Shown here piece after piece: positions 1-64,000 of a stretch of DNA of 64,000 nucleotides (position 1 is its first letter; each line of letters opens with the position of its first letter). The position numbers and the translations under genes were made by a program. Below the pieces are notes generated by a model. It saw only the letters and a list, made by a program, of their open reading frames with translations. It searched no databases and was not told the DNA's origin. Source of the DNA: Mobilicoccus caccae (GTDB lineage Bacteria > Actinomycetota > Actinomycetes > Actinomycetales > Dermatophilaceae); assembly GCF_030161635.1 (NCBI RefSeq), contig NZ_BSUO01000001.1:2957199-3021198 (forward strand), in the 5' to 3' direction.

Positions 1-517
1 CCTGCGCCAGATCGAGGCGGCCGCCGAGGCGACGACCGTGCAGGACTCCCGAGGACATCTCGGCGACGCCGACGCCACGGCCCGAGAAAGCCTGGGCGAG
101 GCCCGCCGTGCCGTGGCCGCGCTGGCCTCCCCGAGGTTGGACGAGACCGATCTGCCGGGGGCTTTGCGGACCCTCGTGGCCGGGTGGTCCGCCTCCAGCG
201 GTGTGACGGTCGAGTTCGAGGTCGTCGGACGGCCGGTCGACGGCGCTCACGACGCCGACCTGCTGCGGGTGTGCCAGGAGGCGCTGTCGAACGTGGCGCG
301 GCACGCTCGGGCCGCCCGCGTCGACGTGACCCTGGCCTACCTGTCCGGCGACATCCGATTGACGGTCCAGGACGATGGAACCGGGCTGCCTCGACCTCAC
401 CGGGAGGGGTGCGGCCTGCCCGGCATGCGTCACCGGATGTCCGCCGCGGGCGGCTCCCTCACCCTGCAGACTCGTGAAGGAGGCGGCTGCGTCCTGACCG
501 CGGCCATCCCACGATGA
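1..517 (+). CDS. Sensor histidine kinase, NarL/DesK type (3' part only)
   Basis: The reading frame is open at the window's left edge, so the sensor part is missing. What remains is the end of the dimerisation helix (ARESLGEARRAVAAL) followed by a HATPase domain: N-box DLLRVCQEALSNVARHA, G1 box DDGTGLP and G2 box GCGLPGMRHRM. This layout is the HisKA_3 kinase class that pairs with LuxR-type regulators. The stop codon overlaps the start of the next gene (ATGA), so the two are translationally coupled and form one two-component system. The signal sensed cannot be told from this fragment. Confidence 0.9.
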   Translation, partial: LRQIEAAAEATTVQDSRGHLGDADATARESLGEARRAVAALASPRLDETDLPGALRTLVAGWSASSGVTVEFEVVGRPVDGAHDADLLRVCQEALSNVARHARAARVDVTLAYLSGDIRLTVQDDGTGLPRPHREGCGLPGMRHRMSAAGGSLTLQTREGGGCVLTAAIPR

Positions 518-1215
518 GCACCGACGACCCACGCCCACGATCTCGCGCCGAGGACCTCGCCGACGCGACTGATCCGGTCGTCCCGGCGCTCTCCGCCGAG
601 CGCGTGGTCCGGCTCGTCGTCGTGGACGACCATCCGGTGGTCCGCAGCGGGCTGGTCGGCATGTTCGAGGCCGAGGCGGGCATCGAGGTCGTGGGGCAGG
701 CCGCCGACGGACGCGAGGCCTTGGTGGTCATCGACGCGACCCGGCCCGATGTGGTGCTGCTGGATCTGCGGATGGCCGGCGGGGACGGGCTCGACGCGAT
801 CGTCGCTCTGCGCGCCGGAGGTCGCACCACCCCGCGCATCCTCGTGCTCACCACCTACGACACCGAGCGCGACATCCGCACCAGCCTCGAGGCCGGGGCC
901 GACGGCTACCTGCTCAAGGACGCCCGCCGTAGCGAGTTGGTGCACGCCGTCACCGAACTCGCTGCCGGCCGACCGGTGCTCACGGCCGAGGCGCTCGCCG
1001 TGCTGGCCCACCGCCGCACCGAACAACACCTCACCGAGCGCGAACTGGCGGCGCTGCGCCTCGTCGCCGAAGGCCTCACCAACAGCGCCGCCGCGGCCCG
1101 CATGCACGTCGGTGAGGCCACCATCAAGACCCACCTCAATCACGCCTTCGCCAAGCTCGGCGTCAACGACCGCGCCGCCGCCGTCCGCGTCGGCTACCAA
1201 CGCGGGCTCCTCTAG
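514..1215 (+). CDS. Response regulator, NarL/FixJ family
   Basis: 233 residues. Receiver domain at about residues 31-145 with the acidic pair D38/D39, phospho-acceptor D84 (VVLLDLRMAG), T113/T114 and K135; LuxR-type helix-turn-helix at about 172-230 (LTERELAALRLVAEG). It is the partner of the kinase immediately upstream, with which it overlaps by four bases. The 30-residue extension before the receiver is unusual but in frame from the overlapping ATG; an internal start near residue 30 cannot be excluded. Targets are unknown. Confidence 0.92.
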   Translation: MSTDDPRPRSRAEDLADATDPVVPALSAERVVRLVVVDDHPVVRSGLVGMFEAEAGIEVVGQAADGREALVVIDATRPDVVLLDLRMAGGDGLDAIVALRAGGRTTPRILVLTTYDTERDIRTSLEAGADGYLLKDARRSELVHAVTELAAGRPVLTAEALAVLAHRRTEQHLTERELAALRLVAEGLTNSAAAARMHVGEATIKTHLNHAFAKLGVNDRAAAVRVGYQRGLL

Positions 1216-1272
1216 AAGGTGCCGATCCCGCCGTCTTCCGCCGCTGATCGACGGGACCGATCGGCAGCCACC

Positions 1273-1278
1273 TAGTCT
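1273..1278 (+). promoter_or_regulatory. -10 box TAGTCT, leaderless start
   Basis: TAGTCT fits the actinobacterial TANNNT -10 consensus and lies 7 nt before the GTG at 1286, so the transcript would begin on or next to the start codon. No Shine-Dalgarno sequence is visible. This decides 1286 over the GTG at 1280. Confidence 0.55.
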
Positions 1279-1285
1279 CGTGCGG

Positions 1286-2296
1286 GTGATCACTCTCGAC
1301 ATGTACGCGGACGTGCTCTGCCCCTGGGCCTACATCGGGCTTCGGCGGCTGGGCCTGGCTCTGGAGGAGGTCGGGCACGACGTCGAGGTGCGCTGGAAGC
1401 CCTACCTCATCGACCCCTCCGCCCCGCGTCCGTCCGAGTCGTTGGACCAGGTCCTCGGGGATGCACGCGCCTGGGAGGACCTGCAGGACCGGACGCCCGC
1501 CGGCGGTTCCCGCAGCGATCGCACGTTCGAGGTCCGTCGGCTGGCGGCCGACCTCGGCATCGGACCGGGATGGGGTCCACGGTGGCGCGCCAACAGCTGG
1601 GGCGCCCAGCGTCTGATCACCGCGGCCGGGCCGGCGGGGCCGGAACTCCAGTGGACTGTCGCAGAGGAGTTGTTGCACGCCCACTTCGTCGCCGGATGCG
1701 ACGTGGCACGACTCGACGTGCTGGACCCGATCGCCGAGCGCCACGGCCTCCCGCGTCCGCGCCCTTCGGTGGACGGGGTCGACGCCCCGGCCTACCTCGA
1801 GCCGGGCGACGACCTGCGCGACGACCCGCTGGAACGAGCGACCAGGGAGGCGCTCCTGACCGGCCGCGCCCTCGGTGTGCAGAGTTCCCCGACGTTCGTG
1901 CAGGCAGATCGGATCGTCGCGGCCGGCGCGCAGCCGCCCGAGATCCTCGCCGAGGCGATCGCGGCCCTCACACCGGCGCGGGAGGTGCCGGATGAGGTCC
2001 GCCGCCTGCGGTCGGCCAGGGCCCTGCTCGAGATCCCCGACCCGCTGGGATGCCTGTACCTGCTGGAGCCCCTGCGACCCGAGCTCGATGGTGACCGCGG
2101 GCTGGAGTTGCTGACCGCTCGCGCTCTGCTGGCCTCGGCCAGCCTGGGCGCCGCCCGCGACAAGCTCGCGCAGCTCCTGGACGAGACGCCCGACGACGGT
2201 GAGGTCCACCTGCTCATGAGCCAGGCCCTGCGCCGCTCGGGAGACACCGCCGGAGCGGACCGCCACCTGCGCCGCGCGGGAGCGGTGTCCGACTGA
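1286..2296 (+). CDS. FrnE-like DsbA-family thioredoxin-fold protein with helical C-terminal extension
   Basis: 336 residues from the leaderless GTG. The first 210 residues match the FrnE/2-hydroxychromene-2-carboxylate isomerase branch of the DsbA superfamily: an N-terminal strand ending in DVLCPWAYIG, then a helical insert, and the cis-Pro segment GVQSSPTFV. Usual members have CPWC; here the second cysteine is alanine (C12-P-W-A15), so a classical dithiol exchange is not possible and a monothiol or glutathione/mycothiol-type reaction is more likely. Residues about 230-336 are Leu/Ala/Arg-rich paired helices resembling tetratricopeptide repeats, typical of a thioredoxin-TPR fusion. No signal peptide, so cytoplasmic. 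Faces the next operon tail to tail. Confidence 0.75.
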   Translation: MITLDMYADVLCPWAYIGLRRLGLALEEVGHDVEVRWKPYLIDPSAPRPSESLDQVLGDARAWEDLQDRTPAGGSRSDRTFEVRRLAADLGIGPGWGPRWRANSWGAQRLITAAGPAGPELQWTVAEELLHAHFVAGCDVARLDVLDPIAERHGLPRPRPSVDGVDAPAYLEPGDDLRDDPLERATREALLTGRALGVQSSPTFVQADRIVAAGAQPPEILAEAIAALTPAREVPDEVRRLRSARALLEIPDPLGCLYLLEPLRPELDGDRGLELLTARALLASASLGAARDKLAQLLDETPDDGEVHLLMSQALRRSGDTAGADRHLRRAGAVSD

Positions 2297-2316
2297 CCGG
2301 TCCGCTCAGGCCCCGA

Positions 2317-2335
2317 GGGCATCATCGTGATGCTC
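2317..2335. terminator. Weak stem-loop between convergent genes
   Basis: GGGCATCA pairs with TGATGCTC across a three-base loop (one G-U pair). It sits between the convergent FrnE-like gene and the second response regulator and has no T-tract, so a terminator role is only suggested by position. Confidence 0.3.
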
Positions 2336-2357
2336 GCCCAAGCCCTGCGGTAGGGGT

Positions 2358-2963
2358 TCAGATCCAGCCGTGGTCCCGGGCGAGGCGGTAGGCCTCGACG
2401 CGGCCTCGCGCCCCCAGCTTGGCCGCAGCGGTCGTGAGGTGGTTCCGCACCGTGCCGGTCGCGAGATGCAGGGCACGCGCGGCGTCCTTGACCACCCCGT
2501 CGGCGCCGGCCGCCAGCAGTACCTCACTCTCCCGGGCGGTGAGTGGTGAGGGCGGTGCGGTCAACGCGTCCGCGGCCAACAGCGGATCGACGTAGCGGTT
2601 TCCCTCCTGCACCCGCCGCACGACGTCGGCCAGCGCGGTGCCGGGCGCCCCCTTGGCGAGGAACCCCCGCGCGCCCGAACTCAACGCGCGCCGGATCGCG
2701 AGCGGGTTGCCGTATCCGGTGAGGATGACCACCGCACAGTCGGGCAGCACCCGGCTCAGCTCACGCACGACACCGAGACCGTCGAGGCCCGGCATGGTCA
2801 GGTCCGCGACGACCACGTCCGGGCGCTGACCCCGGGCGGCCTCCACCGCCGACCTCCCGTCGGCGGCGCAGGCGACGACCTCGATGTCGGCCTCGCGCTC
2901 CAGGAGCGAGCGAAGGGCTTCGCGGATCAGCTCCTCGTCGTCGACGAGCAGCACCCGGATCAT
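2358..2963 (-). CDS. Response regulator, NarL/FixJ family
   Basis: 201 residues. Receiver domain 1-120 with D8/D9, phospho-acceptor D54 (VVVADLTMPG), T82 and K104; LuxR-type HTH about 139-185 (LTARESEVLLAAGADGVVKD). Its ATG overlaps the stop codon of the histidine kinase (ATGA), so the two are co-translated. The HTH is a little degenerate compared with typical NarL regulators but keeps the expected spacing. A close relative of DesR-type regulators by architecture; the regulated genes are not obvious. Confidence 0.9.
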   Translation of the reverse strand: MIRVLLVDDEELIREALRSLLEREADIEVVACAADGRSAVEAARGQRPDVVVADLTMPGLDGLGVVRELSRVLPDCAVVILTGYGNPLAIRRALSSGARGFLAKGAPGTALADVVRRVQEGNRYVDPLLAADALTAPPSPLTARESEVLLAAGADGVVKDAARALHLATGTVRNHLTTAAAKLGARGRVEAYRLARDHGWI

Positions 2964-4086
2964 GCGGAACCCCTCGGCACGTCGACCTGAAGGACGAAGC
3001 TCTCCCCCACCACCGCCGACGACACGCGGGCCCCCAGCGGGTGACCCCGTTCGGCGAGACCGCGCAGGCCCGTCCCGCTCGGCCCGGTCGGTGGGTGCGG
3101 CCGGTCGTTGGTCATGGCCAGGCGGGCACCCCCGGCCCGGTCGTCACGGTGATCGCGCAGGTCGTGGCCCCGCTGTGGCGCAGCACGTTGGTCGCACCCT
3201 CCCGCACGACCGCTGCCAGGTACCGCGACGCATCGCCCGTCCCGACGGGGGTGGCATCGACCTGGGTGGCGATGCCTGCCGAGGCGAGCACACGGACAGC
3301 GGTGCGCAGTTGTTCGTCCAGGTCGAGCGGATCGTGGCCCCGCAGCGTCGCCCGGGCCCGCTGGAGGCCGGCCTCGGCCAACGTGCGGATCTCCCTGGCC
3401 TGTCCCGAGCTCGCTGCCGGGTCGGCGACCGTGAGGTCGGCGACCAGCTCGGCCTTGAGGGCGATGACCGTGAGGTTCTGGGCGAGGACGTCGTGGAGGT
3501 CGCGGGTCAGCCGCAGCCGCTCCTGGGTGACGGCCAGGGCCGTGCGTGCCTCCCGCCCGGTCTCGCTCGCGATGAGCAGGCGCAGGAGCCATACGGTCAG
3601 GGCACCCATCCCGGCCACGCCGACCGCGGTCACGAGGGTGAGGACGAGCAGATCCCTGAGGCCGCCGCCGAGAAGCACGCTCACGGCGCCGCCACCCAGG
3701 ACGACGGCGGCGACGAGGACTGCGCCCCGACCGCAGGGGTGCAGCACCACCAGGGCACCGACGGCGAATCCGGCCACCCATGACCAGGGAACGGCCGACG
3801 GTTCGGCCAGGAGGGTGAGCGGTCCTGCGAGCGCCACCGTGGAGAGCACCAGGCCGAGGTCGGCGACCTGCGGCCCAGCGCCGTCCACCCAGGGCGTGAC
3901 CGCACCGTGGAGTACCAGCCCCTGCGTCACGGCGTACCCGAGCAGCAACAGGGTGACTCCGAGGGCGGGCGCGCCGGGGACCCAGCGGACCTGGCTCGAG
4001 GCCAGCAGCAGGACGATGGGCAGGTTGAGCAGCAGCAGCGTCAGGACCAGGAGCCGCGCCTGCTGCGCCCGCGGTGAGTCGGTCAC
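2960..4086 (-). CDS. Sensor histidine kinase, DesK type (single-base frame break near C-terminus)
   Basis: About 375 residues after correction. Five to six membrane helices in residues 12-172, then the phosphorylation helix TRDLHDVLAQNL with H198, and a HATPase N-box VVREGATNVLRHSGA. The frame breaks after residue ~316 at a run of five C on the + strand (3130-3134): adding one base joins ITVTTGPG to GARLAMTNDRPH and leads through the G2 box (GTGLRGLAER) to the stop that overlaps the response regulator start. Uncorrected, the protein ends 30 bases into the ATP-lid. The corrected length is exactly 376 codons, so I read this as a sequencing deletion. Start is GTG 4086, with no SD of its own; a short leader frame ends 7 nt upstream. 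Confidence 0.82.
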
Positions 4087-4093
4087 GGTGAGG

Positions 4094-4153
4094 TCATCGC
4101 CCGCGGCCCTCGCCCCGGGAAGACACCGTGGCGCGGTAGCTCAGGATCGGCAT
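4094..4153 (-). CDS. Possible 19-residue leader peptide upstream of the kinase
   Basis: ATG at 4153 is preceded by a strong Shine-Dalgarno GAAGGAG at 7 nt spacing (4161-4167) and encodes MPILSYRATVSSRGEGRGR, then TGA. The stop lies 7 nt before the GTG of the histidine kinase, which lacks a recognisable ribosome site, an arrangement that would allow translational coupling. The peptide is basic and has no membrane segment. There is no attenuator-like codon run. It may be a true leader peptide or an alternative N-terminus in another frame; I cannot decide without expression or conservation data. Confidence 0.45.
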   Translation of the reverse strand: MPILSYRATVSSRGEGRGR

Positions 4154-4520
4154 GTCCGTTCTCCTTCGACGAGCGGTCACGGCGTGGCGTGAACACCGTG
4201 GGGGGTGTGACGCCGTGGCGGCAACGATGCCCGCTGTGCCCGTCGAATCAATCAACCGATCCGCCCTCGTCACCCGTCCGATCGGAGGACGTCACCGTGG
4301 ACGCCGCGCCACACCCCCGTGAGCTCGTCCCCGAGGAGGCGGGCGCTGTCCCCGTCGAGGGGGCGGGTGGGGGCGCGGGAGGCGCCACGTTCGGGCGCTG
4401 CGTCGAGTCGGCGCACCATCGGGGGCGCGGTCGACTCCGCCGACCGCGATGGGCGCGCAGGGCAGGGGTGACCCCATCCGGCAGCGCCGTGAGCGCGGTG
4501 GAAGGGACGACGGGACCTGG
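4154..4520. other. Gene-free stretch between kinase leader and membrane protein
   Basis: Apart from the SD just before 4153 I see no convincing gene here. Short frames on both strands have Arg/Pro/Gly-rich translations typical of antisense or non-coding high-GC sequence. The relatively AT-rich spot near 4228-4250 is the likeliest place for the promoter of the leftward kinase operon. Confidence 0.4.
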
Positions 4521-5129
4521 TCACAGCGGTTGCATCGCCCAGGCCGTCACCAACAGCGCGACGCCCAGACCGAGGTCGAGGACGAAGCAGGCCTCGGTGA
4601 GCGAGCGACTGACGACCTTGTCGCGGACCCGGTGGATCACGTCCCAGACGGTGTGCCCGAGCGCTGCGGCGGCCGCCAGGTACACGGCGAGCGCCGGCCC
4701 GGACAGCATCGCCGTGAGCGCGATGGCGGCGAAGCCGACGAATCCCGCGCTCTGGAGGCCGACCTCGCGTCGGGCCGATCCCGTGTGACGGAGGAGGCCG
4801 TAGACGGCGAATCCCACTCCCATCACCAGAGGCGTGGCGGTCACGTCGAGTCCGGTGAGGCGGGCGAGGACGACGGCGATGCTCACGACGACGACCATCA
4901 CCCAGGAACTCCGTCGCGAGCCGACGGCGGCCGCGCCGAGGTAACACGTCGAGGCCAGGATGATGATCATCGCGGTCAGGTGGGGATCGGGGTCGGAGAT
5001 GTTGCCGGCGAGTGCGAGCAGACCGAGGACCGACGGCCACCGTGCGAGCAGGTGATGTCCGACTGCGGCGGCGCGGCCGGATGGATGCGGTTCGTGCGTG
5101 CGGGTGTCGAGGTTCGTGGTGATCTTCAT
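4521..5129 (-). CDS. Multi-pass membrane protein of unknown function
   Basis: 202 residues from the ATG at 5129 (MKITTNLD); an in-frame upstream start at 5198 would add 23 residues but runs into the selC promoter. About seven hydrophobic helices: LLARWPSVLGLLALAG, LTAMIIILASTCYLGAAAVG, WVMVVVVSIAVVLARLTG, PLVMGVGFAVYGLLR, GFVGFAAIALTAMLSG, ALAVYLAAAAALGHTVWDVI and the C-terminal FVLDLGLGVALLVTAWAM. No catalytic motif or family that I recognise. It stands alone, divergent from selC, and faces the preceding kinase operon's upstream region. Confidence 0.65.
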   Translation of the reverse strand: MKITTNLDTRTHEPHPSGRAAAVGHHLLARWPSVLGLLALAGNISDPDPHLTAMIIILASTCYLGAAAVGSRRSSWVMVVVVSIAVVLARLTGLDVTATPLVMGVGFAVYGLLRHTGSARREVGLQSAGFVGFAAIALTAMLSGPALAVYLAAAAALGHTVWDVIHRVRDKVVSRSLTEACFVLDLGLGVALLVTAWAMQPL

Positions 5130-5202
5130 GTCCGACAGCGTCTGCTCGGCCACCGCCCGGTGGACCCGTGCATCTGTCACGGACGAACCGTGCGCCACGC
5201 CC

Positions 5203-5208
5203 TACAGT
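5203..5208 (+). promoter_or_regulatory. -10 box of selC (TACAGT)
   Basis: TACAGT lies 7 nt before the first base of the mature tRNA, so the tRNA would be made with little or no 5' leader. No convincing -35 box can be seen. Confidence 0.5.
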
Positions 5209-5215
5209 GGTGCGC

Positions 5216-5311
5216 GGAGGCGTCTGGGTTCCTGGTGGGCCCCGCGGTCTTCAACACCGACGAGGTCGAGCATCTCGGCCTGGCGGGTTCGATCCCCGTC
5301 CGCCTCCGCCA
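5216..5311 (+). tRNA. selC: tRNA-Sec (anticodon TCA)
   Basis: 96 nt including encoded CCA. The acceptor strands GGAGGCG and CGCCTCC pair, the T-arm is GCGGG-TTCGATC-CCCGT, the anticodon arm is CGGT-CTTCAAC-ACCG with TCA at 5251-5253, and there is a long variable arm with a CGAG/CTCG stem (5261-5277). The long D-arm, extended acceptor and UCA anticodon together are diagnostic of selenocysteine tRNA. It decodes UGA with SelA and SelB, whose genes lie 7 kb downstream on the same strand, separated from it by the galactose cluster. The eighth acceptor pair looks mismatched (T-C), worth checking against a covariance model. Confidence 0.95.
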
Positions 5312-5314
5312 CGT

Positions 5315-5357
5315 CGCAGCAGGGGTCGCCGACACGTTGTCGACGACCCCTGCTGCG
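5315..5357. terminator. Strong bidirectional stem-loop after selC
   Basis: A perfect 14-bp inverted repeat (CGCAGCAGGGGTCG and its complement at 5344-5357) with a 15-nt loop that itself can pair (GAC/GTC). It begins 3 nt after the tRNA CCA and ends 11 nt before the stop codon of the converging small gene, so it can terminate both. No T-tract, as is usual in actinobacteria. Confidence 0.8.
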
Positions 5358-5368
5358 TGTGCGGATCC

Positions 5369-5641
5369 TCAGTGTCCGGAACGCCTTTCGCCCTCGGACG
5401 TGGCGGTCTCGTCGACGACGATGGGCCGGACCTTGACCCAGACCAGGAAGATCCCGCCGGTGACGAGCAGCGCGATCCCGGCGATGAGGTTGGCGTTCAC
5501 GCCGCCGGTCTTCTCCAGCGCGGGATCGGCGAACATTCCCATCGCGACGAGGATCACGCCGTAGATCGCCAGGAGCAACCCGATGATCGAGCGGATGTCG
5601 AAGATGCCGGCGGTGTGCGCCGTGGGTGCGGAAGTCGACAT
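5369..5641 (-). CDS. Small two-helix membrane protein paired with the symporter
   Basis: 90 residues with two hydrophobic helices (SIIGLLLAIYGVILVAMGMF and LIAGIALLVTGGIFLVWV) separated by a short polar loop, and a charged C-terminus. It starts 12 nt after the symporter stop in the same direction, so it belongs to that operon. Small membrane partners of this kind commonly follow SSS-family symporter genes in actinobacteria and may stabilise or regulate the transporter; the function is not known. No enzymatic motif. Confidence 0.75.
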   Translation of the reverse strand: MSTSAPTAHTAGIFDIRSIIGLLLAIYGVILVAMGMFADPALEKTGGVNANLIAGIALLVTGGIFLVWVKVRPIVVDETATSEGERRSGH

Positions 5642-5653
5642 GGGTCTCTCCTC

Positions 5654-7357
5654 TTAGAACATCAGGTTGAGCGCGGTCACGAGCACGAGGGCGATACCGG
5701 CCAACGGCAGCGTGCGCCGGTACCAGGGCATCCCGGCCTCGTGGGGATCGACGAGGTCCTCCTTGGGCGTGGCCGAGTAGACCAGTCCGCGGAGTTGTTC
5801 GACGGGCTTCGGCTTGGTCATCAGCGAGACGACGATGCTGACGAGGATGTCCATGACGAAACCGACCGAGGCCGCGACGAACGCCATGCCCTGGCCGGGC
5901 AGGTCGATGACGCCCCACTGGCCGAGCAGCCAGATGAAGACGGCGCTGCCGGTACCGGTGACGAGCCCGACCCAGCCCGCGGTGGGGGTCATCCGCTTCC
6001 AGAACATACCGAGGATGAACGTGGCGAACAGCGGGGCGTTGAAGAAGCCGAACAGCGTCTGCAGGTAATCCATGATGTTGCTGAAACTCGCCGCGATCAA
6101 CGCCGTGAAGATGGCCGCGACGGTGGCGAGCACCGTGGCCACGCGACCGATCTTGACGTAGTAGTCGTCGGGACGACCCTTGACGACGTAGTACTCCCAG
6201 ATGTCCACGCTGAACACCGTGTTGAAGGCCGAGACGTTGGCCGCCATGCCGGCCATGAACGCCGCGAGCAGACCGGTGATCGCGAGCCCGAGCAGACCGT
6301 TGGGCAGCAGGTCACGCATCATCAGCAGGAGCGCGTCGTTGTAGGTGACTCCGAGCCCGGAGGCGCCGCCGGGCGGGCTTCCGCCGGCCTTGAGCTGGGC
6401 GATCTCGACGACGAGGACGCCCGCGATCATGCCCGGGACGATGGTGATGAACGGGACGAACATCTTGGGGAAGGCGCCGATGATCGGCGTCTTGCGGGCC
6501 GCGGACAGCGACTCCGAGGCCATGGCGCGCTGGACCTCGACGAAGTTGGTGGTCCAGTAGCCGAAGGACAGCACGAAACCGAGGCCGAACACGATGCCGA
6601 CGACCGACAGGATCGGGCTGTCGAAGCCCGAGAGCGCCTGTCCCGGCCACGAGTTGAGCTGCTGGGCGGCGGGCGCACCGGCACCGGCGGCGGATGCCTC
6701 GGTGATGCGGTCGACCATGCCCTGCCAGCCACCGATCCGGTGCAGACCGAGCAACACCAGCGGGAGCAGCGAGGCGACGATGACGAAGAACTGCAGGACC
6801 TCGTTGTAGATCGCCGCCGACAGTCCACCGAAGGTGATGTAGGACAGCACGATCGCCGCCGCGACGATGAGCGCCACCCACAGCGGCCAGCCGAGCAGCG
6901 CGTGCACGATGCTGCCGAGCAGGTACAGGTTGATGCCGGCGATGAGCAGCTGGGCCAGCGCGAACGAGATGGCGTTGACCAGGTGAGCGCCGGGGCCGAA
7001 ACGCCGGAGCATGAACTCCGGCACCGACCGCACCTTGGAGCCGTAGTAGAAGGGCATCATCACGACGCCGAGGAAGATCATGGCCGGGATGGCCCCGATC
7101 CAGAAGTAGTGGACGGTCGGGAGTCCGATCTCGGCGCCGGTGGCCGACATCCCCATGATCTCGACCGCGCCGAGGTTGGCCGACACGAAGGCCAGACCGG
7201 TCACCCAGGCCGGTAGCGACCGGCCCGAGAGGAAGAAGTCCAAGGAGTCGGAGACCTGACGTCTGGCCAGGACCCCGATCCCGAGGACGAAGGCGAAGTA
7301 GATCGCCAGGATGAGGTAGTCGACGACGCCCGCATCGATGAGCGTTTCGGTGGCCAT
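5654..7357 (-). CDS. Sodium:solute symporter, SGLT type, probably for galactose
   Basis: 567 residues with about 14 membrane helices, the normal SSS-family topology. Family features include the N-terminal FVLGIGVLARRQVSDSLDFF, the unwound-helix region LPAWVTGLAFVSANLGAVEIMG (longer stretch, residues ~50-70), and YITFGGLSAAIYNEVLQFF. The SGLT subgroup includes the Vibrio galactose symporter, and the gene is divergent from galK with LacI-type operators in between, so galactose (or a galactoside) with Na+ is the most likely substrate. Start ATG 7357 is preceded by AGAGAGGGG. Forms an operon with the 90-residue membrane protein. Confidence 0.85.
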   Translation of the reverse strand: MATETLIDAGVVDYLILAIYFAFVLGIGVLARRQVSDSLDFFLSGRSLPAWVTGLAFVSANLGAVEIMGMSATGAEIGLPTVHYFWIGAIPAMIFLGVVMMPFYYGSKVRSVPEFMLRRFGPGAHLVNAISFALAQLLIAGINLYLLGSIVHALLGWPLWVALIVAAAIVLSYITFGGLSAAIYNEVLQFFVIVASLLPLVLLGLHRIGGWQGMVDRITEASAAGAGAPAAQQLNSWPGQALSGFDSPILSVVGIVFGLGFVLSFGYWTTNFVEVQRAMASESLSAARKTPIIGAFPKMFVPFITIVPGMIAGVLVVEIAQLKAGGSPPGGASGLGVTYNDALLLMMRDLLPNGLLGLAITGLLAAFMAGMAANVSAFNTVFSVDIWEYYVVKGRPDDYYVKIGRVATVLATVAAIFTALIAASFSNIMDYLQTLFGFFNAPLFATFILGMFWKRMTPTAGWVGLVTGTGSAVFIWLLGQWGVIDLPGQGMAFVAASVGFVMDILVSIVVSLMTKPKPVEQLRGLVYSATPKEDLVDPHEAGMPWYRRTLPLAGIALVLVTALNLMF

Positions 7358-7426
7358 GAGGTCCCCTCTCTGATCGGCCGGTGGGTCGCCTCGACGTGGC
7401 GCTCGGGCCGGGCTCCGGGGAGCTCA

Positions 7427-7440
7427 TGTTTGCGTCACCA
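7427..7440. promoter_or_regulatory. Second, weaker LacI-type operator
   Basis: TGTTTGCGTCACCA matches the complement of the site at 7539 in its first eight bases and 10 of 14 overall. It lies 70 bp upstream of the symporter start, where it could control the leftward promoter. Confidence 0.45.
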
Positions 7441-7538
7441 TCGTCGCGATGGGAGCGATCCTCTGCCCCTATTCCCGTTCTGTCAAGAGGAGATCGGGTA
7501 TTGCCCACGAGCGGCCGTCGTGCCATGATCCTGGCAAC

Positions 7539-7552
7539 TGTTAGCGCAAACA
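7539..7552. promoter_or_regulatory. LacI-type operator in the galactose divergent promoter
   Basis: TGTTAGCGCAAACA is a near-palindrome centred on CG, the classic form recognised by LacI/GalR regulators (consensus like TGTTAGCGCTAACA). It lies about 100 bp before galK. The probable ligand is the LacI-family protein encoded as third gene of the same operon. Confidence 0.7.
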
Positions 7553-7647
7553 TGGGCGGGCGAGGTTCCGGCATCAGGTGGTCGGTCTCCGGTGGTGATC
7601 CCCGGTCTCGTCGAGGCCCGTCAGGGCGTGTGGACGAGGGAGTCGAC

Positions 7648-8844
7648 ATGGGCGAATGGGAGCAGGCCTGGACCGACGACGAGGCCGCCGCGCGGGCGAC
7701 GGCGTCGTTCGCGGCAGCCTTCGGATCGGAGCCCGAGGAGGTGTGGGCCGCCCCCGGGCGCGTCAACCTCGTGGGTGAGCACACCGACTACAACGGGGGC
7801 CTGTGCCTGCCCATCGCGCTCCCGCACCGCACCTACGCGGCCGTGACCCGCAGGGACGACGATCGCGTCCGCGTGGTCACCGACCTCGGCGCCGAACAGC
7901 GGTGGGAGGGAACGCTCGCCGACATCGCCCCTGGCCGGCTCGACGAGGGCTGGGTCTCCTACTGTGCGGGGCCGGCCTGGGCGCTGGGCGAGGACGGGCT
8001 CGACGTCCCCGGGTTCGATCTCGCGCTCGTGTCGTGCGTTCCGCTGGGCGCCGGCCTCTCCTCCTCCGCGGCCGTCGAGTGCGCGGTCGGTCTGGGCCTG
8101 GCCTCGCTCGCCGGCACCCCGCTGGATGGTGACGACGCCGGGCGCGCGCGGCTGGCCCGGGCGTGCGTCCGTGCGGAGAACGAGGTGGCCGGAGCCCCGA
8201 CCGGCGGGATGGACCAGGCGGCGTCGTTGCGCGCCCGGGCCGGCCATGCCCTGCTGCTGGACTGCCGCGACGGGTCGATCCGTCAGGTCCCCCTCGATCT
8301 GGACCGCGAGGGGCTGGCCCTCCTCGTCATCGACACCCGCGCCGACCACGCGCTCGTCGACGGGCAGTACGGGCAGCGGCGGGCCACTTGCGAGGCCGCC
8401 GCGGCGCGCCTCGGGGTGCCGACGCTCGCCGACATCACGGCCCTGGACGAGGCGCTCGCGTCCCTGGAGGACGAGACCGCCCGTCGCCGAGTTCGGCACG
8501 TGGTCACCGAGATCCAGCGGGTGCGCGACCTCGTCGGGGCGGCGGAGGCCGGTGACTGGCCCGAGGTCGGCAGGCTGATGAACGACTCGCACACCTCGCT
8601 GCGGGACGACTACGAGGTGAGCTGCACCGAACTGGACGTGGCCGTCGAGGCCGCCCGCGTCGCCGGTGCCCTGGGCGCGCGCATGACCGGAGGAGGGTTC
8701 GGTGGCAGCGCCATCGCGCTCGTACGGTCGGCCGACGCCGAGAAGGTCGGGGAGGCGGTGATTCGCGCCGCGGCGCAGGCCGGGATCGCGACACCGTCAC
8801 TACACCTCGCCGTGCCGTCCGCGGCCGGGGAGCGCGTGGCATGA
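7648..8844 (+). CDS. galK: Galactokinase
   Basis: 398 residues. Phosphorylates galactose at C1 with ATP, first step of the Leloir pathway, cytoplasmic. All GHMP signature motifs are present: GRVNLVGEHTDYNGG at residues 37-51, the ATP loop LGAGLSSSAAVE around 134-145, the GGMDQAASL segment with the catalytic Asp near 190, and MTGGGFGGSAIALV near the C-terminus. Start ATG 7648 is chosen because GAGGGAG precedes it; longer in-frame starts would run through the operator. First gene of galK-galM-regulator, joined by four-base overlaps. galT and galE are not in the window. Confidence 0.96.
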   Translation: MGEWEQAWTDDEAAARATASFAAAFGSEPEEVWAAPGRVNLVGEHTDYNGGLCLPIALPHRTYAAVTRRDDDRVRVVTDLGAEQRWEGTLADIAPGRLDEGWVSYCAGPAWALGEDGLDVPGFDLALVSCVPLGAGLSSSAAVECAVGLGLASLAGTPLDGDDAGRARLARACVRAENEVAGAPTGGMDQAASLRARAGHALLLDCRDGSIRQVPLDLDREGLALLVIDTRADHALVDGQYGQRRATCEAAAARLGVPTLADITALDEALASLEDETARRRVRHVVTEIQRVRDLVGAAEAGDWPEVGRLMNDSHTSLRDDYEVSCTELDVAVEAARVAGALGARMTGGGFGGSAIALVRSADAEKVGEAVIRAAAQAGIATPSLHLAVPSAAGERVA

Positions 8845-9757
8845 CCAGCACGAAGACCCCCTCGTCCACGGGCCGCCAGTACGAGCTCCGCCACGGCGAT
8901 CAGGTGGCGATCATCACCGAGGTCGGGGCCGCCCTTCGCCTGTACCGGGTCGGTGATCGCGACGTCGTCGTGCCGTTCGGCGAGCACGAGCTCCCGCCGG
9001 CCGTGCACGGCGCCGTCCTCCTCCCCTGGCCCAACCGGATCGGCGACGGCACGTATGAGTTCGACGGTGCCACCTACCGACTCGACCTCTCCGAGCCCGA
9101 GCGACACAACGCGATCCACGGGCTCGTACGCCACACCCGGTGGCGTTGTGTGGAGGCCCACGACTCCGCGATCGAGATGGCGCTCGAGCTCGTCCCCCGG
9201 GCCGGCTACCCGTTTCCTCTGGAGAGCCGGGTGCGCTACGACCTCGGAGCCGACGGCCTGTCGGTCTCGCTGGTGACGACGAACCTCGGTGACACCGACG
9301 CGCCGTACGGTGCCGGCTTCCACCCGTGGCTCTCCCCCGGCACGCACCGCCTCGACGACTGCCAGTTGTCCATGGACGTCGAGACTCGCGTCGAGGTCGA
9401 CGACCGGCTCCTGCCCGTCGCGGAGTCCACCGACATCCCCCCGACGTCGACTTCCGCAGCCGTCGCCGGATCGGTGACACCCGGCTCGACGACGGCTTCG
9501 CCGCGCACGGCCCTCACCCGGAGGTGCGCCTCACCGATCCCGACGGGGTGACGGCGTTCGTGCTGGCCGTCGAGGGGGTCCGGTACTGGCAGGTGTTCAC
9601 CGGCGACGGACTCCCGCAGCGTTGGCTCCGCAGCGGCCTGGCCGCAGAGCCGATGACCTGTGCGGCGGACGCGTTCCGCACGGGCCGGCATCTGGTGCGA
9701 CTCGGCCCGGGGCGCAGCCACACCACGCGCTTCACCCTCGGGCTGCGGGCCTCATGA
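8841..9757 (+). CDS. galM: Aldose 1-epimerase (mutarotase), with one-base frame break
   Basis: 305 residues after correction. Interconverts alpha and beta galactose so that galactokinase can use it. The N-terminal 200 residues carry the galactose-mutarotase fold with LLPWPNRIGDGTY, HNAIHGLVRHTRW and YGAGFHPWLSPG (substrate-binding histidines). After PVAESTDIPP the frame is lost in a run of six C (9437-9442); adding one C continues with DVDFRSRRRIGDTRLDDGF, then LTDPDGVTAFVLAVEGVRYW and a normal C-terminus ending in an ATGA overlap with the regulator gene. The corrected gene has exactly 306 codons. Read as a sequence error rather than a pseudogene. Confidence 0.9.
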
Positions 9758-10797
9758 CATCCGCGTCGGGCTCGCGTCGTGGTGGCGTGGGCTGGTCCAC
9801 ACAAGCCACGGCCCGCGACGTCGCGGCACTGGCGAATGTCTCGGCACAAACGGTGTCGCGTGTGGCCAACGGCGCCGAGAACGTCAGCCCGGAGACACGC
9901 GCGCGGGTGCTGGAGGCGATGGCCAAGGTCGGGTACACGCCGAACGGCGCGGCCCGCGCCCTGCGGTCGGGTCGCTCCGACATGATCGGCATCGTCGTCC
10001 ATCACCTCACCCGCACCGGCGAGGCCAATATCGTGCAGGCGGTGGCGACGACCGCGCACGACCGCGGGTACGCCGTGACGCTCATGGACGCCTCCACCGG
10101 AGCGGCGAGCGACCTCAACGAGGCACTCGCCCGCATCGGGCCGGGCGTGGCCGGCGTGGTCGTGCTGGGCCTGGAGACCTCCGACGTCGACCGCCTGAAG
10201 GCTCCCGGCCGGTTGCCGGTCGTCGTGGCCGACTCCCGGTCCCTGGCCCACCCCGCCGTCGGGTTCGACCAGCGCGGCGGGGCTCAACAGGCCGTGGGTC
10301 ATCTCCTGGGATTGGGCCACGCATGCGTGCACATGCTCGCCGGTCCCCAGAGCTCGCTCCAGTCACGGCTGCGTGAGCACGCCTGGCGCGAGTTCCTCAC
10401 GGCGGCAGGACGTCCCGTTCCTCCGGTCCTGCGGGGCGATTGGAGTCCCGCATCGGGGTACGCCGCCGGTCAGGTGCTCGCGGCAGACCGCGAGGTCACC
10501 GCGATCTTCGTGGCCAACGACGAGATGGCGGCCGGGCTCATGCGCGCGTTCCACGAGGCGGGGCGGCGCATCCCGGACGAGGTGTCGGTCGTCGGATTCG
10601 ACGACGTCCTGGCCGAATACCTCTGGCCCCCGTTGACGACGGTGCGCCAGGACTTCTCCGCGGTGGGCGACGGACTCGTCCGGCTCCTCTTGCAACGGAT
10701 CGGCTCCCCCGTCGCCGACCCCGACCCGGTCTCCACGGTCGTCCCCGCCCACCTGGTGATCAGGGCCAGCAGCGGACCGCCGCCGGGTCACCGCTGA
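9754..10797 (+). CDS. LacI-family transcriptional regulator of the galactose genes
   Basis: 347 residues. N-terminal LacI HTH (TARDVAALANVSAQTVSRVA, about residues 18-38) with hinge region up to ~75, then a periplasmic-binding-protein-like effector domain; the C-terminal part has the characteristic AIFVANDEMAAGLMRAFHEA, IPDEVSVVGFDD and PPLTTVRQD. It overlaps galM by four bases and is the obvious regulator for the two operators between galK and the symporter, with galactose or a phosphorylated derivative as inducer (inference). The 15-residue tail before the HTH is a little long; the start is fixed by the overlap. Confidence 0.92.
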   Translation: MTSASGSRRGGVGWSTQATARDVAALANVSAQTVSRVANGAENVSPETRARVLEAMAKVGYTPNGAARALRSGRSDMIGIVVHHLTRTGEANIVQAVATTAHDRGYAVTLMDASTGAASDLNEALARIGPGVAGVVVLGLETSDVDRLKAPGRLPVVVADSRSLAHPAVGFDQRGGAQQAVGHLLGLGHACVHMLAGPQSSLQSRLREHAWREFLTAAGRPVPPVLRGDWSPASGYAAGQVLAADREVTAIFVANDEMAAGLMRAFHEAGRRIPDEVSVVGFDDVLAEYLWPPLTTVRQDFSAVGDGLVRLLLQRIGSPVADPDPVSTVVPAHLVIRASSGPPPGHR

Positions 10798-10852
10798 CCC
10801 GCGGCCGCTCGAGCAGCGAACTGTGCCTGGAGACGGTGGGGCGCCAGGCCCT

Positions 10853-12361
10853 TCAGAGCACCCGGTAATCCGGGCCGAGCTCGGATCCCATGAACCAGCG
10901 CAGTTCCTCGGCCTCGACCTCGTCGCCACCGCCGGACTCGGCCCACGCCGACAGGCGCGTGTTGACCTCCGAGGAGAAGCAGCCCACCGTGCCGGCCAAG
11001 GTGACGATGTCGCCACGGACGGGCAGATCGCCGTCGACGCGGGGGTCGAGCTCGACGATCTCGGGGTCTCGCTCGTCGGCGGCGGGGATCTCGGTGAGGC
11101 TGGAACGCCCCAGGTGGGCGAGCTGCAGCGTGACCGTGAGTCCGCCGACCTCGTCCTTGACGCGCCGGCCCAGCCATCGGCCGAGGGCCTCGTAGTCGCC
11201 GATGACCGCCCGCGGATGCCACCCACGCACGGGATCGAAGTCGCGGTTCCATCGGTCGGTCCAGTCGCGCAGGTGGTCGGCGAGTTCTCCGGTGATGTCG
11301 ACCTCCTCGGGGTCGACCGAACGCCCGTCGAACCAGAGCGGCGACTCGCGCCCGGTCTCGGTCGTCACCAGGAGCCCGGTGATCTCGCTCGGATCGACAG
11401 GGCTCGTGTCGATGCCCTCGACGTCGGCGAAGTCACGCGCCACCGACGGCCCGGAGTGCGGGTAGTCCGCCTCCCCCGAGGCGTACGGCGCCGAGTTCCA
11501 CTCGACGTCGTCCTCGACCGGGAGATCGTCGTCCTCCCGCTCGATCTCGACCGCGGGTCCGTCGTCGGCCTCCACCTCGGGCACGAGGGGACGGTCACGA
11601 TTCTCGTCGGCCCACACGGCGAGAAGATCCTCCTCGCCGGTGTCGTCGACCTCGGCCGGGTGCTCGGCCACCGGGGGCGCGGCCTGCTCCGCCGGCTCGG
11701 GCGCCTCGAACGTCCAGGAGGCGTCCTCGGGCGGATCCTCCACCGCCACATCGGCGTCCGGCTCCCGATCGACCACGGCCCGACCGGCCTCGTCGCTGCT
11801 CACGCGCTCGCGACAGAACGAGACCCAGCTCTCGGCGACCTCCTCGAACGGCTCTCCGCGCGAGCGCAGGCGGTCGTACAGCATCGTCGCCGTGTTCCGG
11901 GCGCCCTCGACGAGGTCGGCCGGATACCCCATCTGCCGGCGGTGGTCCTCGAACTCGTCCTCGTCGTCGACGAACACCTCACCGGTGAACCGGCGGATGA
12001 CGTCGAGGTCGAGGTCGGCCGCGCTCACCTGCAGGACCCCGTCGGGACGGTGCCACCACGACGCCTGCGTGGTCACGTCGACGTAGACCCGCGAGCTGAA
12101 CGTGCCGCCGGTGTCGTTGATCGTCGCCACCCACATGCCCTCGTGGGGGTACAGGCTCACCCAGTACGCGTCGGACGTGAACTCCAGTCCGGGCCGGGCG
12201 ATGTGCCCGCCGGGGGCTCCGCCGACCCACACCCCGTACTCGTCGACGCCGAGGACGACGAGGTCGTACTCCCAGTGCGGCCGGCCGTCGTACTTGGTGA
12301 ACACGGCACGTACCCGCGCGCCGAAGGGGAGTTCGGCCGGTGACAGCGTCCCCGCCTCCAT
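10853..12361 (-). CDS. DUF402-domain protein with acidic linker and novel C-terminal domain
   Basis: 502 residues; start ATG 12361 preceded by GAGAGGAG. Residues about 10-190 form a DUF402 (FomD/YgaC-like) barrel: the conserved pattern includes YDLVVLGVDEYGVWVG, MWVATINDTGG and SRVYVDVTTQASW, followed by DVIRRFTGEVFVDDEDEFEDH. DUF402 proteins include nucleoside-phosphate phosphatases. Residues 225-345 are a low-complexity acidic linker (many E, D, P). The C-terminal 150 residues, with VRGWHPRAVIGDYEALGRWLGRR and VTLQLAHLGRSSLTEIP, are not a family I know. Single gene, convergent with the galactose operon and divergent from selA. Confidence 0.75.
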   Translation of the reverse strand: MEAGTLSPAELPFGARVRAVFTKYDGRPHWEYDLVVLGVDEYGVWVGGAPGGHIARPGLEFTSDAYWVSLYPHEGMWVATINDTGGTFSSRVYVDVTTQASWWHRPDGVLQVSAADLDLDVIRRFTGEVFVDDEDEFEDHRRQMGYPADLVEGARNTATMLYDRLRSRGEPFEEVAESWVSFCRERVSSDEAGRAVVDREPDADVAVEDPPEDASWTFEAPEPAEQAAPPVAEHPAEVDDTGEEDLLAVWADENRDRPLVPEVEADDGPAVEIEREDDDLPVEDDVEWNSAPYASGEADYPHSGPSVARDFADVEGIDTSPVDPSEITGLLVTTETGRESPLWFDGRSVDPEEVDITGELADHLRDWTDRWNRDFDPVRGWHPRAVIGDYEALGRWLGRRVKDEVGGLTVTLQLAHLGRSSLTEIPAADERDPEIVELDPRVDGDLPVRGDIVTLAGTVGCFSSEVNTRLSAWAESGGGDEVEAEELRWFMGSELGPDYRVL

Positions 12362-12433
12362 GGATGCTCCTCTCGTCGCCCCCATCATGACCGGCCGGAA
12401 CGCCGGGAAACAGCCGGACGCGCTGATGGCGAC

Positions 12434-12439
12434 TAGTCT
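12434..12439 (+). promoter_or_regulatory. -10 box TAGTCT upstream of selA
   Basis: TAGTCT 39 nt before the selA ATG, followed by a leader with a very strong ribosome site (AGGAGGGA at 12464-12471). It lies in the 116-bp divergent region between selA and the DUF402 gene. Confidence 0.45.
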
Positions 12440-12477
12440 CGCCGGAGTCGTCACCGCACCAGCAGGAGGGATCGTCG

Positions 12478-13833
12478 ATGACGGACCCGGATCGAAGGCG
12501 CCGGATCCCCCGCACCGACACCGTGCTCGCCGACCTCGGCGATCTCGTGGCGCGGCAGGGATCGGACCTCGTCAAACGAGCCGTGATCGCAGCGCAGGAG
12601 CGCGCGCGGGCCGGTGAGATCGCCCCCGAGGACGTCGCCGCCGAGGCGCGCCGGTCGGTGAGCTCCAGGCCGTCGACGACGATGAAACCCCTGATCAACG
12701 CCACCGGTGTGGTGCTGCACACGAACATCGGGCGTGCCTGCCTGTCCGAGGACGCGAAGGCGGCGTTGCTCCGTGCGGCCGGGCACGTCGACGTCGAGTT
12801 CGACACCGCCACCGGCCTGCGGGCACGACGCGGGCGCGACACCCTCGCGGCCCTCTCGGCCGCGGTGCCCAGCGCCGAGGACGCCCTCGTCGTCAACAAC
12901 GGTGCCGCCGCACTCGTGTTGGCCACGACCGCACTGGGTGTCGCGCTCGGTCGCCCCGAGGTCGTCATGAGTCGCGGTGAGATCGTCGAGATCGGCGACA
13001 ACTTCCGGCTGCACGAGCTCATCGCCTCCACGGGCGCGACGATCGTCGAGGTCGGTACGACCAATCGCACCTGGGCGCGGGACTATTCGGAGGCGATCAC
13101 CGACCGCACCGGCCTCGTCCTCAAGGTGCACCCGAGCAACTTCGTCGTCCAGGGGTTCACGCACGGGGTCGACGTGGCCGAGCTGGCAGACCTCCTGCGC
13201 GACCTGCGCGAACGCCCCGACTCCCCGGCCGCCGGCGTGCCCCTCGTCGTCGACATCGGCAGCGGGCTCCTGCGCCCCGACTCCCTCCTGCCCGGAGAAC
13301 CCGACGCCGCCACGACCCTGGCAGCGGGCGCCGACCTCGTGACGGCCAGCGGGGACAAGCTGCTCGGCGGTCCGCAGGCCGGGATCGTGCTCGGCCGGGC
13401 CGATCTGGTGGAGCGGATGCGCCATTCTCCCCTGGCGCGAGCCCTGCGGGTCGACAAGCTCACCCTCGCGGCGCTGGAGGCGACCCTCACCGGCGGCGTG
13501 ACGCCCACCCACGCGGCGCTGCACGCCGACCTCGACGTGCTCCGCCGCCGCTCCGAGGCCCTCGCCGAACGGCTGCAGGGCAGCGGGGTCGACGCGCAGG
13601 TCGTCGACCACGTGGCGGCCGTCGGAGGCGGCGGCGCTCCCGGTGTCGTGCTGCCGAGCGTGGCGATCGCCGTGGCCGCGGACCGGGCCGAGCCGCTGCG
13701 CCGCGACGGCATCATCGCCCGGGTCCGCGGTGGACGGTGCCTGCTCGACCTGCGGGCGGTCGCTCCCACCGACGACGACGTGATCCACGACCGGCTCAGG
13801 GCCATCGCCGCCGCGAACGGGGACGTCTCGTGA
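12478..13833 (+). CDS. selA: L-seryl-tRNA(Sec) selenium transferase
   Basis: 451 residues, standard length. PLP enzyme that converts Ser-tRNA(Sec) to Sec-tRNA(Sec) using selenophosphate. N-terminal tRNA-binding region about 1-75, then the fold-type I core: INATGVVLHTNIGRACLSEDA, ALVVNNGAAALVLA, EIVEIGDNFRLHEL, PLVVDIGSGLL and the PLP lysine K294 in SGDKLLGGPQAG. Strong SD AGGAGGGA. Overlaps selB. Acts on the selC product found 7 kb upstream. selD (selenophosphate synthetase) is not in the window. Confidence 0.97.
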   Translation: MTDPDRRRRIPRTDTVLADLGDLVARQGSDLVKRAVIAAQERARAGEIAPEDVAAEARRSVSSRPSTTMKPLINATGVVLHTNIGRACLSEDAKAALLRAAGHVDVEFDTATGLRARRGRDTLAALSAAVPSAEDALVVNNGAAALVLATTALGVALGRPEVVMSRGEIVEIGDNFRLHELIASTGATIVEVGTTNRTWARDYSEAITDRTGLVLKVHPSNFVVQGFTHGVDVAELADLLRDLRERPDSPAAGVPLVVDIGSGLLRPDSLLPGEPDAATTLAAGADLVTASGDKLLGGPQAGIVLGRADLVERMRHSPLARALRVDKLTLAALEATLTGGVTPTHAALHADLDVLRRRSEALAERLQGSGVDAQVVDHVAAVGGGGAPGVVLPSVAIAVAADRAEPLRRDGIIARVRGGRCLLDLRAVAPTDDDVIHDRLRAIAAANGDVS

Positions 13834-15617
13834 GGATGCACGTCGTCGCCACGGCCGGGCACGTCGATCACGGCAAGTCCTCCCTCGTGCGGGCGCTCAC
13901 CGGCATGGAACCGGACCGCTGGGAGGAGGAACGCCGGCGCGAGCTCACGATCGACCTCGGATTCGCCTGGACCACACTGGACTCCGGGGACCGGGTGGCG
14001 TTCGTCGACGTGCCCGGGCACCGCCGCTTCATCGGCAACATGCTCGCCGGCCTCGGGCCCGCCCCGGCGGTGGTGTTCGTCGTCGCCGCCGACGAGTCGT
14101 GGATGCCGCAGAGCGCCGAACACCTCGCGGCAGCAGCGGCGCTCGGCGTCCGGCACGTCGTCGTGGTCGTCACCCGGGCCGACCTCGCCGACCCGGCCCC
14201 GGCCCTCGAACGGGCGGTGACCGAGCTGCGCGCCGTCGGCATCGAGCCACGCGAGGCCCTGGCCGCCTCAAGCCGCACCGGCGAGGGGATCGCGGCGGTC
14301 AAGGAGGCCGTCCTCGGTCTCGTCGGCTCACTGCCGGTTCCCGATCCGGACGCCCGCGTGCGGCTCTGGGTCGACCGGGCGTTCACGATCCGCGGGGCCG
14401 GCACGGTGGTCACCGGCACGCTCGGCTCCGGGCGGATCCGCGTGGGCGACACCCTGGATCTCGCGGGTCGCCGCGTCACCGTCCGCGGCCTGCACGCCTT
14501 GGAGGAGCCGCACGAGGAGGTCCTCGCGCCCGCCCGGGTCGCGGTCAACCTGCGCGGGATCACCACCGACGACATCCACCGGGGGCACGCTCTGCTCACG
14601 CCGGACTCCTGGCCGACGACGTCGGTGCTCGACGTCAGGCTCACGCTGCCCGAGGGCGTGGCGGGGGCCGCCGAGCTGCCGGAACACCTCATGCTGCACA
14701 TCGGGACCGCGGGCGTGCAGGCGCGGGTGCGTCCCCTCGGTACCGACGTCGCCCGCCTCACGCTGCCCGTCTCGCTCCCGCTCGCCCAGGGAGACCGCGC
14801 CCTGCTGCGCGATCCGGGCACCGGCACGGTCACGGGGCTGATGGTGTTGGACGTCGCACCGCCGGCCCTGACCCGGCGCGGGGCCGGGGCCCGCCGTGCG
14901 GCCGATCTCACGACGCGTTCGGAGGCGGCATCCCTCGCGACCGAGGTACGTGACCGTGGCCACCTCACGCCGGAGCAGGCCCGACGGCTCGGCGTGTCCC
15001 AGGACGAGATCACCGCTCCCCCGGCCGGAATCGCCTTGCGGGCGGGGGTGTTCGTCGACGACACGACCTGGCGGGAGTGGGGCGAGGCGTTGCGCTCGAC
15101 CACCGCCGCCTACGCCCGAGAACACCCGCTCGAGCCGTGGATGCCGGCGGAGGCGGCACGTCGCGCGGTCGGTCTGCCGACGCTGGATCTGCTGGCACCC
15201 CTGGCCGCCGAGGCCGGCCTCACCCACGCACGTGGCCGCGTGCACGAACCGGGGTTGACGGCACACCTCGGCGCCGCCGAGGCCGGGCTCGCGTCGATCG
15301 AGGCGCGCCTGCGGCAGACGCCGTTCGCCGCCCCGGAGAAGCCCGACCTGGACGCCGCCGGTCTCGGCCCACGACAGATCGCCGCGGCGGTCGACGCCGG
15401 CCGGCTGATCCGCCTCCCCGACGACGTCCTGCTCCTCCCGCTGGCCCCCGCCCAGGCCATGCGGGTCCTCGCGGGCCTGCCGCAGCCCTTCACCACGAGC
15501 CAAGCGCGCCAGGCACTCGACACGACGAGACGCGTCGTCATCCCCCTACTGGAACACCTCGACTCCCGAGGGTGGACCCGCCGCATCGACGCAGGTCACC
15601 GCGAGATCGCCCGCTGA
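13830..15617 (+). CDS. selB: Selenocysteine-specific translation elongation factor SelB
   Basis: 595 residues from GTG 13830, which overlaps the selA stop by four bases (GTGA) and has GGGGA 6 nt upstream; ATG 13836 is the alternative. EF-Tu-like GTPase domain with G1 AGHVDHGKSSLVRAL (residues 9-23), G3 DVPGHRRF and VTRAD (G4 variant of NKxD). Domains 2 and 3 follow (GTVVTGTLGSG). The C-terminal third contains the winged-helix repeats that bind the SECIS hairpin of selenoprotein mRNAs (for example ITAAVDAGRLIRLPDDVLLLP-like segment near residues 515-535). Somewhat shorter than the E. coli protein (614). Confidence 0.95.
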   Translation: MRMHVVATAGHVDHGKSSLVRALTGMEPDRWEEERRRELTIDLGFAWTTLDSGDRVAFVDVPGHRRFIGNMLAGLGPAPAVVFVVAADESWMPQSAEHLAAAAALGVRHVVVVVTRADLADPAPALERAVTELRAVGIEPREALAASSRTGEGIAAVKEAVLGLVGSLPVPDPDARVRLWVDRAFTIRGAGTVVTGTLGSGRIRVGDTLDLAGRRVTVRGLHALEEPHEEVLAPARVAVNLRGITTDDIHRGHALLTPDSWPTTSVLDVRLTLPEGVAGAAELPEHLMLHIGTAGVQARVRPLGTDVARLTLPVSLPLAQGDRALLRDPGTGTVTGLMVLDVAPPALTRRGAGARRAADLTTRSEAASLATEVRDRGHLTPEQARRLGVSQDEITAPPAGIALRAGVFVDDTTWREWGEALRSTTAAYAREHPLEPWMPAEAARRAVGLPTLDLLAPLAAEAGLTHARGRVHEPGLTAHLGAAEAGLASIEARLRQTPFAAPEKPDLDAAGLGPRQIAAAVDAGRLIRLPDDVLLLPLAPAQAMRVLAGLPQPFTTSQARQALDTTRRVVIPLLEHLDSRGWTRRIDAGHREIAR

Positions 15618-15639
15618 CGCGACCTCGGAGGGTGTTCCA

Positions 15640-15890
15640 CAGGTTGCTCCGGAAGATCGTCCCGTCGGTGGCCTCCTCCTCGAGCCGCTCCAGCGAACGG
15701 CCGCGAGTCTCGGGCACGACCAGGATGAAGACCAGCGCCACCGCTCCGATCAGCGCGAAGCCGAAGTAGGTGCCGTCGATGCCGAGCACCGCGAGCGCGT
15801 CGTCATGGCGTCCCTTCTCCACCAGCCAACGCGCAGACCACCCCGTCTCCCGGGCGCCGACGATGACGGCTCCGGGTGTGCGCGTCGCGT
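15640..15890 (-). pseudogene. Remnant of an MFS sugar-porter gene
   Basis: The minus-strand frame contains SARWLVEKGRHDDALAVL, which is the central cytoplasmic loop of sugar porters (GalP/XylE family), directly followed by GTYFGFALIGAVALVFIL and VPETRGRSLERLEEEA, which is their last helix and C-terminal PETKG motif. About 200 residues between these two positions are absent, and the N-terminal half is missing too. There is no start codon or RBS. This is a decayed fragment between selB and the MFS exporter, pointing to a past rearrangement at this junction. Confidence 0.75.
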
Positions 15891-15893
15891 TCT

Positions 15894-17034
15894 TCAGGTG
15901 GTCGCGAGGTCCGCGCGGGGAGGAGCCACACGAGGCCCGCGCCCAGTGCGGTGAGGGCTCCGCCGACGGTGAAGAGTCCCGTGATGCCGATGACGTCGAG
16001 GAGGAGTCCGGAGACGCCGCCACCGGCCCCCTGACCGACTGCGATGGTCGCGAACAGGATGGCGGTGCCGGTTCCCATGGCGTGAGGCCACGCCTGACGG
16101 GCGAGCTCGATGGTCAGCCCGCACGCGATGACGTAGACGGCTCCGAACACGCAGCCACAGGCAGCAGCCATCGGGAGCCCCGTCGCGAAGGGGAGGCCTG
16201 CGATGCTCGCGCCGAGCAGGAGTGAACTCACCGACCACGACGTGCGGGTGCCGAACCTCGCGGAGAGATCGCCGGAGAGCGCGCCGACGACACCTGCGGC
16301 CCCGATCGCTCCCCAGAAGAGGAGGGAGGCGCCTTCGTCGAGGGACGCGGCGTCCTCTGCGGTGCTGCGACCGAAGGTCCAGAAGACGGAGCTGCCGAAC
16401 CCCATGAGCATCGTCAGCGCCACGGGGAGCGCCAGGGCGGCCACGCGGCCCGGCGTCTCGGAGCCTTGCGTGGGGGTATCGGGGCGGGTCGTCTCCCGCG
16501 TGAGTGCGAGGAAGCCCAGGACCGACAGGATCGCGAGCACTGCCGCGGCCGTGAACAGTGTCCGCCAGCCGCCGGGCAGCATGATGAGCGCCGTGGCGAG
16601 CGCGACCCCGGCCCCCGTCCCGGCATTGGCGACGGCCTGCGCGCGGGGCTCGATGTGTGCGGGGGTGTCACGGGTGATGCGGTAGGCGATCGCGCCGGAG
16701 GCGAACCCGGCTGCAGCGCCGGCGACGGCAGCTCCCGTGAGGAAGACCCACGCGGTCGTGGCGGAGGCAAGAACGAGGCATCCCCCACTCCCGGTGAGAA
16801 GGCACATCAGCAGGCTTGCCCGCCACCGGCCCTGGCCCAACAGCACGCCGCTGAGGGCGCACGCTGCGACATACGTGACGAACGCACCGGTCGAGGCGAA
16901 GGCCAGCTGTGACGCGCTGACGATGCCCTCGTCCACGATTCGGGGGCTGCCAAACCGACGCCGAACCGCGCCATGCCGTAACAGACCGCCACGATCCCCA
17001 TGCCCGCTCCGACGAGTGCGGTGCCGCGCGTCAT
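15894..17034 (-). CDS. MFS transporter, YbfB/YjiJ type (frame breaks at two homopolymers)
   Basis: About 380 residues after correction, 12 membrane helices. The N-terminus TALVGAGMGIVAVCYGMARFG is typical of YbfB/CynX-like exporters. At 16942-16946 (five G on the + strand) adding one base joins FGVGLAAP to RIVDEGIVSASQLAFASTG, restoring helix 1 to helix 2. Downstream, helices such as WRASLLMCLLTGSGGCLVLAS and ATALIMLPGGWRTLFTAAAV are intact. At 15917-15920 a second added base would end the protein cleanly at VWLLPRADLATT; without it the frame runs on to 15803 into the sugar-porter remnant. With both, the gene is 381 codons. Divergent from a GlxA-type regulator, which may control it. Confidence 0.75.
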
Positions 17035-17291
17035 GATGTGGGCCGGCAGAAGATCCGGCGCTTGGTCCACAGGCTGTCGAGCTCATACCTCACGTGATCA
17101 CCACCGGAGGAGATCCGCGTGGGCAGGAGCGCGGGTACGACATCGGCGGGCGGCGCTCCACGATCGAGCGGAGAGTTCTCCCGCGCTCGGGGCATGAGAT
17201 GTCTCCTGGCTGCGATTCGAGCGGGTAGCGGACTCGTCCCAGGCTGCCGTGGTTCGATCGGCCCTTGCTGTGGCCCTGAGCCACGAGTCGC

Positions 17292-17297
17292 TAGATT
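17292..17297 (+). promoter_or_regulatory. -10 box TAGATT, leaderless start
   Basis: TAGATT ends 6 nt before the ATG at 17304, so the transcript should start at the start codon. No SD is present. Confidence 0.55.
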
Positions 17298-17303
17298 TGG
17301 GCC

Positions 17304-18299
17304 ATGGTGCCTCGAGTGGCAGTACTCCCCACGCAGGGATCGACGCTCTTCGAAACGGGTATCCCGGGGGAGGTGTTGGGGGTCGACTGGGATGGGGAGC
17401 GGTTGTACGACGTCCGGGTTCACGCACCCACCGGACCGTTGGCCTTCGACGGCGGCGTCACGATGACCGGCGCGGGATCGCTGGCCGAGGCGGCCGACGC
17501 CGATACGCTCATCGTGCCCGGGACGTCCAACCGGCACGGTCCCTACGATCCCGCTCTGCTCACGACACTGCGTGACGCCTTCGAGGCAGGACGTCGGATC
17601 GTCTCGATCTGCACCGGCGCCTTCGTCCTCGGTGCGGCCGGGCTCCTCGACGGCCGAAGCGCCACCACGCATTGGCGTCATTGCGCCGAACTGCGACGCA
17701 CCTACCCCCGCACCCTGGTCATTCCCGACAGGTTGTACGTCGACGACCTCGTCGTCACCGGGGCCGGGTGCAGCGCCGGCATCGACGTCTGCCTCCACCT
17801 CGTCAAGACCGACCATGGCATGTCGGCCGCGAACCGGCTGGCGCGCAACCTCGTCGTCTCCTCACATCGGCCGGGCGGCCAGACCCAGTTCGCCGGGCCG
17901 GATCCACTCGCCGTCGAGGCAGCCTGGCTCGAAGACCTCCACGCGTGGGTCCGAGACCAGGTCTGCGCGGTCACCGTCGAGGACCTCGCCTCCGCCGCCC
18001 ACGTCTCCCGCCGCACGCTGACCAGACGATTCGATCGCGAACTCGGCACCTCTCCCGCTCGCTGGCTCAACGACGTCCGCATCCGGCGGGCCCAGGAAGT
18101 CCTCGAGACCACCACGCTCCCCATCGACATCGTCTCGGCCCGGAGCGGCTTCAGTTCTCCTTCGTCATTTCGGGCGGCCTTCCGCCGAGTCGTCGGCGTG
18201 AGCCCCTTTCAGTACCGCCAGGCGTGGAACCGCACGAGTCCGACCTCGGACCACCGAGCACTGCTTCACCCCCTGTCATCGACACCGGGAGTCCGGTAG
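17304..18299 (+). CDS. GlxA-family transcriptional regulator (DJ-1/PfpI domain plus AraC HTH)
   Basis: 331 residues. Residues 3-170 form a DJ-1/PfpI-like domain with the nucleophile-elbow motif RIVSICTGAFVLGAAGLLDG (Cys ~103); such domains in this family act as ligand sensors. Residues 215-315 hold two AraC-type HTH motifs: TVEDLASAAHVSRRTLTRRF and PIDIVSARSGFSSPSSFRAA, followed by the family signature VVGVSPFQYRQAW. Leaderless start at ATG 17304. Divergent from the MFS gene with 269 bp between them, so local regulation of that exporter is plausible but not shown. Confidence 0.92.
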   Translation: MVPRVAVLPTQGSTLFETGIPGEVLGVDWDGERLYDVRVHAPTGPLAFDGGVTMTGAGSLAEAADADTLIVPGTSNRHGPYDPALLTTLRDAFEAGRRIVSICTGAFVLGAAGLLDGRSATTHWRHCAELRRTYPRTLVIPDRLYVDDLVVTGAGCSAGIDVCLHLVKTDHGMSAANRLARNLVVSSHRPGGQTQFAGPDPLAVEAAWLEDLHAWVRDQVCAVTVEDLASAAHVSRRTLTRRFDRELGTSPARWLNDVRIRRAQEVLETTTLPIDIVSARSGFSSPSSFRAAFRRVVGVSPFQYRQAWNRTSPTSDHRALLHPLSSTPGVR

Positions 18300-18388
18300 A
18301 CCCACACCCCGCCATCCGCTCGGTTCGGCGGCGCCGCGGCAGCGGATCGGTGACACCTCGGCGGCATCACTGTGGATCGCCGAGACGA

Positions 18389-18637
18389 TCAGAGGTGCAC
18401 GGACGCCCGCTCGGCCCCTGCAGGCTCGGGCTGCGCGGCGATGTCCGAGATGGTGGTCACGGTGACGGACAGCCCTGCTCCCAGCGCGGCGAGCGCCGCG
18501 GCCACGAAGACGCCGGGGGTGCCGCTCACGACCGCCGTCACGAGCAGGACCAGAGAGATCCCCGCCAAGACGACGGCTTGGGGACCGACGAGGTCGCGCG
18601 GTTCCGTCCGGTGGGGGTGGGGGTAGCTGTGGATCAT
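18389..18637 (-). CDS. Small membrane protein of unknown function
   Basis: 82 residues from ATG 18637, which has AAGGAG seven nt upstream; a GTG-type start at 18673 would add 12 residues and lose the SD. Histidine-rich start (MIHSYPHPHRTEP), then two hydrophobic helices (AVVLAGISLVLLVTAVVSG and GVFVAAALAALGAGLSVTV) and a short acidic tail. No family recognised. Its upstream region holds a hairpin and a striking palindrome, so it may be a regulated single gene. Confidence 0.6.
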   Translation of the reverse strand: MIHSYPHPHRTEPRDLVGPQAVVLAGISLVLLVTAVVSGTPGVFVAAALAALGAGLSVTVTTISDIAAQPEPAGAERASVHL

Positions 18638-18670
18638 CGGGGGCTCCTTCACTGCTCGCGCAGGAGGAGC

Positions 18671-18700
18671 CACGACGGCTGATCCTGCACGGCCGTCGTG
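18671..18700. repeat. 9-bp inverted repeat in the leader of the small membrane protein
   Basis: CACGACGGC and GCCGTCGTG are perfect complements with a 12-nt loop, 33 bp upstream of the small membrane protein start. Could be an mRNA leader hairpin or an operator. Confidence 0.5.
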
Positions 18701-18734
18701 CGCCCGGATAGGGCGGCTTTCATCGGGGTTTCGA

Positions 18735-18755
18735 TGTCAGCTCAGGTAGCTGACA
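18735..18755. promoter_or_regulatory. Perfect interrupted palindrome, probable operator
   Basis: TGTCAGCT-CAGGT-AGCTGACA: two perfect 8-bp arms around five bases, about 100 bp upstream of the 82-residue membrane protein. Size and symmetry fit a dimeric TetR/GntR-like repressor site. The local sequence is also less GC-rich than its surroundings. No regulator gene is adjacent. Confidence 0.55.
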
Positions 18756-18841
18756 CGTCAATCGTGCTACGGCCCCCTGGGTCTCTGTCAACTCGCCTCG
18801 TGCGCGATCGGCCTGGCCGACACACAGAGCACCGCGAACCA

Positions 18842-18874
18842 CGAGGACTGATCGAGGACTGATCGAGGACTGAT
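18842..18874. repeat. Three perfect 11-bp tandem repeats
   Basis: CGAGGACTGAT repeated three times head to tail in the 312-bp gene-free region between the small membrane protein and the end of modC. Function unknown; apart from this, the hairpin and the palindrome I see nothing else in 18638-18949. Confidence 0.7.
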
Positions 18875-18949
18875 CTCGAGCCACCCCTCGGAGGCGGTCC
18901 GAACCGGGCGAGGCGGGTCGAGAGCCGCTGCCCCGAGTACCGTCGCCGG

Positions 18950-20025
18950 TCACCCTCGCGTGGGGTGGAGGCGGATCTCCTGGGCCTTGACCACGGCGTG
19001 GACAGCCGAGCCCGGAGCCAGTCGGAGGTCGGCGACGGCGCCCGGGCTGAGGTCGGCGGCGATTCTCGGGCCTGCTGCGAGCTCGACGCCCACCCGGATC
19101 ACTCCCCCACGGTCGGCGAGGTCCGTGACGACCCCCGGCCACACGTTTCGCGGGCTGCCCGCGGGTGGCTCGGCGTAGAGCGCGACGGCCGCGGGGGACC
19201 ACACGGCGACGGCCGTCGGGTCGGTCCCCAGCGCTTCGTCGCGGACGCCACGGACCGCGAGACCCGATTCGGTCCGCAGCACGTCTCCCCCTCGGTGCGG
19301 CCACGGACGTGATTGACCCCCGCGAGACCGGCCGCGAACGCACTCGACGGCGCGCGCAACACCTCTGCCGTCGGTGCGCACTCGACGATGCGGCCGTTCT
19401 CGATCACCGCCAGGTCGTCGGCGAGGGCGAGCACGTCGAGCAGGTCGTGCGTGACGAGCACGGCCGGCACCGACGACCGTCGCAGCTCGGCGCCGAGGAC
19501 GCGGCGCATCTGGGGAGCGGCATGGACGTCGAGGGCAGCGAACGGCTCGTCGAGGAGCACGGCCCGTGGTTGCGACGCCAGCGCCCTGGCCAGGGCGACC
19601 CGCGCTGCCTGCCCCCCGGAGAGCTGGGCCGGGAACCGCCGGGAGAACCGTGCCGCGTCGACCTCCTCCAACAGGTGGGTCGCCCGACGCCGCGCCTCCT
19701 CGCGCGACCTCCCCTGCGATCGCGGACCGAACTCGACGTTCGCCTGCACCCGCAGGTGAGGGAAGAGCAGCGGTTCCTGCCCGAGGACGGCGAGGCGCCG
19801 CTCGTGGGGTGGGGTGAACCGGCCGCGGGCGGAGTCGACCAGCACCGTGTCACCGACCGCGAGGTAGCCCTCGGCGGCCCGCAGCAACCCGGCGATGAGA
19901 TCCACCGTCGTCGACTTGCCGGCACCGTTGGGGCCGACGAGCGCGAGCGTCCGACCGGCCTCGACAGCGAGCTCCGCGTCGTAACCGCGCTCAGGGACGA
20001 CAGCCCGAAACCTCAACCCGCTCAT
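18950..20025 (-). CDS. modC: Molybdate ABC transporter ATP-binding protein (one-base frame break)
   Basis: 358 residues after correction. Energises molybdate import through ModB. Walker [14 protein letters not shown], signature [16 protein letters not shown], Walker [16 protein letters not shown] and switch LVTHD are all present in the first 210 residues. At 19287-19291 (five C on + strand) the frame breaks after HVRGRTEG; one added base continues with [14 protein letters not shown] and the C-terminal TOBE/molbindin domain ([15 protein letters not shown] end, [20 protein letters not shown] region). The corrected gene is exactly 359 codons. Start ATG 20025 overlaps the modB stop (ATGA). Confidence 0.92.
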
Positions 20026-20837
20026 GCATGCTCCCGCGCGGGCGCGTCGGCGGCGACCCGGCCCCGCCACGGTGATCCGCCGTGGTCGTAGGACACGGTC
20101 ACGATCGCGATGGCCACGGCGACGAGCAGGAGCGAGAGTGCCACGGCGGCGTCGGGGTCCACCTCCCGCTGGAGGTAGATCTCGAGCGGCAGCGTGCGCG
20201 TGACCCCCTGCAGCGACCCGGCGAACGTCAGCGTCGCCCCGAACTCCCCGAGGCAGCGCGCGAAGGCGAGGGTCGCGCCCGACCGCAGACCCGGCCACAC
20301 CAGCGGCAGCGTCACCCGCGTGAGGGCGCGCGTCGGGGAGGCTCCGAGGGTGGCCGCCGCCCGCTCGTATCGGGTGCCTGACGTGCGCAACGCCCCCTCG
20401 ACGCCGACGACGAGGAAGGGCAGCGCGACGAACGTCTGCGCCAGGACGACGGCGAGGGTGGTGAACGCGATGCTCACCCCCAGCGCCTCGATGTGCCGGC
20501 CGATCAACCCCATCCGCCCGAACGTCGCGAGGAGGGCGAGACCACCGACCACCGGGGGGAGCACGAGAGGCACGAGGACGATGCCCCGCAGCCACCGCAC
20601 CCGGCGATCCACCCGGGCGAGGACGAGCGCGAGCGGCACCCCCAGGAGGATGCAGAGCAGCGTGCTCACGACCGCCGTGCGCAGGCTGAGCCACAGTGCG
20701 GCGAGCGAGGACTCGCTGGACAGCAGGGTGGGCAGGCCGGCCCAGTCGACCCGGGCGAGGAGCCCCGCGAGCGGGCCGGCGACCAGGCAGAGCGCGAGGG
20801 CGGCCGGGATCCACACCCATCTGGGCAGGGGCGTCAC
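20022..20837 (-). CDS. modB: Molybdate ABC transporter permease
   Basis: 271 residues, five to six membrane helices ([60 protein letters not shown]; and others). The EAA loop that contacts ModC reads [20 protein letters not shown] followed by [11 protein letters not shown]. CysT/CysW-type permease typical of Mod[16 protein letters not shown] segment ([16 protein letters not shown]) is a hallmark. Overlaps modA by four bases and modC by four, so the three are a tight translational unit. Confidence 0.95.
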
Positions 20838-21661
20838 GGGCGTCCGAACCCTGCGTCCTGCAGCACGGCACGGCCCCGCTCACCCAGCACGTAGGCGACG
20901 AACGCCTCGGCCGTGGCTCGCCGCCCGGGCTCCGCTGCGCCGAACTCGGTGACCGCGATCGGGTACCGGTTGACCAGCGCCGTCGCCTCGGGGATGTCGA
21001 CGATCTCGACCCGGCCCTTCGCACGCTTGGCGTCGGTGACGTAGACGATGCCGGCGTCGGCCTGCCCGGAGGTGACCTTGCCGAGGACATCGGTGACGGA
21101 CTGCTCCTCGCTCACCGGTTCGATGTCGATCCCGGCGGCCTGCTCCAGCTTGCGCGTGGTCGCACCGCACGGCACCTGCGGTGCACACACGACGGTCTTC
21201 ACCCCCGGCCCCGCCAGCGCGGCGAGGGAGGTGAGCCCCGCCGGGTTGCCCGAGGGCGTCACGGCGGTGAGCGTGTTCGTCGCGAAGACCCGCGCGCCCT
21301 CGCCCGCCACCGACCCGTTCTCGACGGCGGTGCGCATCTGTTTCTCGTCGGCCGAGGCGAACACCGCCCCCGGCGCGCCCTGACCGAGTTGTGCGGCGAG
21401 GTCGGAGGATCCCGCGTAGGAGAACGACACCCGCGCGCCGTGGGCCTTCTCGAACTCGGGGCCGAGGGTGTCGAAGACCTCGGTGAGGGACGCCGCGGCG
21501 AAGACGGTGATGTCGGCCGGCGCCGCCGCCTGGGTGGCTCCGCCCGTCGCGGCCGGCGACGGGGCCTGAGCCCCGCACCCCGCGAGTACGACCGCGCAGG
21601 CGAATCCGAGCGCGACGGCACGGACGGGCGCGAGCGCAGCCCTCCGGGAGGTGAGGCTCAT
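20834..21661 (-). CDS. modA: Molybdate-binding lipoprotein
   Basis: 275 residues from ATG 21661, which overlaps the stop of the upstream regulator gene; a longer frame starting at 21724 is antisense noise. Lipobox LAGC with lipidated C29 after a hydrophobic signal. The mature part is a type II periplasmic binding protein: [35 protein letters not shown] (oxyanion-binding serines), [15 protein letters not shown] and [12 protein letters not shown] are all standard ModA motifs. A Ser/Ala/Thr-rich linker follows the lipid anchor. Confidence 0.95.
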
Positions 21662-22077
21662 GCGAGTTCTCCCAACGATTCCACGACGACGGTCGTGGCC
21701 TTGACGACGGCGGCGGCGAGACATCCGGGGCGCAGCCCGAGATCGCGGACCGCGTCGCTACTCATGAGGGACGTGATGGTGAACGGCCCGCAGCGCAGTC
21801 GGACCTGCGCCATCACCGAGTCGACGCGGACGTCGGTGACGATGCCGACCAACCGGTTGCGGGCCGACGTCGCGGCCCCACCATCGGGCGCCGCCCCTTG
21901 TCGCGATTCGGCGAACGCGACGAGATCGACCCCGGTGACGGTCGTGCGGCCGGAGTCGTCCTTGTCGGCCGCGAGATCGCCGCGAGTGATGGCGCGCCGC
22001 AGTGTGTCGTCGCTGACACCGACGAGGAGCGATGCCTCCCGCAGCCCGAACCGATCGCGCGTCTCCACGTTCCCCAT
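21658..22077 (-). CDS. HTH-molbindin regulator of the molybdate operon
   Basis: 139 residues. Residues 8-55 form an excisionase/MerR-like HTH (GLREASLLVGVSDDTLRRAI, then DLAADKDDSGRTTVTGVDLVAF); residues 70-135 form one molbindin/TOBE domain (NRLVGIVTDVRVDSVMAQVR, LRPGCLAAAVVKATTVVV). This HTH-Mop architecture is distinct from classical ModE, whose HTH is LysR-like, but the role is likely the same: molybdate-responsive control of modABC. It is the first gene of the operon and overlaps modA by four bases. Two related palindromes lie just upstream and are its probable binding sites. Confidence 0.85.
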   Translation of the reverse strand: MGNVETRDRFGLREASLLVGVSDDTLRRAITRGDLAADKDDSGRTTVTGVDLVAFAESRQGAAPDGGAATSARNRLVGIVTDVRVDSVMAQVRLRCGPFTITSLMSSDAVRDLGLRPGCLAAAVVKATTVVVESLGELA

Positions 22078-22091
22078 ACCGAGGATGGTAT

Positions 22092-22103
22092 CCGCATATG
22101 CGG
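22092..22103. promoter_or_regulatory. Palindrome CCGCATATGCGG, probable molybdate-regulator operator
   Basis: A perfect 12-bp palindrome 15 bp upstream of the regulator-modABC operon. It shares the CGCA-NN-TGCG core with a second site 31 bp further out. An autoregulated operator is the simplest reading. Confidence 0.6.
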
Positions 22104-22124
22104 GAGCCTGATCGACAGATGATT

Positions 22125-22134
22125 CGCATCTGCG
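22125..22134. promoter_or_regulatory. Second CGCA-NN-TGCG site
   Basis: CGCATCTGCG, with outer flanks TT on both sides (TT-CGCATCTGCG-TT). It repeats the core of the palindrome at 22092, about three helical turns away centre to centre (32 bp). Confidence 0.5.
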
Positions 22135-22321
22135 TTTCTCGCCCCACTGACAACACCGCAGTAGCGGGAAACTCGAGGTCGCCGCGTGTGAGCAGGGAGA
22201 CCCACGAGAGTCGCCGAAGCCCGCCTGGTCACGCCGACCGGGCGCCGATCACCGAACGAGAGGCCGCCACCGCCCGAGGACCCGCTCCACCGTTCGCCCG
22301 ATCCGGCTCCCTGAGCGGGCC

Positions 22322-22327
22322 TAATCT
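22322..22327 (+). promoter_or_regulatory. -10 box TAATCT, leaderless start
   Basis: TAATCT ends 6 nt before the ATG of the acyl-CoA dehydrogenase; no SD is visible, so the mRNA is probably leaderless. Confidence 0.6.
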
Positions 22328-22333
22328 GGCCGC

Positions 22334-23476
22334 ATGACTGCCACGCGACTGCTGCCGAGCTCGGAGGCCCACGACCTCATCGCCATGACCCGAGAGGTGT
22401 GCAACGAGCGCCTCCGGCCCATCGTCGACGAGATGGAGGCGAAGGCCGAGTTCCCGCGCGACATCTTCGCGTTCCTGGGCGACCAGGGCCTGCTCACCCT
22501 GCCCTACCCCGAGGACGTCGGTGGCGGTGGGCAGCCTTACGAGGTCTACCTGCAGGCGCTGGAGGAGATCGCGTCGGCGTGGATGAGCGTCGCCGTGGGG
22601 GTGTCGGTGCACTCGCTCACCTGCAACCCGATCTTCGCGTTCGGATCGGACGAGCAGAAGGCGCGCCTCCTGCCCGAGATGCTCGACGGGTCGAAGCTCG
22701 GCGCCTACTGCCTGTCCGAGCCCGATGCCGGTTCGGACGTGGCGGCCATCTCGACCCGCGCGCGTCGTGAGGGCGACGACTACGTCCTCACCGGCGTCAA
22801 GGCGTGGATCTCGCACGCGGGGCACGCCGACTTCTACACGACCTTCGCCCGCACCAGCGATGACGGCCCGCGCGGCCTGTCCTGCTTCCACGTCCCCGCA
22901 GGCACGCCCGGGATGGAGTTCGCGCCGCCGGAGCGCAAGATGGGCCTCGACTGCGACACCGTCGGCCAGGTGATCTTCGACGACGCCCGCATCCCTGCGG
23001 ACCACCTCATCGGCGCCGAGGGGCAGGGCATGACGATCGCGCTGTCCGCCCTGGACGCCGGCCGTCTCGGCATCGCCGCCGCCGCGACCGGACTCGCCCA
23101 GGCCGCTCTCGATCAGGCCGTGGCCTACGCCAAGGAGCGCAAGGCATTCGGCAAGCCGATCTCGGAGTTCCAGGGCCTGGCGTTCCTGCTGGCGGAGATG
23201 GAGGCGGCGGTGACGAGCGCCCGCGCGAGCTACCTGCACGCGGCCCGCCTCAAGGACGCGGGCAAGGCCATGAGCAAGGAGGCCTCGGTCGCCAAGATGA
23301 TCTGCACCGACGCCGCGATGCGGGTGACGACCGACGCCGTCCAGGTGCTCGGCGGCTACGGCTACACCAAGGACTACCCGGTCGAGCGGTACATGCGCGA
23401 GGCCAAGGTCACCCAGATCTTCGAGGGCACCAACCAGATCCAGCGCCTCGTCATCTCCCGCCACCTGCTCAAGTGA
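22334..23476 (+). CDS. Acyl-CoA dehydrogenase, short/branched-chain type
   Basis: 380 residues, full length. FAD-dependent alpha,beta-desaturation of acyl-CoA esters (fatty acid or branched-chain amino acid breakdown), passing electrons to ETF. Motifs: YCLSEPDAGSDVAAISTRA (FAD/substrate), KAWISHAGHADFY, ERKAFGKPISEFQ, QVLGGYGYTKDYPVERYMRE, and catalytic glutamate E364 in QIFEGTNQIQR, the position used by short-chain and 2-methyl-branched enzymes. Single gene with its own leaderless promoter; no neighbouring beta-oxidation gene. An IS110 element is inserted only about 60 bp after its stop codon. Confidence 0.95.
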   Translation: MTATRLLPSSEAHDLIAMTREVCNERLRPIVDEMEAKAEFPRDIFAFLGDQGLLTLPYPEDVGGGGQPYEVYLQALEEIASAWMSVAVGVSVHSLTCNPIFAFGSDEQKARLLPEMLDGSKLGAYCLSEPDAGSDVAAISTRARREGDDYVLTGVKAWISHAGHADFYTTFARTSDDGPRGLSCFHVPAGTPGMEFAPPERKMGLDCDTVGQVIFDDARIPADHLIGAEGQGMTIALSALDAGRLGIAAAATGLAQAALDQAVAYAKERKAFGKPISEFQGLAFLLAEMEAAVTSARASYLHAARLKDAGKAMSKEASVAKMICTDAAMRVTTDAVQVLGGYGYTKDYPVERYMREAKVTQIFEGTNQIQRLVISRHLLK

Positions 23477-23548
23477 GGTCGTGAGGTCGTGAGGGCGCGG
23501 GCGCGGGCCTCCGCCCTCGTCCCGCGCCGAAACCGGCACCCTTCTGTG

Positions 23549-24475
23549 TCAAGCGGGGGTCTTGAGGGGGTCGTATTCTGGGTGGTGACGGGTCCGGGAA
23601 GTGATTGATCCGAAGTGTCGGTGTGGGGCTGTGAGCCGGCCGCGCTGGATGACAGTGACGCGCCCCGGTGTCCTCCTGGGCCCGTCCTTTGTGTGGTGAG
23701 GACGTCGTTGAGCATGGTGCGGTAGAGGATGTCGGATAGGCGTCGTTTCAGGCAGCGCATTGCTTCGCTGGGGCGTTTGCCGGCGGCGATTTTCCGGTCG
23801 TAGTAGGCCCGTCCTTGGGTTGTGGGGGTGCGCAGCTGGACGATGGCCATGATGTGCAGCACGTGGTTGATCTGTCGGTTCCCGCCGCGGGAAAGGCGGT
23901 GGCGGGTGTTGTCACCGGAGGAGGCGTCGATCGGGGCGGTACCGTTCCAGGACGCGAAGTGGCCTTTGCTGGGGAACCGGGTGATGTCACCGATCTCGAC
24001 CAGCAGCCGGGCGGCGCCGGTGGGCCCGATGCCGTGCAACCTGAGCAGGGCGGTTCCGGTGCTCTTGAGGAGCTCGATGAGTTCCTTGTCCGCGCTCTTC
24101 TTGCGGGTGTGGATCCGTTCCAGGTCGACCACCAGTTCCAGGGCGACCCGTTTGCGGGTCTTGCCCAGGGCGTCCTTGGGTCGCACGCCGGTCAGGATCG
24201 TGCGGGCCTGGGCGGCGGACAGGTCTTTCTTGGCCCCACCAGGGACGATCGCAAGCAGCAGGGCGTGCAGCTGGCAGATCTTGCGGACGTGTTCCTCCCC
24301 GATCCGGCGGCGCCGGTCGACCAGCAGCCGCAGGACTTCCAGCTGTTCGTCGTGGGCCACCGACTGCAGCCCCGCGATCCGGGCCCCGACCAGGGCGATG
24401 GAGTGGGCGTCGGTGTCATCGGTCTTGCGGCCCTGGCCGGTGGCGAAGATCCGCATCCGGGCGGACAGCTTGGCC
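23549..24475 (-). pseudogene. IS110 transposase, C-terminal part
   Basis: Begins after the IS3 left end with AKLSARMRIFATGQGRKTDD, carrying the last two acidic residues of the DEDD catalytic set (KTDDTDAHS). Then a coiled helical region and the Transposase_20 domain with the conserved serine region: LLRLHGIGPTGAARLLVEIG, FASWNGTAPIDASSG, RLSRGGNRQINHVLHIMA, YYDRKIAAGKRPSEAM. The tail reads to the expected stop (PLKTPA) only if one base is added in the five-G run at 23566-23570; uncorrected, the frame runs 170 bases further, antisense into the acyl-CoA dehydrogenase gene. Reconstructed with the N-part it is 394 residues, normal for the family. Confidence 0.85.
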
Positions 24476-24482
24476 GGCACGT
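24476..24482. repeat. Left target duplication of IS256, split by IS3
   Basis: GGCACGT, the first seven bases of the 8-bp IS256 target duplication GGCACGTC (right copy at 27336-27343). IS3 inserted inside it and duplicated CGT (24480-24482 and 25865-25867); the remaining C is at 25868. This fixes the order of insertion: IS110, then IS256, then IS3. Confidence 0.85.
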
Positions 24483-24537
24483 TGAATCGCCCCGGGTCTG
24501 ATGGAGGCTCTCAATCCTGGGAAGGATGATGAGAGTC

Positions 24538-25834
<1,297 letters not shown>

Positions 25835-25864
25835 CCGAGCCTCCACGAAACCCGGGGCGATTCA

Positions 25865-25867
25865 CGT
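25865..25867. repeat. Right IS3 target duplication (CGT)
   Basis: CGT directly after the right end of IS3, identical to 24480-24482 before its left end. Confidence 0.75.
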
Positions 25868-25868
25868 C

Positions 25869-27335
25869 GAGCCTGTCAAGTTGTCTGTGTAAGTGACCTG
25901 GGTCTCATGGGGTGTTACAGGTAGGGGTTGATGCGGTCGGGATAGATCAGGGCGAGCTCTCCCAGGGCGGCTTTCCAGCCTTGGATGACGGAACCCTCGA
26001 CGAGCTTGCCGGGCGCCTTGCGGGGAGTTCCTCTGGGGGCGCCGGCTTCCTTGGCGCGTTCACGGGCCCGCTTGTCCTCGATGTTGCGGATGGCCAGCCA
26101 CAGCAGCTTGATCGCGGCCGTGTCGCTGGGGAAGTGGCCGCGGTTCTTGATGATCTTGCGTAGCTGGTAGTTGAGCGACTCGATCGAGTTGGTCGTGTAG
26201 ATGACCTTCCTCAACGCCGGCCCGAACGCCAGGAACGGGGTGAACCGCTCCCATGCGTTCTCCCAGGAGGCCACGGCGGCGGGGTACTTCTTGCCCAGGT
26301 TCGAGTCGGCGAACGCGGTCAGCGCCATCAACGCCGCGTCCTCGTTCGCGGCGGTGTAGATCGGACGCAGCATCGCCGCGACGGCCTTGCGGTCGGTGTA
26401 GGAGACGAACCGCATCGAGGCCCGGATCAGGTGCACGACGCACGTTTGGACCATCGCGCGGGTCCAGGTCGCCTCGATCGCCTCGGGGAAGCCGGTCAGA
26501 CCGTCGCAGCAGACGATCAGCACGTCCTTGACGCCGCGGTTGGCCAGCTCCGCGCACACCGAGGCCCAGAACTTCGCGCCCTCGACGGCTTGGACCCAGA
26601 TGCCCAAGACGTGCTTGACGCCATCCAGGTCCACGCCGACAGCGATGTGCGCAGCCCGGTTGGCCACGTGCGCGCCGTCACGGATCTTCACCACCAGCGC
26701 GTCGAGGTAGATCACCGGGTAGAACGCCTCCAACGGCCGCGTCTGCCACGCGGTGACCTCCTCGGCCACGGCGTCGGTCACGTTGCTGATCGTCTCGTGG
26801 GACAGCTCAGTGCCCAGCGTCGCAGCCAGATGATGCTGGATGTCGCGGATGGTCATCCCGCCCGCGTACAGCGAGATGATCATGTCCTCCAGTCCACCCA
26901 GACGCCTTGCGCCCTTGGGCACCAACGACGACGCGAAGGTGGAGTTACGATCCCTCGGCCGGTCCAAGCCGACGTCCCCGACCTCGGTCCCGACCGTCTT
27001 CGGGGTCGTGCCGTTGCGCGAGTTGCCCGAGCCGTTCCCACCCGGGTCGCCCTTCTCATACCCGAGGTGGTCGGTCAGCTCGGCCTGCATGCCCCGCTCG
27101 AGGACTGCCTTGATCATCTCGGGCAGGAATCCGCCCTCACCCGTCAGCGACAGGCCCCGCTCGTCGGTGGCGGCCATCAGCTTGTCGAGCATCTCGTCGT
27201 CGAAGAACTCACGACGCAACTGACGCGCTTCAGGCTCCTGCCCGGGCTCGTCGCTCTTCTTCGGCTTGGTCATAGCCATAGTCAATCTCCTTCAGGTGGG
27301 AGACCCCTCGCTTAAACAGACCATCTGACACCCCC
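25869..27335 (-). mobile_element. IS256-family insertion sequence, complete
   Basis: 1467 bp. Imperfect terminal inverted repeats, 20 of 30 matching (shared core TGTCA..T.GTCTGT.TAAG.GA). An 8-bp target duplication GGCACGTC flanks it, the length expected for the family. It is inserted in the IS110 transposase gene about 85 codons from its start. One intact transposase gene. Confidence 0.93.
25915..27279 (-). CDS. IS256-family transposase (mutator type)
   Basis: 454 residues from ATG 27279 (GAAGGAG with 7-nt spacing). Mutator-type DDE transposase: N-terminal HTH region (LERGMQAELTDHLGYEKGDP), then GLEDMIISLYAGGMTIRDIQ, the first catalytic Asp in PVIYLDALVVKIRD, the second in VLIVCCDGLTGFPEAIEATW with the C/D-H pair in QTCVVHLIRASMRFV, and Glu near IYTTNSIESLNYQLRK. 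The C-terminus APRGTPRKAPGKLVEG is slightly longer than common members. Intact, so probably functional. Confidence 0.95.
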   Translation of the reverse strand: MAMTKPKKSDEPGQEPEARQLRREFFDDEMLDKLMAATDERGLSLTGEGGFLPEMIKAVLERGMQAELTDHLGYEKGDPGGNGSGNSRNGTTPKTVGTEVGDVGLDRPRDRNSTFASSLVPKGARRLGGLEDMIISLYAGGMTIRDIQHHLAATLGTELSHETISNVTDAVAEEVTAWQTRPLEAFYPVIYLDALVVKIRDGAHVANRAAHIAVGVDLDGVKHVLGIWVQAVEGAKFWASVCAELANRGVKDVLIVCCDGLTGFPEAIEATWTRAMVQTCVVHLIRASMRFVSYTDRKAVAAMLRPIYTAANEDAALMALTAFADSNLGKKYPAAVASWENAWERFTPFLAFGPALRKVIYTTNSIESLNYQLRKIIKNRGHFPSDTAAIKLLWLAIRNIEDKRARERAKEAGAPRGTPRKAPGKLVEGSVIQGWKAALGELALIYPDRINPYL

Positions 27336-27592
27336 GGCACGTCCACGACCTGCTCGCCCAGCGGCAACAACCTGGCCACGACATGTCGACCGATGCCCTC
27401 ACAGCCCTCGACCGCCCACCTCCGTTGGGGCCAACGCCTGACGTACTCCAGCATCGCGGCGAAGCCGTCCTCGTCGGTGGTGAACTGTCCGTGTCCGAGG
27501 ATCTGCTCCTTGGGAGTCATCACCTCGATCGTGACGGTGCGCTTGTGCGGGTCCATCCCGATCACGACCGGACCCGGTGCCTGCTCGTTCAT
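27336..27592 (-). pseudogene. IS110 transposase, N-terminal part
   Basis: 85 residues from ATG 27592 with AGGAGG upstream. Carries the first catalytic Asp (VVIGMDPHKRTVTIEV) and the Glu (RRWAVEGCEGIGRHVV) of the DEDD RuvC-like domain. Cut by IS256 immediately after VVDVP; the translation then runs into the IS256 end. Its first eight bases on the + strand (27336-27343, GGCACGTC) are the right-hand target duplication. Confidence 0.88.
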
Positions 27593-27835
27593 CAGCTGCC
27601 TCCTGACATCCTCGACATCGGTTGTGTCGGTCCGGAGGGCACCGCTACTACCAGCAGAGCAATCCCTTCTTCAGCCTCTCCCGACCATGTCGGTGGCCGG
27701 AGCAGCGCAAGCCGGTCGAGAGTCACACCACCAGGATGGACAGCCGGAAAAGAGCGACTACCCCGACCACCTAGACCGAGCCTGGCCAGGCACCGATCCT
27801 GAGGTCAATAGAACTAGTAGCCGGTTATAGGCGGC
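27593..27835 (-). ncRNA. IS110 5' non-coding end; candidate bridge-RNA region
   Basis: About 240 bp without coding potential upstream of the IS110 transposase start. IS110-group elements (for example IS621) encode the structured bridge RNA in this position, between the left element end and the recombinase gene. Several short complementary segments occur here, but I have not modelled a fold, and the exact RNA limits are unknown. Assignment rests on position in the element. Confidence 0.4.
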
Positions 27836-27865
27836 GGTTTCGGCGGAAATGCTCCGCGTGCGGGC

Positions 27866-28561
27866 TCAGGGCTTGGCCGCCACCTGGGCCAGCTTCGCGG
27901 CGAGTTCGGCGTCGGTGAGCAGGCCCTTGGCGTGGAGGTCGGCGAGGACACCCATGAGCACGCCCTTGTCGGCCTCGGCCGACTTGGCGGAGGTGTTCTC
28001 GGCCTCCGGCTCCTGCGGCGAACCGGCCGGGGTCACCGCATCGACGACACCCTGGGCTGCGGCGTCCTGATCGAGCACCGCCTGGGCCGGGGCGTCGGCG
28101 ACGGGTCGGGCGGGCACGGGAGCGATCGGCGCGGGCCGGATCGGGACCCGGCCGTGAGCACCGGGACGGGTCACCTCGAGGACGAGCCCCGGGACGATCT
28201 CCCGCAACCGCCCCACGAGGCGCCCGGAGTCCTCCACGTGCATCTTGCGCACCACCAACCGGCCCGAGGCCGTGGTCAGCGCGAACCCGTCGTGCACCAC
28301 CGGGTCGTAGTCGAGCTTCTGCGCGCCCGCGAGCGCGTGGTCGCGGTAGTGGTACTTCGAGTAGTCGTCCCGCAGGCCGATGATCCGCCGGTCGGTGAGG
28401 ATCAGCAGCCCGTCGCCGCCCGAATACAGGCAGGCGGCGAGCTCCTGCACGATCTCCTCGGGATCGATGATCTCGTGCAGGTTCTTGATGGCGGTGCGCG
28501 TCCCGAACGTCACACGCATGCGGGCCTCGGCCTCGGCGATGTCACGGCGCGGCGAACTCAT
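27866..28561 (-). CDS. Bacterial PH-domain and SHOCT-domain protein
   Basis: 231 residues, cytoplasmic. Residues 35-130 fit a bacterial pleckstrin-homology (YokE/bPH) domain: EIIDPEEIVQELAACLYSGG, GLLILTDRRIIGLRDDYSKY, DGFALTTASGRLVVRKMHVE. A Pro/Ala-rich linker (140-200) leads to a C-terminal SHOCT helix pair, GVLADLHAKGLLTDAELAAKLAQV. SHOCT motifs are short oligomerisation modules found at protein ends. No enzymatic function expected. First gene after the insertion-sequence nest; same direction as yqeY but with a 63-bp gap. Confidence 0.8.
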   Translation of the reverse strand: MSSPRRDIAEAEARMRVTFGTRTAIKNLHEIIDPEEIVQELAACLYSGGDGLLILTDRRIIGLRDDYSKYHYRDHALAGAQKLDYDPVVHDGFALTTASGRLVVRKMHVEDSGRLVGRLREIVPGLVLEVTRPGAHGRVPIRPAPIAPVPARPVADAPAQAVLDQDAAAQGVVDAVTPAGSPQEPEAENTSAKSAEADKGVLMGVLADLHAKGLLTDAELAAKLAQVAAKP

Positions 28562-28624
28562 GTGTCCCCGTACGGCAGATCGGCGAGCGACCTGAGCCTC
28601 TCACGACGTGCAGCGCAGGGAATC

Positions 28625-29077
28625 TCAGCGCGAGAGTGCCCTCTTGACGGCCGCGGCCACCCGTCCGCCGTCGGCACGCCCGGCGACCTCGGCCTGCGCG
28701 GCCTTCATGACCTGCCCCATCTGCGCCATGCCGGTGGCGCCCGTGGACGCGACCGCCGCGGCGGCGATGGCGTCGAGTTCGTCGTCCTCGAGCTGGGCCG
28801 GGAGGTAGGCCTCGAGGACGACGAGCTCGGCCCGCTCACGCTCGGCGAGCTCGGGACGTCCGGCGCCGTCGTAGGCCGTCGCCGACTCCTTGCGTTTCTT
28901 GGCCTCCTTGCCCAGCACGGCCAGGACCTCGTCGTCGCTCAGCTCACGCGCCTGTTTGCCGCCGACCTCGGCGTTGGTGATGGCGGTCAGCGCGAGACGC
29001 AGAGTCGCCGAGCGCACCTGGTCACGCTCACGGATGGCGGTGTGCAGGTCGTTCTGGATCGTGCTCTTGAGGCTCAT
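28625..29077 (-). CDS. GatB/YqeY domain protein
   Basis: 150 residues, the standard length of free-standing YqeY. The whole protein is the YqeY fold: SLKSTIQNDLHTAIRERDQV, LRLALTAITNAEV, ELSDDEVLAVLGKEAKKRKE, LEAYLPAQLEDDELDAIA, GQVMKAAQAEVAGRADGGRV. It resembles the tRNA-binding tail domain of GatB, and is sometimes linked to tRNA amidotransfer, but its job as a free protein is not settled. Start ATG 29077; longer frames upstream are antisense. Confidence 0.9.
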   Translation of the reverse strand: MSLKSTIQNDLHTAIRERDQVRSATLRLALTAITNAEVGGKQARELSDDEVLAVLGKEAKKRKESATAYDGAGRPELAERERAELVVLEAYLPAQLEDDELDAIAAAAVASTGATGMAQMGQVMKAAQAEVAGRADGGRVAAAVKRALSR

Positions 29078-29112
29078 GCGCCCATTCTCACCGACAGGGC
29101 GCTCAGGCGAGC

Positions 29113-29739
29113 TCAGTGGCTGTCGGCGCGCGTGAAGACGCTGGTGTCGCTCCATCGGCCGCGGCCGGTGAGGGCGCCGACGAGTTCGGGCCCGTGGCCG
29201 AGTTCGACGGCGATGCGGGAGGCGAGCGAGACGGTCTCGGTGACGGCCTCGGGGTGAGGCGCGAACTCGATCCCCGCGGCCCGCGCGATGTCGTACCCGT
29301 GCACGATGAGCTCGAAGGTGCGCGTCGGCAGGTACGTCGAGAGCAACATGCCGCCGGCGAGGGTGGAGACGACCGGGTCGACGTTGGCGGGCACCTTGTC
29401 CAGGACGCCCCTGACCTGCCGCGCCAGCCCGGCGAAGGCGGCGGGGATGTCGTCGCCGAGGGACTGCCCGGCCTCGACGCCACGCGCGGCGATCTTCTCG
29501 TCCTGTTGGGGTGAGTCGGCGACCCACACGTAGTAGGAACGCGCGTCCGGGCACGTGACGCTCGTCGCCGGCATCTTGAGATACGTGATGACCGTCGACA
29601 TGGCACGGCTCGTATGGCCGATCAGCCCACGCATGTCCCACACACCCAGGCCGGGGCCGGCCAGAGCGTCGGCGGGAACGCGCGAGACGAGTTCTGCTAC
29701 AGCGTCGGTCGTGTCGAGGAAGCTCCGTCGGGGGTCCAT
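29113..29739 (-). CDS. DinB-fold protein of the mycothiol-dependent maleylpyruvate isomerase family
   Basis: 208 residues. N-terminal MDMPI/DinB-like four-helix domain: FLDTTDAVAELVSRVPADAL, GVWDMRGLIGHTSRAMSTVI with the metal-type His, and the C-terminal SCP2-like FELIVHGYDIARAAG with another conserved His-Asp. Such proteins belong to the TIGR03083/TIGR03086 family common in actinobacteria, thought to use mycothiol; the substrate is unknown. Lies 68 bp after the TRAP operon on the same strand and might be its last gene. Confidence 0.8.
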   Translation of the reverse strand: MDPRRSFLDTTDAVAELVSRVPADALAGPGLGVWDMRGLIGHTSRAMSTVITYLKMPATSVTCPDARSYYVWVADSPQQDEKIAARGVEAGQSLGDDIPAAFAGLARQVRGVLDKVPANVDPVVSTLAGGMLLSTYLPTRTFELIVHGYDIARAAGIEFAPHPEAVTETVSLASRIAVELGHGPELVGALTGRGRWSDTSVFTRADSH

Positions 29740-29807
29740 GGACGAAGGATGGAACAGGCCGCGCTCCCCCACAAGACCCCTGCCCACTGGGCGGGCATCC
29801 GAGGCAC

Positions 29808-31109
29808 TCACATGAGGCCCATCAACGAGGGCAGCCCGGTCGACAGCGCGGGCACGTACGTCACGACGAGCAGCAGCGCGACCAGGGCGACGAGGTAGGG
29901 GATGAGCCTTCGCGTCACCTGTTCGATCGTCACCCCACTGATGCTGCACGCGACGAACAACACCGATCCGACGGGCGGGGTCATCGTGCCGATGCACATC
30001 GAGAACACGAGGACGACGCCGAAGTGGACGGGGTCCATGCCGAGCTCGGTGGCCATGGGCAGGAAGATCGGCGTGAAGATGAGGATCGCCGGCGTGATGT
30101 CCATGAACGTGCCGACGACCAGCAGCACGACGACCATGAGCAGATAGACGACGTACGTGCTGCCCGAGACCGACAGGACCGCGGCGCTGATGGCGTCGGG
30201 GATGCCCGTGTAGGCCATGACCCAGGACAGGGCCGAGGAGGCCGAGATGAGGAACAGGATGATGCCGCTGGTCGCCGCCGTGGCGAGCAGCACCTCCTTG
30301 AACGCCGACCACGACATGCTGCGGTAGATCAGCGACAACACCAGGCAGTAGAGCACCGCGACGGCCGCACCCTCGGTCGCGGTGAACACGCCGGCGACGA
30401 TGCCGCCGACGACCACGACGATGAGCAGCAGGCTGGGGATCGCCCGCAGCGTCACCCGGCCGGCCTCGGCCAGGCTCGGCCGCGGCGACGTCGGATACCC
30501 GGCCTTGCGGGCGTGGACGTAGGCGATGGCCATGGTCACCAAGCCCATGAGGATGCCCGGCACATACCCGGCCATGAACAGGGCCGAGACCGACACCCCG
30601 CCCGCGATCATCGAGTAGACGATGAACGCCGTGGTCGGAGGGATGAGCAGCCCGGTCGGCGCGGAGGCGATGTTGACGCTGGTCGCGAAGGCGGGGTCGT
30701 AACCCTCGTCCTTCTCGCGGCCGTGCAGCGTCCCGCCGATGGCGGCGGCCGCCGCGACCGCCGAGCCCGACAGGGATCCGAAGATCATGTTGCCGATGAC
30801 GTTGGTCTGGGCCAGCGATCCGGGGATCCGGCCGGCGATGACCTGGGCGAGGTCGATGAGCCGCCCGGCGATGCCGCCGTTGTTCATGATGTTGCCGGCG
30901 AGGATGAACAACGGGACCGCGATCAGCGAGAAGCTGTCGAGGCCGCTGTTCATCTTCTGCATGACGATGAAGACGACCTGTTCCCACGTGAGGAAGAACA
31001 GCGCGGTGACGATCGAGCTGATGGCGATCGCCACCGAGATCGGCACGCTGAGGACGAGCAGCAACAGGAAGACGGCCAGGAGCGCGAGGGCCGCGAGGGT
31101 GACGCTCAT
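29808..31109 (-). CDS. dctM: TRAP transporter large permease (DctM)
   Basis: 433 residues, about 12 membrane helices, full length. Typical DctM sequence: FFLTWEQVVFIVMQKMNSGL, FSLIAVPLFILAGNIMNNGG, GSLSGSAVAAAAAIGG and LIPPTTAFIVYSMIAGGVSV, HFGVVLVFSMCIGTMTPPVG. Imports organic acids with Na+ as driving ion, together with the small permease and binding protein encoded just upstream. Start overlaps the stop of dctQ. The substrate is not evident from the sequence. Confidence 0.95.
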   Translation of the reverse strand: MSVTLAALALLAVFLLLLVLSVPISVAIAISSIVTALFFLTWEQVVFIVMQKMNSGLDSFSLIAVPLFILAGNIMNNGGIAGRLIDLAQVIAGRIPGSLAQTNVIGNMIFGSLSGSAVAAAAAIGGTLHGREKDEGYDPAFATSVNIASAPTGLLIPPTTAFIVYSMIAGGVSVSALFMAGYVPGILMGLVTMAIAYVHARKAGYPTSPRPSLAEAGRVTLRAIPSLLLIVVVVGGIVAGVFTATEGAAVAVLYCLVLSLIYRSMSWSAFKEVLLATAATSGIILFLISASSALSWVMAYTGIPDAISAAVLSVSGSTYVVYLLMVVVLLVVGTFMDITPAILIFTPIFLPMATELGMDPVHFGVVLVFSMCIGTMTPPVGSVLFVACSISGVTIEQVTRRLIPYLVALVALLLVVTYVPALSTGLPSLMGLM

Positions 31110-31678
31110 GCCGTGCCCCCCGTCGTGTCGCCGTCCTCGGATCCGGCGAGCGCCGCGTCGGGGTCCACGACGTCCTCCCAGACGTTGACGAGCTGCACGA
31201 GGACGATGAGAGCTCCCGCGATCGGCGCGACGCCGTAGACGATCGAGCGGGGGATGCCGAGCAGCGCGGACGTCTCGTGTCGCGCCGCGTAGGCGAGCAG
31301 TGCACCGCCGATCGTGATGACGGCCAGGGCGAACACGAGGACGAGCAGGTCGACGGCGACGACCAGCGCGCGACGTCCGGCCGTGGGCAGTGTGTCGCGG
31401 ACCACGACCAGCGCCATGTGGCGTCGGGTCGCGAAGGCGTAGGCGGCGGCGACGAACCCGGTCCAGATCAGGCAGTACCGCACGAGCTCCTCCGTGAAGT
31501 CCGCAGGAGCGCCGAGGACGTACCGCGTGAACACCTGGTAGAGCACCAGCAGCGTCATGGCGATCAGCAGTGCCGCCGCGGTCCAGGCCAGGACGGCGGC
31601 GAGCACCTCCCGGGCGCGCAGGAGCACCGGTGGCATCCGACCTCCCGCGCTCGTGGCCGTCGACGTGGTGGTGCTCAT
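31106..31678 (-). CDS. dctQ: TRAP transporter small permease (DctQ)
   Basis: 190 residues from ATG 31678 (GAGGAGCG upstream). Four helices: VLAWTAAALLIAMTLLVLYQ, the DctQ signature FTRYVLGAPADFTEELVRYC, LVVAVDLLVLVFALAVITIG and IVYGVAPIAGALIVLVQLVN. The C-terminus is acidic. Its stop overlaps the dctM start by four bases. Forms the membrane complex with DctM. Confidence 0.93.
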   Translation of the reverse strand: MSTTTSTATSAGGRMPPVLLRAREVLAAVLAWTAAALLIAMTLLVLYQVFTRYVLGAPADFTEELVRYCLIWTGFVAAAYAFATRRHMALVVVRDTLPTAGRRALVVAVDLLVLVFALAVITIGGALLAYAARHETSALLGIPRSIVYGVAPIAGALIVLVQLVNVWEDVVDPDAALAGSEDGDTTGGTA

Positions 31679-31727
31679 CGCCTCGCGCTCCTCACCGTGG
31701 TGGTCACGTGCTCGTGCGGGGTGGCGG

Positions 31728-32813
31728 TCATCGTGCCGCGGAGATCGACTCGAGCACCCGGGCGACGCCGGGATACTCCTGCCGGTAGCGATCCACGAGC
31801 GGCCGCGTCGCCTCACGGAAGGCCCGGGTGTCGACGTCCTCCACGAACGTCACGCCCATGCCGCGCGCCTCCTCGATCGCCTTCTGCGTCTCGGCCTCCC
31901 AGGCCTTCGTGTGCGCCTCGGTGGAGGCGGCTGCCGCGTCGGTGAGGAGCTTCTGGTCCTCCGCGGACAGTCGCTCCAGCACGGGGGTGCCGATGACGAG
32001 GACGTCGGGGATCCGGGTGTGTTCGTTGACCGAGAAGGTCTTGGCGACCTCGCCGTGCTTGCTCTGGGTGAGCACGGTCTCGTTGCTCTCGGCGCCGTCG
32101 ACGATGCCGGTCTGCAGCGCCGTGTAGGTCTCCCCCAGGGGCATGACGACGGGCGTGCCGCCGAGTGTGGAGACCATGTCGGTCTGCGAGCGCATGTCCT
32201 GCACACGGATCTTCAGGCCTTTGAGGTCCTGCGGCCGCCTGATGGGGCGGTCGACGGTGTAGAAGGACCGCGCGCCGGAGGTGTAGTAGGTGAGGCCGAC
32301 GAACCCCTTGTCCGCGGTGGAGGCGAAGAACTCGCGCATCCCCGGCGACGTCATCGCCCTGCGGTAGCTCTCGGCGTCCTCGAACAGGTACGGCAGACCG
32401 AAGGCGTGGTAACCCTCCTCGACGGTCGCGAGCCCGGGCGCGCTGACCCTGGTCATGTCGACGACGCCCGCCATGAGCTGCTCGAGGACCTCGGTCTCGG
32501 AGCCGAGTTGCCCGTTGGGGTGGATCCGGACCGTGATGCGGCCGCCGCTGTCGTTCTTCACACGGTCGGCGAAGTCCTGCAGGGCCGTGGACGTGACGTG
32601 TGTGTCGCCGAGGCTGTGGGCGAGGGTCAACACCAGGGGGTTCTGCGGCGTGGCGTCCTCGCTGCGTCCGGCCCCACGACCGGCACAGGCGGTGACTCCG
32701 AGGAGGAGGAGGGCCGCGACCAGCACGGTCCACACCCGAGCGGTCGTCGATCGGCCCTGGTGGCGGACGGGGATCGGCCTCGCTGCGTGATCCCTGCGAC
32801 TGCGGTGGCGCAC
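31728..32813 (-). CDS. dctP: TRAP transporter substrate-binding lipoprotein (DctP)
   Basis: 361 residues. Basic N-terminus, hydrophobic segment VWTVLVAALLLLGVTACAG with a lipobox (GVTAC) and then the DctP fold: LVLTLAHSLGDTHVTSTALQ, RITVRIHPNGQLGSETEVLE, the carboxylate-binding Arg in LKGLKIRVQDMRSQTDM, and GETYTALQTGIVDGAESNET. This matches binding proteins for C4-dicarboxylates and related acids. First gene of the operon; the two-component system upstream on the same strand (83 bp away) may respond to the same ligand, which is inference. Confidence 0.94.
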   Translation of the reverse strand: MRHRSRRDHAARPIPVRHQGRSTTARVWTVLVAALLLLGVTACAGRGAGRSEDATPQNPLVLTLAHSLGDTHVTSTALQDFADRVKNDSGGRITVRIHPNGQLGSETEVLEQLMAGVVDMTRVSAPGLATVEEGYHAFGLPYLFEDAESYRRAMTSPGMREFFASTADKGFVGLTYYTSGARSFYTVDRPIRRPQDLKGLKIRVQDMRSQTDMVSTLGGTPVVMPLGETYTALQTGIVDGAESNETVLTQSKHGEVAKTFSVNEHTRIPDVLVIGTPVLERLSAEDQKLLTDAAAASTEAHTKAWEAETQKAIEEARGMGVTFVEDVDTRAFREATRPLVDRYRQEYPGVARVLESISAAR

Positions 32814-32896
32814 GGGGTGATGCTCCCTCCGACGAGGCCCTCAGGGGCCCGGATGGGTCCGGATGCGCCCGACCCTACCGGCGCAGACCGCGCACG

Positions 32897-33576
<680 letters not shown>

Positions 33577-33580
<4 letters not shown>

Positions 33581-35103
33581 GAGCTCTCCTCCAGGGTTCG
33601 ATCGGAGTGACCGGACATCTCGGAGCGGTCCGGGCCGACCCCAGGGGCGGCCTGGGTCGACTGGGCGGGGATCGAGATGACGAACGTGGCGCCGGCGCCG
33701 GGCATGCCACGGTAGTCGACCCGCCCGCCGTGCGCCTCGGCGATGGCGGCGACGATGGAGAGCCCGAGGCCGGAGCCCGACCCGGACGGTGCCGAGCCGC
33801 GCTGGAAGCGCTCGAAGATGGCGTCCTGGTCCTCCGGCGGGACTCCCGGGCCGGTGTCGCGGACCCACACCTCGACCTCGTCGCCGGACCGCACGGCGCC
33901 GAGGGCGATCCGGTCGCCTTCGGCCGTGTGCCGGATGGCGTTGGACGTGAGCTGCAGGAGCGCCTGGGTGAGCCGGTTGGGGTCGACGTCGATCACGGCC
34001 CCGGAGGTGGCGTCGATGCCCCACGTGCGGTCGGCCAGCGGGCGGACCCGGTCGAGGACCCCGGTGACGACGTCGTCGATGTCGGTCGGGCGGAGGTCCA
34101 CGAAGTCGGGCCGGGCGGAGCGGGCGAGCAGGACCAGCTCGTCGACCAGGCGTGACATGCGGTCGAGCTCGTCGAGGCAAAGGACGCGGGTCTCGGCCAC
34201 GTCGTCGGGGTCGGTGGCGTCCATCATCTCGAGGTGGCCGCTGACGATCGTCAGGGGCGTGCGCAGTTCGTGACCGACGTCGTCGAGGAGCGCACGCTGG
34301 TCGCGGAAGGCGCGATCGAGCCGGTCGAGCATGCCGTTGACGGTGCGGGTGAGGCGGGCGAGGTCGTCGGCACCCTGCTCGGGGATGCGTTCGGAGAGGT
34401 CCTCCTCGGTGATGCGTTCGGCCGTCGCGGCCAGGCGGCGCAGGGGCCGCAGCTGTCGCCACAGCAGGAGGGTCGACACGACGCCGACCACGAGGAGCGC
34501 AAGGCCCGCCGAGACCGCGTACGCCCGGTGCATGCCGGTGGCCTCGTCGTACTCGGCGTCGAGATCGACGGCGGCGACGAACACGCCCTGACTCGGATCG
34601 CCGGCGACTCTGACGGGGACGGCCACGTACCGGATGCGTCGGCCCTCGTGGTCGAGGTCGGCGAGCTGCGGCGCCGTGTCGGGGGCGATGCGCGAGGCCG
34701 ACGCCGCGAGCGCCTGCACCTCGCGGTCGGTGAAACGCGGCTCCCAGCTCGCGACGAAGGGGATCTGCCCGTCGATGAGCACGAGGAAGTCCTCGTGATG
34801 ATCAGGCACGTTGCGCCGCAGCGCCTCGAACAGCAGGTGCTCGAGCGTGGCGAACCGCTCCCCCTCGGCGTCGCGCCCCTCCTGGGCCAGGGTGCGCAGC
34901 TCGGCCACCTCCTGGGACAGCGCCTGATCGACGCGGGCGTGGACGACCCGCTGGTGGACGATGCCCGCGACCACGGCCGAGAACACCAGACCCAACGCGG
35001 TCAGGACGACGACGCCGACGATGATCCGGGTGGTGACGCCGACGCCGCGGCGTTCACCCCGCATGGGGCGGCGGGGGCGTGATCGCGGACCGGGCATGAA
35101 CAC
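33577..35103 (-). CDS. HAMP-type sensor histidine kinase
   Basis: 508 residues from GTG 35103 (ATG 35097 is an alternative). Helix 1 at about 26-50, an extracytoplasmic domain of 140 residues (FATLEHLLFEALRRNVPDHH, FTDREVQALAASASRI, YVAVPVRVAGDPSQGVFVAA) with a PDC/CHASE-like flavour, helix 2 at 194-215, HAMP 216-270, phosphorylated H278 in DDVGHELRTPL, and HATPase boxes (LTSNAIRHTAEGD, DTGPGVPPEDQ, GSGSGLGLSIV). Starts 8 nt after the poly-Asp protein's stop. Probably senses an external condition linked to that protein or to the TRAP substrate. Confidence 0.93.
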
Positions 35104-35111
35104 GGTGGTGC

Positions 35112-35187
35112 TCAGTCGTCATCACCGTCATCGTCATCGTCGTCATCATCATCGTCGTCATCGTCATCATCATCACGGTCATCATCG
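35112..35187. repeat. Imperfect trinucleotide repeat (TCA/TCG) encoding the Asp tail
   Basis: Nearly uninterrupted alternation of TCA and TCG on the + strand (Asp codons GAT/GAC on the minus strand). Such a tract is prone to slippage in whole codons, so tail length probably varies between strains. Confidence 0.8.
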
Positions 35188-35666
35188 CCCGCGGAGGCCG
35201 GAGGGACGTAGCGGCGCGGCTCCGGCGGGGCGACCGTGCGACGGGGCGCGGCCGTGCGCGCCGGCCGGGCGTCGTCCCGAGCGCGCGACGAACTCTGCGT
35301 GCGTCCGGAGGAGCCCGAGCCGGATGACGAGCGGGTCGCGCGGTCACGATCCGCGGTCGTCCGTGGCTCCCCCGTCGCCGTGGCCTCGGCCGGGGAGGTC
35401 GTTGCCGTCGTCGGAGTGGCGGGCGTGGACGGGGAGGGGCTTGCCGGCGGGCTCGTCCCCTCGAGGTCACGGCCGTCGACGACCACGGCCCCACCGAGGG
35501 TGGGCGGCGGCTCCCAGGGCCGCAGCAGGGTCGTGACGGCGATCGCGAGGGCGATCCCGACGGCACCGAGGACGAGGGCGAGGACGAGGGCTGATGTGCG
35601 ACTCACACCTCGACTGTGCGCCACGGGTGTTGCGCCCTCGTGAGGCGAGGATGAGAGCCGTCTCAT
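35112..35666 (-). CDS. Membrane-anchored protein with poly-aspartate tail
   Basis: 184 residues. One helix, ALVLALVLGAVGIALAIAV (about 26-45), then a Pro/Ser/Thr-rich stretch (60-110), an Arg-rich part (112-155) and a C-terminus in which about 22 of the last 24 residues are Asp. With the N-terminus inside, the tail would sit outside the membrane and could bind cations such as Ca2+ or Mg2+. It lies directly upstream of, and in line with, a sensor kinase gene, so a role in signalling is plausible. No known family. Start ATG 35666 is uncertain; GTG starts at 35621 or nearby would only shorten the basic N-terminus. Confidence 0.65.
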   Translation of the reverse strand: MRRLSSSPHEGATPVAHSRGVSRTSALVLALVLGAVGIALAIAVTTLLRPWEPPPTLGGAVVVDGRDLEGTSPPASPSPSTPATPTTATTSPAEATATGEPRTTADRDRATRSSSGSGSSGRTQSSSRARDDARPARTAAPRRTVAPPEPRRYVPPASAGDDDRDDDDDDDDDDDDDDDDGDDD

Positions 35667-35694
35667 GTTTCACGGGCCCGCAGGCGCCGGGCGC

Positions 35695-36558
35695 TCAGGC
35701 GTACCGCGCGAGCGCGTCGAGCGCCGAGGCGCCGTAACCCCCGCCGAACAGGATGGCGTGCACGAGCAACGGCGGCAGCTGGTACCAGGCGATGCGCTCC
35801 CGCCAGCCGTCGGCGAGGGGGTGGACCTCGTCGTAGGCGGCGTAGACCTCCGGTCCGAACCCGCCGAAGAGGTGCATCATCGCGATGTCGATCTCGCGGT
35901 GGGCGTAGTGGCAGGCCGGGTCGATGAGCCAGTTGCGGCCGGCGGTGTCGACGAGCCGGTTGCCTCCCCAGAGGTCGCCGTGGACGAGCGTCGGAGGCTC
36001 GGCCGGACCGCACAGGTCGGAAACGCGGGGGGCCACCGCCTCGAGGAGGTCGCGTGCCCGCGGCGAGATCCGTCCCTCCTCGATCGCGCGGGTGACCAGG
36101 GGTTCGAGCCGCCGGGTCAGGTAGAACTCCGGCCACGAGTCGTGCGGGGTGAGGTCGACGGCGACCGACCCGAGGTACCCGCCGGGGTCGTCCTGCAGAC
36201 CGCCGAAGGTGTCCCGGGTGGCGCGGTGCAGGTGGGCCAAGGAGCGCCCGAGCTCGGCCTCGGTCGCCCCCGAGCGGCGAGGGGACTCCTCGATCCACTC
36301 CAGGACCAGACCGGTGGGGCTCTGCCGGATCACCTCGGGGACCCCGAGCGTCTCGGGGGCGTGCTCGCGCAGTGCCCGGAGCCCGGCCGCCTCCCGCTCG
36401 AAGAGGTCGGGCGTGGGTCGCCGCAGGGTCTTGAGGAAGAGCGGACCGTCGGTGGTGGCCAGGCGGTAGGCCTCGGCGATGTCGCCGCCGGACAGCGGCG
36501 TCACCTCACCGATGTCCAGTCCGTCCACGAGCTCGGGAGGCAGGGAGTCGGCGCGCAT
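35695..36558 (-). CDS. Fructosamine-kinase family protein
   Basis: 287 residues, full length. Aminoglycoside-phosphotransferase fold: N-lobe GDIAEAYRLATTDGPLFLKT with the ATP lysine, hinge GLVLEWIEESPR, catalytic loop LVHGDLWGGNRLVDTAG, metal Asp in NWLIDPACHYAHREIDIAMM, and the family pattern FGGFGPEVYAAYDEVHPL. Fructosamine kinases phosphorylate sugar-amine adducts (Amadori products or ribulosamines) so that they fall off proteins. Single gene with no paired phosphatase visible. Confidence 0.9.
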   Translation of the reverse strand: MRADSLPPELVDGLDIGEVTPLSGGDIAEAYRLATTDGPLFLKTLRRPTPDLFEREAAGLRALREHAPETLGVPEVIRQSPTGLVLEWIEESPRRSGATEAELGRSLAHLHRATRDTFGGLQDDPGGYLGSVAVDLTPHDSWPEFYLTRRLEPLVTRAIEEGRISPRARDLLEAVAPRVSDLCGPAEPPTLVHGDLWGGNRLVDTAGRNWLIDPACHYAHREIDIAMMHLFGGFGPEVYAAYDEVHPLADGWRERIAWYQLPPLLVHAILFGGGYGASALDALARYA

Positions 36559-36639
36559 CCTCCATCCTTACCTCAACGCCGACGACGGCCGTCGACACAC
36601 CCGGCGATCCCCGCGTCGGCCGAGGTCTGCGGCGTCGGA

Positions 36640-37572
36640 TCAGGCCGAGGTGCCGTGGCGGAGGCGTTCGTCGTCGTCGAGGCCGGCCATGCCCCACCGC
36701 ACCGCGGCGACGCCGAACCGCCCGGCCGCGCGGGCGGCAGGACGTGCCGCCGCCGGGAGCGTGATGCCGAGTTCGTCTCGGGCCCACCCGGGTAGCAGGA
36801 CGATGCCACCGGCCGCGAGCAACGCGTACCCGGGTTTCGCCGCCAGTGGTAGCGGCGGCTCGCGCAGGAGGAAGGCTGCGGCCTCCTTGGCCGCCGGGGA
36901 GGCCTCGAGTTCGGGCCGGAACGCCTCGAGCTGCGCGTCGAGTTCGGCCGCGGTGCGGGGCAGGTCGTGCGCACCGAGGAGTTCGGCACTCGTGCGGGCC
37001 TGATCGACGAACCGGTCCGCGTCGGCGGCGGACAGCGGCCGGTCGGAGTACGCCTGATGAGCGGCGAGGAAGCACCACGTCTCGGCCACGTGGACCCAGC
37101 GCAGCAGGTGCGGGTCGCTCGCGCGGTAGGGCCGACCGCGGTGATCCTTGCCGCGGACCCGCTCGTGGATGGCCTTGACGTGCTCGATGGCCTCGGTCGC
37201 GTGGTCGACGGTGCCGAACGCGACGGTGGCCAGGTAGTGACTCGTGCGCTGCAGCCGCCCCCACGGGTCGCCCTTGTAGCCCGAGTGCCCGGCCACCCCC
37301 GCCATGGCCTGCGGGTGCAGCGACTGCAGCAACAACGAGGCGATGCCACCGGGGAACATCGCGGAGTCCTGGTTGACGATCCAGATCGGGTCGTCCTTCG
37401 TGAACCACCTCGGCCCGGGCGTCTGCCAGATGCGCTTGGCCGCCGTGGGGGCGTCCTCGCCGGCCACCCGGTCGCGCAGGGCACGGCCGAGGCGTCGCTG
37501 GGCACCGCGCGGCAGCGTCCGCAGACGCCCGATCACGTGGTCGACCTGGCCGGAGACGGGAGTGGTGGGCAC
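36640..37572 (-). CDS. MpaB-like oxygenase (DUF2236)
   Basis: 310 residues from GTG 37572. Matches the DUF2236/MpaB family of haem b proteins related to latex-clearing oxygenase: WIVNQDSAMFPGGIASLLLQ, SLHPQAMAGVAGHSGY (the conserved His region), DPWGRLQRTSHYLATVAFGT, HVKAIHERVRGKDHRGRPY, LLRWVHVAETWCFL with the second conserved His. Some members oxidise rubber or cyclise mycophenolate precursors; most actinobacterial copies are uncharacterised. No signal peptide. Single gene. Confidence 0.88.
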   Translation of the reverse strand: MPTTPVSGQVDHVIGRLRTLPRGAQRRLGRALRDRVAGEDAPTAAKRIWQTPGPRWFTKDDPIWIVNQDSAMFPGGIASLLLQSLHPQAMAGVAGHSGYKGDPWGRLQRTSHYLATVAFGTVDHATEAIEHVKAIHERVRGKDHRGRPYRASDPHLLRWVHVAETWCFLAAHQAYSDRPLSAADADRFVDQARTSAELLGAHDLPRTAAELDAQLEAFRPELEASPAAKEAAAFLLREPPLPLAAKPGYALLAAGGIVLLPGWARDELGITLPAAARPAARAAGRFGVAAVRWGMAGLDDDERLRHGTSA

Positions 37573-37635
37573 CTCATGAGCCTACGGAAGGCGCGCGAGG
37601 TAGGCGAACCGGCGGGGGGCACATGCCCAGGGACG

Positions 37636-38985
37636 TCAGCCCGCCTGCCCATGGCGGACCACCACGCCCGTGACCAGGGTGATCGTCGCCGCGACGAGAA
37701 CCAGGCCGACGCCGACGGGCACCTCCGGCACCCAGAGCCACAGGTAACGCAGGGGGACGTCGAGGAGCGGCGGGGCCGCGATCATCAGCGCGAGCGGGGT
37801 CAGGGCGAGGACGATCCCGCACACGCGCATCAGGCGGCCACGGGTGAGCAGGGCACACGCCACGACACCGACGAGACCGAGCCCGCCCAGGACTCCCCAG
37901 CGCAGTGTCGGCGGCGGGATCTCGGTGGGCACGTCGCCCCCGGCGACGTCGAGGAGCCGGTGGGCGGCGGCGTACAGGCGTTCCTCGTCCATCACCCCCG
38001 AGACCGGCAGGGTGACCGCTGCCACCCGGCCCTGCTCCGGCTCGAGGAACAGCGCGGTGAAGGAGCCCGGCACGGTTCCGGTGTGCCACACCACGGGACC
38101 GTCGGCAGCGGCGCTGACCCGCCACCCCAGGCCGGTCACCGCGCCGTCCGCCGGGCTCACGTCGGTCATCCGCCGCAGTCGCTCCGGATCGGCGAGCATC
38201 GCGCGCCCCACCTCGGCGAGTGACCGCGCCGACCCACCGAGGTAGCCGTAACCGGCGCCCGCGCCGTCACGGGGAGCCGGTTGCGCGACCGGGGACCACG
38301 GCGAGCGGTATCCGGGAGGGATGCTGCCGGGGTCCGTGACGAGGTGGGCCTGCGGAAAGGTCTCGTTCGCGAGGTCGCCCAGCGACCGGCCGGTCGCGCG
38401 TTCCAGCACCGCCGCGACGACGACGTAGCCCAGGCTGCTGTACCGGTAGGTCTGCCCCGGGTCGCCCTCGAGAGGGGTGTCCGCGGTCTCCGCGACCACC
38501 GACGCCGGGGTGCGCGCCGGGTCGTCGACGTCGAGTCGGTCTGCGCCGAAAGGGAGTCCACCGGTGTGGGCGAGCAGGTGGCGGAGCGTGACGTGGGCGC
38601 GGCGCTGATCCTCTCCCGCGAACTCCGGCAGCACCTGCACGACGGGGGCGTCGAGATCGAGGGTTCCCTGGTCGGCGAGGCGCACGGCGACGGTGGCGGC
38701 GATCGGCTTCGAGACCGACCCGACCAGCACGGGTGAGTCGGGTCCGAACGGGCTTCCGTGGCCATCCACGCCGGTGGCGCCCTCGCGGACGGTGCCGTCC
38801 TTCTCGACGACGACCCAGGCGGCACCGGGCGCACCCACCTCACGCACCGCCTCCCGCATGACGGCGTCGACGTCGCCGTCGCTCGCCGCGGTCTCGACGG
38901 CGCGGGACGGGCCGGGGCAGAGAAGCACCCCGGTGACCAGCACGATCAACCCCAGCAGGGCGTGTGCGCGTAACCATATAGCCAT
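37636..38985 (-). CDS. Membrane-anchored serine hydrolase (beta-lactamase/class C PBP fold)
   Basis: 449 residues. Signal-anchor helix 8-28, then a class C beta-lactamase-type domain with the catalytic S90-V-S-K93 (VGSVSKPIAATVA), the YSS tyrosine motif (YRYSSLGYVVVAAVLE) and HTG (VVWHTGTVPGSFTAL). After the hydrolase domain three more hydrophobic helices (355-445) anchor it, as in the Fmt/AmpH-like D-alanyl-peptidase or esterase group. Faces the TetR regulator head to head with only 35 bp between them and two operators overlapping the promoter and its start, so expression is almost certainly under that repressor. Confidence 0.9.
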   Translation of the reverse strand: MAIWLRAHALLGLIVLVTGVLLCPGPSRAVETAASDGDVDAVMREAVREVGAPGAAWVVVEKDGTVREGATGVDGHGSPFGPDSPVLVGSVSKPIAATVAVRLADQGTLDLDAPVVQVLPEFAGEDQRRAHVTLRHLLAHTGGLPFGADRLDVDDPARTPASVVAETADTPLEGDPGQTYRYSSLGYVVVAAVLERATGRSLGDLANETFPQAHLVTDPGSIPPGYRSPWSPVAQPAPRDGAGAGYGYLGGSARSLAEVGRAMLADPERLRRMTDVSPADGAVTGLGWRVSAAADGPVVWHTGTVPGSFTALFLEPEQGRVAAVTLPVSGVMDEERLYAAAHRLLDVAGGDVPTEIPPPTLRWGVLGGLGLVGVVACALLTRGRLMRVCGIVLALTPLALMIAAPPLLDVPLRYLWLWVPEVPVGVGLVLVAATITLVTGVVVRHGQAG

Positions 38986-38990
38986 ATGGT
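38973..38990. promoter_or_regulatory. TetR-type operator 1
   Basis: ACCATAT-AGCC-ATATGGT, perfect 7-bp arms. It overlaps the start codon of the serine hydrolase, so binding would block its transcription or, with a leaderless start, its first bases. Confidence 0.75.
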
Positions 38991-38996
38991 CAAGTT

Positions 38997-39014
38997 ACCG
39001 TATGACTATATGGT
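38997..39014. promoter_or_regulatory. TetR-type operator 2
   Basis: ACCGTAT-GACT-ATATGGT, the same motif with one mismatch in the left arm, centred 24 bp from operator 1 and ending 6 bp before the TetR gene. The two sites lie on the same face of the DNA, roughly two turns apart. Confidence 0.72.
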
Positions 39015-39020
39015 TGACCT

Positions 39021-39629
39021 ATGCCACGCCTCGTCGACTCGGAAGCCCGCCGCCGCGATCTGGCCGAATGCGCTTTGGCCATCGCCGAATCCGACGGCCT
39101 GGAGGCCGTCACCGTCGCCCACGTGGCGAGACGGGCAGGGGTATCCGTCGGCCACGTCCAGCACTGGTACCCCGCCAAGGAGAACCTGCTCATCGCGACG
39201 TACTCCGCGGCCCTGGCGCGGTCGACCGATCGGATCGACGACCTCGTCACGACCGGTGAGTCCCGCGGCGCGACGATCCGCGACATGCTCGGCGCCGCCC
39301 TGGCCGAGCTGCTGCCGACCGACGAGACCCGCCGTGGGGAGGCGCGTGTCCGCGCACAGTTTCACAGCCGGTCCGTCACCGACGCCCGCTTCGCCGACAC
39401 CGAACGCGCCGCGATGCGGCTGCTCGCCCGACGCATCGCGACCGCCCTGGCCAACGGGTACGAGTGCGGCGAGACGGCCGCGGGCGTCGATCCCGACCGG
39501 GCGGCCTCCGAACTCCTCGCGCTGGCCACAGGACTCGCGACGTTGTCCCTGACCGACGACCACCCGGCCGAAGAGCTCATCACCGCCCGACTCGCCGAGC
39601 TCCTCCCCCACCGCTGCCGACGACGCTGA
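39021..39629 (+). CDS. TetR-family repressor
   Basis: 202 residues. N-terminal HTH about 10-55 (LAECALAIAESDGLEAVTVA, HVARRAGVSVGHVQHWYPAK, ENLLIATYSAAL), which is the typical YPAK(E) form of the family; C-terminal all-helical ligand domain. Two operators sit immediately upstream, shared with the divergent serine hydrolase, so it very likely represses both itself and that gene. The ligand is not known. Confidence 0.93.
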   Translation: MPRLVDSEARRRDLAECALAIAESDGLEAVTVAHVARRAGVSVGHVQHWYPAKENLLIATYSAALARSTDRIDDLVTTGESRGATIRDMLGAALAELLPTDETRRGEARVRAQFHSRSVTDARFADTERAAMRLLARRIATALANGYECGETAAGVDPDRAASELLALATGLATLSLTDDHPAEELITARLAELLPHRCRRR

Positions 39630-39746
39630 CACGGTGCCGGATCGGCCGCGGGCCCCGTGAACACCGGACAGAATGAGGCGCAGCAGGGTGACGAGTGCGT
39701 GCGGCACGCCGAGGTCGCCGCCATTTCGCCTGATCCGAGGACTCCA

Positions 39747-41231
39747 GTGACGAACACGAACACCACCGACCAGGGCCCCGACATCGCCCGCCTCATCGAC
39801 GCCGTCCCGACCGGCCTGTTCATCGACGGCGCCTGGCGGAAGGCATCCGGCGGTGGAACCCTCGAGGTGCGCAATCCGGCCACCGGCGAGGTGCTCACGA
39901 GCGTCGCCGACGCCACCGAGCAGGACGGCCTCGCCGCACTTGCGGCCGCCGATGAGGCGCAGTCGCGGTGGGCGGCGACACCCCCGCGCGAGCGCTCGGA
40001 GATCCTGCGCCGCGCCTTCGACCTCCTCGTGGAGCGCACCGAGGACGTCGCCACCCTCATGACCCTCGAGATGGGCAAGCCGCTCGCGGAGTCCCGTGGC
40101 GAGGTGGCCTACGCCGCCGAGTTCTTCCGGTGGTTCGCCGAGGAGGCCGTACGCATCCACGGCTCGTACATGACGGCGCCCAACGGCGCCTCCCACCTGC
40201 TGACGATGAAGCAGCCGGTCGGCCCGTGCCTCATGGTCACTCCATGGAACTTCCCGCTCGCCATGGGCACCCGCAAGATCGGGCCGGCGCTGGCGGCCGG
40301 CTGCACCATGGTCGTCAAACCCGCCTCGGAGACGCCGCTGACGATGCTCGCGCTCGCCGCCCTGCTCGCGGAGGCCGGAGTGCCGGCGGGGGTCGTCAAC
40401 GTCATCACGACCAGCTCCTCGGGCGCGGTCATGGAGCCGCTCATCCGCGACCCGCGGGCACGCAAGCTCACGTTCACGGGCTCGACGGCCATCGGTCGCA
40501 AGCTCGTGGAGCAGTCGGCCGAGCAGTTGCTGCGGGTGTCGATGGAGCTCGGCGGCAACGCGCCGTTCATCGTGTTCGACGACGCCGACCTCGATGCCGC
40601 GGTCGACGGGGCGATGGCCGCGAAGATGCGCAACATCGGTGAGGCCTGCACCGCGGCCAACCGGTTCTTCGTCCACGAGTCCGTGGCGAGCGAGTTCGGC
40701 ACGAGGTTCGCCGAGCGCATGTGCGCGATGACGGTCGGGGACGGCCTGGCCGAGGGCGTCACCGTCGGACCGCTCATCACCGAGAAGGCGGTCGGCGAGG
40801 TCACCGCGTTGGTCGAGGGTGCGGTCGAGGCGGGCGCCACCAAGCTGTGCGGCGACGAGGCGGTGCCGGAGGTCGGCAACTTCCTCGCCCCGACGGTCCT
40901 GGTCGACGTTCCGGGACAGGCCGACATCGCGCGGCAGGAGATCTTCGGGCCCGTGGCCGCACTGCAGACCTTCACCGACGAGGACGACGCGATCGCCCGC
41001 GCCAACGACACCGAGTACGGCCTCGCGTCGTACTTCTACACCCGTGACCACGCCCGGGCGATGCGGGTCGCCGAGAAGCTGCAGTACGGCATGGTCGGGG
41101 TCAACGCCGGCGTCATCTCCAACCCGGCGGCGCCGTTCGGGGGCGTCAAGGCCTCCGGGTTCGGTCGCGAGGGTGGCTTCGAGGGCATCGAGGAGTACCT
41201 GGAGACCAAGTACGTCGCGATGCCGCGCTGA
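39747..41231 (+). CDS. gabD: Succinate-semialdehyde dehydrogenase, NAD(P)+
   Basis: 494 residues from GTG 39747, with GAGG 8 nt upstream; the frame further upstream has no coding character. Aldehyde dehydrogenase with general base E267 (SMELGGNAPFIVFDDADLD) and nucleophile C301 (NIGEACTAANRFFVH). Other family marks: MVTPWNFPLAMGTRKIGPAL, KPASETPLTMLALAALL, LTFTGSTAIGRKLVEQ, QEIFGPVAALQTF and the C-terminal FGGVKASGFGREGG, which is typical of GabD. Converts succinate semialdehyde to succinate, the last step of GABA degradation. The neighbouring ureohydrolase would feed GABA into it. Confidence 0.93.
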   Translation: MTNTNTTDQGPDIARLIDAVPTGLFIDGAWRKASGGGTLEVRNPATGEVLTSVADATEQDGLAALAAADEAQSRWAATPPRERSEILRRAFDLLVERTEDVATLMTLEMGKPLAESRGEVAYAAEFFRWFAEEAVRIHGSYMTAPNGASHLLTMKQPVGPCLMVTPWNFPLAMGTRKIGPALAAGCTMVVKPASETPLTMLALAALLAEAGVPAGVVNVITTSSSGAVMEPLIRDPRARKLTFTGSTAIGRKLVEQSAEQLLRVSMELGGNAPFIVFDDADLDAAVDGAMAAKMRNIGEACTAANRFFVHESVASEFGTRFAERMCAMTVGDGLAEGVTVGPLITEKAVGEVTALVEGAVEAGATKLCGDEAVPEVGNFLAPTVLVDVPGQADIARQEIFGPVAALQTFTDEDDAIARANDTEYGLASYFYTRDHARAMRVAEKLQYGMVGVNAGVISNPAAPFGGVKASGFGREGGFEGIEEYLETKYVAMPR

Positions 41232-41267
41232 GGACGGGGGACCTGCGCGTCGGCGCGTCGGCGCTGA

Positions 41268-42299
41268 TCAGCGCCGGTCGCCGGGGTCTCCGTAGACGGT
41301 GCCAGACGCGCCGTAGGCGGGTCCGCCCGGGGCTGCGCCGGTGCCGAGGGCCAGCAGCGACATGAACTCGTAGACGACGTGCGCCGCGGCCAGGCCGGTC
41401 AGTTCGGCGTGGTCGTAGGCGGGGGCGACCTCCACGACGTCGGCGCCCACGAGGTGGCATCCGCGCAGGCCACGCAGGATCTCGTAGAGCTCGCGGCTCG
41501 TCATGCCGCCGGGTTCGGGGGTGCCGGTGCCGGGCGCGTGCGCGGGATCGAGCACGTCGATGTCGAGGGAGACGTACAGCGGACGATCTCCGACCCGCTC
41601 GCGCAGCAGCCGGGTGACCGCGTCGACGCCGAGGCGCATGACGTCGTTGCTGGTGACGATCCCGAAGCCGAAGCGGGCGTCGTCCTCGAGGTCCTGCGTG
41701 CCGTACAGCGGGCCGCGGGTGCCCACGTGACACAGGGCGTCGGTGTCGATCAGGCCCTCCTCGAACGCGCGCCGGAACGGGGTGCCATGGGTGTACTCGG
41801 CCCCGAAGTAGGTGTCCCAGGTGTCGAGGTGCGCGTCGAAGTGCAGCAGCGCGACGGGCCCGTACTTCTCGGCGTGGGCGCGCAACAGCGGCAGCGCGAG
41901 GGTGTGGTCGCCGCCGATCGTGATGAGCGAGGTACCGCCGGCGAGGAACTCGCTCGCGGTCCGCTGCGCCGTGGCGATGGCCTCGCCGATGTCGAAGGGG
42001 TTGAGCGCCACGTCGCCCGCGTCGGCGATCTGCACGCTCGCGAACGGCGATGTCGACTGCGCCGGATTGAAGGGACGCAGGAGTCGGGAGCTCTCGCGCA
42101 CGTGCGTCGCGCCGAACCGCGCGCCGGGGCGGTAGGAGACCCCGGTGTCGAACGGCATCCCCAGGACGGCGACGTCGGCGTGGGATACATCCTCGATGCG
42201 CGGGAGGCGGGCGAAGGTGCCCAGACCCGCGTACCGGGGCGTGAGGGCGGCGTTCACCGGCCCGATCAATCCGTTCGACTCGACGCGAGGGTGGTCCAT
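41268..42299 (-). CDS. Ureohydrolase, agmatinase/guanidinobutyrase type
   Basis: 343 residues from ATG 42299 (AAGGAG upstream; the ATG at 42314 lies inside that site). Binuclear-manganese ureohydrolase: [69 protein letters not shown] hold the metal-binding His and Asp residues. It removes urea from a guanidino compound. Next to gabD and an SSS symporter, 4-guanidinobutyrate (giving GABA) is a more likely substrate than agmatine, but the sequence alone does not separate them. Divergent from the symporter. Confidence 0.88.
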
Positions 42300-42486
42300 G
42301 ACGTGCTCCTTCACCAGGCTCTGGGGATGCGCGCGCGGCGGGCGCTCGGGGGTCCGGCCCGTGAGAGGAGGCGCCGCGGAGGGATCGAGATCGTCGTGCG
42401 GGGCCGATATCCCTCACACGGTCTGCGCTCAGGATAGCCCGGATGTTCACCTGTGGACACCTCGTGTTTCTCTGAGGTCGATCTCC

Positions 42487-42492
42487 TACATT
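42487..42492 (+). promoter_or_regulatory. -10 box TACATT upstream of the symporter
   Basis: TACATT would place the transcript start near 42499, giving a 57-nt leader that includes the hairpin at 42509. Confidence 0.4.
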
Positions 42493-42508
42493 GGCCGAAA
42501 TCGTGGCG

Positions 42509-42526
42509 GGGGGACGATGGTCCCCC
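42509..42526 (+). repeat. Leader hairpin before the symporter gene
   Basis: GGGGGAC-GATG-GTCCCCC, perfect 7-bp stem with a four-base loop, ending 15 bp before the ribosome site (GGAGG, 42542-42546). Confidence 0.6.
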
Positions 42527-42555
42527 GAGCCCCTGACCCGTGGAGGCACAACGCC

Positions 42556-44163
42556 GTGGACCTCAATCTCGCCATCGTCGTGTTCTACCTGGTGACGATG
42601 CTCGCGTTCGGCTTCTGGGGACGCTCGCGCACCAGAACCAGCTCGGACTACCTCGTCGCCGGTCGTCGGCTGGGCGGGTTCTTCTACACCGGCACCATGG
42701 CGGCGGTCGTCCTCGGTGGCGCGTCGACGGTCGGCGGTGTCGGACTCGGCTACCAGATGGGCCTGTCGGGGATGTGGCTCGTGGTCGCCATCGGCGTCGG
42801 AGTCCTGCTGCTGTCACTGCTGTTCGCGGGCCGGTTGCAGCGCCTGCGCATCCACACCGTCAGCGAGATGCTCGAACTGCGGTACGGGCACCGCGCCACC
42901 GACGCCTCGAGCATCGTCATGCTCGCCTACACGATCTTCCTCTCAGTCACCTCGAGCGGCGCCTACGCCACCGTCCTTCACGTCCTGCTCGGCTGGGAGC
43001 GTTGGGCGTGCATCCTCCTCGGCGGCGTGGTGGTGCTCGTCTACTCCGTCGTGGGCGGCATGTGGTCGATCACGCTGGCCGACCAGGTGCAGTTCTTCAT
43101 CAAGACGATCGGCATCTTCTTCCTCATGCTGCCGCTGATGCTCGTCGCGGCCGGCGGCTGGTCCGGCCTGGCCGAGCGCCTGGACGCCGGCTACTTCGAC
43201 CTCGTGGGCAACGCCGATCACGGCGCCGACACGCAGACGATCATCACGTGGTTCGTCATCTACATGTTCGGCATCCTCATCGGCCAGGACATCTGGCAGC
43301 GCGTGTTCACCGCCCGCACCCCGGGGGTCGCGAAGTGGGGCGGCACCGTCGCCGGCGTCTACGTCATCGCGTACGGCGCCGCGGGCGCGATCATCGGCAT
43401 GGCCGCGCGGGCGACGATGGGTGACGCGATCAGCGCCCGCGACGACGTCTACGCCGAGGTCGCCAACACGGTCCTGCCGGTGGGTGTCGGCGGGTTCGTC
43501 CTCGCCGCGGCCGTCGCGGCGATGATGTCGACGGCCTCCGGCGCGCTCATCGCAGCGGCCACGGTGGCCCGCAACGACGTCGTCCCCATGCTCACCGGCA
43601 GCGGCCGGGCGACCAGCGACGACGAGAGCGATCCGCACAGTGAGCAGCACGTTCGTGAGAACCGCAGCTGGGTCCTCGGCCTGGGCGCGCTCATCATCGC
43701 CATCTCGGCGTGGATGTCCTCCCTCGAGGGCGGGTCGAGCATCGTCGTCGCCTGGCTCACGGTGGCCTACGACATCCTCGTGGGCGGCCTGCTCGTGGCG
43801 ATCCTGGGTGGCCTGGTCTGGCGTCGTGGCAACGGACTGGGTGCCGGAGCCTCGATGATCGTCGGCACCGTCGTCACCCTCGCCACCATGGCGTTTCAGG
43901 CGCGGCAGCTCGGCTCGGTGCTCGACGGGATCCTCTCGAACGAACCCATCTACTACGGGCTGCTCTCCTCGCTCGTGGTCTACGTGGCCGTGTCGTTGCT
44001 GACCAAGCCCGTCGAGGTGGAGGTCCGCCAGGAATGGGAGCGTCGGGTCGCGGGTGCACGCCCCGACCTGCCGGGTCTGCGGAAGCACTTCCAGCACGAC
44101 CTGCCGGAGCAGCCGGATCAGGCGGATCAGGCGGTCTCAGACGAGGCTCGGCGCCGGTCCTGA
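42556..44163 (+). CDS. Sodium:solute symporter, SSS family
   Basis: 535 residues from GTG 42556, preceded by GGAGG at 9 nt; ATG 42517 would include the leader hairpin. About 13 membrane helices (LNLAIVVFYLVTMLAFGFWG; AAVVLGGASTVGGVGLGYQM; VVVLVYSVVGGMWSITLADQ; ILIGQDIWQRVFTARTPG; VGGFVLAAAVAAMMSTASGA). The motif GGMWSITLADQVQFF is an SSS hallmark. Probably imports a guanidino compound, polyamine or GABA with Na+, judging from the divergent ureohydrolase; substrate not proven. Hydrophilic C-terminal tail of 40 residues. Confidence 0.87.
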   Translation: MDLNLAIVVFYLVTMLAFGFWGRSRTRTSSDYLVAGRRLGGFFYTGTMAAVVLGGASTVGGVGLGYQMGLSGMWLVVAIGVGVLLLSLLFAGRLQRLRIHTVSEMLELRYGHRATDASSIVMLAYTIFLSVTSSGAYATVLHVLLGWERWACILLGGVVVLVYSVVGGMWSITLADQVQFFIKTIGIFFLMLPLMLVAAGGWSGLAERLDAGYFDLVGNADHGADTQTIITWFVIYMFGILIGQDIWQRVFTARTPGVAKWGGTVAGVYVIAYGAAGAIIGMAARATMGDAISARDDVYAEVANTVLPVGVGGFVLAAAVAAMMSTASGALIAAATVARNDVVPMLTGSGRATSDDESDPHSEQHVRENRSWVLGLGALIIAISAWMSSLEGGSSIVVAWLTVAYDILVGGLLVAILGGLVWRRGNGLGAGASMIVGTVVTLATMAFQARQLGSVLDGILSNEPIYYGLLSSLVVYVAVSLLTKPVEVEVRQEWERRVAGARPDLPGLRKHFQHDLPEQPDQADQAVSDEARRRS

Positions 44164-44195
44164 TCGGCGGGGTCTGCGCGCAGATCGGTCGCCGG

Positions 44196-44789
44196 TCACG
44201 CCAGGCGGACGCCGCCGGATCCGGCGTAGGGCAGCAGGACGAACAGCACCACCGACTCCCCCTCGGCGAGGTTGCGCCACGTGTGCGGTTCGCGGCCGGG
44301 AAAGGTGAGGGTGTCGCCCGTCTCGAGGACGTGGGTGTCCTCGTTCAGCCTGACCTCGATGCGGCCGTCCACCACGTGCCACACCTCGGTCTCGCAGTCG
44401 AGGGAGTACAACTCCTCCTCGCCGTGCGCGCCGGGCTGCATGACACCCCGCAGGAGCTGCACGGATCGTTCGTCGCGGCCCGTGACCAGCCGCTCCTCCA
44501 TCCCGACGCCGCCGAGGTCCACGGGCAGGGAGTCGGCGAGGCGGACCAGGGAGATCCGCGGCGAGGCGAACAGGGATCCGATCTCGATCTTGAGCACCTG
44601 GCAGAGGGTGACCAGGGAGGCCACGGACGGCGAGGTGAGGTCGCGCTCGACCCGGCTGAGGAATCCCTTTGTCATGCCGGAGAGTTGGGCCACCTGGTCG
44701 AGGGTGTAGCGGCGTTCCTGTCGTGCGCTGCGCAGACGCGCGCCGACCTGAACGACCTCTCTGGCACCCTGCACGGGAAGGGACTTCAC
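44196..44789 (-). CDS. XRE-family regulator with cupin domain
   Basis: 197 residues from GTG 44789 (GGGGGAAG just upstream); ATG 44840 would add 17 residues, and the choice is not certain. XRE HTH at residues 12-75 (GARLRSARQERRYTLDQVAQ, LSGMTKGFLSRVERDLTSPS), then a cupin_2 domain 110-185 (LYSLDCETEVWHVVDGRIEV, HVLETGDTLTFPGREPHTWR). This architecture (as in PuuR) regulates polyamine/GABA catabolic genes, consistent with the ureohydrolase, symporter and gabD next to it. Confidence 0.87.
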   Translation of the reverse strand: MKSLPVQGAREVVQVGARLRSARQERRYTLDQVAQLSGMTKGFLSRVERDLTSPSVASLVTLCQVLKIEIGSLFASPRISLVRLADSLPVDLGGVGMEERLVTGRDERSVQLLRGVMQPGAHGEEELYSLDCETEVWHVVDGRIEVRLNEDTHVLETGDTLTFPGREPHTWRNLAEGESVVLFVLLPYAGSGGVRLA

Positions 44790-44953
44790 GGCTTCCCCCG
44801 GTCTTTCGTCGATGAACTGCCTGGTCGGCGTGGCAAGCATAGGCTGCCACGGATCGCTGAGCGGGTCATCGGAGCGCCCCAGATGTTCGACCTCCGTCGG
44901 AGGACTCCTCGACCTCCGACCGGTGCGGCGCGGAGCTCGACGCTGCTTCACTG

Positions 44954-45688
44954 ATGAGTGTGGAGACGACGCAGGAGACGACCGTGGCGACGACGCCGAA
45001 GACCGCAGTGACCTGGACCTGCACGCTGGGCGGACGGTTCTACGAGCTCGACGTCACCCCTGGACTCTCGACGCGGACGGTGCTGCGGGTCGACGGGCAG
45101 CAGGTACATGACGAGAAGGTCTCCGGCGACCGCCGCACGATCACCCTCGATGCGGACCGTCGCGTGGAGGTGCGTCTGTCCTCGCTGGGCAAGGTGCGGC
45201 GGGCCACGGTGCACGACGGCCCGGTCGATCTGGACTTCGACGCTCCGGCCGGCAGCCGCGCGGCACGCACCCAGGAGTGGGGACGCACCCATCCGACGCT
45301 CTTCGCGTTGCGGCACGTGGTGATCAAGGGCGGTGTCATCGTCGTCGCGCTCCTCGGACTTGGCGCCCTCGTCAAGGCCGTCGTCGAGCCCGTCGTGCGA
45401 TGGATCGCCGAGCGGATGCCGGACATCCCCCTGCCCGACATCGACCTCCCCGACATCCCCTGGCCCTCCATCCCGCGGCCGGACATCACCCCGCCCGACT
45501 GGCTCGCAGCGTTCCTCACCTGGTTCGGCCAGTACGACCACATCGTCAAACCGCTGCTCATCGGCCTGGCCATCGCCCTGTTCGAGATCCGCCGGCAGCG
45601 ACGCCAGAGACGCCTACGGGACTCGGCCACCGCGGACAGTCCGGACGAACCACCCACGGCGGGCGACCGCGGAGCTCCCGCGCCCTGA
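44954..45688 (+). CDS. Membrane protein with Pro-Asp-Ile repeats
   Basis: 244 residues from ATG 44954. The first 105 residues are a soluble beta-rich part (AVTWTCTLGGRFYELDVTPG, RTVLRVDGQQVHDEKVSGDR). One helix at about 123-143 (VVIKGGVIVVALLGLGALVK), then a short repeat of the form P-D-I-x-x-P in residues ~155-180 (PDIPLPDIDLPDIPWPSIP), a second hydrophobic stretch (HIVKPLLIGLAIALFEI) and an Arg-rich tail. No known family for the whole. Divergent from the XRE-cupin gene. The repeat is rigid and would act as a spacer between the helices. Confidence 0.6.
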   Translation: MSVETTQETTVATTPKTAVTWTCTLGGRFYELDVTPGLSTRTVLRVDGQQVHDEKVSGDRRTITLDADRRVEVRLSSLGKVRRATVHDGPVDLDFDAPAGSRAARTQEWGRTHPTLFALRHVVIKGGVIVVALLGLGALVKAVVEPVVRWIAERMPDIPLPDIDLPDIPWPSIPRPDITPPDWLAAFLTWFGQYDHIVKPLLIGLAIALFEIRRQRRQRRLRDSATADSPDEPPTAGDRGAPAP

Positions 45689-45806
45689 TCGGCACCTGTC
45701 CCGACATGTCGACGTCACGGCCACGTCACCCGGTGTCCACATCGCGGGGATGAGGTGGACCAGACCTGGGCGGGCCCCAGACCCATTGCCGTAGAGGGAG
45801 ACCGAC

Positions 45807-47150
45807 ATGGAACTCGATCGTCGTCACGTTCTGACGGGAGCGGGGGTGGGTGTCCTCGGTGGCGCCGCGGCCCTCGTCGCGCCCTCGGCCGCTCAGGCGG
45901 CGCCGTCACCAGCACCGGCCTCGCCCCGTCGCCCCGGCCCCATGCCTAAGGCCCCGAACGTGCCGGCCGCGCAGTTGGCGAAGGACGAGCGCTTCTGGCG
46001 TCGGGTCCGTGCGGAGTACGACGTGCCGCGCGACTACGTCAACTACGAGAACGGCTACTTCGGCACGATGCCGTTGCGGGTGGTGGAGGAGTACAAGCAC
46101 CACATCGACGTGCTGGCGCGCGACAGCTCCTACTTCATGCGCAAGACCTACCCCGCCAAGGAGGAGGCCGCCCGCGCGCGGATCGCCGGCCTGCTGGGGG
46201 CATCGGTCGAGGAGATCGCGATCACCCGCGGCGCCACGGAGGCGCTGCAGAACCTCATCGGCGGCTACAACAAGCTCCGCGCGGGCGACCAGGTGTTGTA
46301 CGTGGATCTCGACTACGACTCGATGCAGTACGCCATGGATTGGCTCGAGCAGCGGCGGGGCGTCACGGTCGTCAAGGGCGCCATTCCGGAGCCGGCCACG
46401 CACGACTCGGTGCTCGCCTATTACGAGTCCTTCTTCGCGGCCAATCCGCGGGCGAAGTTGCTGCTCCTCACGCATCTCTCGCACCGCACGGGACTCGTCG
46501 TCCCCGTGCGTGAGATCGTCGCGATGGCCCAGAAGCGTGGCGTGGACGTCATCGTCGACGCGGCGCATTCCTGGGGTCAGATCCCTTTCACCGCGAAGGA
46601 TCTCGGTGCGGCCTTCGTCGGGTACAACCTGCACAAGTGGATCAGCGCGCCGTTGGGGATCGGCTTCATGTACATCCGCAAGGACCGTCTGGCCGACATC
46701 GACCGCGATCACGCCGACCAGGACTACCCGGAGTCCGACATCCGCTCCCGTGTGCACACGGGCACCTCCAACAGCGCCAATTTGTTGAGCCTGGAGGTCG
46801 CCCTCGACCTGCACGAGTCCATCGGCGTCGACAACAAGCACGCCCGCCTGCAGTACCTGCGTGACCTGTGGGTGCGCGAGGTCCGCGACGTGCCGCGCCT
46901 GCAGATCCTCACCCCGGACGACCCGCGCATGTACGGCGCGCTGACGTCGTTCCGCGTCGAGGGCCGCACCACCAAGGCGGACACCACGGCCATCACGAAC
47001 TGGCTCATGGACCGCCACCACATCTTCACCGTGCGCCGAGGCGGCGTGGCCAAGGGCGAGGTCGTCCGCGTCACCCCCGGCCTCTACTCCAGCGCCAAGG
47101 ACAGCGCCCGCATGGCCCGAGCCCTCCAGGAGATCACGCGGGTGTTCTGA
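45807..47150 (+). CDS. Tat-exported PLP enzyme, class V aminotransferase / isopenicillin-N epimerase type
   Basis: 447 residues. Twin-arginine signal LDRRHVLTGAGVGVLGGAAA with an AQA-AP cleavage site near residue 32, so the enzyme is folded in the cytoplasm and then exported. Fold-type I domain: YVNYENGYFGTMPLRVVEEY, IAITRGATEALQNLIGGYN, HLSHRTGLVVPVREIVAMAQ, VDVIVDAAHSWGQIPFTAKD (PLP Asp), and the Schiff-base lysine K277 in GYNLHKWISAPLG. Related to CefD and cysteine-desulphurase-like enzymes; substrate not known. Single gene. Export is unusual for PLP enzymes but is known for a subgroup of this family. Confidence 0.82.
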   Translation: MELDRRHVLTGAGVGVLGGAAALVAPSAAQAAPSPAPASPRRPGPMPKAPNVPAAQLAKDERFWRRVRAEYDVPRDYVNYENGYFGTMPLRVVEEYKHHIDVLARDSSYFMRKTYPAKEEAARARIAGLLGASVEEIAITRGATEALQNLIGGYNKLRAGDQVLYVDLDYDSMQYAMDWLEQRRGVTVVKGAIPEPATHDSVLAYYESFFAANPRAKLLLLTHLSHRTGLVVPVREIVAMAQKRGVDVIVDAAHSWGQIPFTAKDLGAAFVGYNLHKWISAPLGIGFMYIRKDRLADIDRDHADQDYPESDIRSRVHTGTSNSANLLSLEVALDLHESIGVDNKHARLQYLRDLWVREVRDVPRLQILTPDDPRMYGALTSFRVEGRTTKADTTAITNWLMDRHHIFTVRRGGVAKGEVVRVTPGLYSSAKDSARMARALQEITRVF

Positions 47151-47161
47151 GGGGAGCCAGC

Positions 47162-47175
47162 CCGTGCCGGCACGG
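47162..47175. terminator. Palindrome between convergent genes
   Basis: CCGTGCCGGCACGG, a perfect 14-bp palindrome (stem CCGTG/CACGG) between the PLP enzyme gene and the converging excalibur gene. Possible weak bidirectional terminator. Confidence 0.35.
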
Positions 47176-47221
47176 CGCAAGCGTCAATCCGGCGACAGGC
47201 TCCGATGCGCGACCCAGAAGG

Positions 47222-48001
47222 TCAGAACAGGCGGTACCTGTCCTTGCTCACCGTGAAGCCGCGGCGCGTCGTGGTGTTGGTGCAGGTGACACCGGTCTTG
47301 GCCGACGCGCACGAGAAGCTGCTATTGCGCAGAGTCCAGCCGTATGGGAGCACAGCCTGCGGACTTCCCCACGATGAGAATGGCTTGACCCCGGTCCTGG
47401 CGAACCAGGGGCTGGCGGACGCGGGGGCGGTACCCATGATCGTGTCGCCGGCGCACAGGAACGCCGCGGTGCGGCCCAGTGCGAAACCGTTCCCCCAATC
47501 GAGGTCGCACCAGGACGGACGCTGAGGGGCCCGATAATTGCGCTGGGTGATGTCGCATCGCAGATTGGACGAGCCCATGCACATGATGTTGCCGCTCGGG
47601 GAGACGAAGGCGATCGGGCCAGAGGTCGTGATGACGCGGCCCTTGATCGTCGCCTTCGGCGCCGCGGGGCGCGTGGTCGGTCGCGAGGAGGTCGATGCAC
47701 GGCCGGTGTGCTTCTCGCAGGCGATACCGTCACGGTCGCGGTCAAGGGTCTTGGGGAGGGACGCGTAGAGCCTGGAGTCGACCTTGAAGCTTCGAACGGG
47801 GTTGGCCTTGGCGCGGCCGGAGACCTTGTCCTTCGCGCCACGCTTGCCGACGCCGTTGGGGTAGTCCCGGTTGAGCATCGCACAGTTCTTGTACCTCGCC
47901 GCGGTCGCGGACGTCGGTGCGGCGTCCGCGGGTGCCGCCGCCAGGGGAACCGCCGCGACGGCGATCACGGCAGCCATCACGTACCTGGGAGTCCAAGACA
48001 T
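47222..48001 (-). CDS. Secreted protein with excalibur calcium-binding domain
   Basis: 259 residues from ATG 48001 (GGAGCG upstream). Signal peptide (YVMAAVIAVAAVPLAAAPADA). Residues 35-95 are an excalibur domain: ARYKNCAMLNRDYPNGVGKR and KTLDRDRDGIACEK, an EF-hand-like calcium loop D-R-D-R-D-G-I-A-C-E with a disulphide to the first Cys. After a Ser/Thr/Pro-rich linker the C-terminal half (IAFVSPSGNIMCMGSSNLRC, WCDLDWGNGFALGRTAAFLC, SFSCASAKTGVTCTNTTTRR) has three to four disulphide-type Cys pairs, a pattern seen in small secreted actinobacterial proteins. Function unknown; extracellular. Confidence 0.82.
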   Translation of the reverse strand: MSWTPRYVMAAVIAVAAVPLAAAPADAAPTSATAARYKNCAMLNRDYPNGVGKRGAKDKVSGRAKANPVRSFKVDSRLYASLPKTLDRDRDGIACEKHTGRASTSSRPTTRPAAPKATIKGRVITTSGPIAFVSPSGNIMCMGSSNLRCDITQRNYRAPQRPSWCDLDWGNGFALGRTAAFLCAGDTIMGTAPASASPWFARTGVKPFSSWGSPQAVLPYGWTLRNSSFSCASAKTGVTCTNTTTRRGFTVSKDRYRLF

Positions 48002-48316
48002 GGAGCGCTCCGATCGCGTGCTCAAGGGTGCTGGGCCGCGCGCGACGGATGTCGGACGGCACTCTGCCTGGACACATCGGCACTCCCCCGCAGTCGTTAC
48101 GGCCGTTTCGCCTGGGAGACGGGGGATCTCCTCGTCGAGATCCGTCTCAGGACACTCGAGTCCATGGCGCACGCGGTGATGGGCCTCGTCGTAGGCGGCC
48201 ACCAGTCGTAGGCGTCGAGTCCGACGATGTCTGACGCCCACGGGACGGGATCGCCGTGGGCGAGCGCTTCGGCGCAGGCCCTCCCCCACTTCGGAGGGAT
48301 CCGCTCGGGGCCGGAG
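48002..48316. other. Gene-free region before tRNA-Thr
   Basis: Holds the promoter of the leftward excalibur gene (a 10-bp palindrome GGAGCGCTCC at 48002-48011 covers its ribosome site) and the downstream flank of the tRNA. I see no coding frame with real codon bias. Confidence 0.4.
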
Positions 48317-48389
48317 AGCTGGCGAGGGGACTCGAACCCCTAACCACCTGTTTACAAGACAGGTGCGCTACCGATTGCGCCACGCCAGC
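48317..48389 (-). tRNA. tRNA-Thr (anticodon TGT)
   Basis: 73 nt. Acceptor GCTGGCG/CGCCAGC, discriminator T, D-arm with GCGCAATCGGTAGCGC, anticodon arm CCTGT-CTTGTAA-ACAGG giving TGT (complement of 48354-48356), T-arm AGGGG-TTCGAGT-CCCCT. CCA is not encoded, unlike the tRNA-Sec gene. Confidence 0.95.
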
Positions 48390-48537
48390 GTGCGTCACGC
48401 GGCTCAGGCGAAACGCCGGGCCAGTCTACCGTGCCGGCATCCTCCGGACGGAGCGCCGCGCTCCGCCCGCACCCTCTCCGCGGACGTGCCCCACAGTCCC
48501 ACCGACAGCCCTCGCGACATGGACGACGGCAGCGAAA

Positions 48538-48555
48538 TGGTCGTCATGACGACCA
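48538..48555. promoter_or_regulatory. Perfect 18-bp palindrome
   Basis: TGGTCGTCATGACGACCA, perfectly symmetric with no spacer. Typical size for a regulator dimer site. Confidence 0.5.
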
Positions 48556-48560
48556 CATCG

Positions 48561-48574
48561 ATGCCATCTGGCAT
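48561..48574. repeat. Second inverted repeat ATGCCA-TC-TGGCAT
   Basis: Six-base arms around two bases, 5 bp after the 18-bp palindrome. It may be part of the same regulatory region. Confidence 0.4.
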
Positions 48575-48710
48575 GTCACCACGCCCGCCACCGCATTCGT
48601 CACCCAATTTTCGCGAGAAACCTTGCAGTCCAACGTGTCTCACCACGAAATCCCTGCAGACACGGACCCGAGAACCGCGGTTTCCCGGACACAACCTGAA
48701 CGAATGTCGA

Positions 48711-48744
48711 CAGAACGCGCGTCAGAACGCGCGTCAGAACGCGC
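48711..48744. repeat. 12-bp tandem repeat, nearly three copies
   Basis: CAGAACGCGCGT twice, then CAGAACGCGC. Each unit contains the palindrome ACGCGCGT. It lies about 90 bp before the small membrane protein gene. Confidence 0.65.
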
Positions 48745-48832
48745 ATGAACGGGTATATGACGCCATCATGAACATAGATCGACACCTGTCGATCGCTGCC
48801 GCTCCGCCGAGCGGAACACGAAAGGAGCCGAC

Positions 48833-48979
48833 ATGATCACACTCGGACTCATCCTGCTCATCCTGGGCTTTCTGATCGAGGGCATGGCCATCCTCAAGAC
48901 GATCGGCGCGATCCTGATCGTCGTCGGACTCATCCTCAACCTCGTGCCCATCGGCGGTCAGCGCCGACGCGTCTTCTAG
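48833..48979 (+). CDS. 48-residue membrane protein, DUF6131-like
   Basis: Starts at ATG 48833 with AAAGGAG five to six nt upstream. Two short hydrophobic helices (LGLILLILGFLIEGMAIL and TIGAILIVVGLILNLV) and a basic end (GGQRRRVF). Size and the Gly-Leu-Ile pattern match the DUF6131 family of tiny actinobacterial membrane proteins. It ends before a strong terminator. Function unknown; such proteins are often stress-induced, which is only a family impression. Confidence 0.75.
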   Translation: MITLGLILLILGFLIEGMAILKTIGAILIVVGLILNLVPIGGQRRRVF

Positions 48980-49008
48980 GCGTCACGGGTCCCAGGCAGA
49001 CAGACGAA

Positions 49009-49039
49009 GGCCCGGCTCCCACGTCGTGGGGGCCGGGCC
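49009..49039. terminator. Bidirectional terminator hairpin
   Basis: GGCCCGGC pairs with GCCGGGCC, and inside it CCCAC with GTGGG around a GTC loop. It lies between the converging DUF6131-like and Rpf genes (stops at 48979 and 49060). Confidence 0.8.
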
Positions 49040-49059
49040 GTCGTACACTCCCGCACCGA

Positions 49060-49728
49060 TCAGGCGCGGATGAGGCGCCACGCACCGGTGAGCGTGGAAC
49101 CGTTGAGGTAGCTCGCACCGGTGACGCGCTGGCCGAGGTGACGCTGCGTCTTGCGCACCGTCTCCGGGCCGACGATGCCGTCGACGCGCGCGCCGACCGT
49201 GCGCTGGAGCACGCGGACCTGCGAGCGGGTCGGGATCGGACCCTGCGAAGCACGCTGGGTGCTGCGCGAGGCGACCTTGGCCTTGGCGGCGCCGCCACCG
49301 GCGGCCGCACCGTTGGCGCGGGTCAGGCCGGCGCGCGGGCCACAGCTCGGCCATGCGCGCGGACCCTGCATGCGCAGCAGGTTCTTGGCGGTCGCGATCT
49401 GCTCCGACTTGGACGCGCGGTGCGGCAGATTCGCGTAGCGCGCGCCACCGGCGGCGCGCCAGCTGCTGGCGGAGAACTGCAGGCCACCGTAGTAGCCGTT
49501 GCCGGTGTTGATCTTCCAGTTACCACCGCTCTCGCACGCGGCGACGCGGTCCCACACGTTGCCGGCAGCGGCGACGCGGGTCTGGGGCTGGACAGGGGCA
49601 GCCGAGGCCGAGGGGGCCACGGCGATCGTTCCGCCGACGACGGTCGCGCCACCGATGATCGCGGTCACGATCGAGCGGCGCAGACGGGCAGTGGTGCCGG
49701 CGGCACGGTGCTTACCGAAGTAGTGCAT
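49060..49728 (-). CDS. Resuscitation-promoting factor-like transglycosylase
   Basis: 222 residues. Signal peptide 18-43 (ending SASA-AP). Rpf/transglycosylase domain about 56-130 with catalytic E66 in WDRVAACESGGNWKINTGNG and the family end SKSEQIATAKNLLRMQG and AWPSCG, with two cysteines that form the conserved disulphide. C-terminal 70 residues (QVRVLQRTVGARVDGIVGPETVRKT region) are a peptidoglycan-binding-domain-1-like module. Cleaves peptidoglycan outside the cell; Rpf proteins wake dormant actinobacteria. Controlled by a c-di-AMP riboswitch in its leader. Confidence 0.9.
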   Translation of the reverse strand: MHYFGKHRAAGTTARLRRSIVTAIIGGATVVGGTIAVAPSASAAPVQPQTRVAAAGNVWDRVAACESGGNWKINTGNGYYGGLQFSASSWRAAGGARYANLPHRASKSEQIATAKNLLRMQGPRAWPSCGPRAGLTRANGAAAGGGAAKAKVASRSTQRASQGPIPTRSQVRVLQRTVGARVDGIVGPETVRKTQRHLGQRVTGASYLNGSTLTGAWRLIRA

Positions 49729-49750
49729 AGGGATGGTCGAATCCTCTCCT

Positions 49751-49905
49751 GACGGCGCCTGTGGGGTTAGCTGTCGGGTTCGGGCGTCAGGTTGCCCGGC
49801 CGAAGAGAATCGGCTTCACCCCCAGATCGTCAGTCGACGATCATTGGCCGGATCGCGGCCTCTGGGTCCCCCACCTTCGTCTGCCCGGTCTCTCCGGCGA
49901 AGCAC
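49751..49905 (-). ncRNA. c-di-AMP riboswitch (ydaO/yuaA type)
   Basis: In the minus-strand leader of the Rpf gene the conserved core elements appear in order: GGGGGACCCAGAGG near the 5' part, GGGTGAAGCCGATTC in the middle, then GCCGGGCAACCTGACG, CCCGAACCCGACAGCTAACC and ACAGGCG at the 3' end. These match the ydaO consensus known upstream of rpf genes in Streptomyces and mycobacteria, where c-di-AMP turns expression off. Boundaries are approximate. Confidence 0.85.
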
Positions 49906-50188
49906 CCCCTGACGAAGCTCGGCGCGAGGGCGCGCAGATGTACGGATATGTGCAGTTGTTCTCGTCGGGCCCCCGAGGACAGGACCATGAACCTGTCGGC
50001 CAAACGCGAGTGACTCTAAGCCAGAGACTTGACCTGAGCAATACCTGGATCACATCTGCGCAACGATCCGGCAACCGGAATGTTGCGGGCGACGGCATCG
50101 TCGCACGTGGCAGGCACGCGCTGAATCCTCGACCGTGACCGTGCTGTGACCAAAGCGACATGAACACAACCCCGGCACGGACACCCCC

Positions 50189-52183
50189 TCACCATGCGGT
50201 GAACAGCGACGAGACGGTCTCGATGACCCCCTCCAGCGGCCACCACGACAGGGCCCAGCCGCTCGACTGGGTCATCAGACCGAGCACCCCGCCCGCCACG
50301 ACCAGAACGACGACGCCCGCGACCGCACCGATCCGCCCGGGTGCGAGGCCACGCACGACACTGCGCGAGCCGCGCCGCAGGGTGCCGCCTCCGGGCCCCC
50401 ACCACGCGACGATGAGCGCGGCCGACGCCCCGACCATGATCGAGGACGCCAGACCGAGCGGCACCCCCGCCACCCCGTTCGACAACGAACGCAGCCCCAC
50501 CGAGAACGCGACCCCCACCAGCAGCGGCAGGATGCCCGCCACGACGGCCGAGAACGCCGACCCCAGCAGATGCCACGGGCTCGCGAGCACCGCCAGCGGC
50601 ACGTCACGGTCGCGCGGCCCCCGGTGCATCCGCCGCAGCGCGACGGAGGTGACGACACGGTCGACGAACCGCGCCAGCCACGACCAGCCCAGCGCCACGA
50701 GCAGCCCGAGCGCCGGCAGATAGCCCGTCAGCGTGACCAGGACGAACCCGACGCCGAACAACGTGCCCATCCGGCGGGAGATCGGCGCCCGGGCCGCGAG
50801 CTCCTGCTGCGCCGGGTGCGCGAGTTGCGCCGGGTGAGCCCCGCCAGGCCCCGGATACCGCGGATCAGGAGGACGCCCGGAACCGGGATGACCGTAGGTC
50901 GACACGACCGGGTGTGGACGGTCCTCGAACGCCGCGTAGCGCTGCTCGGGAGGCGGGGAGGTCTGCGCCTCCGAGGGCCGCTCGCGCGGGGGTACGACGG
51001 GCATCACCCTCGTCGAGACCACCGGGTTGACCATCGTCGCCGGGTCCGTCGAGGCGGTGGGAACTCCGCCGGCACCACCTGCGCGTGCCGACCACGCCCG
51101 CGCTCCCGCGGCGGCAGCCGCGCCCCGCAGCGCGTGTCCGTGCCGCGCGGCGAACCCCTGCGTGCGCCCCTCACCCGTCTCGGCGCGCGGCATCGCCTCG
51201 GTGCGCGCCTCGCCGGGAGTCGGCATCGCCTCGGTGCGGGGAGGCGCCGTCTCGTCGGCCTCCGGACGCGAATGCGCGCCGGACACCGCCTCGGTCGGTG
51301 GGATGTCCGCGCGTCCCTCGTCACCCGTCTCCGTCGTCGACGACCAGGCCGACGACGCGACGAGGTCACGGCCCGGCGTGCCGATGGCGGCGCGGAGCTC
51401 GGCCAACGACGGACGACGCCCGGGATCGACGTCGAGCGCGGCCCGCAGCACGTCGACGAACCACGGCGCCAGCGGACGCAGATCGGCGGCTCCACGACGC
51501 ACGCGGTCGAGCACGGCGCTGGTGTGTCCGGTGCCGAACGGGGACCGGCCGGTCGCGGCGAACGCCACGGTCGCCGCGTACCCCCACAGATCGGTCGCGA
51601 CCGAGACGTCGTGCCCGTCGAGCAGTTCGGGGGCGATGTAGCCCGGCGTGCCCATGACCAGCCCGGTCGAGGTGAGCCGCGACTCGTCGGCGACGTGGGC
51701 GATGCCGAAGTCGATGACGACCGGCGAGGCGTTCGGCATGAGGACGTTGCCCGGCTTGAGATCCCGGTGCACCACGCCGGCCGCGTGGATGGCCTCGAGG
51801 GCGTCGGCCAGGGTCGCCCCGAACCTGCGCAGCGCATCGCCGGAGAGCGGGCCGTGCTCGCGCACCCACGCGTCCAGCGGATCGCCGGGCACGTACCGGG
51901 TGACGACGTAGGGCCGGGGTCCGTCGACGTCGGCGCCGAGGAAGGGGGCGACGGCCGGATGATCGACGCGCCGCAGCGTGGCGACCTCGCGGGCCAGCCG
52001 CGACCGCGCTCCGGGGTCGTGGGCCACGTGATCGCGCAGGACCTTGACGGCGACCGCGCGACCGGAGGAGTCGACACCGAGGTGGACCACCCCCATGCCG
52101 CCCTCGCCGAGGACGCCGTGCAGCCGGTAGGCGCCGATGCGCGTGACCTGCGCACCGGACGGGTCGATGGGTTGTGTGGCCAC
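50189..52183 (-). CDS. Membrane Ser/Thr protein kinase (PknB-like, Hanks type)
   Basis: 664 residues from GTG 52183 (GAGGAGG 4-5 nt upstream). Kinase domain 17-275: Gly loop GEGGMGVVHLG, ATP lysine VAVKVLRDH, HRDLKPGNVLM, DFGIAHVADESRL, activation-loop TGLVMGTPGYIAPELLDG, DLWGYAATVAF. Residues 290-500 are a low-complexity Pro/Ala/Glu/Thr linker. Residues 505-650 contain about four membrane helices (LFGVGFVLVTLTGYLPALGL, LGSAFSAVVAGILPLLVGV, LGLASSIMVGASAALIVAWW, IGAVAGVVVLVVAGGVLGLM) and a short tail, with no PASTA repeats. So the sensor part is in the membrane, unlike PknB. Divergent from otsA. Confidence 0.92.
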   Translation of the reverse strand: MATQPIDPSGAQVTRIGAYRLHGVLGEGGMGVVHLGVDSSGRAVAVKVLRDHVAHDPGARSRLAREVATLRRVDHPAVAPFLGADVDGPRPYVVTRYVPGDPLDAWVREHGPLSGDALRRFGATLADALEAIHAAGVVHRDLKPGNVLMPNASPVVIDFGIAHVADESRLTSTGLVMGTPGYIAPELLDGHDVSVATDLWGYAATVAFAATGRSPFGTGHTSAVLDRVRRGAADLRPLAPWFVDVLRAALDVDPGRRPSLAELRAAIGTPGRDLVASSAWSSTTETGDEGRADIPPTEAVSGAHSRPEADETAPPRTEAMPTPGEARTEAMPRAETGEGRTQGFAARHGHALRGAAAAAGARAWSARAGGAGGVPTASTDPATMVNPVVSTRVMPVVPPRERPSEAQTSPPPEQRYAAFEDRPHPVVSTYGHPGSGRPPDPRYPGPGGAHPAQLAHPAQQELAARAPISRRMGTLFGVGFVLVTLTGYLPALGLLVALGWSWLARFVDRVVTSVALRRMHRGPRDRDVPLAVLASPWHLLGSAFSAVVAGILPLLVGVAFSVGLRSLSNGVAGVPLGLASSIMVGASAALIVAWWGPGGGTLRRGSRSVVRGLAPGRIGAVAGVVVLVVAGGVLGLMTQSSGWALSWWPLEGVIETVSSLFTAW

Positions 52184-52219
52184 GGCACCTCCTCGCGGGC
52201 CCGTCCCCCGGGCCGGCCT

Positions 52220-52243
52220 CCCGGGCAGGACGTCCCTGCCGGG
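52220..52243. repeat. Hairpin in the Ser/Thr kinase leader
   Basis: CCCGG-CAGG pairs with CCTG-CCGGG (one bulged G) around ACGT, within the ~70-nt leader between the minus-strand -10 box TACAGT (52259-52264) and the kinase start. Confidence 0.4.
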
Positions 52244-52424
52244 CCTCGTTCGGCTCCCACTGTAGAGACCGCCGGCGAGAGGATCCTGAAGGACATCTGA
52301 GAGCGCCTTCATCCGCGCGTCGCCGCGCCACCCGCGTTCGTGCGCGCCGACGCTCACGCCCGTCGACCCTCCGCCGACCCCTGATCTCCCCCGGGTCCGA
52401 CGGGTGCCGCGCCACCCGCCCGCA

Positions 52425-52430
52425 TAGGAT
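52425..52430 (+). promoter_or_regulatory. -10 box TAGGAT upstream of otsA
   Basis: TAGGAT 37 nt before the otsA ATG; the leader contains AGGAG. Position relative to the divergent kinase promoter (TACAGT on the minus strand, 52259-52264) defines a 160-bp shared control region. Confidence 0.4.
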
Positions 52431-52467
52431 GACGACGAACCCGGACGCGCGCAGGAGTTGATCACCC

Positions 52468-53906
52468 ATGACTGGGGACCAGGCCACGTACGACTTCGTC
52501 ATCGCAGCCAACCGGCTGCCGGTGGACCGCGGTGACGACGGTGAGTGGAAGCGGAGCCCGGGTGGCCTCGTGACGGCCATGGACTCGGTGATGCAGAACC
52601 GGGACGGCGCGTGGGTCGGCTGGGCCGGGGAGCCGGGCGAGGCGCCCGAACCCTTCGACGACTCCGGGATGCACCTGCACCCCGTGGCGCTGTCGGCCGA
52701 GGAGGTCCGCGACTACTACGAGGGCTTCTCCAACGACACGCTGTGGCCGATCTACCACGACGTCATCGTGCCCGCCACGTTCCATCGACGCTGGTGGGCC
52801 AACTATCGGGCGGTCAACCAGCGGTTCGCCGAGGAGGTGGCCAAGGTCGCCGCCGAGGGCGCGACGGCCTGGATCCACGATTACCAGCTGCAGCTCGTGC
52901 CGGCGTTCCTGCGCAAGCTGCGCCCCGACCTGCGGATCGGCTGGTTCAACCACATCCCGTTCCCGCCGGTCGAGCTGTTCGCCCAGTTGCCGTGGCGAGG
53001 TCAGATCATCGACGGCCTCCTCGGCGCCGACTTCCTCGGGTTCCAGCGGGAGGACGACTCCTGGAACTTCCTGCGTGCCTGCCGTCAGCTCGAGGGTCAC
53101 GAGACCGACGGTGACACCCTGCGCCTGGACGGACGCACCGTCCGCGCCGCGGGCCTGCCGATCTCGGTGGACTTCGCCGGTCTGGACGAGCGGGCCCGAC
53201 GTGAGGACGTGCAGCAGCGGGCCGCGGAGATCCGCGAGCAGCTCGGCAACCCCGAGGTCCTCATGCTGGGCGTCGACCGCCTCGACTACACCAAGGGCAT
53301 CCGGCACCGGCTGAAGGCCTACCACGAGCTCCTGCTCGACGGGGAGTTCACCCCGCCCGACGTGGCCCTCATCCAGGTGGCCGTCCCCAGCCGCGAACGG
53401 GTCGAGGCCTACCAGACCCTCAAGGACGAGATCGAGCTCATGGTCGGCCAGATCAACGGCGACTTCTCGACCGTGGGGGCGAGCGCGGTGCAGTACCTGC
53501 ACCAGTCCTTCGACCGCGACGAGATGGCCGCCATGTTCCAGGCCGCCGACATCATGCTCGTCACCCCCTGCGCGACGGCATGAACCTCGTCGCCAAGGAG
53601 TACGTCACCTGCCGGCACCGCGAGGACGGTGCGCTGGTGCTCTCGGAGTTCACCGGCGCCGCACACGAACTGCGCGAGGCCTACATCCACAACCCGCACG
53701 ACATCCAGGGGTTGAAGAACCGCATCGTCCAGGCGATCCGCGACACCCCCGAGGAGCAGCACCGCCGCATGAAGGCCCTTCGGGCGACGGTGCGTTCGCA
53801 CGACGTGCAGGAGTGGGCGGCCAAGTTCCTCGCCTCGCTGCAGTCGGCGCCGATCGAACCCGCCCAGAAGGACGTCGAGGACCTCACCGACGACGCACGG
53901 GCCTGA
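52468..53906 (+). CDS. otsA: Trehalose-6-phosphate synthase (one-base frame break)
   Basis: 479 residues after correction. Makes trehalose 6-phosphate from UDP- (or ADP-) glucose and glucose 6-phosphate. GT20 motifs: [72 protein letters not shown], and after the break [12 protein letters not shown] and [12 protein letters not shown]. The frame is lost in a five-C run (53564-53568) at [16 protein letters not shown]: adding one C restores the strictly conserved P-L-R-D-G-M-N. Corrected gene is exactly 480 codons. A functional gene is therefore far more likely than two fragments. Followed by otsB. Confidence 0.93.
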
Positions 53907-53935
53907 CCGGCGACCGACACGCAGGAGGACGATCG

Positions 53936-54712
53936 ATGCTCCCGCCCGACCTGATCGCCCGGCTCCGTGCGGTGGCCGACCTGCCTCGGGTCGTGCTGGC
54001 GACGGATTTCGACGGCACCCTGGCGCCGTTCGTCGAGGACCCCATGGCGGCGGCACCGATCGAGGGCGCCCTGGACCTCCTGCGGGCCGCGGCCCGGTTC
54101 GAGGGGGTCACGGTCGCGCTCGTCTCTGGACGGGACGTCGACACCTTGCGGCGTCTCTCGACGGTCACCGCGGAGTGTGGGATCGATCTCATCGGATCCC
54201 ACGGCGCGCAGAGTTCCCGCGACGACCTGGCCGCCGGTGACCTGCTCGACGACGCCGCACGCACTCGTCTGGCCGACCTCGACGCAGCCCTCGTCGCGGT
54301 CCAGGGCCGGCACCCGCAGGCACGCATCGAGCGCAAACCGGCGGCCGTCGCCCTGCACACCCGAGGCCTGTCCCCCGACGTCGCCACCGCCGCCCTCGCG
54401 GACGCCTCCGCACTGGGCGAGCGCGACGGAGTCCACGCCCTGGCCGGCAAGAGCGTCGTCGAACTCGGTGTCGTGCAGGCGAACAAGGGGCTCGCGCTGC
54501 AGGCGCTCAAGGCGGCCGTCGGAGCCGACGCCGTCATCTATCTCGGCGACGACGTCACCGACGAACACGCCTTCACCCGCCTGTCGGCGGCGCGGAACGA
54601 CGTGACGATCAAGGTCGGTGAGGGCGAGACGGCCGCCGCCCACCGGGTGCCCGCGATCGAGGACGTCGTCGCGGTCCTCGCGCTGTTCGTCGGCGAACGA
54701 GGACGTCGCTGA
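53936..54712 (+). CDS. otsB: Trehalose-6-phosphate phosphatase
   Basis: 258 residues from ATG 53936, preceded by AGGAGG. HAD-superfamily: catalytic D24 and D26 in VVLATDFDGTLAPFV, motif II VTVALVSGRDVDTLRRLS, motif III K in VVQANKGLALQAL, motif IV AVIYLGDDVTDEHAFTRL. Releases trehalose from trehalose 6-phosphate. Trehalose here is likely an osmoprotectant or stress sugar. Lies 29 bp after otsA in the same direction. Confidence 0.95.
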   Translation: MLPPDLIARLRAVADLPRVVLATDFDGTLAPFVEDPMAAAPIEGALDLLRAAARFEGVTVALVSGRDVDTLRRLSTVTAECGIDLIGSHGAQSSRDDLAAGDLLDDAARTRLADLDAALVAVQGRHPQARIERKPAAVALHTRGLSPDVATAALADASALGERDGVHALAGKSVVELGVVQANKGLALQALKAAVGADAVIYLGDDVTDEHAFTRLSAARNDVTIKVGEGETAAAHRVPAIEDVVAVLALFVGERGRR

Positions 54713-54892
54713 CCCCACCCCGTTGCGCAAGCGGCGCCGGGCTCGCACCACACGGCGCGACCCCTGCGGCCTCCAGGGATGCCATGATGACGAGCACCGC
54801 GTCGTCGCGCCTCCCGGTTCGGCGGTCCGGTACTGCCTTTACGACGGATCGTCCGGCACGTTCCTGCCGGTGAAGGAAAGGACAACGACGTC

Positions 54893-55966
<1,074 letters not shown>

Positions 55967-56105
55967 TCGTGCGCGTCCGATCCGCGACGCCACCGCGACA
56001 CCCGAACGACGGCGACGCCCGAACCATGGACAATGACTACGGTCGGGCGTCGCCGTCGTCTGCGCCCGGGCCGCCGTGGTCGAGCCCACCGAGGGGAGGA
56101 AAGCC

Positions 56106-57356
56106 GTGCAGTTCATGACGTCTCACGCCGATCCCAAGCTGCTGGATCTGCCCTGGTCGACGCCGTTGGAGGAATGGGACCGCAGCCACCTCGCGGCCCT
56201 GCCCCGCGGCATCTCGCGTCACATCGTGCGGTTCGTCAAGGTGGGCCGGCGCATCATCGCCGCCAAGGAGATCCGCGACGACATCGCGGCCCGCGAGTAC
56301 GACATGCTCCGCAACCTCGGGCGCATCGGGCTCCCCTGCGTCGTCCCCTACGGCGTCGTCAGCGGCCGCCAGAGCGTGGACGGGGAGCCGTTGGACGGCA
56401 TCCTGCTCACCGAACACCTGCAGTTCTCCCTGCCCTACCGGGCGTTGTTCAGTCAGCGGCTGCAGCCCGACACGGTCCTGCGCCTGCTCGACGCCCTGGC
56501 CGTGCTGCTCGCGCGTCTGCACCTCGCCGGCTTCTGGTGGGGTGACGTCAGCCTGTCGAACACCCTGTTCCGTCGCGACGCGGGCGCCTTCGCCGCCTAC
56601 CTCGTCGACGCCGAGACGGGGCAGTTGTTCCCGTCGCTGTCCAACGGGCAACGGGAGCACGACCTCGACATCGCCCGCGTCAACATCGCCGGCGAGCTCA
56701 TGGACCTGGCCGCCGGCGGCGCCATCCCCGACGACGCCGACCCCATCGAGATCTCCGATCGCATCGTCAGCCGATACCGCCGGTTGTGGACCGAGCTCAC
56801 CGGCCTCGAACGGTTCGAGCGCGGCGACCGCTGGCGCCTGGAGGAGCGGGTGCGCACCCTCAACCAGTTGGGTTTCGACATCGACGAGTTCGAGATCTCC
56901 ACCGACGTCGACGGGGCCACGATCCAGATCCAACCGAAGGTCGTCGACGCCGGACACCACCGCCGCCGGCTGCTGCGCCTCACCGGCCTCGACGTGCACG
57001 AGAACCAGGCCCGGCGCCTGCTCAACGACCTCGACGCCTTCCGGGCCGGCGAGGGCCGCGGTGACGAGCCGGAGGAGTTGGGCGCCCACGACTGGATGCT
57101 GCGCGTGTACGAGCCCGTGGTGCGCAACATCCCCGAGGAGTTGTCGGCCAAGCTGGAGGCCGCGCAGATCTTCCACGAGGTCCTCGAACACCGCTGGTAC
57201 CTCTCGGAGCGGACCGGCCACGACGTCACCACGCAATGGGCCTTCGCCGACTACCTCACCCACGTCCTGCCCGCCAAGCCCGACGAGAAGTCGGTGGTGG
57301 GTGTGGACACGGTGGAGATGCCGGTCATCGCGATGTTCCCGCCGGACGAGAACTGA
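56106..57356 (+). CDS. DUF4032 protein, kinase-like fold
   Basis: 416 residues from GTG 56106, with GGGAGGAAA upstream (56076 is another in-frame start but has no SD). N-terminal kinase-like half: IVRFVKVGRRIIAAKEIRDD (ATP lysine), LTEHLQFSLPYRALFSQRL, GFWWGDVSLSNTLFRRDAGA (catalytic loop-like D-x-x-x-x-N) and AYLVDAETGQLFPSLSNGQ (DxE in place of DFG). The C-terminal half (from ~290) is the DUF4032 region (LRLTGLDVHENQARRLLNDL, WYLSERTGHDVTTQWAFADY). It is a conserved actinobacterial protein of unknown role, possibly a lipid or sugar kinase. Confidence 0.85.
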   Translation: MQFMTSHADPKLLDLPWSTPLEEWDRSHLAALPRGISRHIVRFVKVGRRIIAAKEIRDDIAAREYDMLRNLGRIGLPCVVPYGVVSGRQSVDGEPLDGILLTEHLQFSLPYRALFSQRLQPDTVLRLLDALAVLLARLHLAGFWWGDVSLSNTLFRRDAGAFAAYLVDAETGQLFPSLSNGQREHDLDIARVNIAGELMDLAAGGAIPDDADPIEISDRIVSRYRRLWTELTGLERFERGDRWRLEERVRTLNQLGFDIDEFEISTDVDGATIQIQPKVVDAGHHRRRLLRLTGLDVHENQARRLLNDLDAFRAGEGRGDEPEELGAHDWMLRVYEPVVRNIPEELSAKLEAAQIFHEVLEHRWYLSERTGHDVTTQWAFADYLTHVLPAKPDEKSVVGVDTVEMPVIAMFPPDEN

Positions 57357-57386
57357 CCGCCTGCTCCGCCGCCAGGACCTACGTCG

Positions 57387-58361
57387 TCAGCCGTTCTCGG
57401 CCCGGCGCCGGGCCACCTCGTACAGCGCGACACCGGTGGCCACACCCGCGTTGAGCGACTCGATCTCCGCCGCCATCGGGATGGACACGATCTGATCGCA
57501 CGTCTCACGCACGAGGCGGGACAGGCCCTTGCCCTCGGAACCGACGACCACGACCAGGGGTTCGGTGGCCAGCTCGAGGCCGGGAAGTTCGACGTCGCCG
57601 TCCATGTCGAGCCCGACGACGAAGAACCCGGCCTTGCGGTAGGCCTCCAGCGCACGAGTGAGGTTGGGCGCCTGAGCCACCGGGATGCGGGCGGCAGCCC
57701 CGGCGCTCGTCTTCCACGCGGAGGCGGTCATACCGACCGATCGGCGCTCGGGGATGATCACCCCGTGCCCACCGAACGCGGCCAGCGAGCGCAGGATCGC
57801 ACCGAGGTTGCGCGGGTCGGTGATGCCGTCCAGGGCGACGACCAGGGGGATTCCGGGCGTCTGCGGGTCCACGAGGTCGGCCGGGTCGGCGTACTCGTAC
57901 GGCGGCACCTGCAGGGCCAGACCCTGGTGCACGGCGCCGTCGGTGAGCCGGTCGAGCTCGCCGCGCGGGGTCTCGAGCATGGGGATCCCGCGCTCGGAGA
58001 CGGTCTTGATGGCCTCACGGACGCGGTCGTCGGAGTCGATCCGGCTCGCGACGTACAACGTGGTGGCCGGGATGTCGGCCCGCAGCGCCTCGACCACGGA
58101 GTTGCGGCCGGCGACGATCTCGCTGCTGCGCGGTCCACCTCGCCGGGCCCCGCGCGCCGGGCCGGACGACTGAGGGCGGCCCTGGCGGGTCGTCGGCGCC
58201 TTCTTGCCCTTGTACGCCTTGTGGTTGACGCGGTCCTCGGCCTTGGGCGTGGGGCCACGACCCTCGAGGCCACGACGCCGGTTGCCGCCGCTGCCGACGT
58301 TCGCACCCTTGCGCGAGGCGCCCTTGCGGATGGCGCCTCTACGTTGTGAATTTCCGGGCAT
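57387..58361 (-). CDS. rlmB: 23S rRNA 2'-O-methyltransferase (G2251), SpoU family
   Basis: 324 residues from ATG 58361. An N-terminal Arg/Lys/Gly-rich extension (1-75) precedes the SpoU substrate-binding domain ([20 protein letters not shown]) and the SPOUT domain with the knotted SAM site: [20 protein letters not shown] (motif 1), [19 protein letters not shown] (motif 2), [20 protein letters not shown] (motif 3). Methylates the peptidyl-transferase loop G2251. As sequenced it is in frame with the end of cysS, which would make a fused protein, but the one-base correction described there separates them. Confidence 0.93.
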
Positions 58362-58362
58362 G

Positions 58363-59801
58363 TCAGTCCTCGTCGGGTCGGCGGGCGATCGACCATCGAG
58401 CACCCGCGGGGTGTCCTCGACGACGATGCCCGCATCGGTCAGGGCGTCACGGATGGCGTCCGCGGTGGCGAAGTCGCGCTCCTTGCGAGCGGCGGCGCGC
58501 GCGTCGAGCCGGTCCTGGACCAGCTTGTCGAGGGCGCCTTCGAGACCGGACCGCTCGCCCCCGCCCGCGTGCCAGGAGGTGTCGAACGGGTCGACGCCGA
58601 GCACGTCGGTCATGGCCAGCACCTGGCGCGCGGCCAGCGTGGCCCCGGCGGTGTCGCCGGAGTCGAGCGCGGAGTTGCCCGCGCGCACGGTGTCGTGGAT
58701 GACGGCAAGCGCTCCGGAGACGTTGAGGTCGTCGTCCATGGCCGCGGTGAAGCCTGCGGGCAGATCGGCGACCGGCAACCGCTCCTGATCGGCGAGGGCG
58801 GATCCGCCCGCCCGCTCGAGGAACCCCTCGATGCGCGCGACGGCGGACTCGGCCTCGGCCAGCGAGGTCGGGTGGTACTCCAGCGTCGAGCGGTAGTGCG
58901 AGGACCCGATGTAGTACCGCACGGCCAGCGGACGCGCCTGGGAGGTGATCTCCGCGACGGTCATGCCGTTGCCGAGGGACTTGCTCATCTTCTCCCCGCC
59001 CGCCGTCAGCCAGGCGTTGTGCATCCAGTACCGGGCGAATCCGAGTCCGGCCGCCCGCGACTGGGCCAGTTCGTTCTCGTGGTGCGGAAAGCGCAGGTCG
59101 ACTCCGCCGCCGTGGATGTCGAAGGTGTCGCCGAGGTACTTGCGGGCCATCGCCGAGCACTCGAGGTGCCAGCCCGGACGGCCGCGACCGTAGGGCGTCG
59201 GCCAGCTCGCCGTCTCCGGCTCGCCCTCCTTGTGCCCCTTCCACAGCGCGAAGTCGCGCGGATCCCGCTTGCCCCGGGGGTCGGCGTCGCCGGCCGCCTC
59301 CATGTCGTCGATCGACTGGTGGGTCAGCGAGCCGTACTCGGGAAAAGAGCGGACGTCGAAGTAGACGTCGCCGCTGTCGTCGGCGGCCGGGTAGGCGTGC
59401 TCGCGCTCGACCAGGGTGCGCATGAGCTCGACCATCTCGGTGATGTGCCCGGTGGCGCGCGGTTCGTACGTCGGCGGACGGATGCCGAGGGTCTCCATCG
59501 CCTCGGTCGTCTCGCGTTCGTGGGCGTAACTCCAGGCCCACCAGGGAGCGTCGTTCTCGGCCGACTTGCGCAGGATCTTGTCGTCGATGTCGGTGACGTT
59601 GCGCACGAGGGTGACGTCGTACCCGTGGCCGTACTCCAGCCACCGGCGCAGGATGTCGAAGGCGACGGCGAACCGCAGGTGCCCGATGTGCGGGGTGCCC
59701 TGCGTGGTGAGTCCACAGATGTACATGCCCACCTTGCCCGGCTCGAGCGGGACGAACTCACGGAGTTCGCGGGCTGCGGAATCGAAGAGACGAAGACTCA
59801 C
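58363..59801 (-). CDS. cysS: Cysteinyl-tRNA synthetase (one-base break at the 3' end)
   Basis: 479 residues after correction. Class I synthetase: HIGH motif in [17 protein letters not shown], zinc Cys in [12 protein letters not shown] and [14 protein letters not shown] with [17 protein letters not shown] in [20 protein letters not shown]-type anticodon domain ([19 protein letters not shown] onward). At 58375-58377 (GGG on the + strand) adding one base gives ...RSPADPDED and TGA 1 nt before the rlmB ATG; as sequenced the frame reads on through TRTD into rlmB. The corrected gene is exactly 480 codons. The fusion is therefore most likely an artefact. Confidence 0.94.
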
Positions 59802-59871
59802 CGCGCCAGCCTACAAGGCGCGCGGAGTCGGTCTTTCTCTCGACCGGGTCCCGCGACGGTCCATCCGCACG

Positions 59872-60377
59872 TCAGGCGTCGACCCGCCGCACGAGGAGGG
59901 CCACCGCGACGGCGGCGACGCCCTCACCGCGACCGGTGAGCCCGAGCCCGTCGGTCGTCGTGCCACTGACCGTGACCGGGGCACCGCAGGCATCTCCGAG
60001 GGCCTTCTGCGCCTCGTCGCGACGGGTGCCGATCTTGGGCCGATTGCCGATGACCTGCACCGACACGTTGCCGATGTCGAAACCGGCCTCGCGGACCAGT
60101 CGTGCCGCCTCGGCCAGCAGGGTGCACCCCGATGCGCCCTCCCACTGAGGACGGCCGGTGCCGAAGTGTGCGCCGAGATCGCCGATGCCCGCAGCGGAGA
60201 ACAGGGCGTCGCACGCGGCGTGCGCGGCGACGTCGGCGTCCGAATGTCCTTCGAGTCCGGGCTCCCCGGCCACTCGAGGCCGGCGACCCACAAGGGGCGC
60301 GGCGAGGACGCGAAGGCGTGGACGTCGGTACCGACACCCACGGTGGGCAGCGCGATGCGCACGTCATCCCCGTTCAT
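59872..60377 (-). CDS. ispF: 2-C-methyl-D-erythritol 2,4-cyclodiphosphate synthase (one-base break)
   Basis: 168 residues after correction, MEP pathway for isoprenoids. N-terminus [20 protein letters not shown] with the metal Asp-x-His, then LEWPG; at 60274-60277 (four C on +) one added base continues as [20 protein letters not shown], with the second metal His, and [16 protein letters not shown]-terminal [19 protein letters not shown] and [19 protein letters not shown] are standard. Start ATG 60377 overlaps the ispD stop. Corrected length is exactly 169 codons, so decay of this essential gene is very unlikely. Confidence 0.95.
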
Positions 60378-61093
60378 GACCCGACCCGGGACAGACGCCG
60401 CTCGGCCATGTCGAGGTCGTCGCGGGTGGTGATCTTGGCGGCCCACGCATCGCCGTCGACGACATGGATGGGGGCGCCGGTGAGTTCGACGAGTGCCGCG
60501 TCGTCGGTGACGACCGCGTCGTGGTTCTCGCCGTGTGCGTGCGTGAGGACGGCGCGCCCGAACCCCTGCGGAGTCTGGATCGCGCGCAGGGCCGCGCGGT
60601 CGAGCGTCGCGGTGACGACACCGGAGGAGTCCACGGCCTTGATCGTGTCGGCGACGGCCATCCCCGGGATCACGGCTCCCCGGCCCTCACGCAGCGCGTG
60701 GATGACACGCTGGAAGAGTTCGGGTGGCGCGAGGGCGCGAGCCGCGTCGTGCACGAGCACCAGCCCGTCCTCGTCGAGGAGGACGGCCAGGCCGGCGGCC
60801 ACCGACTCGCGGCGATCCGCCCCACCCGGGACGACGTCGACGACGACCTCACCCTCGCCCGACCCTGGACCGCGACCGGCGTCGGCCACTGCGGCAGACG
60901 CGATCTCGCGGGCCGCGACCAGCCAGGCAGCGGGCGCCACGACGATCAGATGGCCCACGTCGGAGCAGGCGAGACCCTGGTCCAGAGACCAGCGCAACAG
61001 AGAACGTCCGTGGAGTTCGACGAACGCCTTGGGAATATCGGCCCCCAGTCGGAGACCACTGCCCGCGGCGACGACGACGACAGCGACGCTCAG
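60374..61093 (-). CDS. ispD: 2-C-methyl-D-erythritol 4-phosphate cytidylyltransferase (apparent CTG start)
   Basis: 239 residues, MEP pathway. The signature [20 protein letters not shown] lies right at the N-terminus; later [35 protein letters not shown] and [18 protein letters not shown] are standard. In this frame there is no ATG, GTG or TTG between the carD stop and the glycine loop. CTG 61093, which overlaps the carD stop as CTGA, is the only sensible initiation site and gives exactly 240 codons. TTG 60997 would remove the nucleotide-binding loop. Either CTG is truly used with carD coupling, or a base is miscalled. Confidence 0.92.
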
Positions 61094-61572
61094 GAGGCCA
61101 ACACCTCGTCGAGCATGCTCGACGCCTTGTCCTCGTCGGTCTTCTCGGCGAGCGCCAGCTCGGAGACGAGGATCTGACGCGCCTTGGCCAGCATCCGCTT
61201 CTCACCCGCGGACAGACCGCGGTCACGCTCGCGACGCCACAGGTCGCGCACGACCTCGGCGACCTTGATGACATCACCCGAGGCCAACTTCTCAAGATTG
61301 GCCTTGAACCGCCGGGACCAGTTGGTGGGCTCCTCGGCGTGCTCTGCCCGGAGAACCTGGAAGACCCGATCCAGGCCGTCCTGCCCCACGACGTCGCGGA
61401 CCCCGACGAGGTCGCAGTTGTCGGCCGGTACTTCGATGGTCAGATCGCCTTGGGCGACCTTGAGGACGAGGTACAACTTCTCCTCGCCCTTGATGGTTCG
61501 AGTTTTGATCTGTTCGATGAGTGCCGCACCGTGATGCGGGTACACGACCGTCTCTCCGACATTGAAGACCAT
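61090..61572 (-). CDS. carD: CarD-family RNA polymerase-binding transcription factor
   Basis: 160 residues from ATG 61572 (AAAGGGGAA upstream). RNA polymerase beta-binding Tudor-like domain 1-55 ([40 protein letters not shown]) and a helical DNA-binding domain with the minor-groove Trp region ([40 protein letters not shown]). CarD stabilises open complexes at rRNA and other promoters and is essential in mycobacteria. Heads the cluster with ispD, ispF, cysS and rlmB. A -10-like TAAGCT lies on the minus strand at 61602-61607. Confidence 0.96.
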
Positions 61573-61850
61573 ATGCTCGTATTCCCCTTTCGCGGACCTC
61601 CAGCTTACCACGAGCAGCGCTCCGAGCGGAAGCGGAGTGATCACATCGGTGCTGGTCAGTGCCTATGCCTCACCAGAAGTGAGGGTGGACCACACCTTGA
61701 CAATCGGACGTCCGTTTCGTACACGCGCACAAGAACGACATCACGACGACGAGGCCATTCGACCCCACGACGCTGATCCCGTCGCAGCCTCCCGCAGGAG
61801 ATCCGCACACCCCGGCGCGTCCGGCGGGCCTACGACCGGCCACGATTGGG

Positions 61851-61856
61851 TACTCT
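61851..61856 (+). promoter_or_regulatory. -10 box TACTCT, leaderless start
   Basis: TACTCT ends 6 nt before the GTG of the lipoprotein gene. No SD; transcript is probably leaderless. Confidence 0.6.
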
Positions 61857-61862
61857 TGCCGC

Positions 61863-62411
61863 GTGACACGACGACTCTCCGCTGCACCGACGTCGCGCCG
61901 GCGCCCCCTGCTGCGCATGGCCGCCCTGGCTCCCATCGCCGCCCTCGCGCTGGCCGGGTGCCAGTGGACCTCCACCGTCCAGACGGACGAGGCGTACGAG
62001 CCGGCCGACGGCCGATCCACGACCCTCGGCGGTGTGCAGGTGAACAACCTCCTCGTCGTGAGCGACCGCAAGGGCGGTGAAGGCACCCTGGTGGGCCTGG
62101 GCGTGAACAAGACCAACCAGGACGTCGAGGTGTCCTTCGCGCTGGCCGGTGGCCAGCCCATCCGCATCGAGATCCCCAGCCACAGCAGCAAGCAGATCAG
62201 CGACCCCGACAACGGGCCGATGTCCACGCTGCCGAACATCCCGGTCGAACCGGGCGGTCTCGTCGACGTCGACATCGTCACGGCCGGAGCCGGCGGGCAG
62301 TCGCTGCGCGTGCCCGTCCTCGCGCCCTACCCGCCGTACGGCGACTACCACGAGTCCGGCCCGTTGACCCACGCCCCCACCGCCCCGGCGGCCCACGGCG
62401 ACGGTCACTGA
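61863..62411 (+). CDS. LpqE-like lipoprotein
   Basis: 182 residues from GTG 61863. Arg-rich start, hydrophobic segment and lipobox LALAGC with lipidated C33. Mature part: GVQVNNLLVVSDRKGGEGTL, VGLGVNKTNQDVEVSFALAG, a beta-sandwich like copper-chaperone/DUF461 lipoproteins, then LRVPVLAPYPPYGDYHESGP. Its position, divergent from carD, matches Mycobacterium lpqE next to carD, and length agrees. Attached to the outer face of the membrane; function not established. Confidence 0.82.
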   Translation: MTRRLSAAPTSRRRPLLRMAALAPIAALALAGCQWTSTVQTDEAYEPADGRSTTLGGVQVNNLLVVSDRKGGEGTLVGLGVNKTNQDVEVSFALAGGQPIRIEIPSHSSKQISDPDNGPMSTLPNIPVEPGGLVDVDIVTAGAGGQSLRVPVLAPYPPYGDYHESGPLTHAPTAPAAHGDGH

Positions 62412-62454
62412 CGCACGCCACACGCGTCGGCACGTCCCTCCCGACCCGCGACGA

Positions 62455-62499
62455 ACGAACGCTCGCCCCGAAGGAATCCCCTTCGCGGCGAGCGTTCGT
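62455..62499. terminator. Strong bidirectional terminator
   Basis: ACGAACGCTCGCC pairs perfectly with GGCGAGCGTTCGT (13 bp) and the loop contains a further GAAGG/CCTTC stem. Located between the convergent lipoprotein (stop 62411) and regX3 (stop 62523). Confidence 0.88.
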
Positions 62500-62522
62500 C
62501 GTGACCCGGCGGGTCGAGTCGG

Positions 62523-63206
62523 TCAGGGACTCTCGAACTTGTACCCCAGTCCCCGCACGGTGACGATGTGCGTCGGCTTGGCCGGGTCGGGCTCGATCTT
62601 GGCCCGCAGACGCTTGACGTGCACATCGAGGGTCTTGGTGTCACCGACGTAGTCGCTGCCCCACACCCGGTCGATGAGTTGCATGCGCGTGAGCACCCGG
62701 CCCGCGTTGCGCAGCAACATCTCGAGGAGCTCGAACTCCTTGAGCGGCAACGGCGTGTGTTGGCCGTTGACGGTGACGACGTGACGTTCGACGTCCATGC
62801 GCACCGGGCCCGACTCCAGGGTGTTCGGCAGCAGCTCCTCAGGCTCCTGACGCCGCCGCAGGACCGCCTTGATGCGGGCCAGCAGCTCGCGACTGCTGTA
62901 CGGCTTGGTGATGTAGTCGTCGGCGCCGATCTCGAGGCCCACGACCTTGTCGATCTCGCTGTCCTTGGCGGTGAGCATGATGATCGGCACGGCCGACCGC
63001 TGACGCAGCGTGCGGCACACGTCGATGCCCGACAGGCCCGGCAGCATGAGGTCGAGCAGGACCAGATCGGCGCCGGCGCGCTCCATCTCCTCGAGCGCCT
63101 CGGGTCCGGTCTCCGCGACGGAGACCTCGTACCCCTCCTTGCGCAGCAGGTAGGACAGAGGGTCGGAGAACGACTCCTCGTCCTCCACGACCAGGATCTG
63201 GGTCAT
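62523..63206 (-). CDS. regX3: Response regulator RegX3
   Basis: 227 residues from ATG 63206. Receiver with D9/E10, phospho-acceptor D52 (LVLLDLMLPGLSG), T79 and K101 (DDYITKPYSSRELLARI); OmpR winged helix from about 130 (LKEFELLEMLLRNAGRVLTR, KTLDVHVKRLRAKIE, VRGLGYKF). The near-identical match to mycobacterial RegX3 motifs and the adjacent SenX3-type kinase identify the phosphate-starvation system. The kinase stop lies 5 nt upstream. Confidence 0.93.
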   Translation of the reverse strand: MTQILVVEDEESFSDPLSYLLRKEGYEVSVAETGPEALEEMERAGADLVLLDLMLPGLSGIDVCRTLRQRSAVPIIMLTAKDSEIDKVVGLEIGADDYITKPYSSRELLARIKAVLRRRQEPEELLPNTLESGPVRMDVERHVVTVNGQHTPLPLKEFELLEMLLRNAGRVLTRMQLIDRVWGSDYVGDTKTLDVHVKRLRAKIEPDPAKPTHIVTVRGLGYKFESP

Positions 63207-63211
63207 AAGCC

Positions 63212-64000
63212 TTACTCCTTCGCTCCGGGCTGGACAGCCACCAGGGATGTGGATGGATCCACTCCGTCGGACTCGACCTGAGCCCTCGGAAGCCGGATCG
63301 TGAACGTCGAACCATGCCCCTCGCGGCTCCACAGGGTGACCTCACCACCGTGGTTGGCACAGATGTGTTTGACGATGGCCAGACCGAGGCCGGTGCCTCC
63401 GGTGGCGCGGGACCGTGCGGCGTCCACGCGGTAGAACCGCTCGAAGACGCGTTCCTGGTCCTCCGGGGAGATGCCGCGCCCCTGGTCGGACACCGAGATC
63501 TCGACGACGTCCTCGAGACGACGCGCGACGACGGTGATGCGCGTGTCCTCGGGAGAGTACGCGATGGCGTTGGTGAGGAGGTTGGTCAGTGCCGTCACCA
63601 GCATCGAGCCGTCGCCGTAGACGTAGAGCCCCTCGGCGGCGGAGACGCGGAAGCTCATGTGCTTGCCCTCGGCGAGGGTGAGCATGAGGTCGACCGCCTC
63701 CTGGACCACCTCGTCGACGTCGACGAGTTGCGGGTCGCTCGGGGTCTCGGCCGCCTGGAGGCGGGAGAGGTCGACGATCTCCTGGACGAGGCGCGTGAGC
63801 CGGGTGCTCTCGACCTTGATGCGGCGGGCGAACCGCTCGACGGCCTCGGGGTCGTCGGCCGCGTCGAGCACGGCCTCGGCCAGCAGGGCGATGCCTCCGA
63901 CGGGCGTCTTGAGCTCGTGGCTGACGTTGGCCACGAAGTCGCGGCGGACGGCCTCGACCCGCTTGGCCTGCGTGCGGTCCTCCAGCAGCAGCAGCAGATG
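63212..64000 (-). CDS. senX3: Sensor kinase SenX3 (3' part; 5' end outside the window)
   Basis: 263 residues visible. Begins inside the linker (LLLLLEDRTQAKRVEAVRRD), then the H-box FVANVSHELKTPVGGIALLA with the phosphorylated His, an X-region, N-box ALTNLLTNAIAYSPED, G1 VSDQGRGISPEDQERVFERF and G2 TGGTGLGLAIVKHICANHGG. This is the SenX3 pattern; the membrane part and PAS domain lie beyond the window edge. Controls the phosphate response together with RegX3. Confidence 0.92.
   Translation of the reverse strand, partial: HLLLLLEDRTQAKRVEAVRRDFVANVSHELKTPVGGIALLAEAVLDAADDPEAVERFARRIKVESTRLTRLVQEIVDLSRLQAAETPSDPQLVDVDEVVQEAVDLMLTLAEGKHMSFRVSAAEGLYVYGDGSMLVTALTNLLTNAIAYSPEDTRITVVARRLEDVVEISVSDQGRGISPEDQERVFERFYRVDAARSRATGGTGLGLAIVKHICANHGGEVTLWSREGHGSTFTIRLPRAQVESDGVDPSTSLVAVQPGAKE

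Follow-up and report, generated by a model that had tools for sequence, protein, structure and literature searches.

One-base losses at C and G runs break reading frames in the Mobilicoccus caccae assembly and most likely reflect long-read consensus errors

The window analysed here is a stretch of 64,000 nucleotides of Mobilicoccus caccae (contig NZ_BSUO01000001.1), taken from a genome assembly of 5 contigs and 4.53 Mb in total, with a main contig of 4.39 Mb and a completeness of 89.2. An initial annotation had proposed that nine genes of the window each lack one base in a homopolymer. Compared to homologous proteins or to other copies of the same element, all nine display either a frame change of the −1 class or a run shorter than in other copies, with unequal strength from site to site. 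The nine sites are as follows.

3129..3133, minus strand: run of five in a sensor kinase gene (open frame 3112-4086); homology switches frame in one of 10 homologues
9437..9442, plus strand: C6 run in a galM-like gene; −1-class frame change against one homologue
16942..16946, minus strand: run of five in a YbfB-like MFS transporter gene; −1-class frame change against one full-length homologue
19287..19291, minus strand: run of five in a modC-like ABC transporter ATPase gene; −1-class frame change
23566..23570, minus strand: run of five close to the 3' end of an IS110-family transposase gene; the four genomic copies vary in the length of the run
24819..24823, plus strand: T5 run in orfA of the IS3 element, where an ALIL pseudoknot begins (24816-24964); T6 in five foreign copies
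53564..53568, plus strand: C5 run in otsA; −1-class frame change
58408..58411, minus strand: run of four close to the 3' end of cysS; cysS and rlmB joined by the frame change
60264..60267, minus strand: run of four close to the 5' end of ispF; all protein queries split by the frame change

Protein queries split otsA in 18 out of 18 cases crossing the C run, always in the −1 class, and split ispF in 19 out of 19, although the queries stem partly from overlapping loci, so that some genes are counted more than once. In ispF, 18 shifts cluster at the site (16 of the −1 class, two of the +1 class), and when the DNA is aligned to that of three relatives the gap falls within a few bases of the C4 run at 60264-60267. 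The break in ispF thus stands, whereas the C4 run had been misplaced by about 7-10 bases, to position 60274, which is a T. Similarly, the frame change in cysS holds but its position was off by about 33 bases: a G3 run at 58375 was rejected as the site, since the frame is already restored upstream of it, and the break falls at the run 58408-58411. A protein of M. pelagius is split here at residue 465 of 481, and cysS and rlmB appear as a single open frame of 804 amino acids (57387-59801).

The modC-like gene is split at the C run 19287-19291 by the M. massiliensis protein and by one other locus; two more queries, duplicates of one M. pelagius gene, stay in the first frame for ~100 bases beyond the site, with a second match continuing in the other frame. 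In the MFS transporter gene, a family homologue (L222) follows one frame down to 16942 and another from 16894, a net change of −1. A second site suggested at 15917 was rejected as unneeded, because this homologue aligns at full length, to its last residue at 15905. The MFS copy of a metagenome-assembled relative is itself split over two open frames. One M. pelagius protein is split exactly at the run 9437-9442 of the galM-like gene. The sensor kinase is the weakest case of the nine: usable matches came from 10 of 11 homologous loci, of which one (L212) picks up the other frame past the site (E 3e-4), seven end at or near 3130, and two continue weakly across the stop codon. That every corrected gene has a length divisible by three had been offered as support; divisibility is entailed by restoring the frame and is therefore not independent evidence.

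Both insertion sequences allow comparison among copies. The IS110 element carries G5 at 23566 in three of its four genomic copies and a longer run in the fourth. The IS3 element carries T5 at 24819 in both of its identical genomic copies; among 17 foreign loci, five have T6, one (L188) has T4, and the rest have an interrupted run, so the run is shorter here than in the five T6 copies. The agreement of the two IS3 copies on T5 is what a real mutation would give, and it counts against an error. The IS3 site overlaps a known signal for −1 frameshifting and differs from an ordinary gene break. The frame change at this one site might be the programmed −1 frameshift of IS3-family transposases and no error at all. 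An Rfam ALIL pseudoknot (RF01497) begins at the T run with 53.1 bits against a gathering score of 50, and, as we read the frames, a single −1 step separates orfB from the orfA frame of the T6 copies. However, the run here is one T short of the five foreign copies, and the Rfam alignment itself shows a one-base gap at the run. We consider this reading unlikely, and an ordinary programmed frameshift as the sole explanation was dropped, since the foreign copies show that the run itself is shorter here: with T5 in place of T6, orfA leaves its usual frame ahead of the programmed step. Compared to IS3-family frameshifting in general, in which a slippery heptamer precedes an ALIL pseudoknot between orfA and orfB, the site shares the position of the run before the pseudoknot and differs in the missing T, and it concerns one of the nine genes.

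The frame breaks extend beyond the window, across all 664 kb of the M. caccae genome sampled. We compared this sample with 640 kb of M. massiliensis, using gene calls from our own simple script and admitting genes when the relative's gene was covered over at least 60% at an identity of at least 50%, a filter that retained 312 of the 495 gene calls of M. massiliensis and 68 of the 103 of M. pelagius. Against M. massiliensis, 45 shifts were found in 41 of the 312 genes, 43 of them in the −1 class; the comparison with M. pelagius gave 10 shifted genes out of the 68, with one shift each and always in the −1 class. About one eighth of the checkable genes thus have a broken reading frame, mostly at C or G runs. 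The two shifts counted as +1 lie in coaA, which turns out to contain two −1 steps in series, and in mfd, which remains +1. In nuoM, another +1 event has a −1 partner at a distance of 42 bases, and this gene may therefore be intact; the automatic rule counts it as one of the 41 split genes, which is doubtful. The same test applied between M. pelagius and M. massiliensis yielded shifts in 0 of 71 genes (69.7 kb) and 1 of 71 (70.5 kb), compared to ~19 shifted genes expected at the M. caccae rate. The single control shift falls between two parts of one M. massiliensis protein, a kinase and a protease.

The localised losses depend steeply on run length. Of 47 localised −1 sites, 37 are at C/G runs of at least four, compared to 8.9% of 20,000 random spans. 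By inferred original length, losses affect 3 of 9,097 runs of three (0.03%), 6 of 2,163 runs of four (0.3%), 16 of 557 runs of five (2.9%) and 19 of 42 runs of six (45%), in addition to two of two runs of seven and none of one run of eight. Consistent with such a depletion, the M. caccae genome holds 10.4 C/G runs of six per 100 kb, compared to 19.7 and 26.7 in the relatives' stretches. The remaining 10 sites are at runs of two or three, and some of these may be real or misplaced. The aligned run in the relatives often holds another base, and the missing letter may therefore differ from that of the run. Moreover, C5 runs are inferred to have lost a base more often before T (11 of 114) than before A or G (5 of 443); the corresponding enrichment at inferred length six is not significant (6 of 8 versus 13 of 34, P 0.11). 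The density of localised losses, 47 in the 330 kb of coding sequence that entered the comparison, leads us to expect about 550 such errors in the whole assembly, at an assumed 3.85 Mb of coding sequence.

Natural pseudogenes would be expected mostly among dispensable genes, and the broken genes here do not follow this pattern. The sole enolase gene is split in two, and recR, asd, ispE, coaA, tsaE, nuoI, menG, cysS and ispF are split as well. Natural pseudogenes were rejected on this ground, because enolase (the only copy), cysS, ispE, ispF, asd and tsaE, all normally indispensable, are broken together. In addition, repeats contradict each other at C/G runs within the assembly: besides the difference among the four IS110 copies, one C run reads C6 in the first 23S rRNA copy and C5 in the second, where M. 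massiliensis has C6.

Altogether, the one-way change, the run-length dependence, the near-absence of shifts between the two relatives, the broken indispensable genes and the disagreeing repeats uphold the initial attribution to assembly error, which accounts for almost all of the cases examined. We are highly confident that the frame breaks arose as consensus errors in a long-read assembly, probably from nanopore data, that was left unpolished and under-calls C/G runs by one base; we accordingly predict that the broken genes are intact in the cell itself. A letter, presumably within the run, would have been dropped during base calling or consensus building, and the reads would have come from a long-read platform. 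Of the two sources proposed earlier, unpolished long reads and 454-type data, the former appears to fit better, because the loss is nearly one-directional and the main contig reaches 4.39 Mb, and 454 data were set aside as the likeliest source on the same two grounds. A literature search on 'Mobilicoccus caccae' returned no record of the sequencing platform.

Real one-base deletions, arising by replication slippage in a mutator strain and turning many genes into pseudogenes, would share several of these features. Replication slippage likewise depends on run length, the T run varies among IS3 copies of other genomes (T4 in L188), and both IS3 copies here concur. However, a living cell could hardly lose its sole enolase together with cysS, ispE, ispF, asd, coaA and tsaE at once, 43 of 45 shifts go in one direction, and the 23S rRNA copies disagree while the M. 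massiliensis run matches one of them; we regard this explanation as very improbable. It is scarcely credible that the shorter runs are real and that slippage of RNA polymerase or frameshifting by the ribosome compensates for them at C/G runs. Single genes are known to be expressed in this way, and the IS3 element here bears a known −1 frameshift signal, but the 47 sites are spread across many unrelated genes, ten of these sites have runs of two or three, too short for slippage to be expected, the untranslated 23S rRNA copies differ likewise, and the same genes lie in one frame in the relatives. We give practically no credence to a chromosome truly short of one letter at hundreds of C/G runs, with the polymerase or ribosome restoring the frame at each and slippage as a routine step of expression.

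The pattern most likely represents a known artefact of long-read consensus rather than biology. In the Kastor (PMC12007338) and Homopolish (PMC8011154) reports, long-read and nanopore assemblies show the same kind of error profile: homopolymer-linked deletions, most after runs of four to five, and many falsely frameshifted genes, with under-calling that lowers completeness; in one Kastor example pseudogenes fell from 23.3% before correction to 5.6% after. The M. caccae genome resembles the cases described there in its homopolymer deletions, false frameshifts and low completeness. Its completeness of 89.2 despite only 5 contigs speaks in favour of an error. Unlike in the Kastor example, where A/T runs are given as the commonest, the localised losses here are nearly all at C/G runs, as expected because the genome has 70% GC. 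Nanopore consensus errors also occur at methylation motifs, according to PMC6591954, and the losses here are similarly context-dependent, being commoner at C5 runs before T, whereas visual inspection of the sites revealed no single motif, CCWGG for instance, that would explain them.

The assembly stands for its species in a GTDB-based collection, and the protein set of the species there is therefore probably damaged at about one eighth of its genes, in the form of false pseudogenes, false fusions, essential genes that seem to be lost and a reduced completeness. The warning that counts of pseudogenes or fusions would mislead is borne out by cysS-rlmB, a probable false fusion, and conclusions about gene-loss evolution in this species are unsafe. 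The combination used here, namely a run-length-dependent, one-way frame loss against two relatives together with disagreement among rRNA or IS copies, offers a reusable check that works without reads.

Proteins of relatives were placed on the window by tblastn and matches in differing frames were then chained, which revealed that the frame breaks reported in the initial annotation are real, as judged from these splits together with a comparison of IS110 and IS3 copies. The split counts refer to queries rather than independent genes, since some queries derive from overlapping loci; the -1 class denotes a shift as from one missing base, and the +1 class the opposite direction.

Break at 9437, galM, from one homologue (tblastn)
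Break at 16942, MFS gene; a family homologue matches in two frames, its first part reaching down to 16942 and its second part starting from 16894
Break at 19287, modC, split by tblastn
Break at 53564, otsA, split in 18 of 18 queries
Run at 58408-58411, cysS, split at residue 465 of 481
Run at 60264-60267, ispF, split in 19 of 19 queries, with shifts of the -1 class in 16 of 18 and of the +1 class in two

The breaks in cysS and ispF stand, with their positions moved to these runs from 58375 and 60274, respectively, and a second MFS site suspected at 15917 is unsupported by the alignment of the family homologue. Of ten sensor kinase homologues, one takes up the other frame beyond 3130, seven end at or near 3130 and two continue weakly over the stop codon. 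Beyond the downstream end of the MFS gene, 15627-15904 (minus strand) is a short segment read in a different frame; by eye it resembles the C terminus of a transporter of the sugar-porter kind and is perhaps the remnant of a second transporter.

The genome comprises 4,529,606 bases in five contigs (main contig 4,391,389 bases; completeness 89.2, contamination 1.28; window at G000:C1:2957199-3021198), and the protein encoded at 56076-57353 has its closest counterparts in Mobilicoccus pelagius, M. massiliensis and a Mobilicoccus MAG (86-90% amino-acid identity); the genome is accordingly regarded as that of a Mobilicoccus species. We compared 664 kb of chromosome around the window (C1:2617199-3281198) with 640 kb of an M. 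massiliensis contig, of which 312 of 495 gene calls (324.7 kb) passed the filter. Forty-one of the 312 genes were split, by 45 shifts of which 43 belong to the -1 class; against M. pelagius, 10 of 68 genes were split, all by -1 shifts. By the same test, the control comparison of M. pelagius with M. massiliensis gave two counts, 0 of 71 genes split over 69.7 kb and 1 of 71 over 70.5 kb, against about 19 expected at the rate of this genome (Poisson chance of 0 or 1, ~7e-8). The sole control split stems from a 921-residue M. massiliensis protein in which a histidine kinase is joined to an HtrA-like protease. This open frame (locus L086:471-3236) couples an MtrB-like kinase to the protease, the M. 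pelagius counterpart being called at 507 residues; it may be either a real fusion or an error in the M. massiliensis genome.

Frame-tolerant alignment localised 49 distinct events, 47 of them in the -1 class. C/G runs of at least four bases occur at 37 of these 47, compared to 8.9% of 20,000 random coding spans handled identically. Assuming that the lost base was part of the run, the inferred losses by true run length are 3/9,097 (three), 6/2,163 (four), 16/557 (five), 19/42 (six), 2/2 (seven) and 0/1 (eight). Moreover, in the stretches sampled, C/G runs of six number 10.4 per 100 kb here versus 19.7 in M. massiliensis and 26.7 in M. pelagius. At C runs of five, inferred losses amount to 11 of 114 with T next versus 5 of 443 with A or G (~8.5-fold; Fisher P 3e-5), an effect that is non-significant at length six (P 0.11) and could reflect base-calling context or base modification. 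By eye, no single motif is evident in the 664-kb sample.

The two 23S rRNA copies, whose differences are independent of reading frames, disagree over the length of a C run with otherwise identical flanks, by a single base, being C6 in locus L224 (within the 23S match L224:1501-4609) and C5 in locus L226; M. massiliensis has C6. A second one-base difference lies at another C run in the spacer towards 16S, adjoining a substitution.

NCBIfam naming on the relatives' versions covered 38 of the 41 split genes, the remaining three overrunning the ends of the sampled stretches. The split genes include enolase, RecR, aspartate-semialdehyde dehydrogenase, IspE, type I pantothenate kinase, TsaE, NuoI, SelD, FlhA and a polyprenyl diphosphate synthase, in addition to NuoM, which is doubtful, and Mfd, which is of the +1 class. 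Enolase is encoded only once in the genome, as two adjoining pieces. Given established knowledge on essential genes, a live cell with all these genes broken is hardly credible. Altogether, the nearly one-way shifts, their run-length dependence, their near-absence from the control comparison and the 23S copy conflict support the initial interpretation as assembly error, most likely long-read consensus under-calling of C/G runs.

A similar picture is found in a long-read Pseudomonas assembly, for which the Kastor paper describes deletions as commonest after runs of four to five, and pseudogenes as falling from 23.3% to 5.6% upon correction (PMC12007338). According to another study, R10.4 consensus resolves the vast majority of homopolymers below 11 bases, and R9.4.1 assemblies are improved by short-read polishing (PMC9262707); the error profile therefore suggests that an older nanopore chemistry was used and that no short reads served for polishing. 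Biologically the finding has little content, as this is an artefact of an already described kind in a public genome, and the assembly merits a flag rather than biological follow-up.

A block of insertion sequence genes occupies 23374-27592, comprising IS110, IS3 and, by eye, further transposase-like open frames. Both the IS110 and the IS3 sequences recur elsewhere in the genome. The IS110 transposase has four genomic copies including that of the window (98-99% identity), with G5 at the 23566 run in three and a longer run in one (locus L160), where a stop soon closes the frame; in the other three the frame continues into DNA that differs between copies. The IS3 element overlaps an Rfam ALIL pseudoknot (24816-24964), the -1 frameshifting signal of IS3 elements. 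Its run is T5 in both genomic copies, which are identical, whereas among 17 foreign loci compared it is T6 in five, T4 in one and interrupted by another base in the remainder. Because of the ALIL overlap and of T5 versus T6 in five foreign copies, this site is read as a programmed signal plus a shorter run, and the shorter T run may here be a real mutation. The T4 copy belongs to a family genome (L188, genome G122); run length thus varies among related elements.

Three RNA elements lie in the window.

5216-5311, plus strand, selenocysteine tRNA gene
49741-49909, minus strand, c-di-AMP riboswitch aptamer
54828-54886, plus strand, msiK RNA

Near the tRNA gene is the frame-shifted selD, ~4.4 kb upstream of the window, and selenoprotein annotation around these two genes would call for care.
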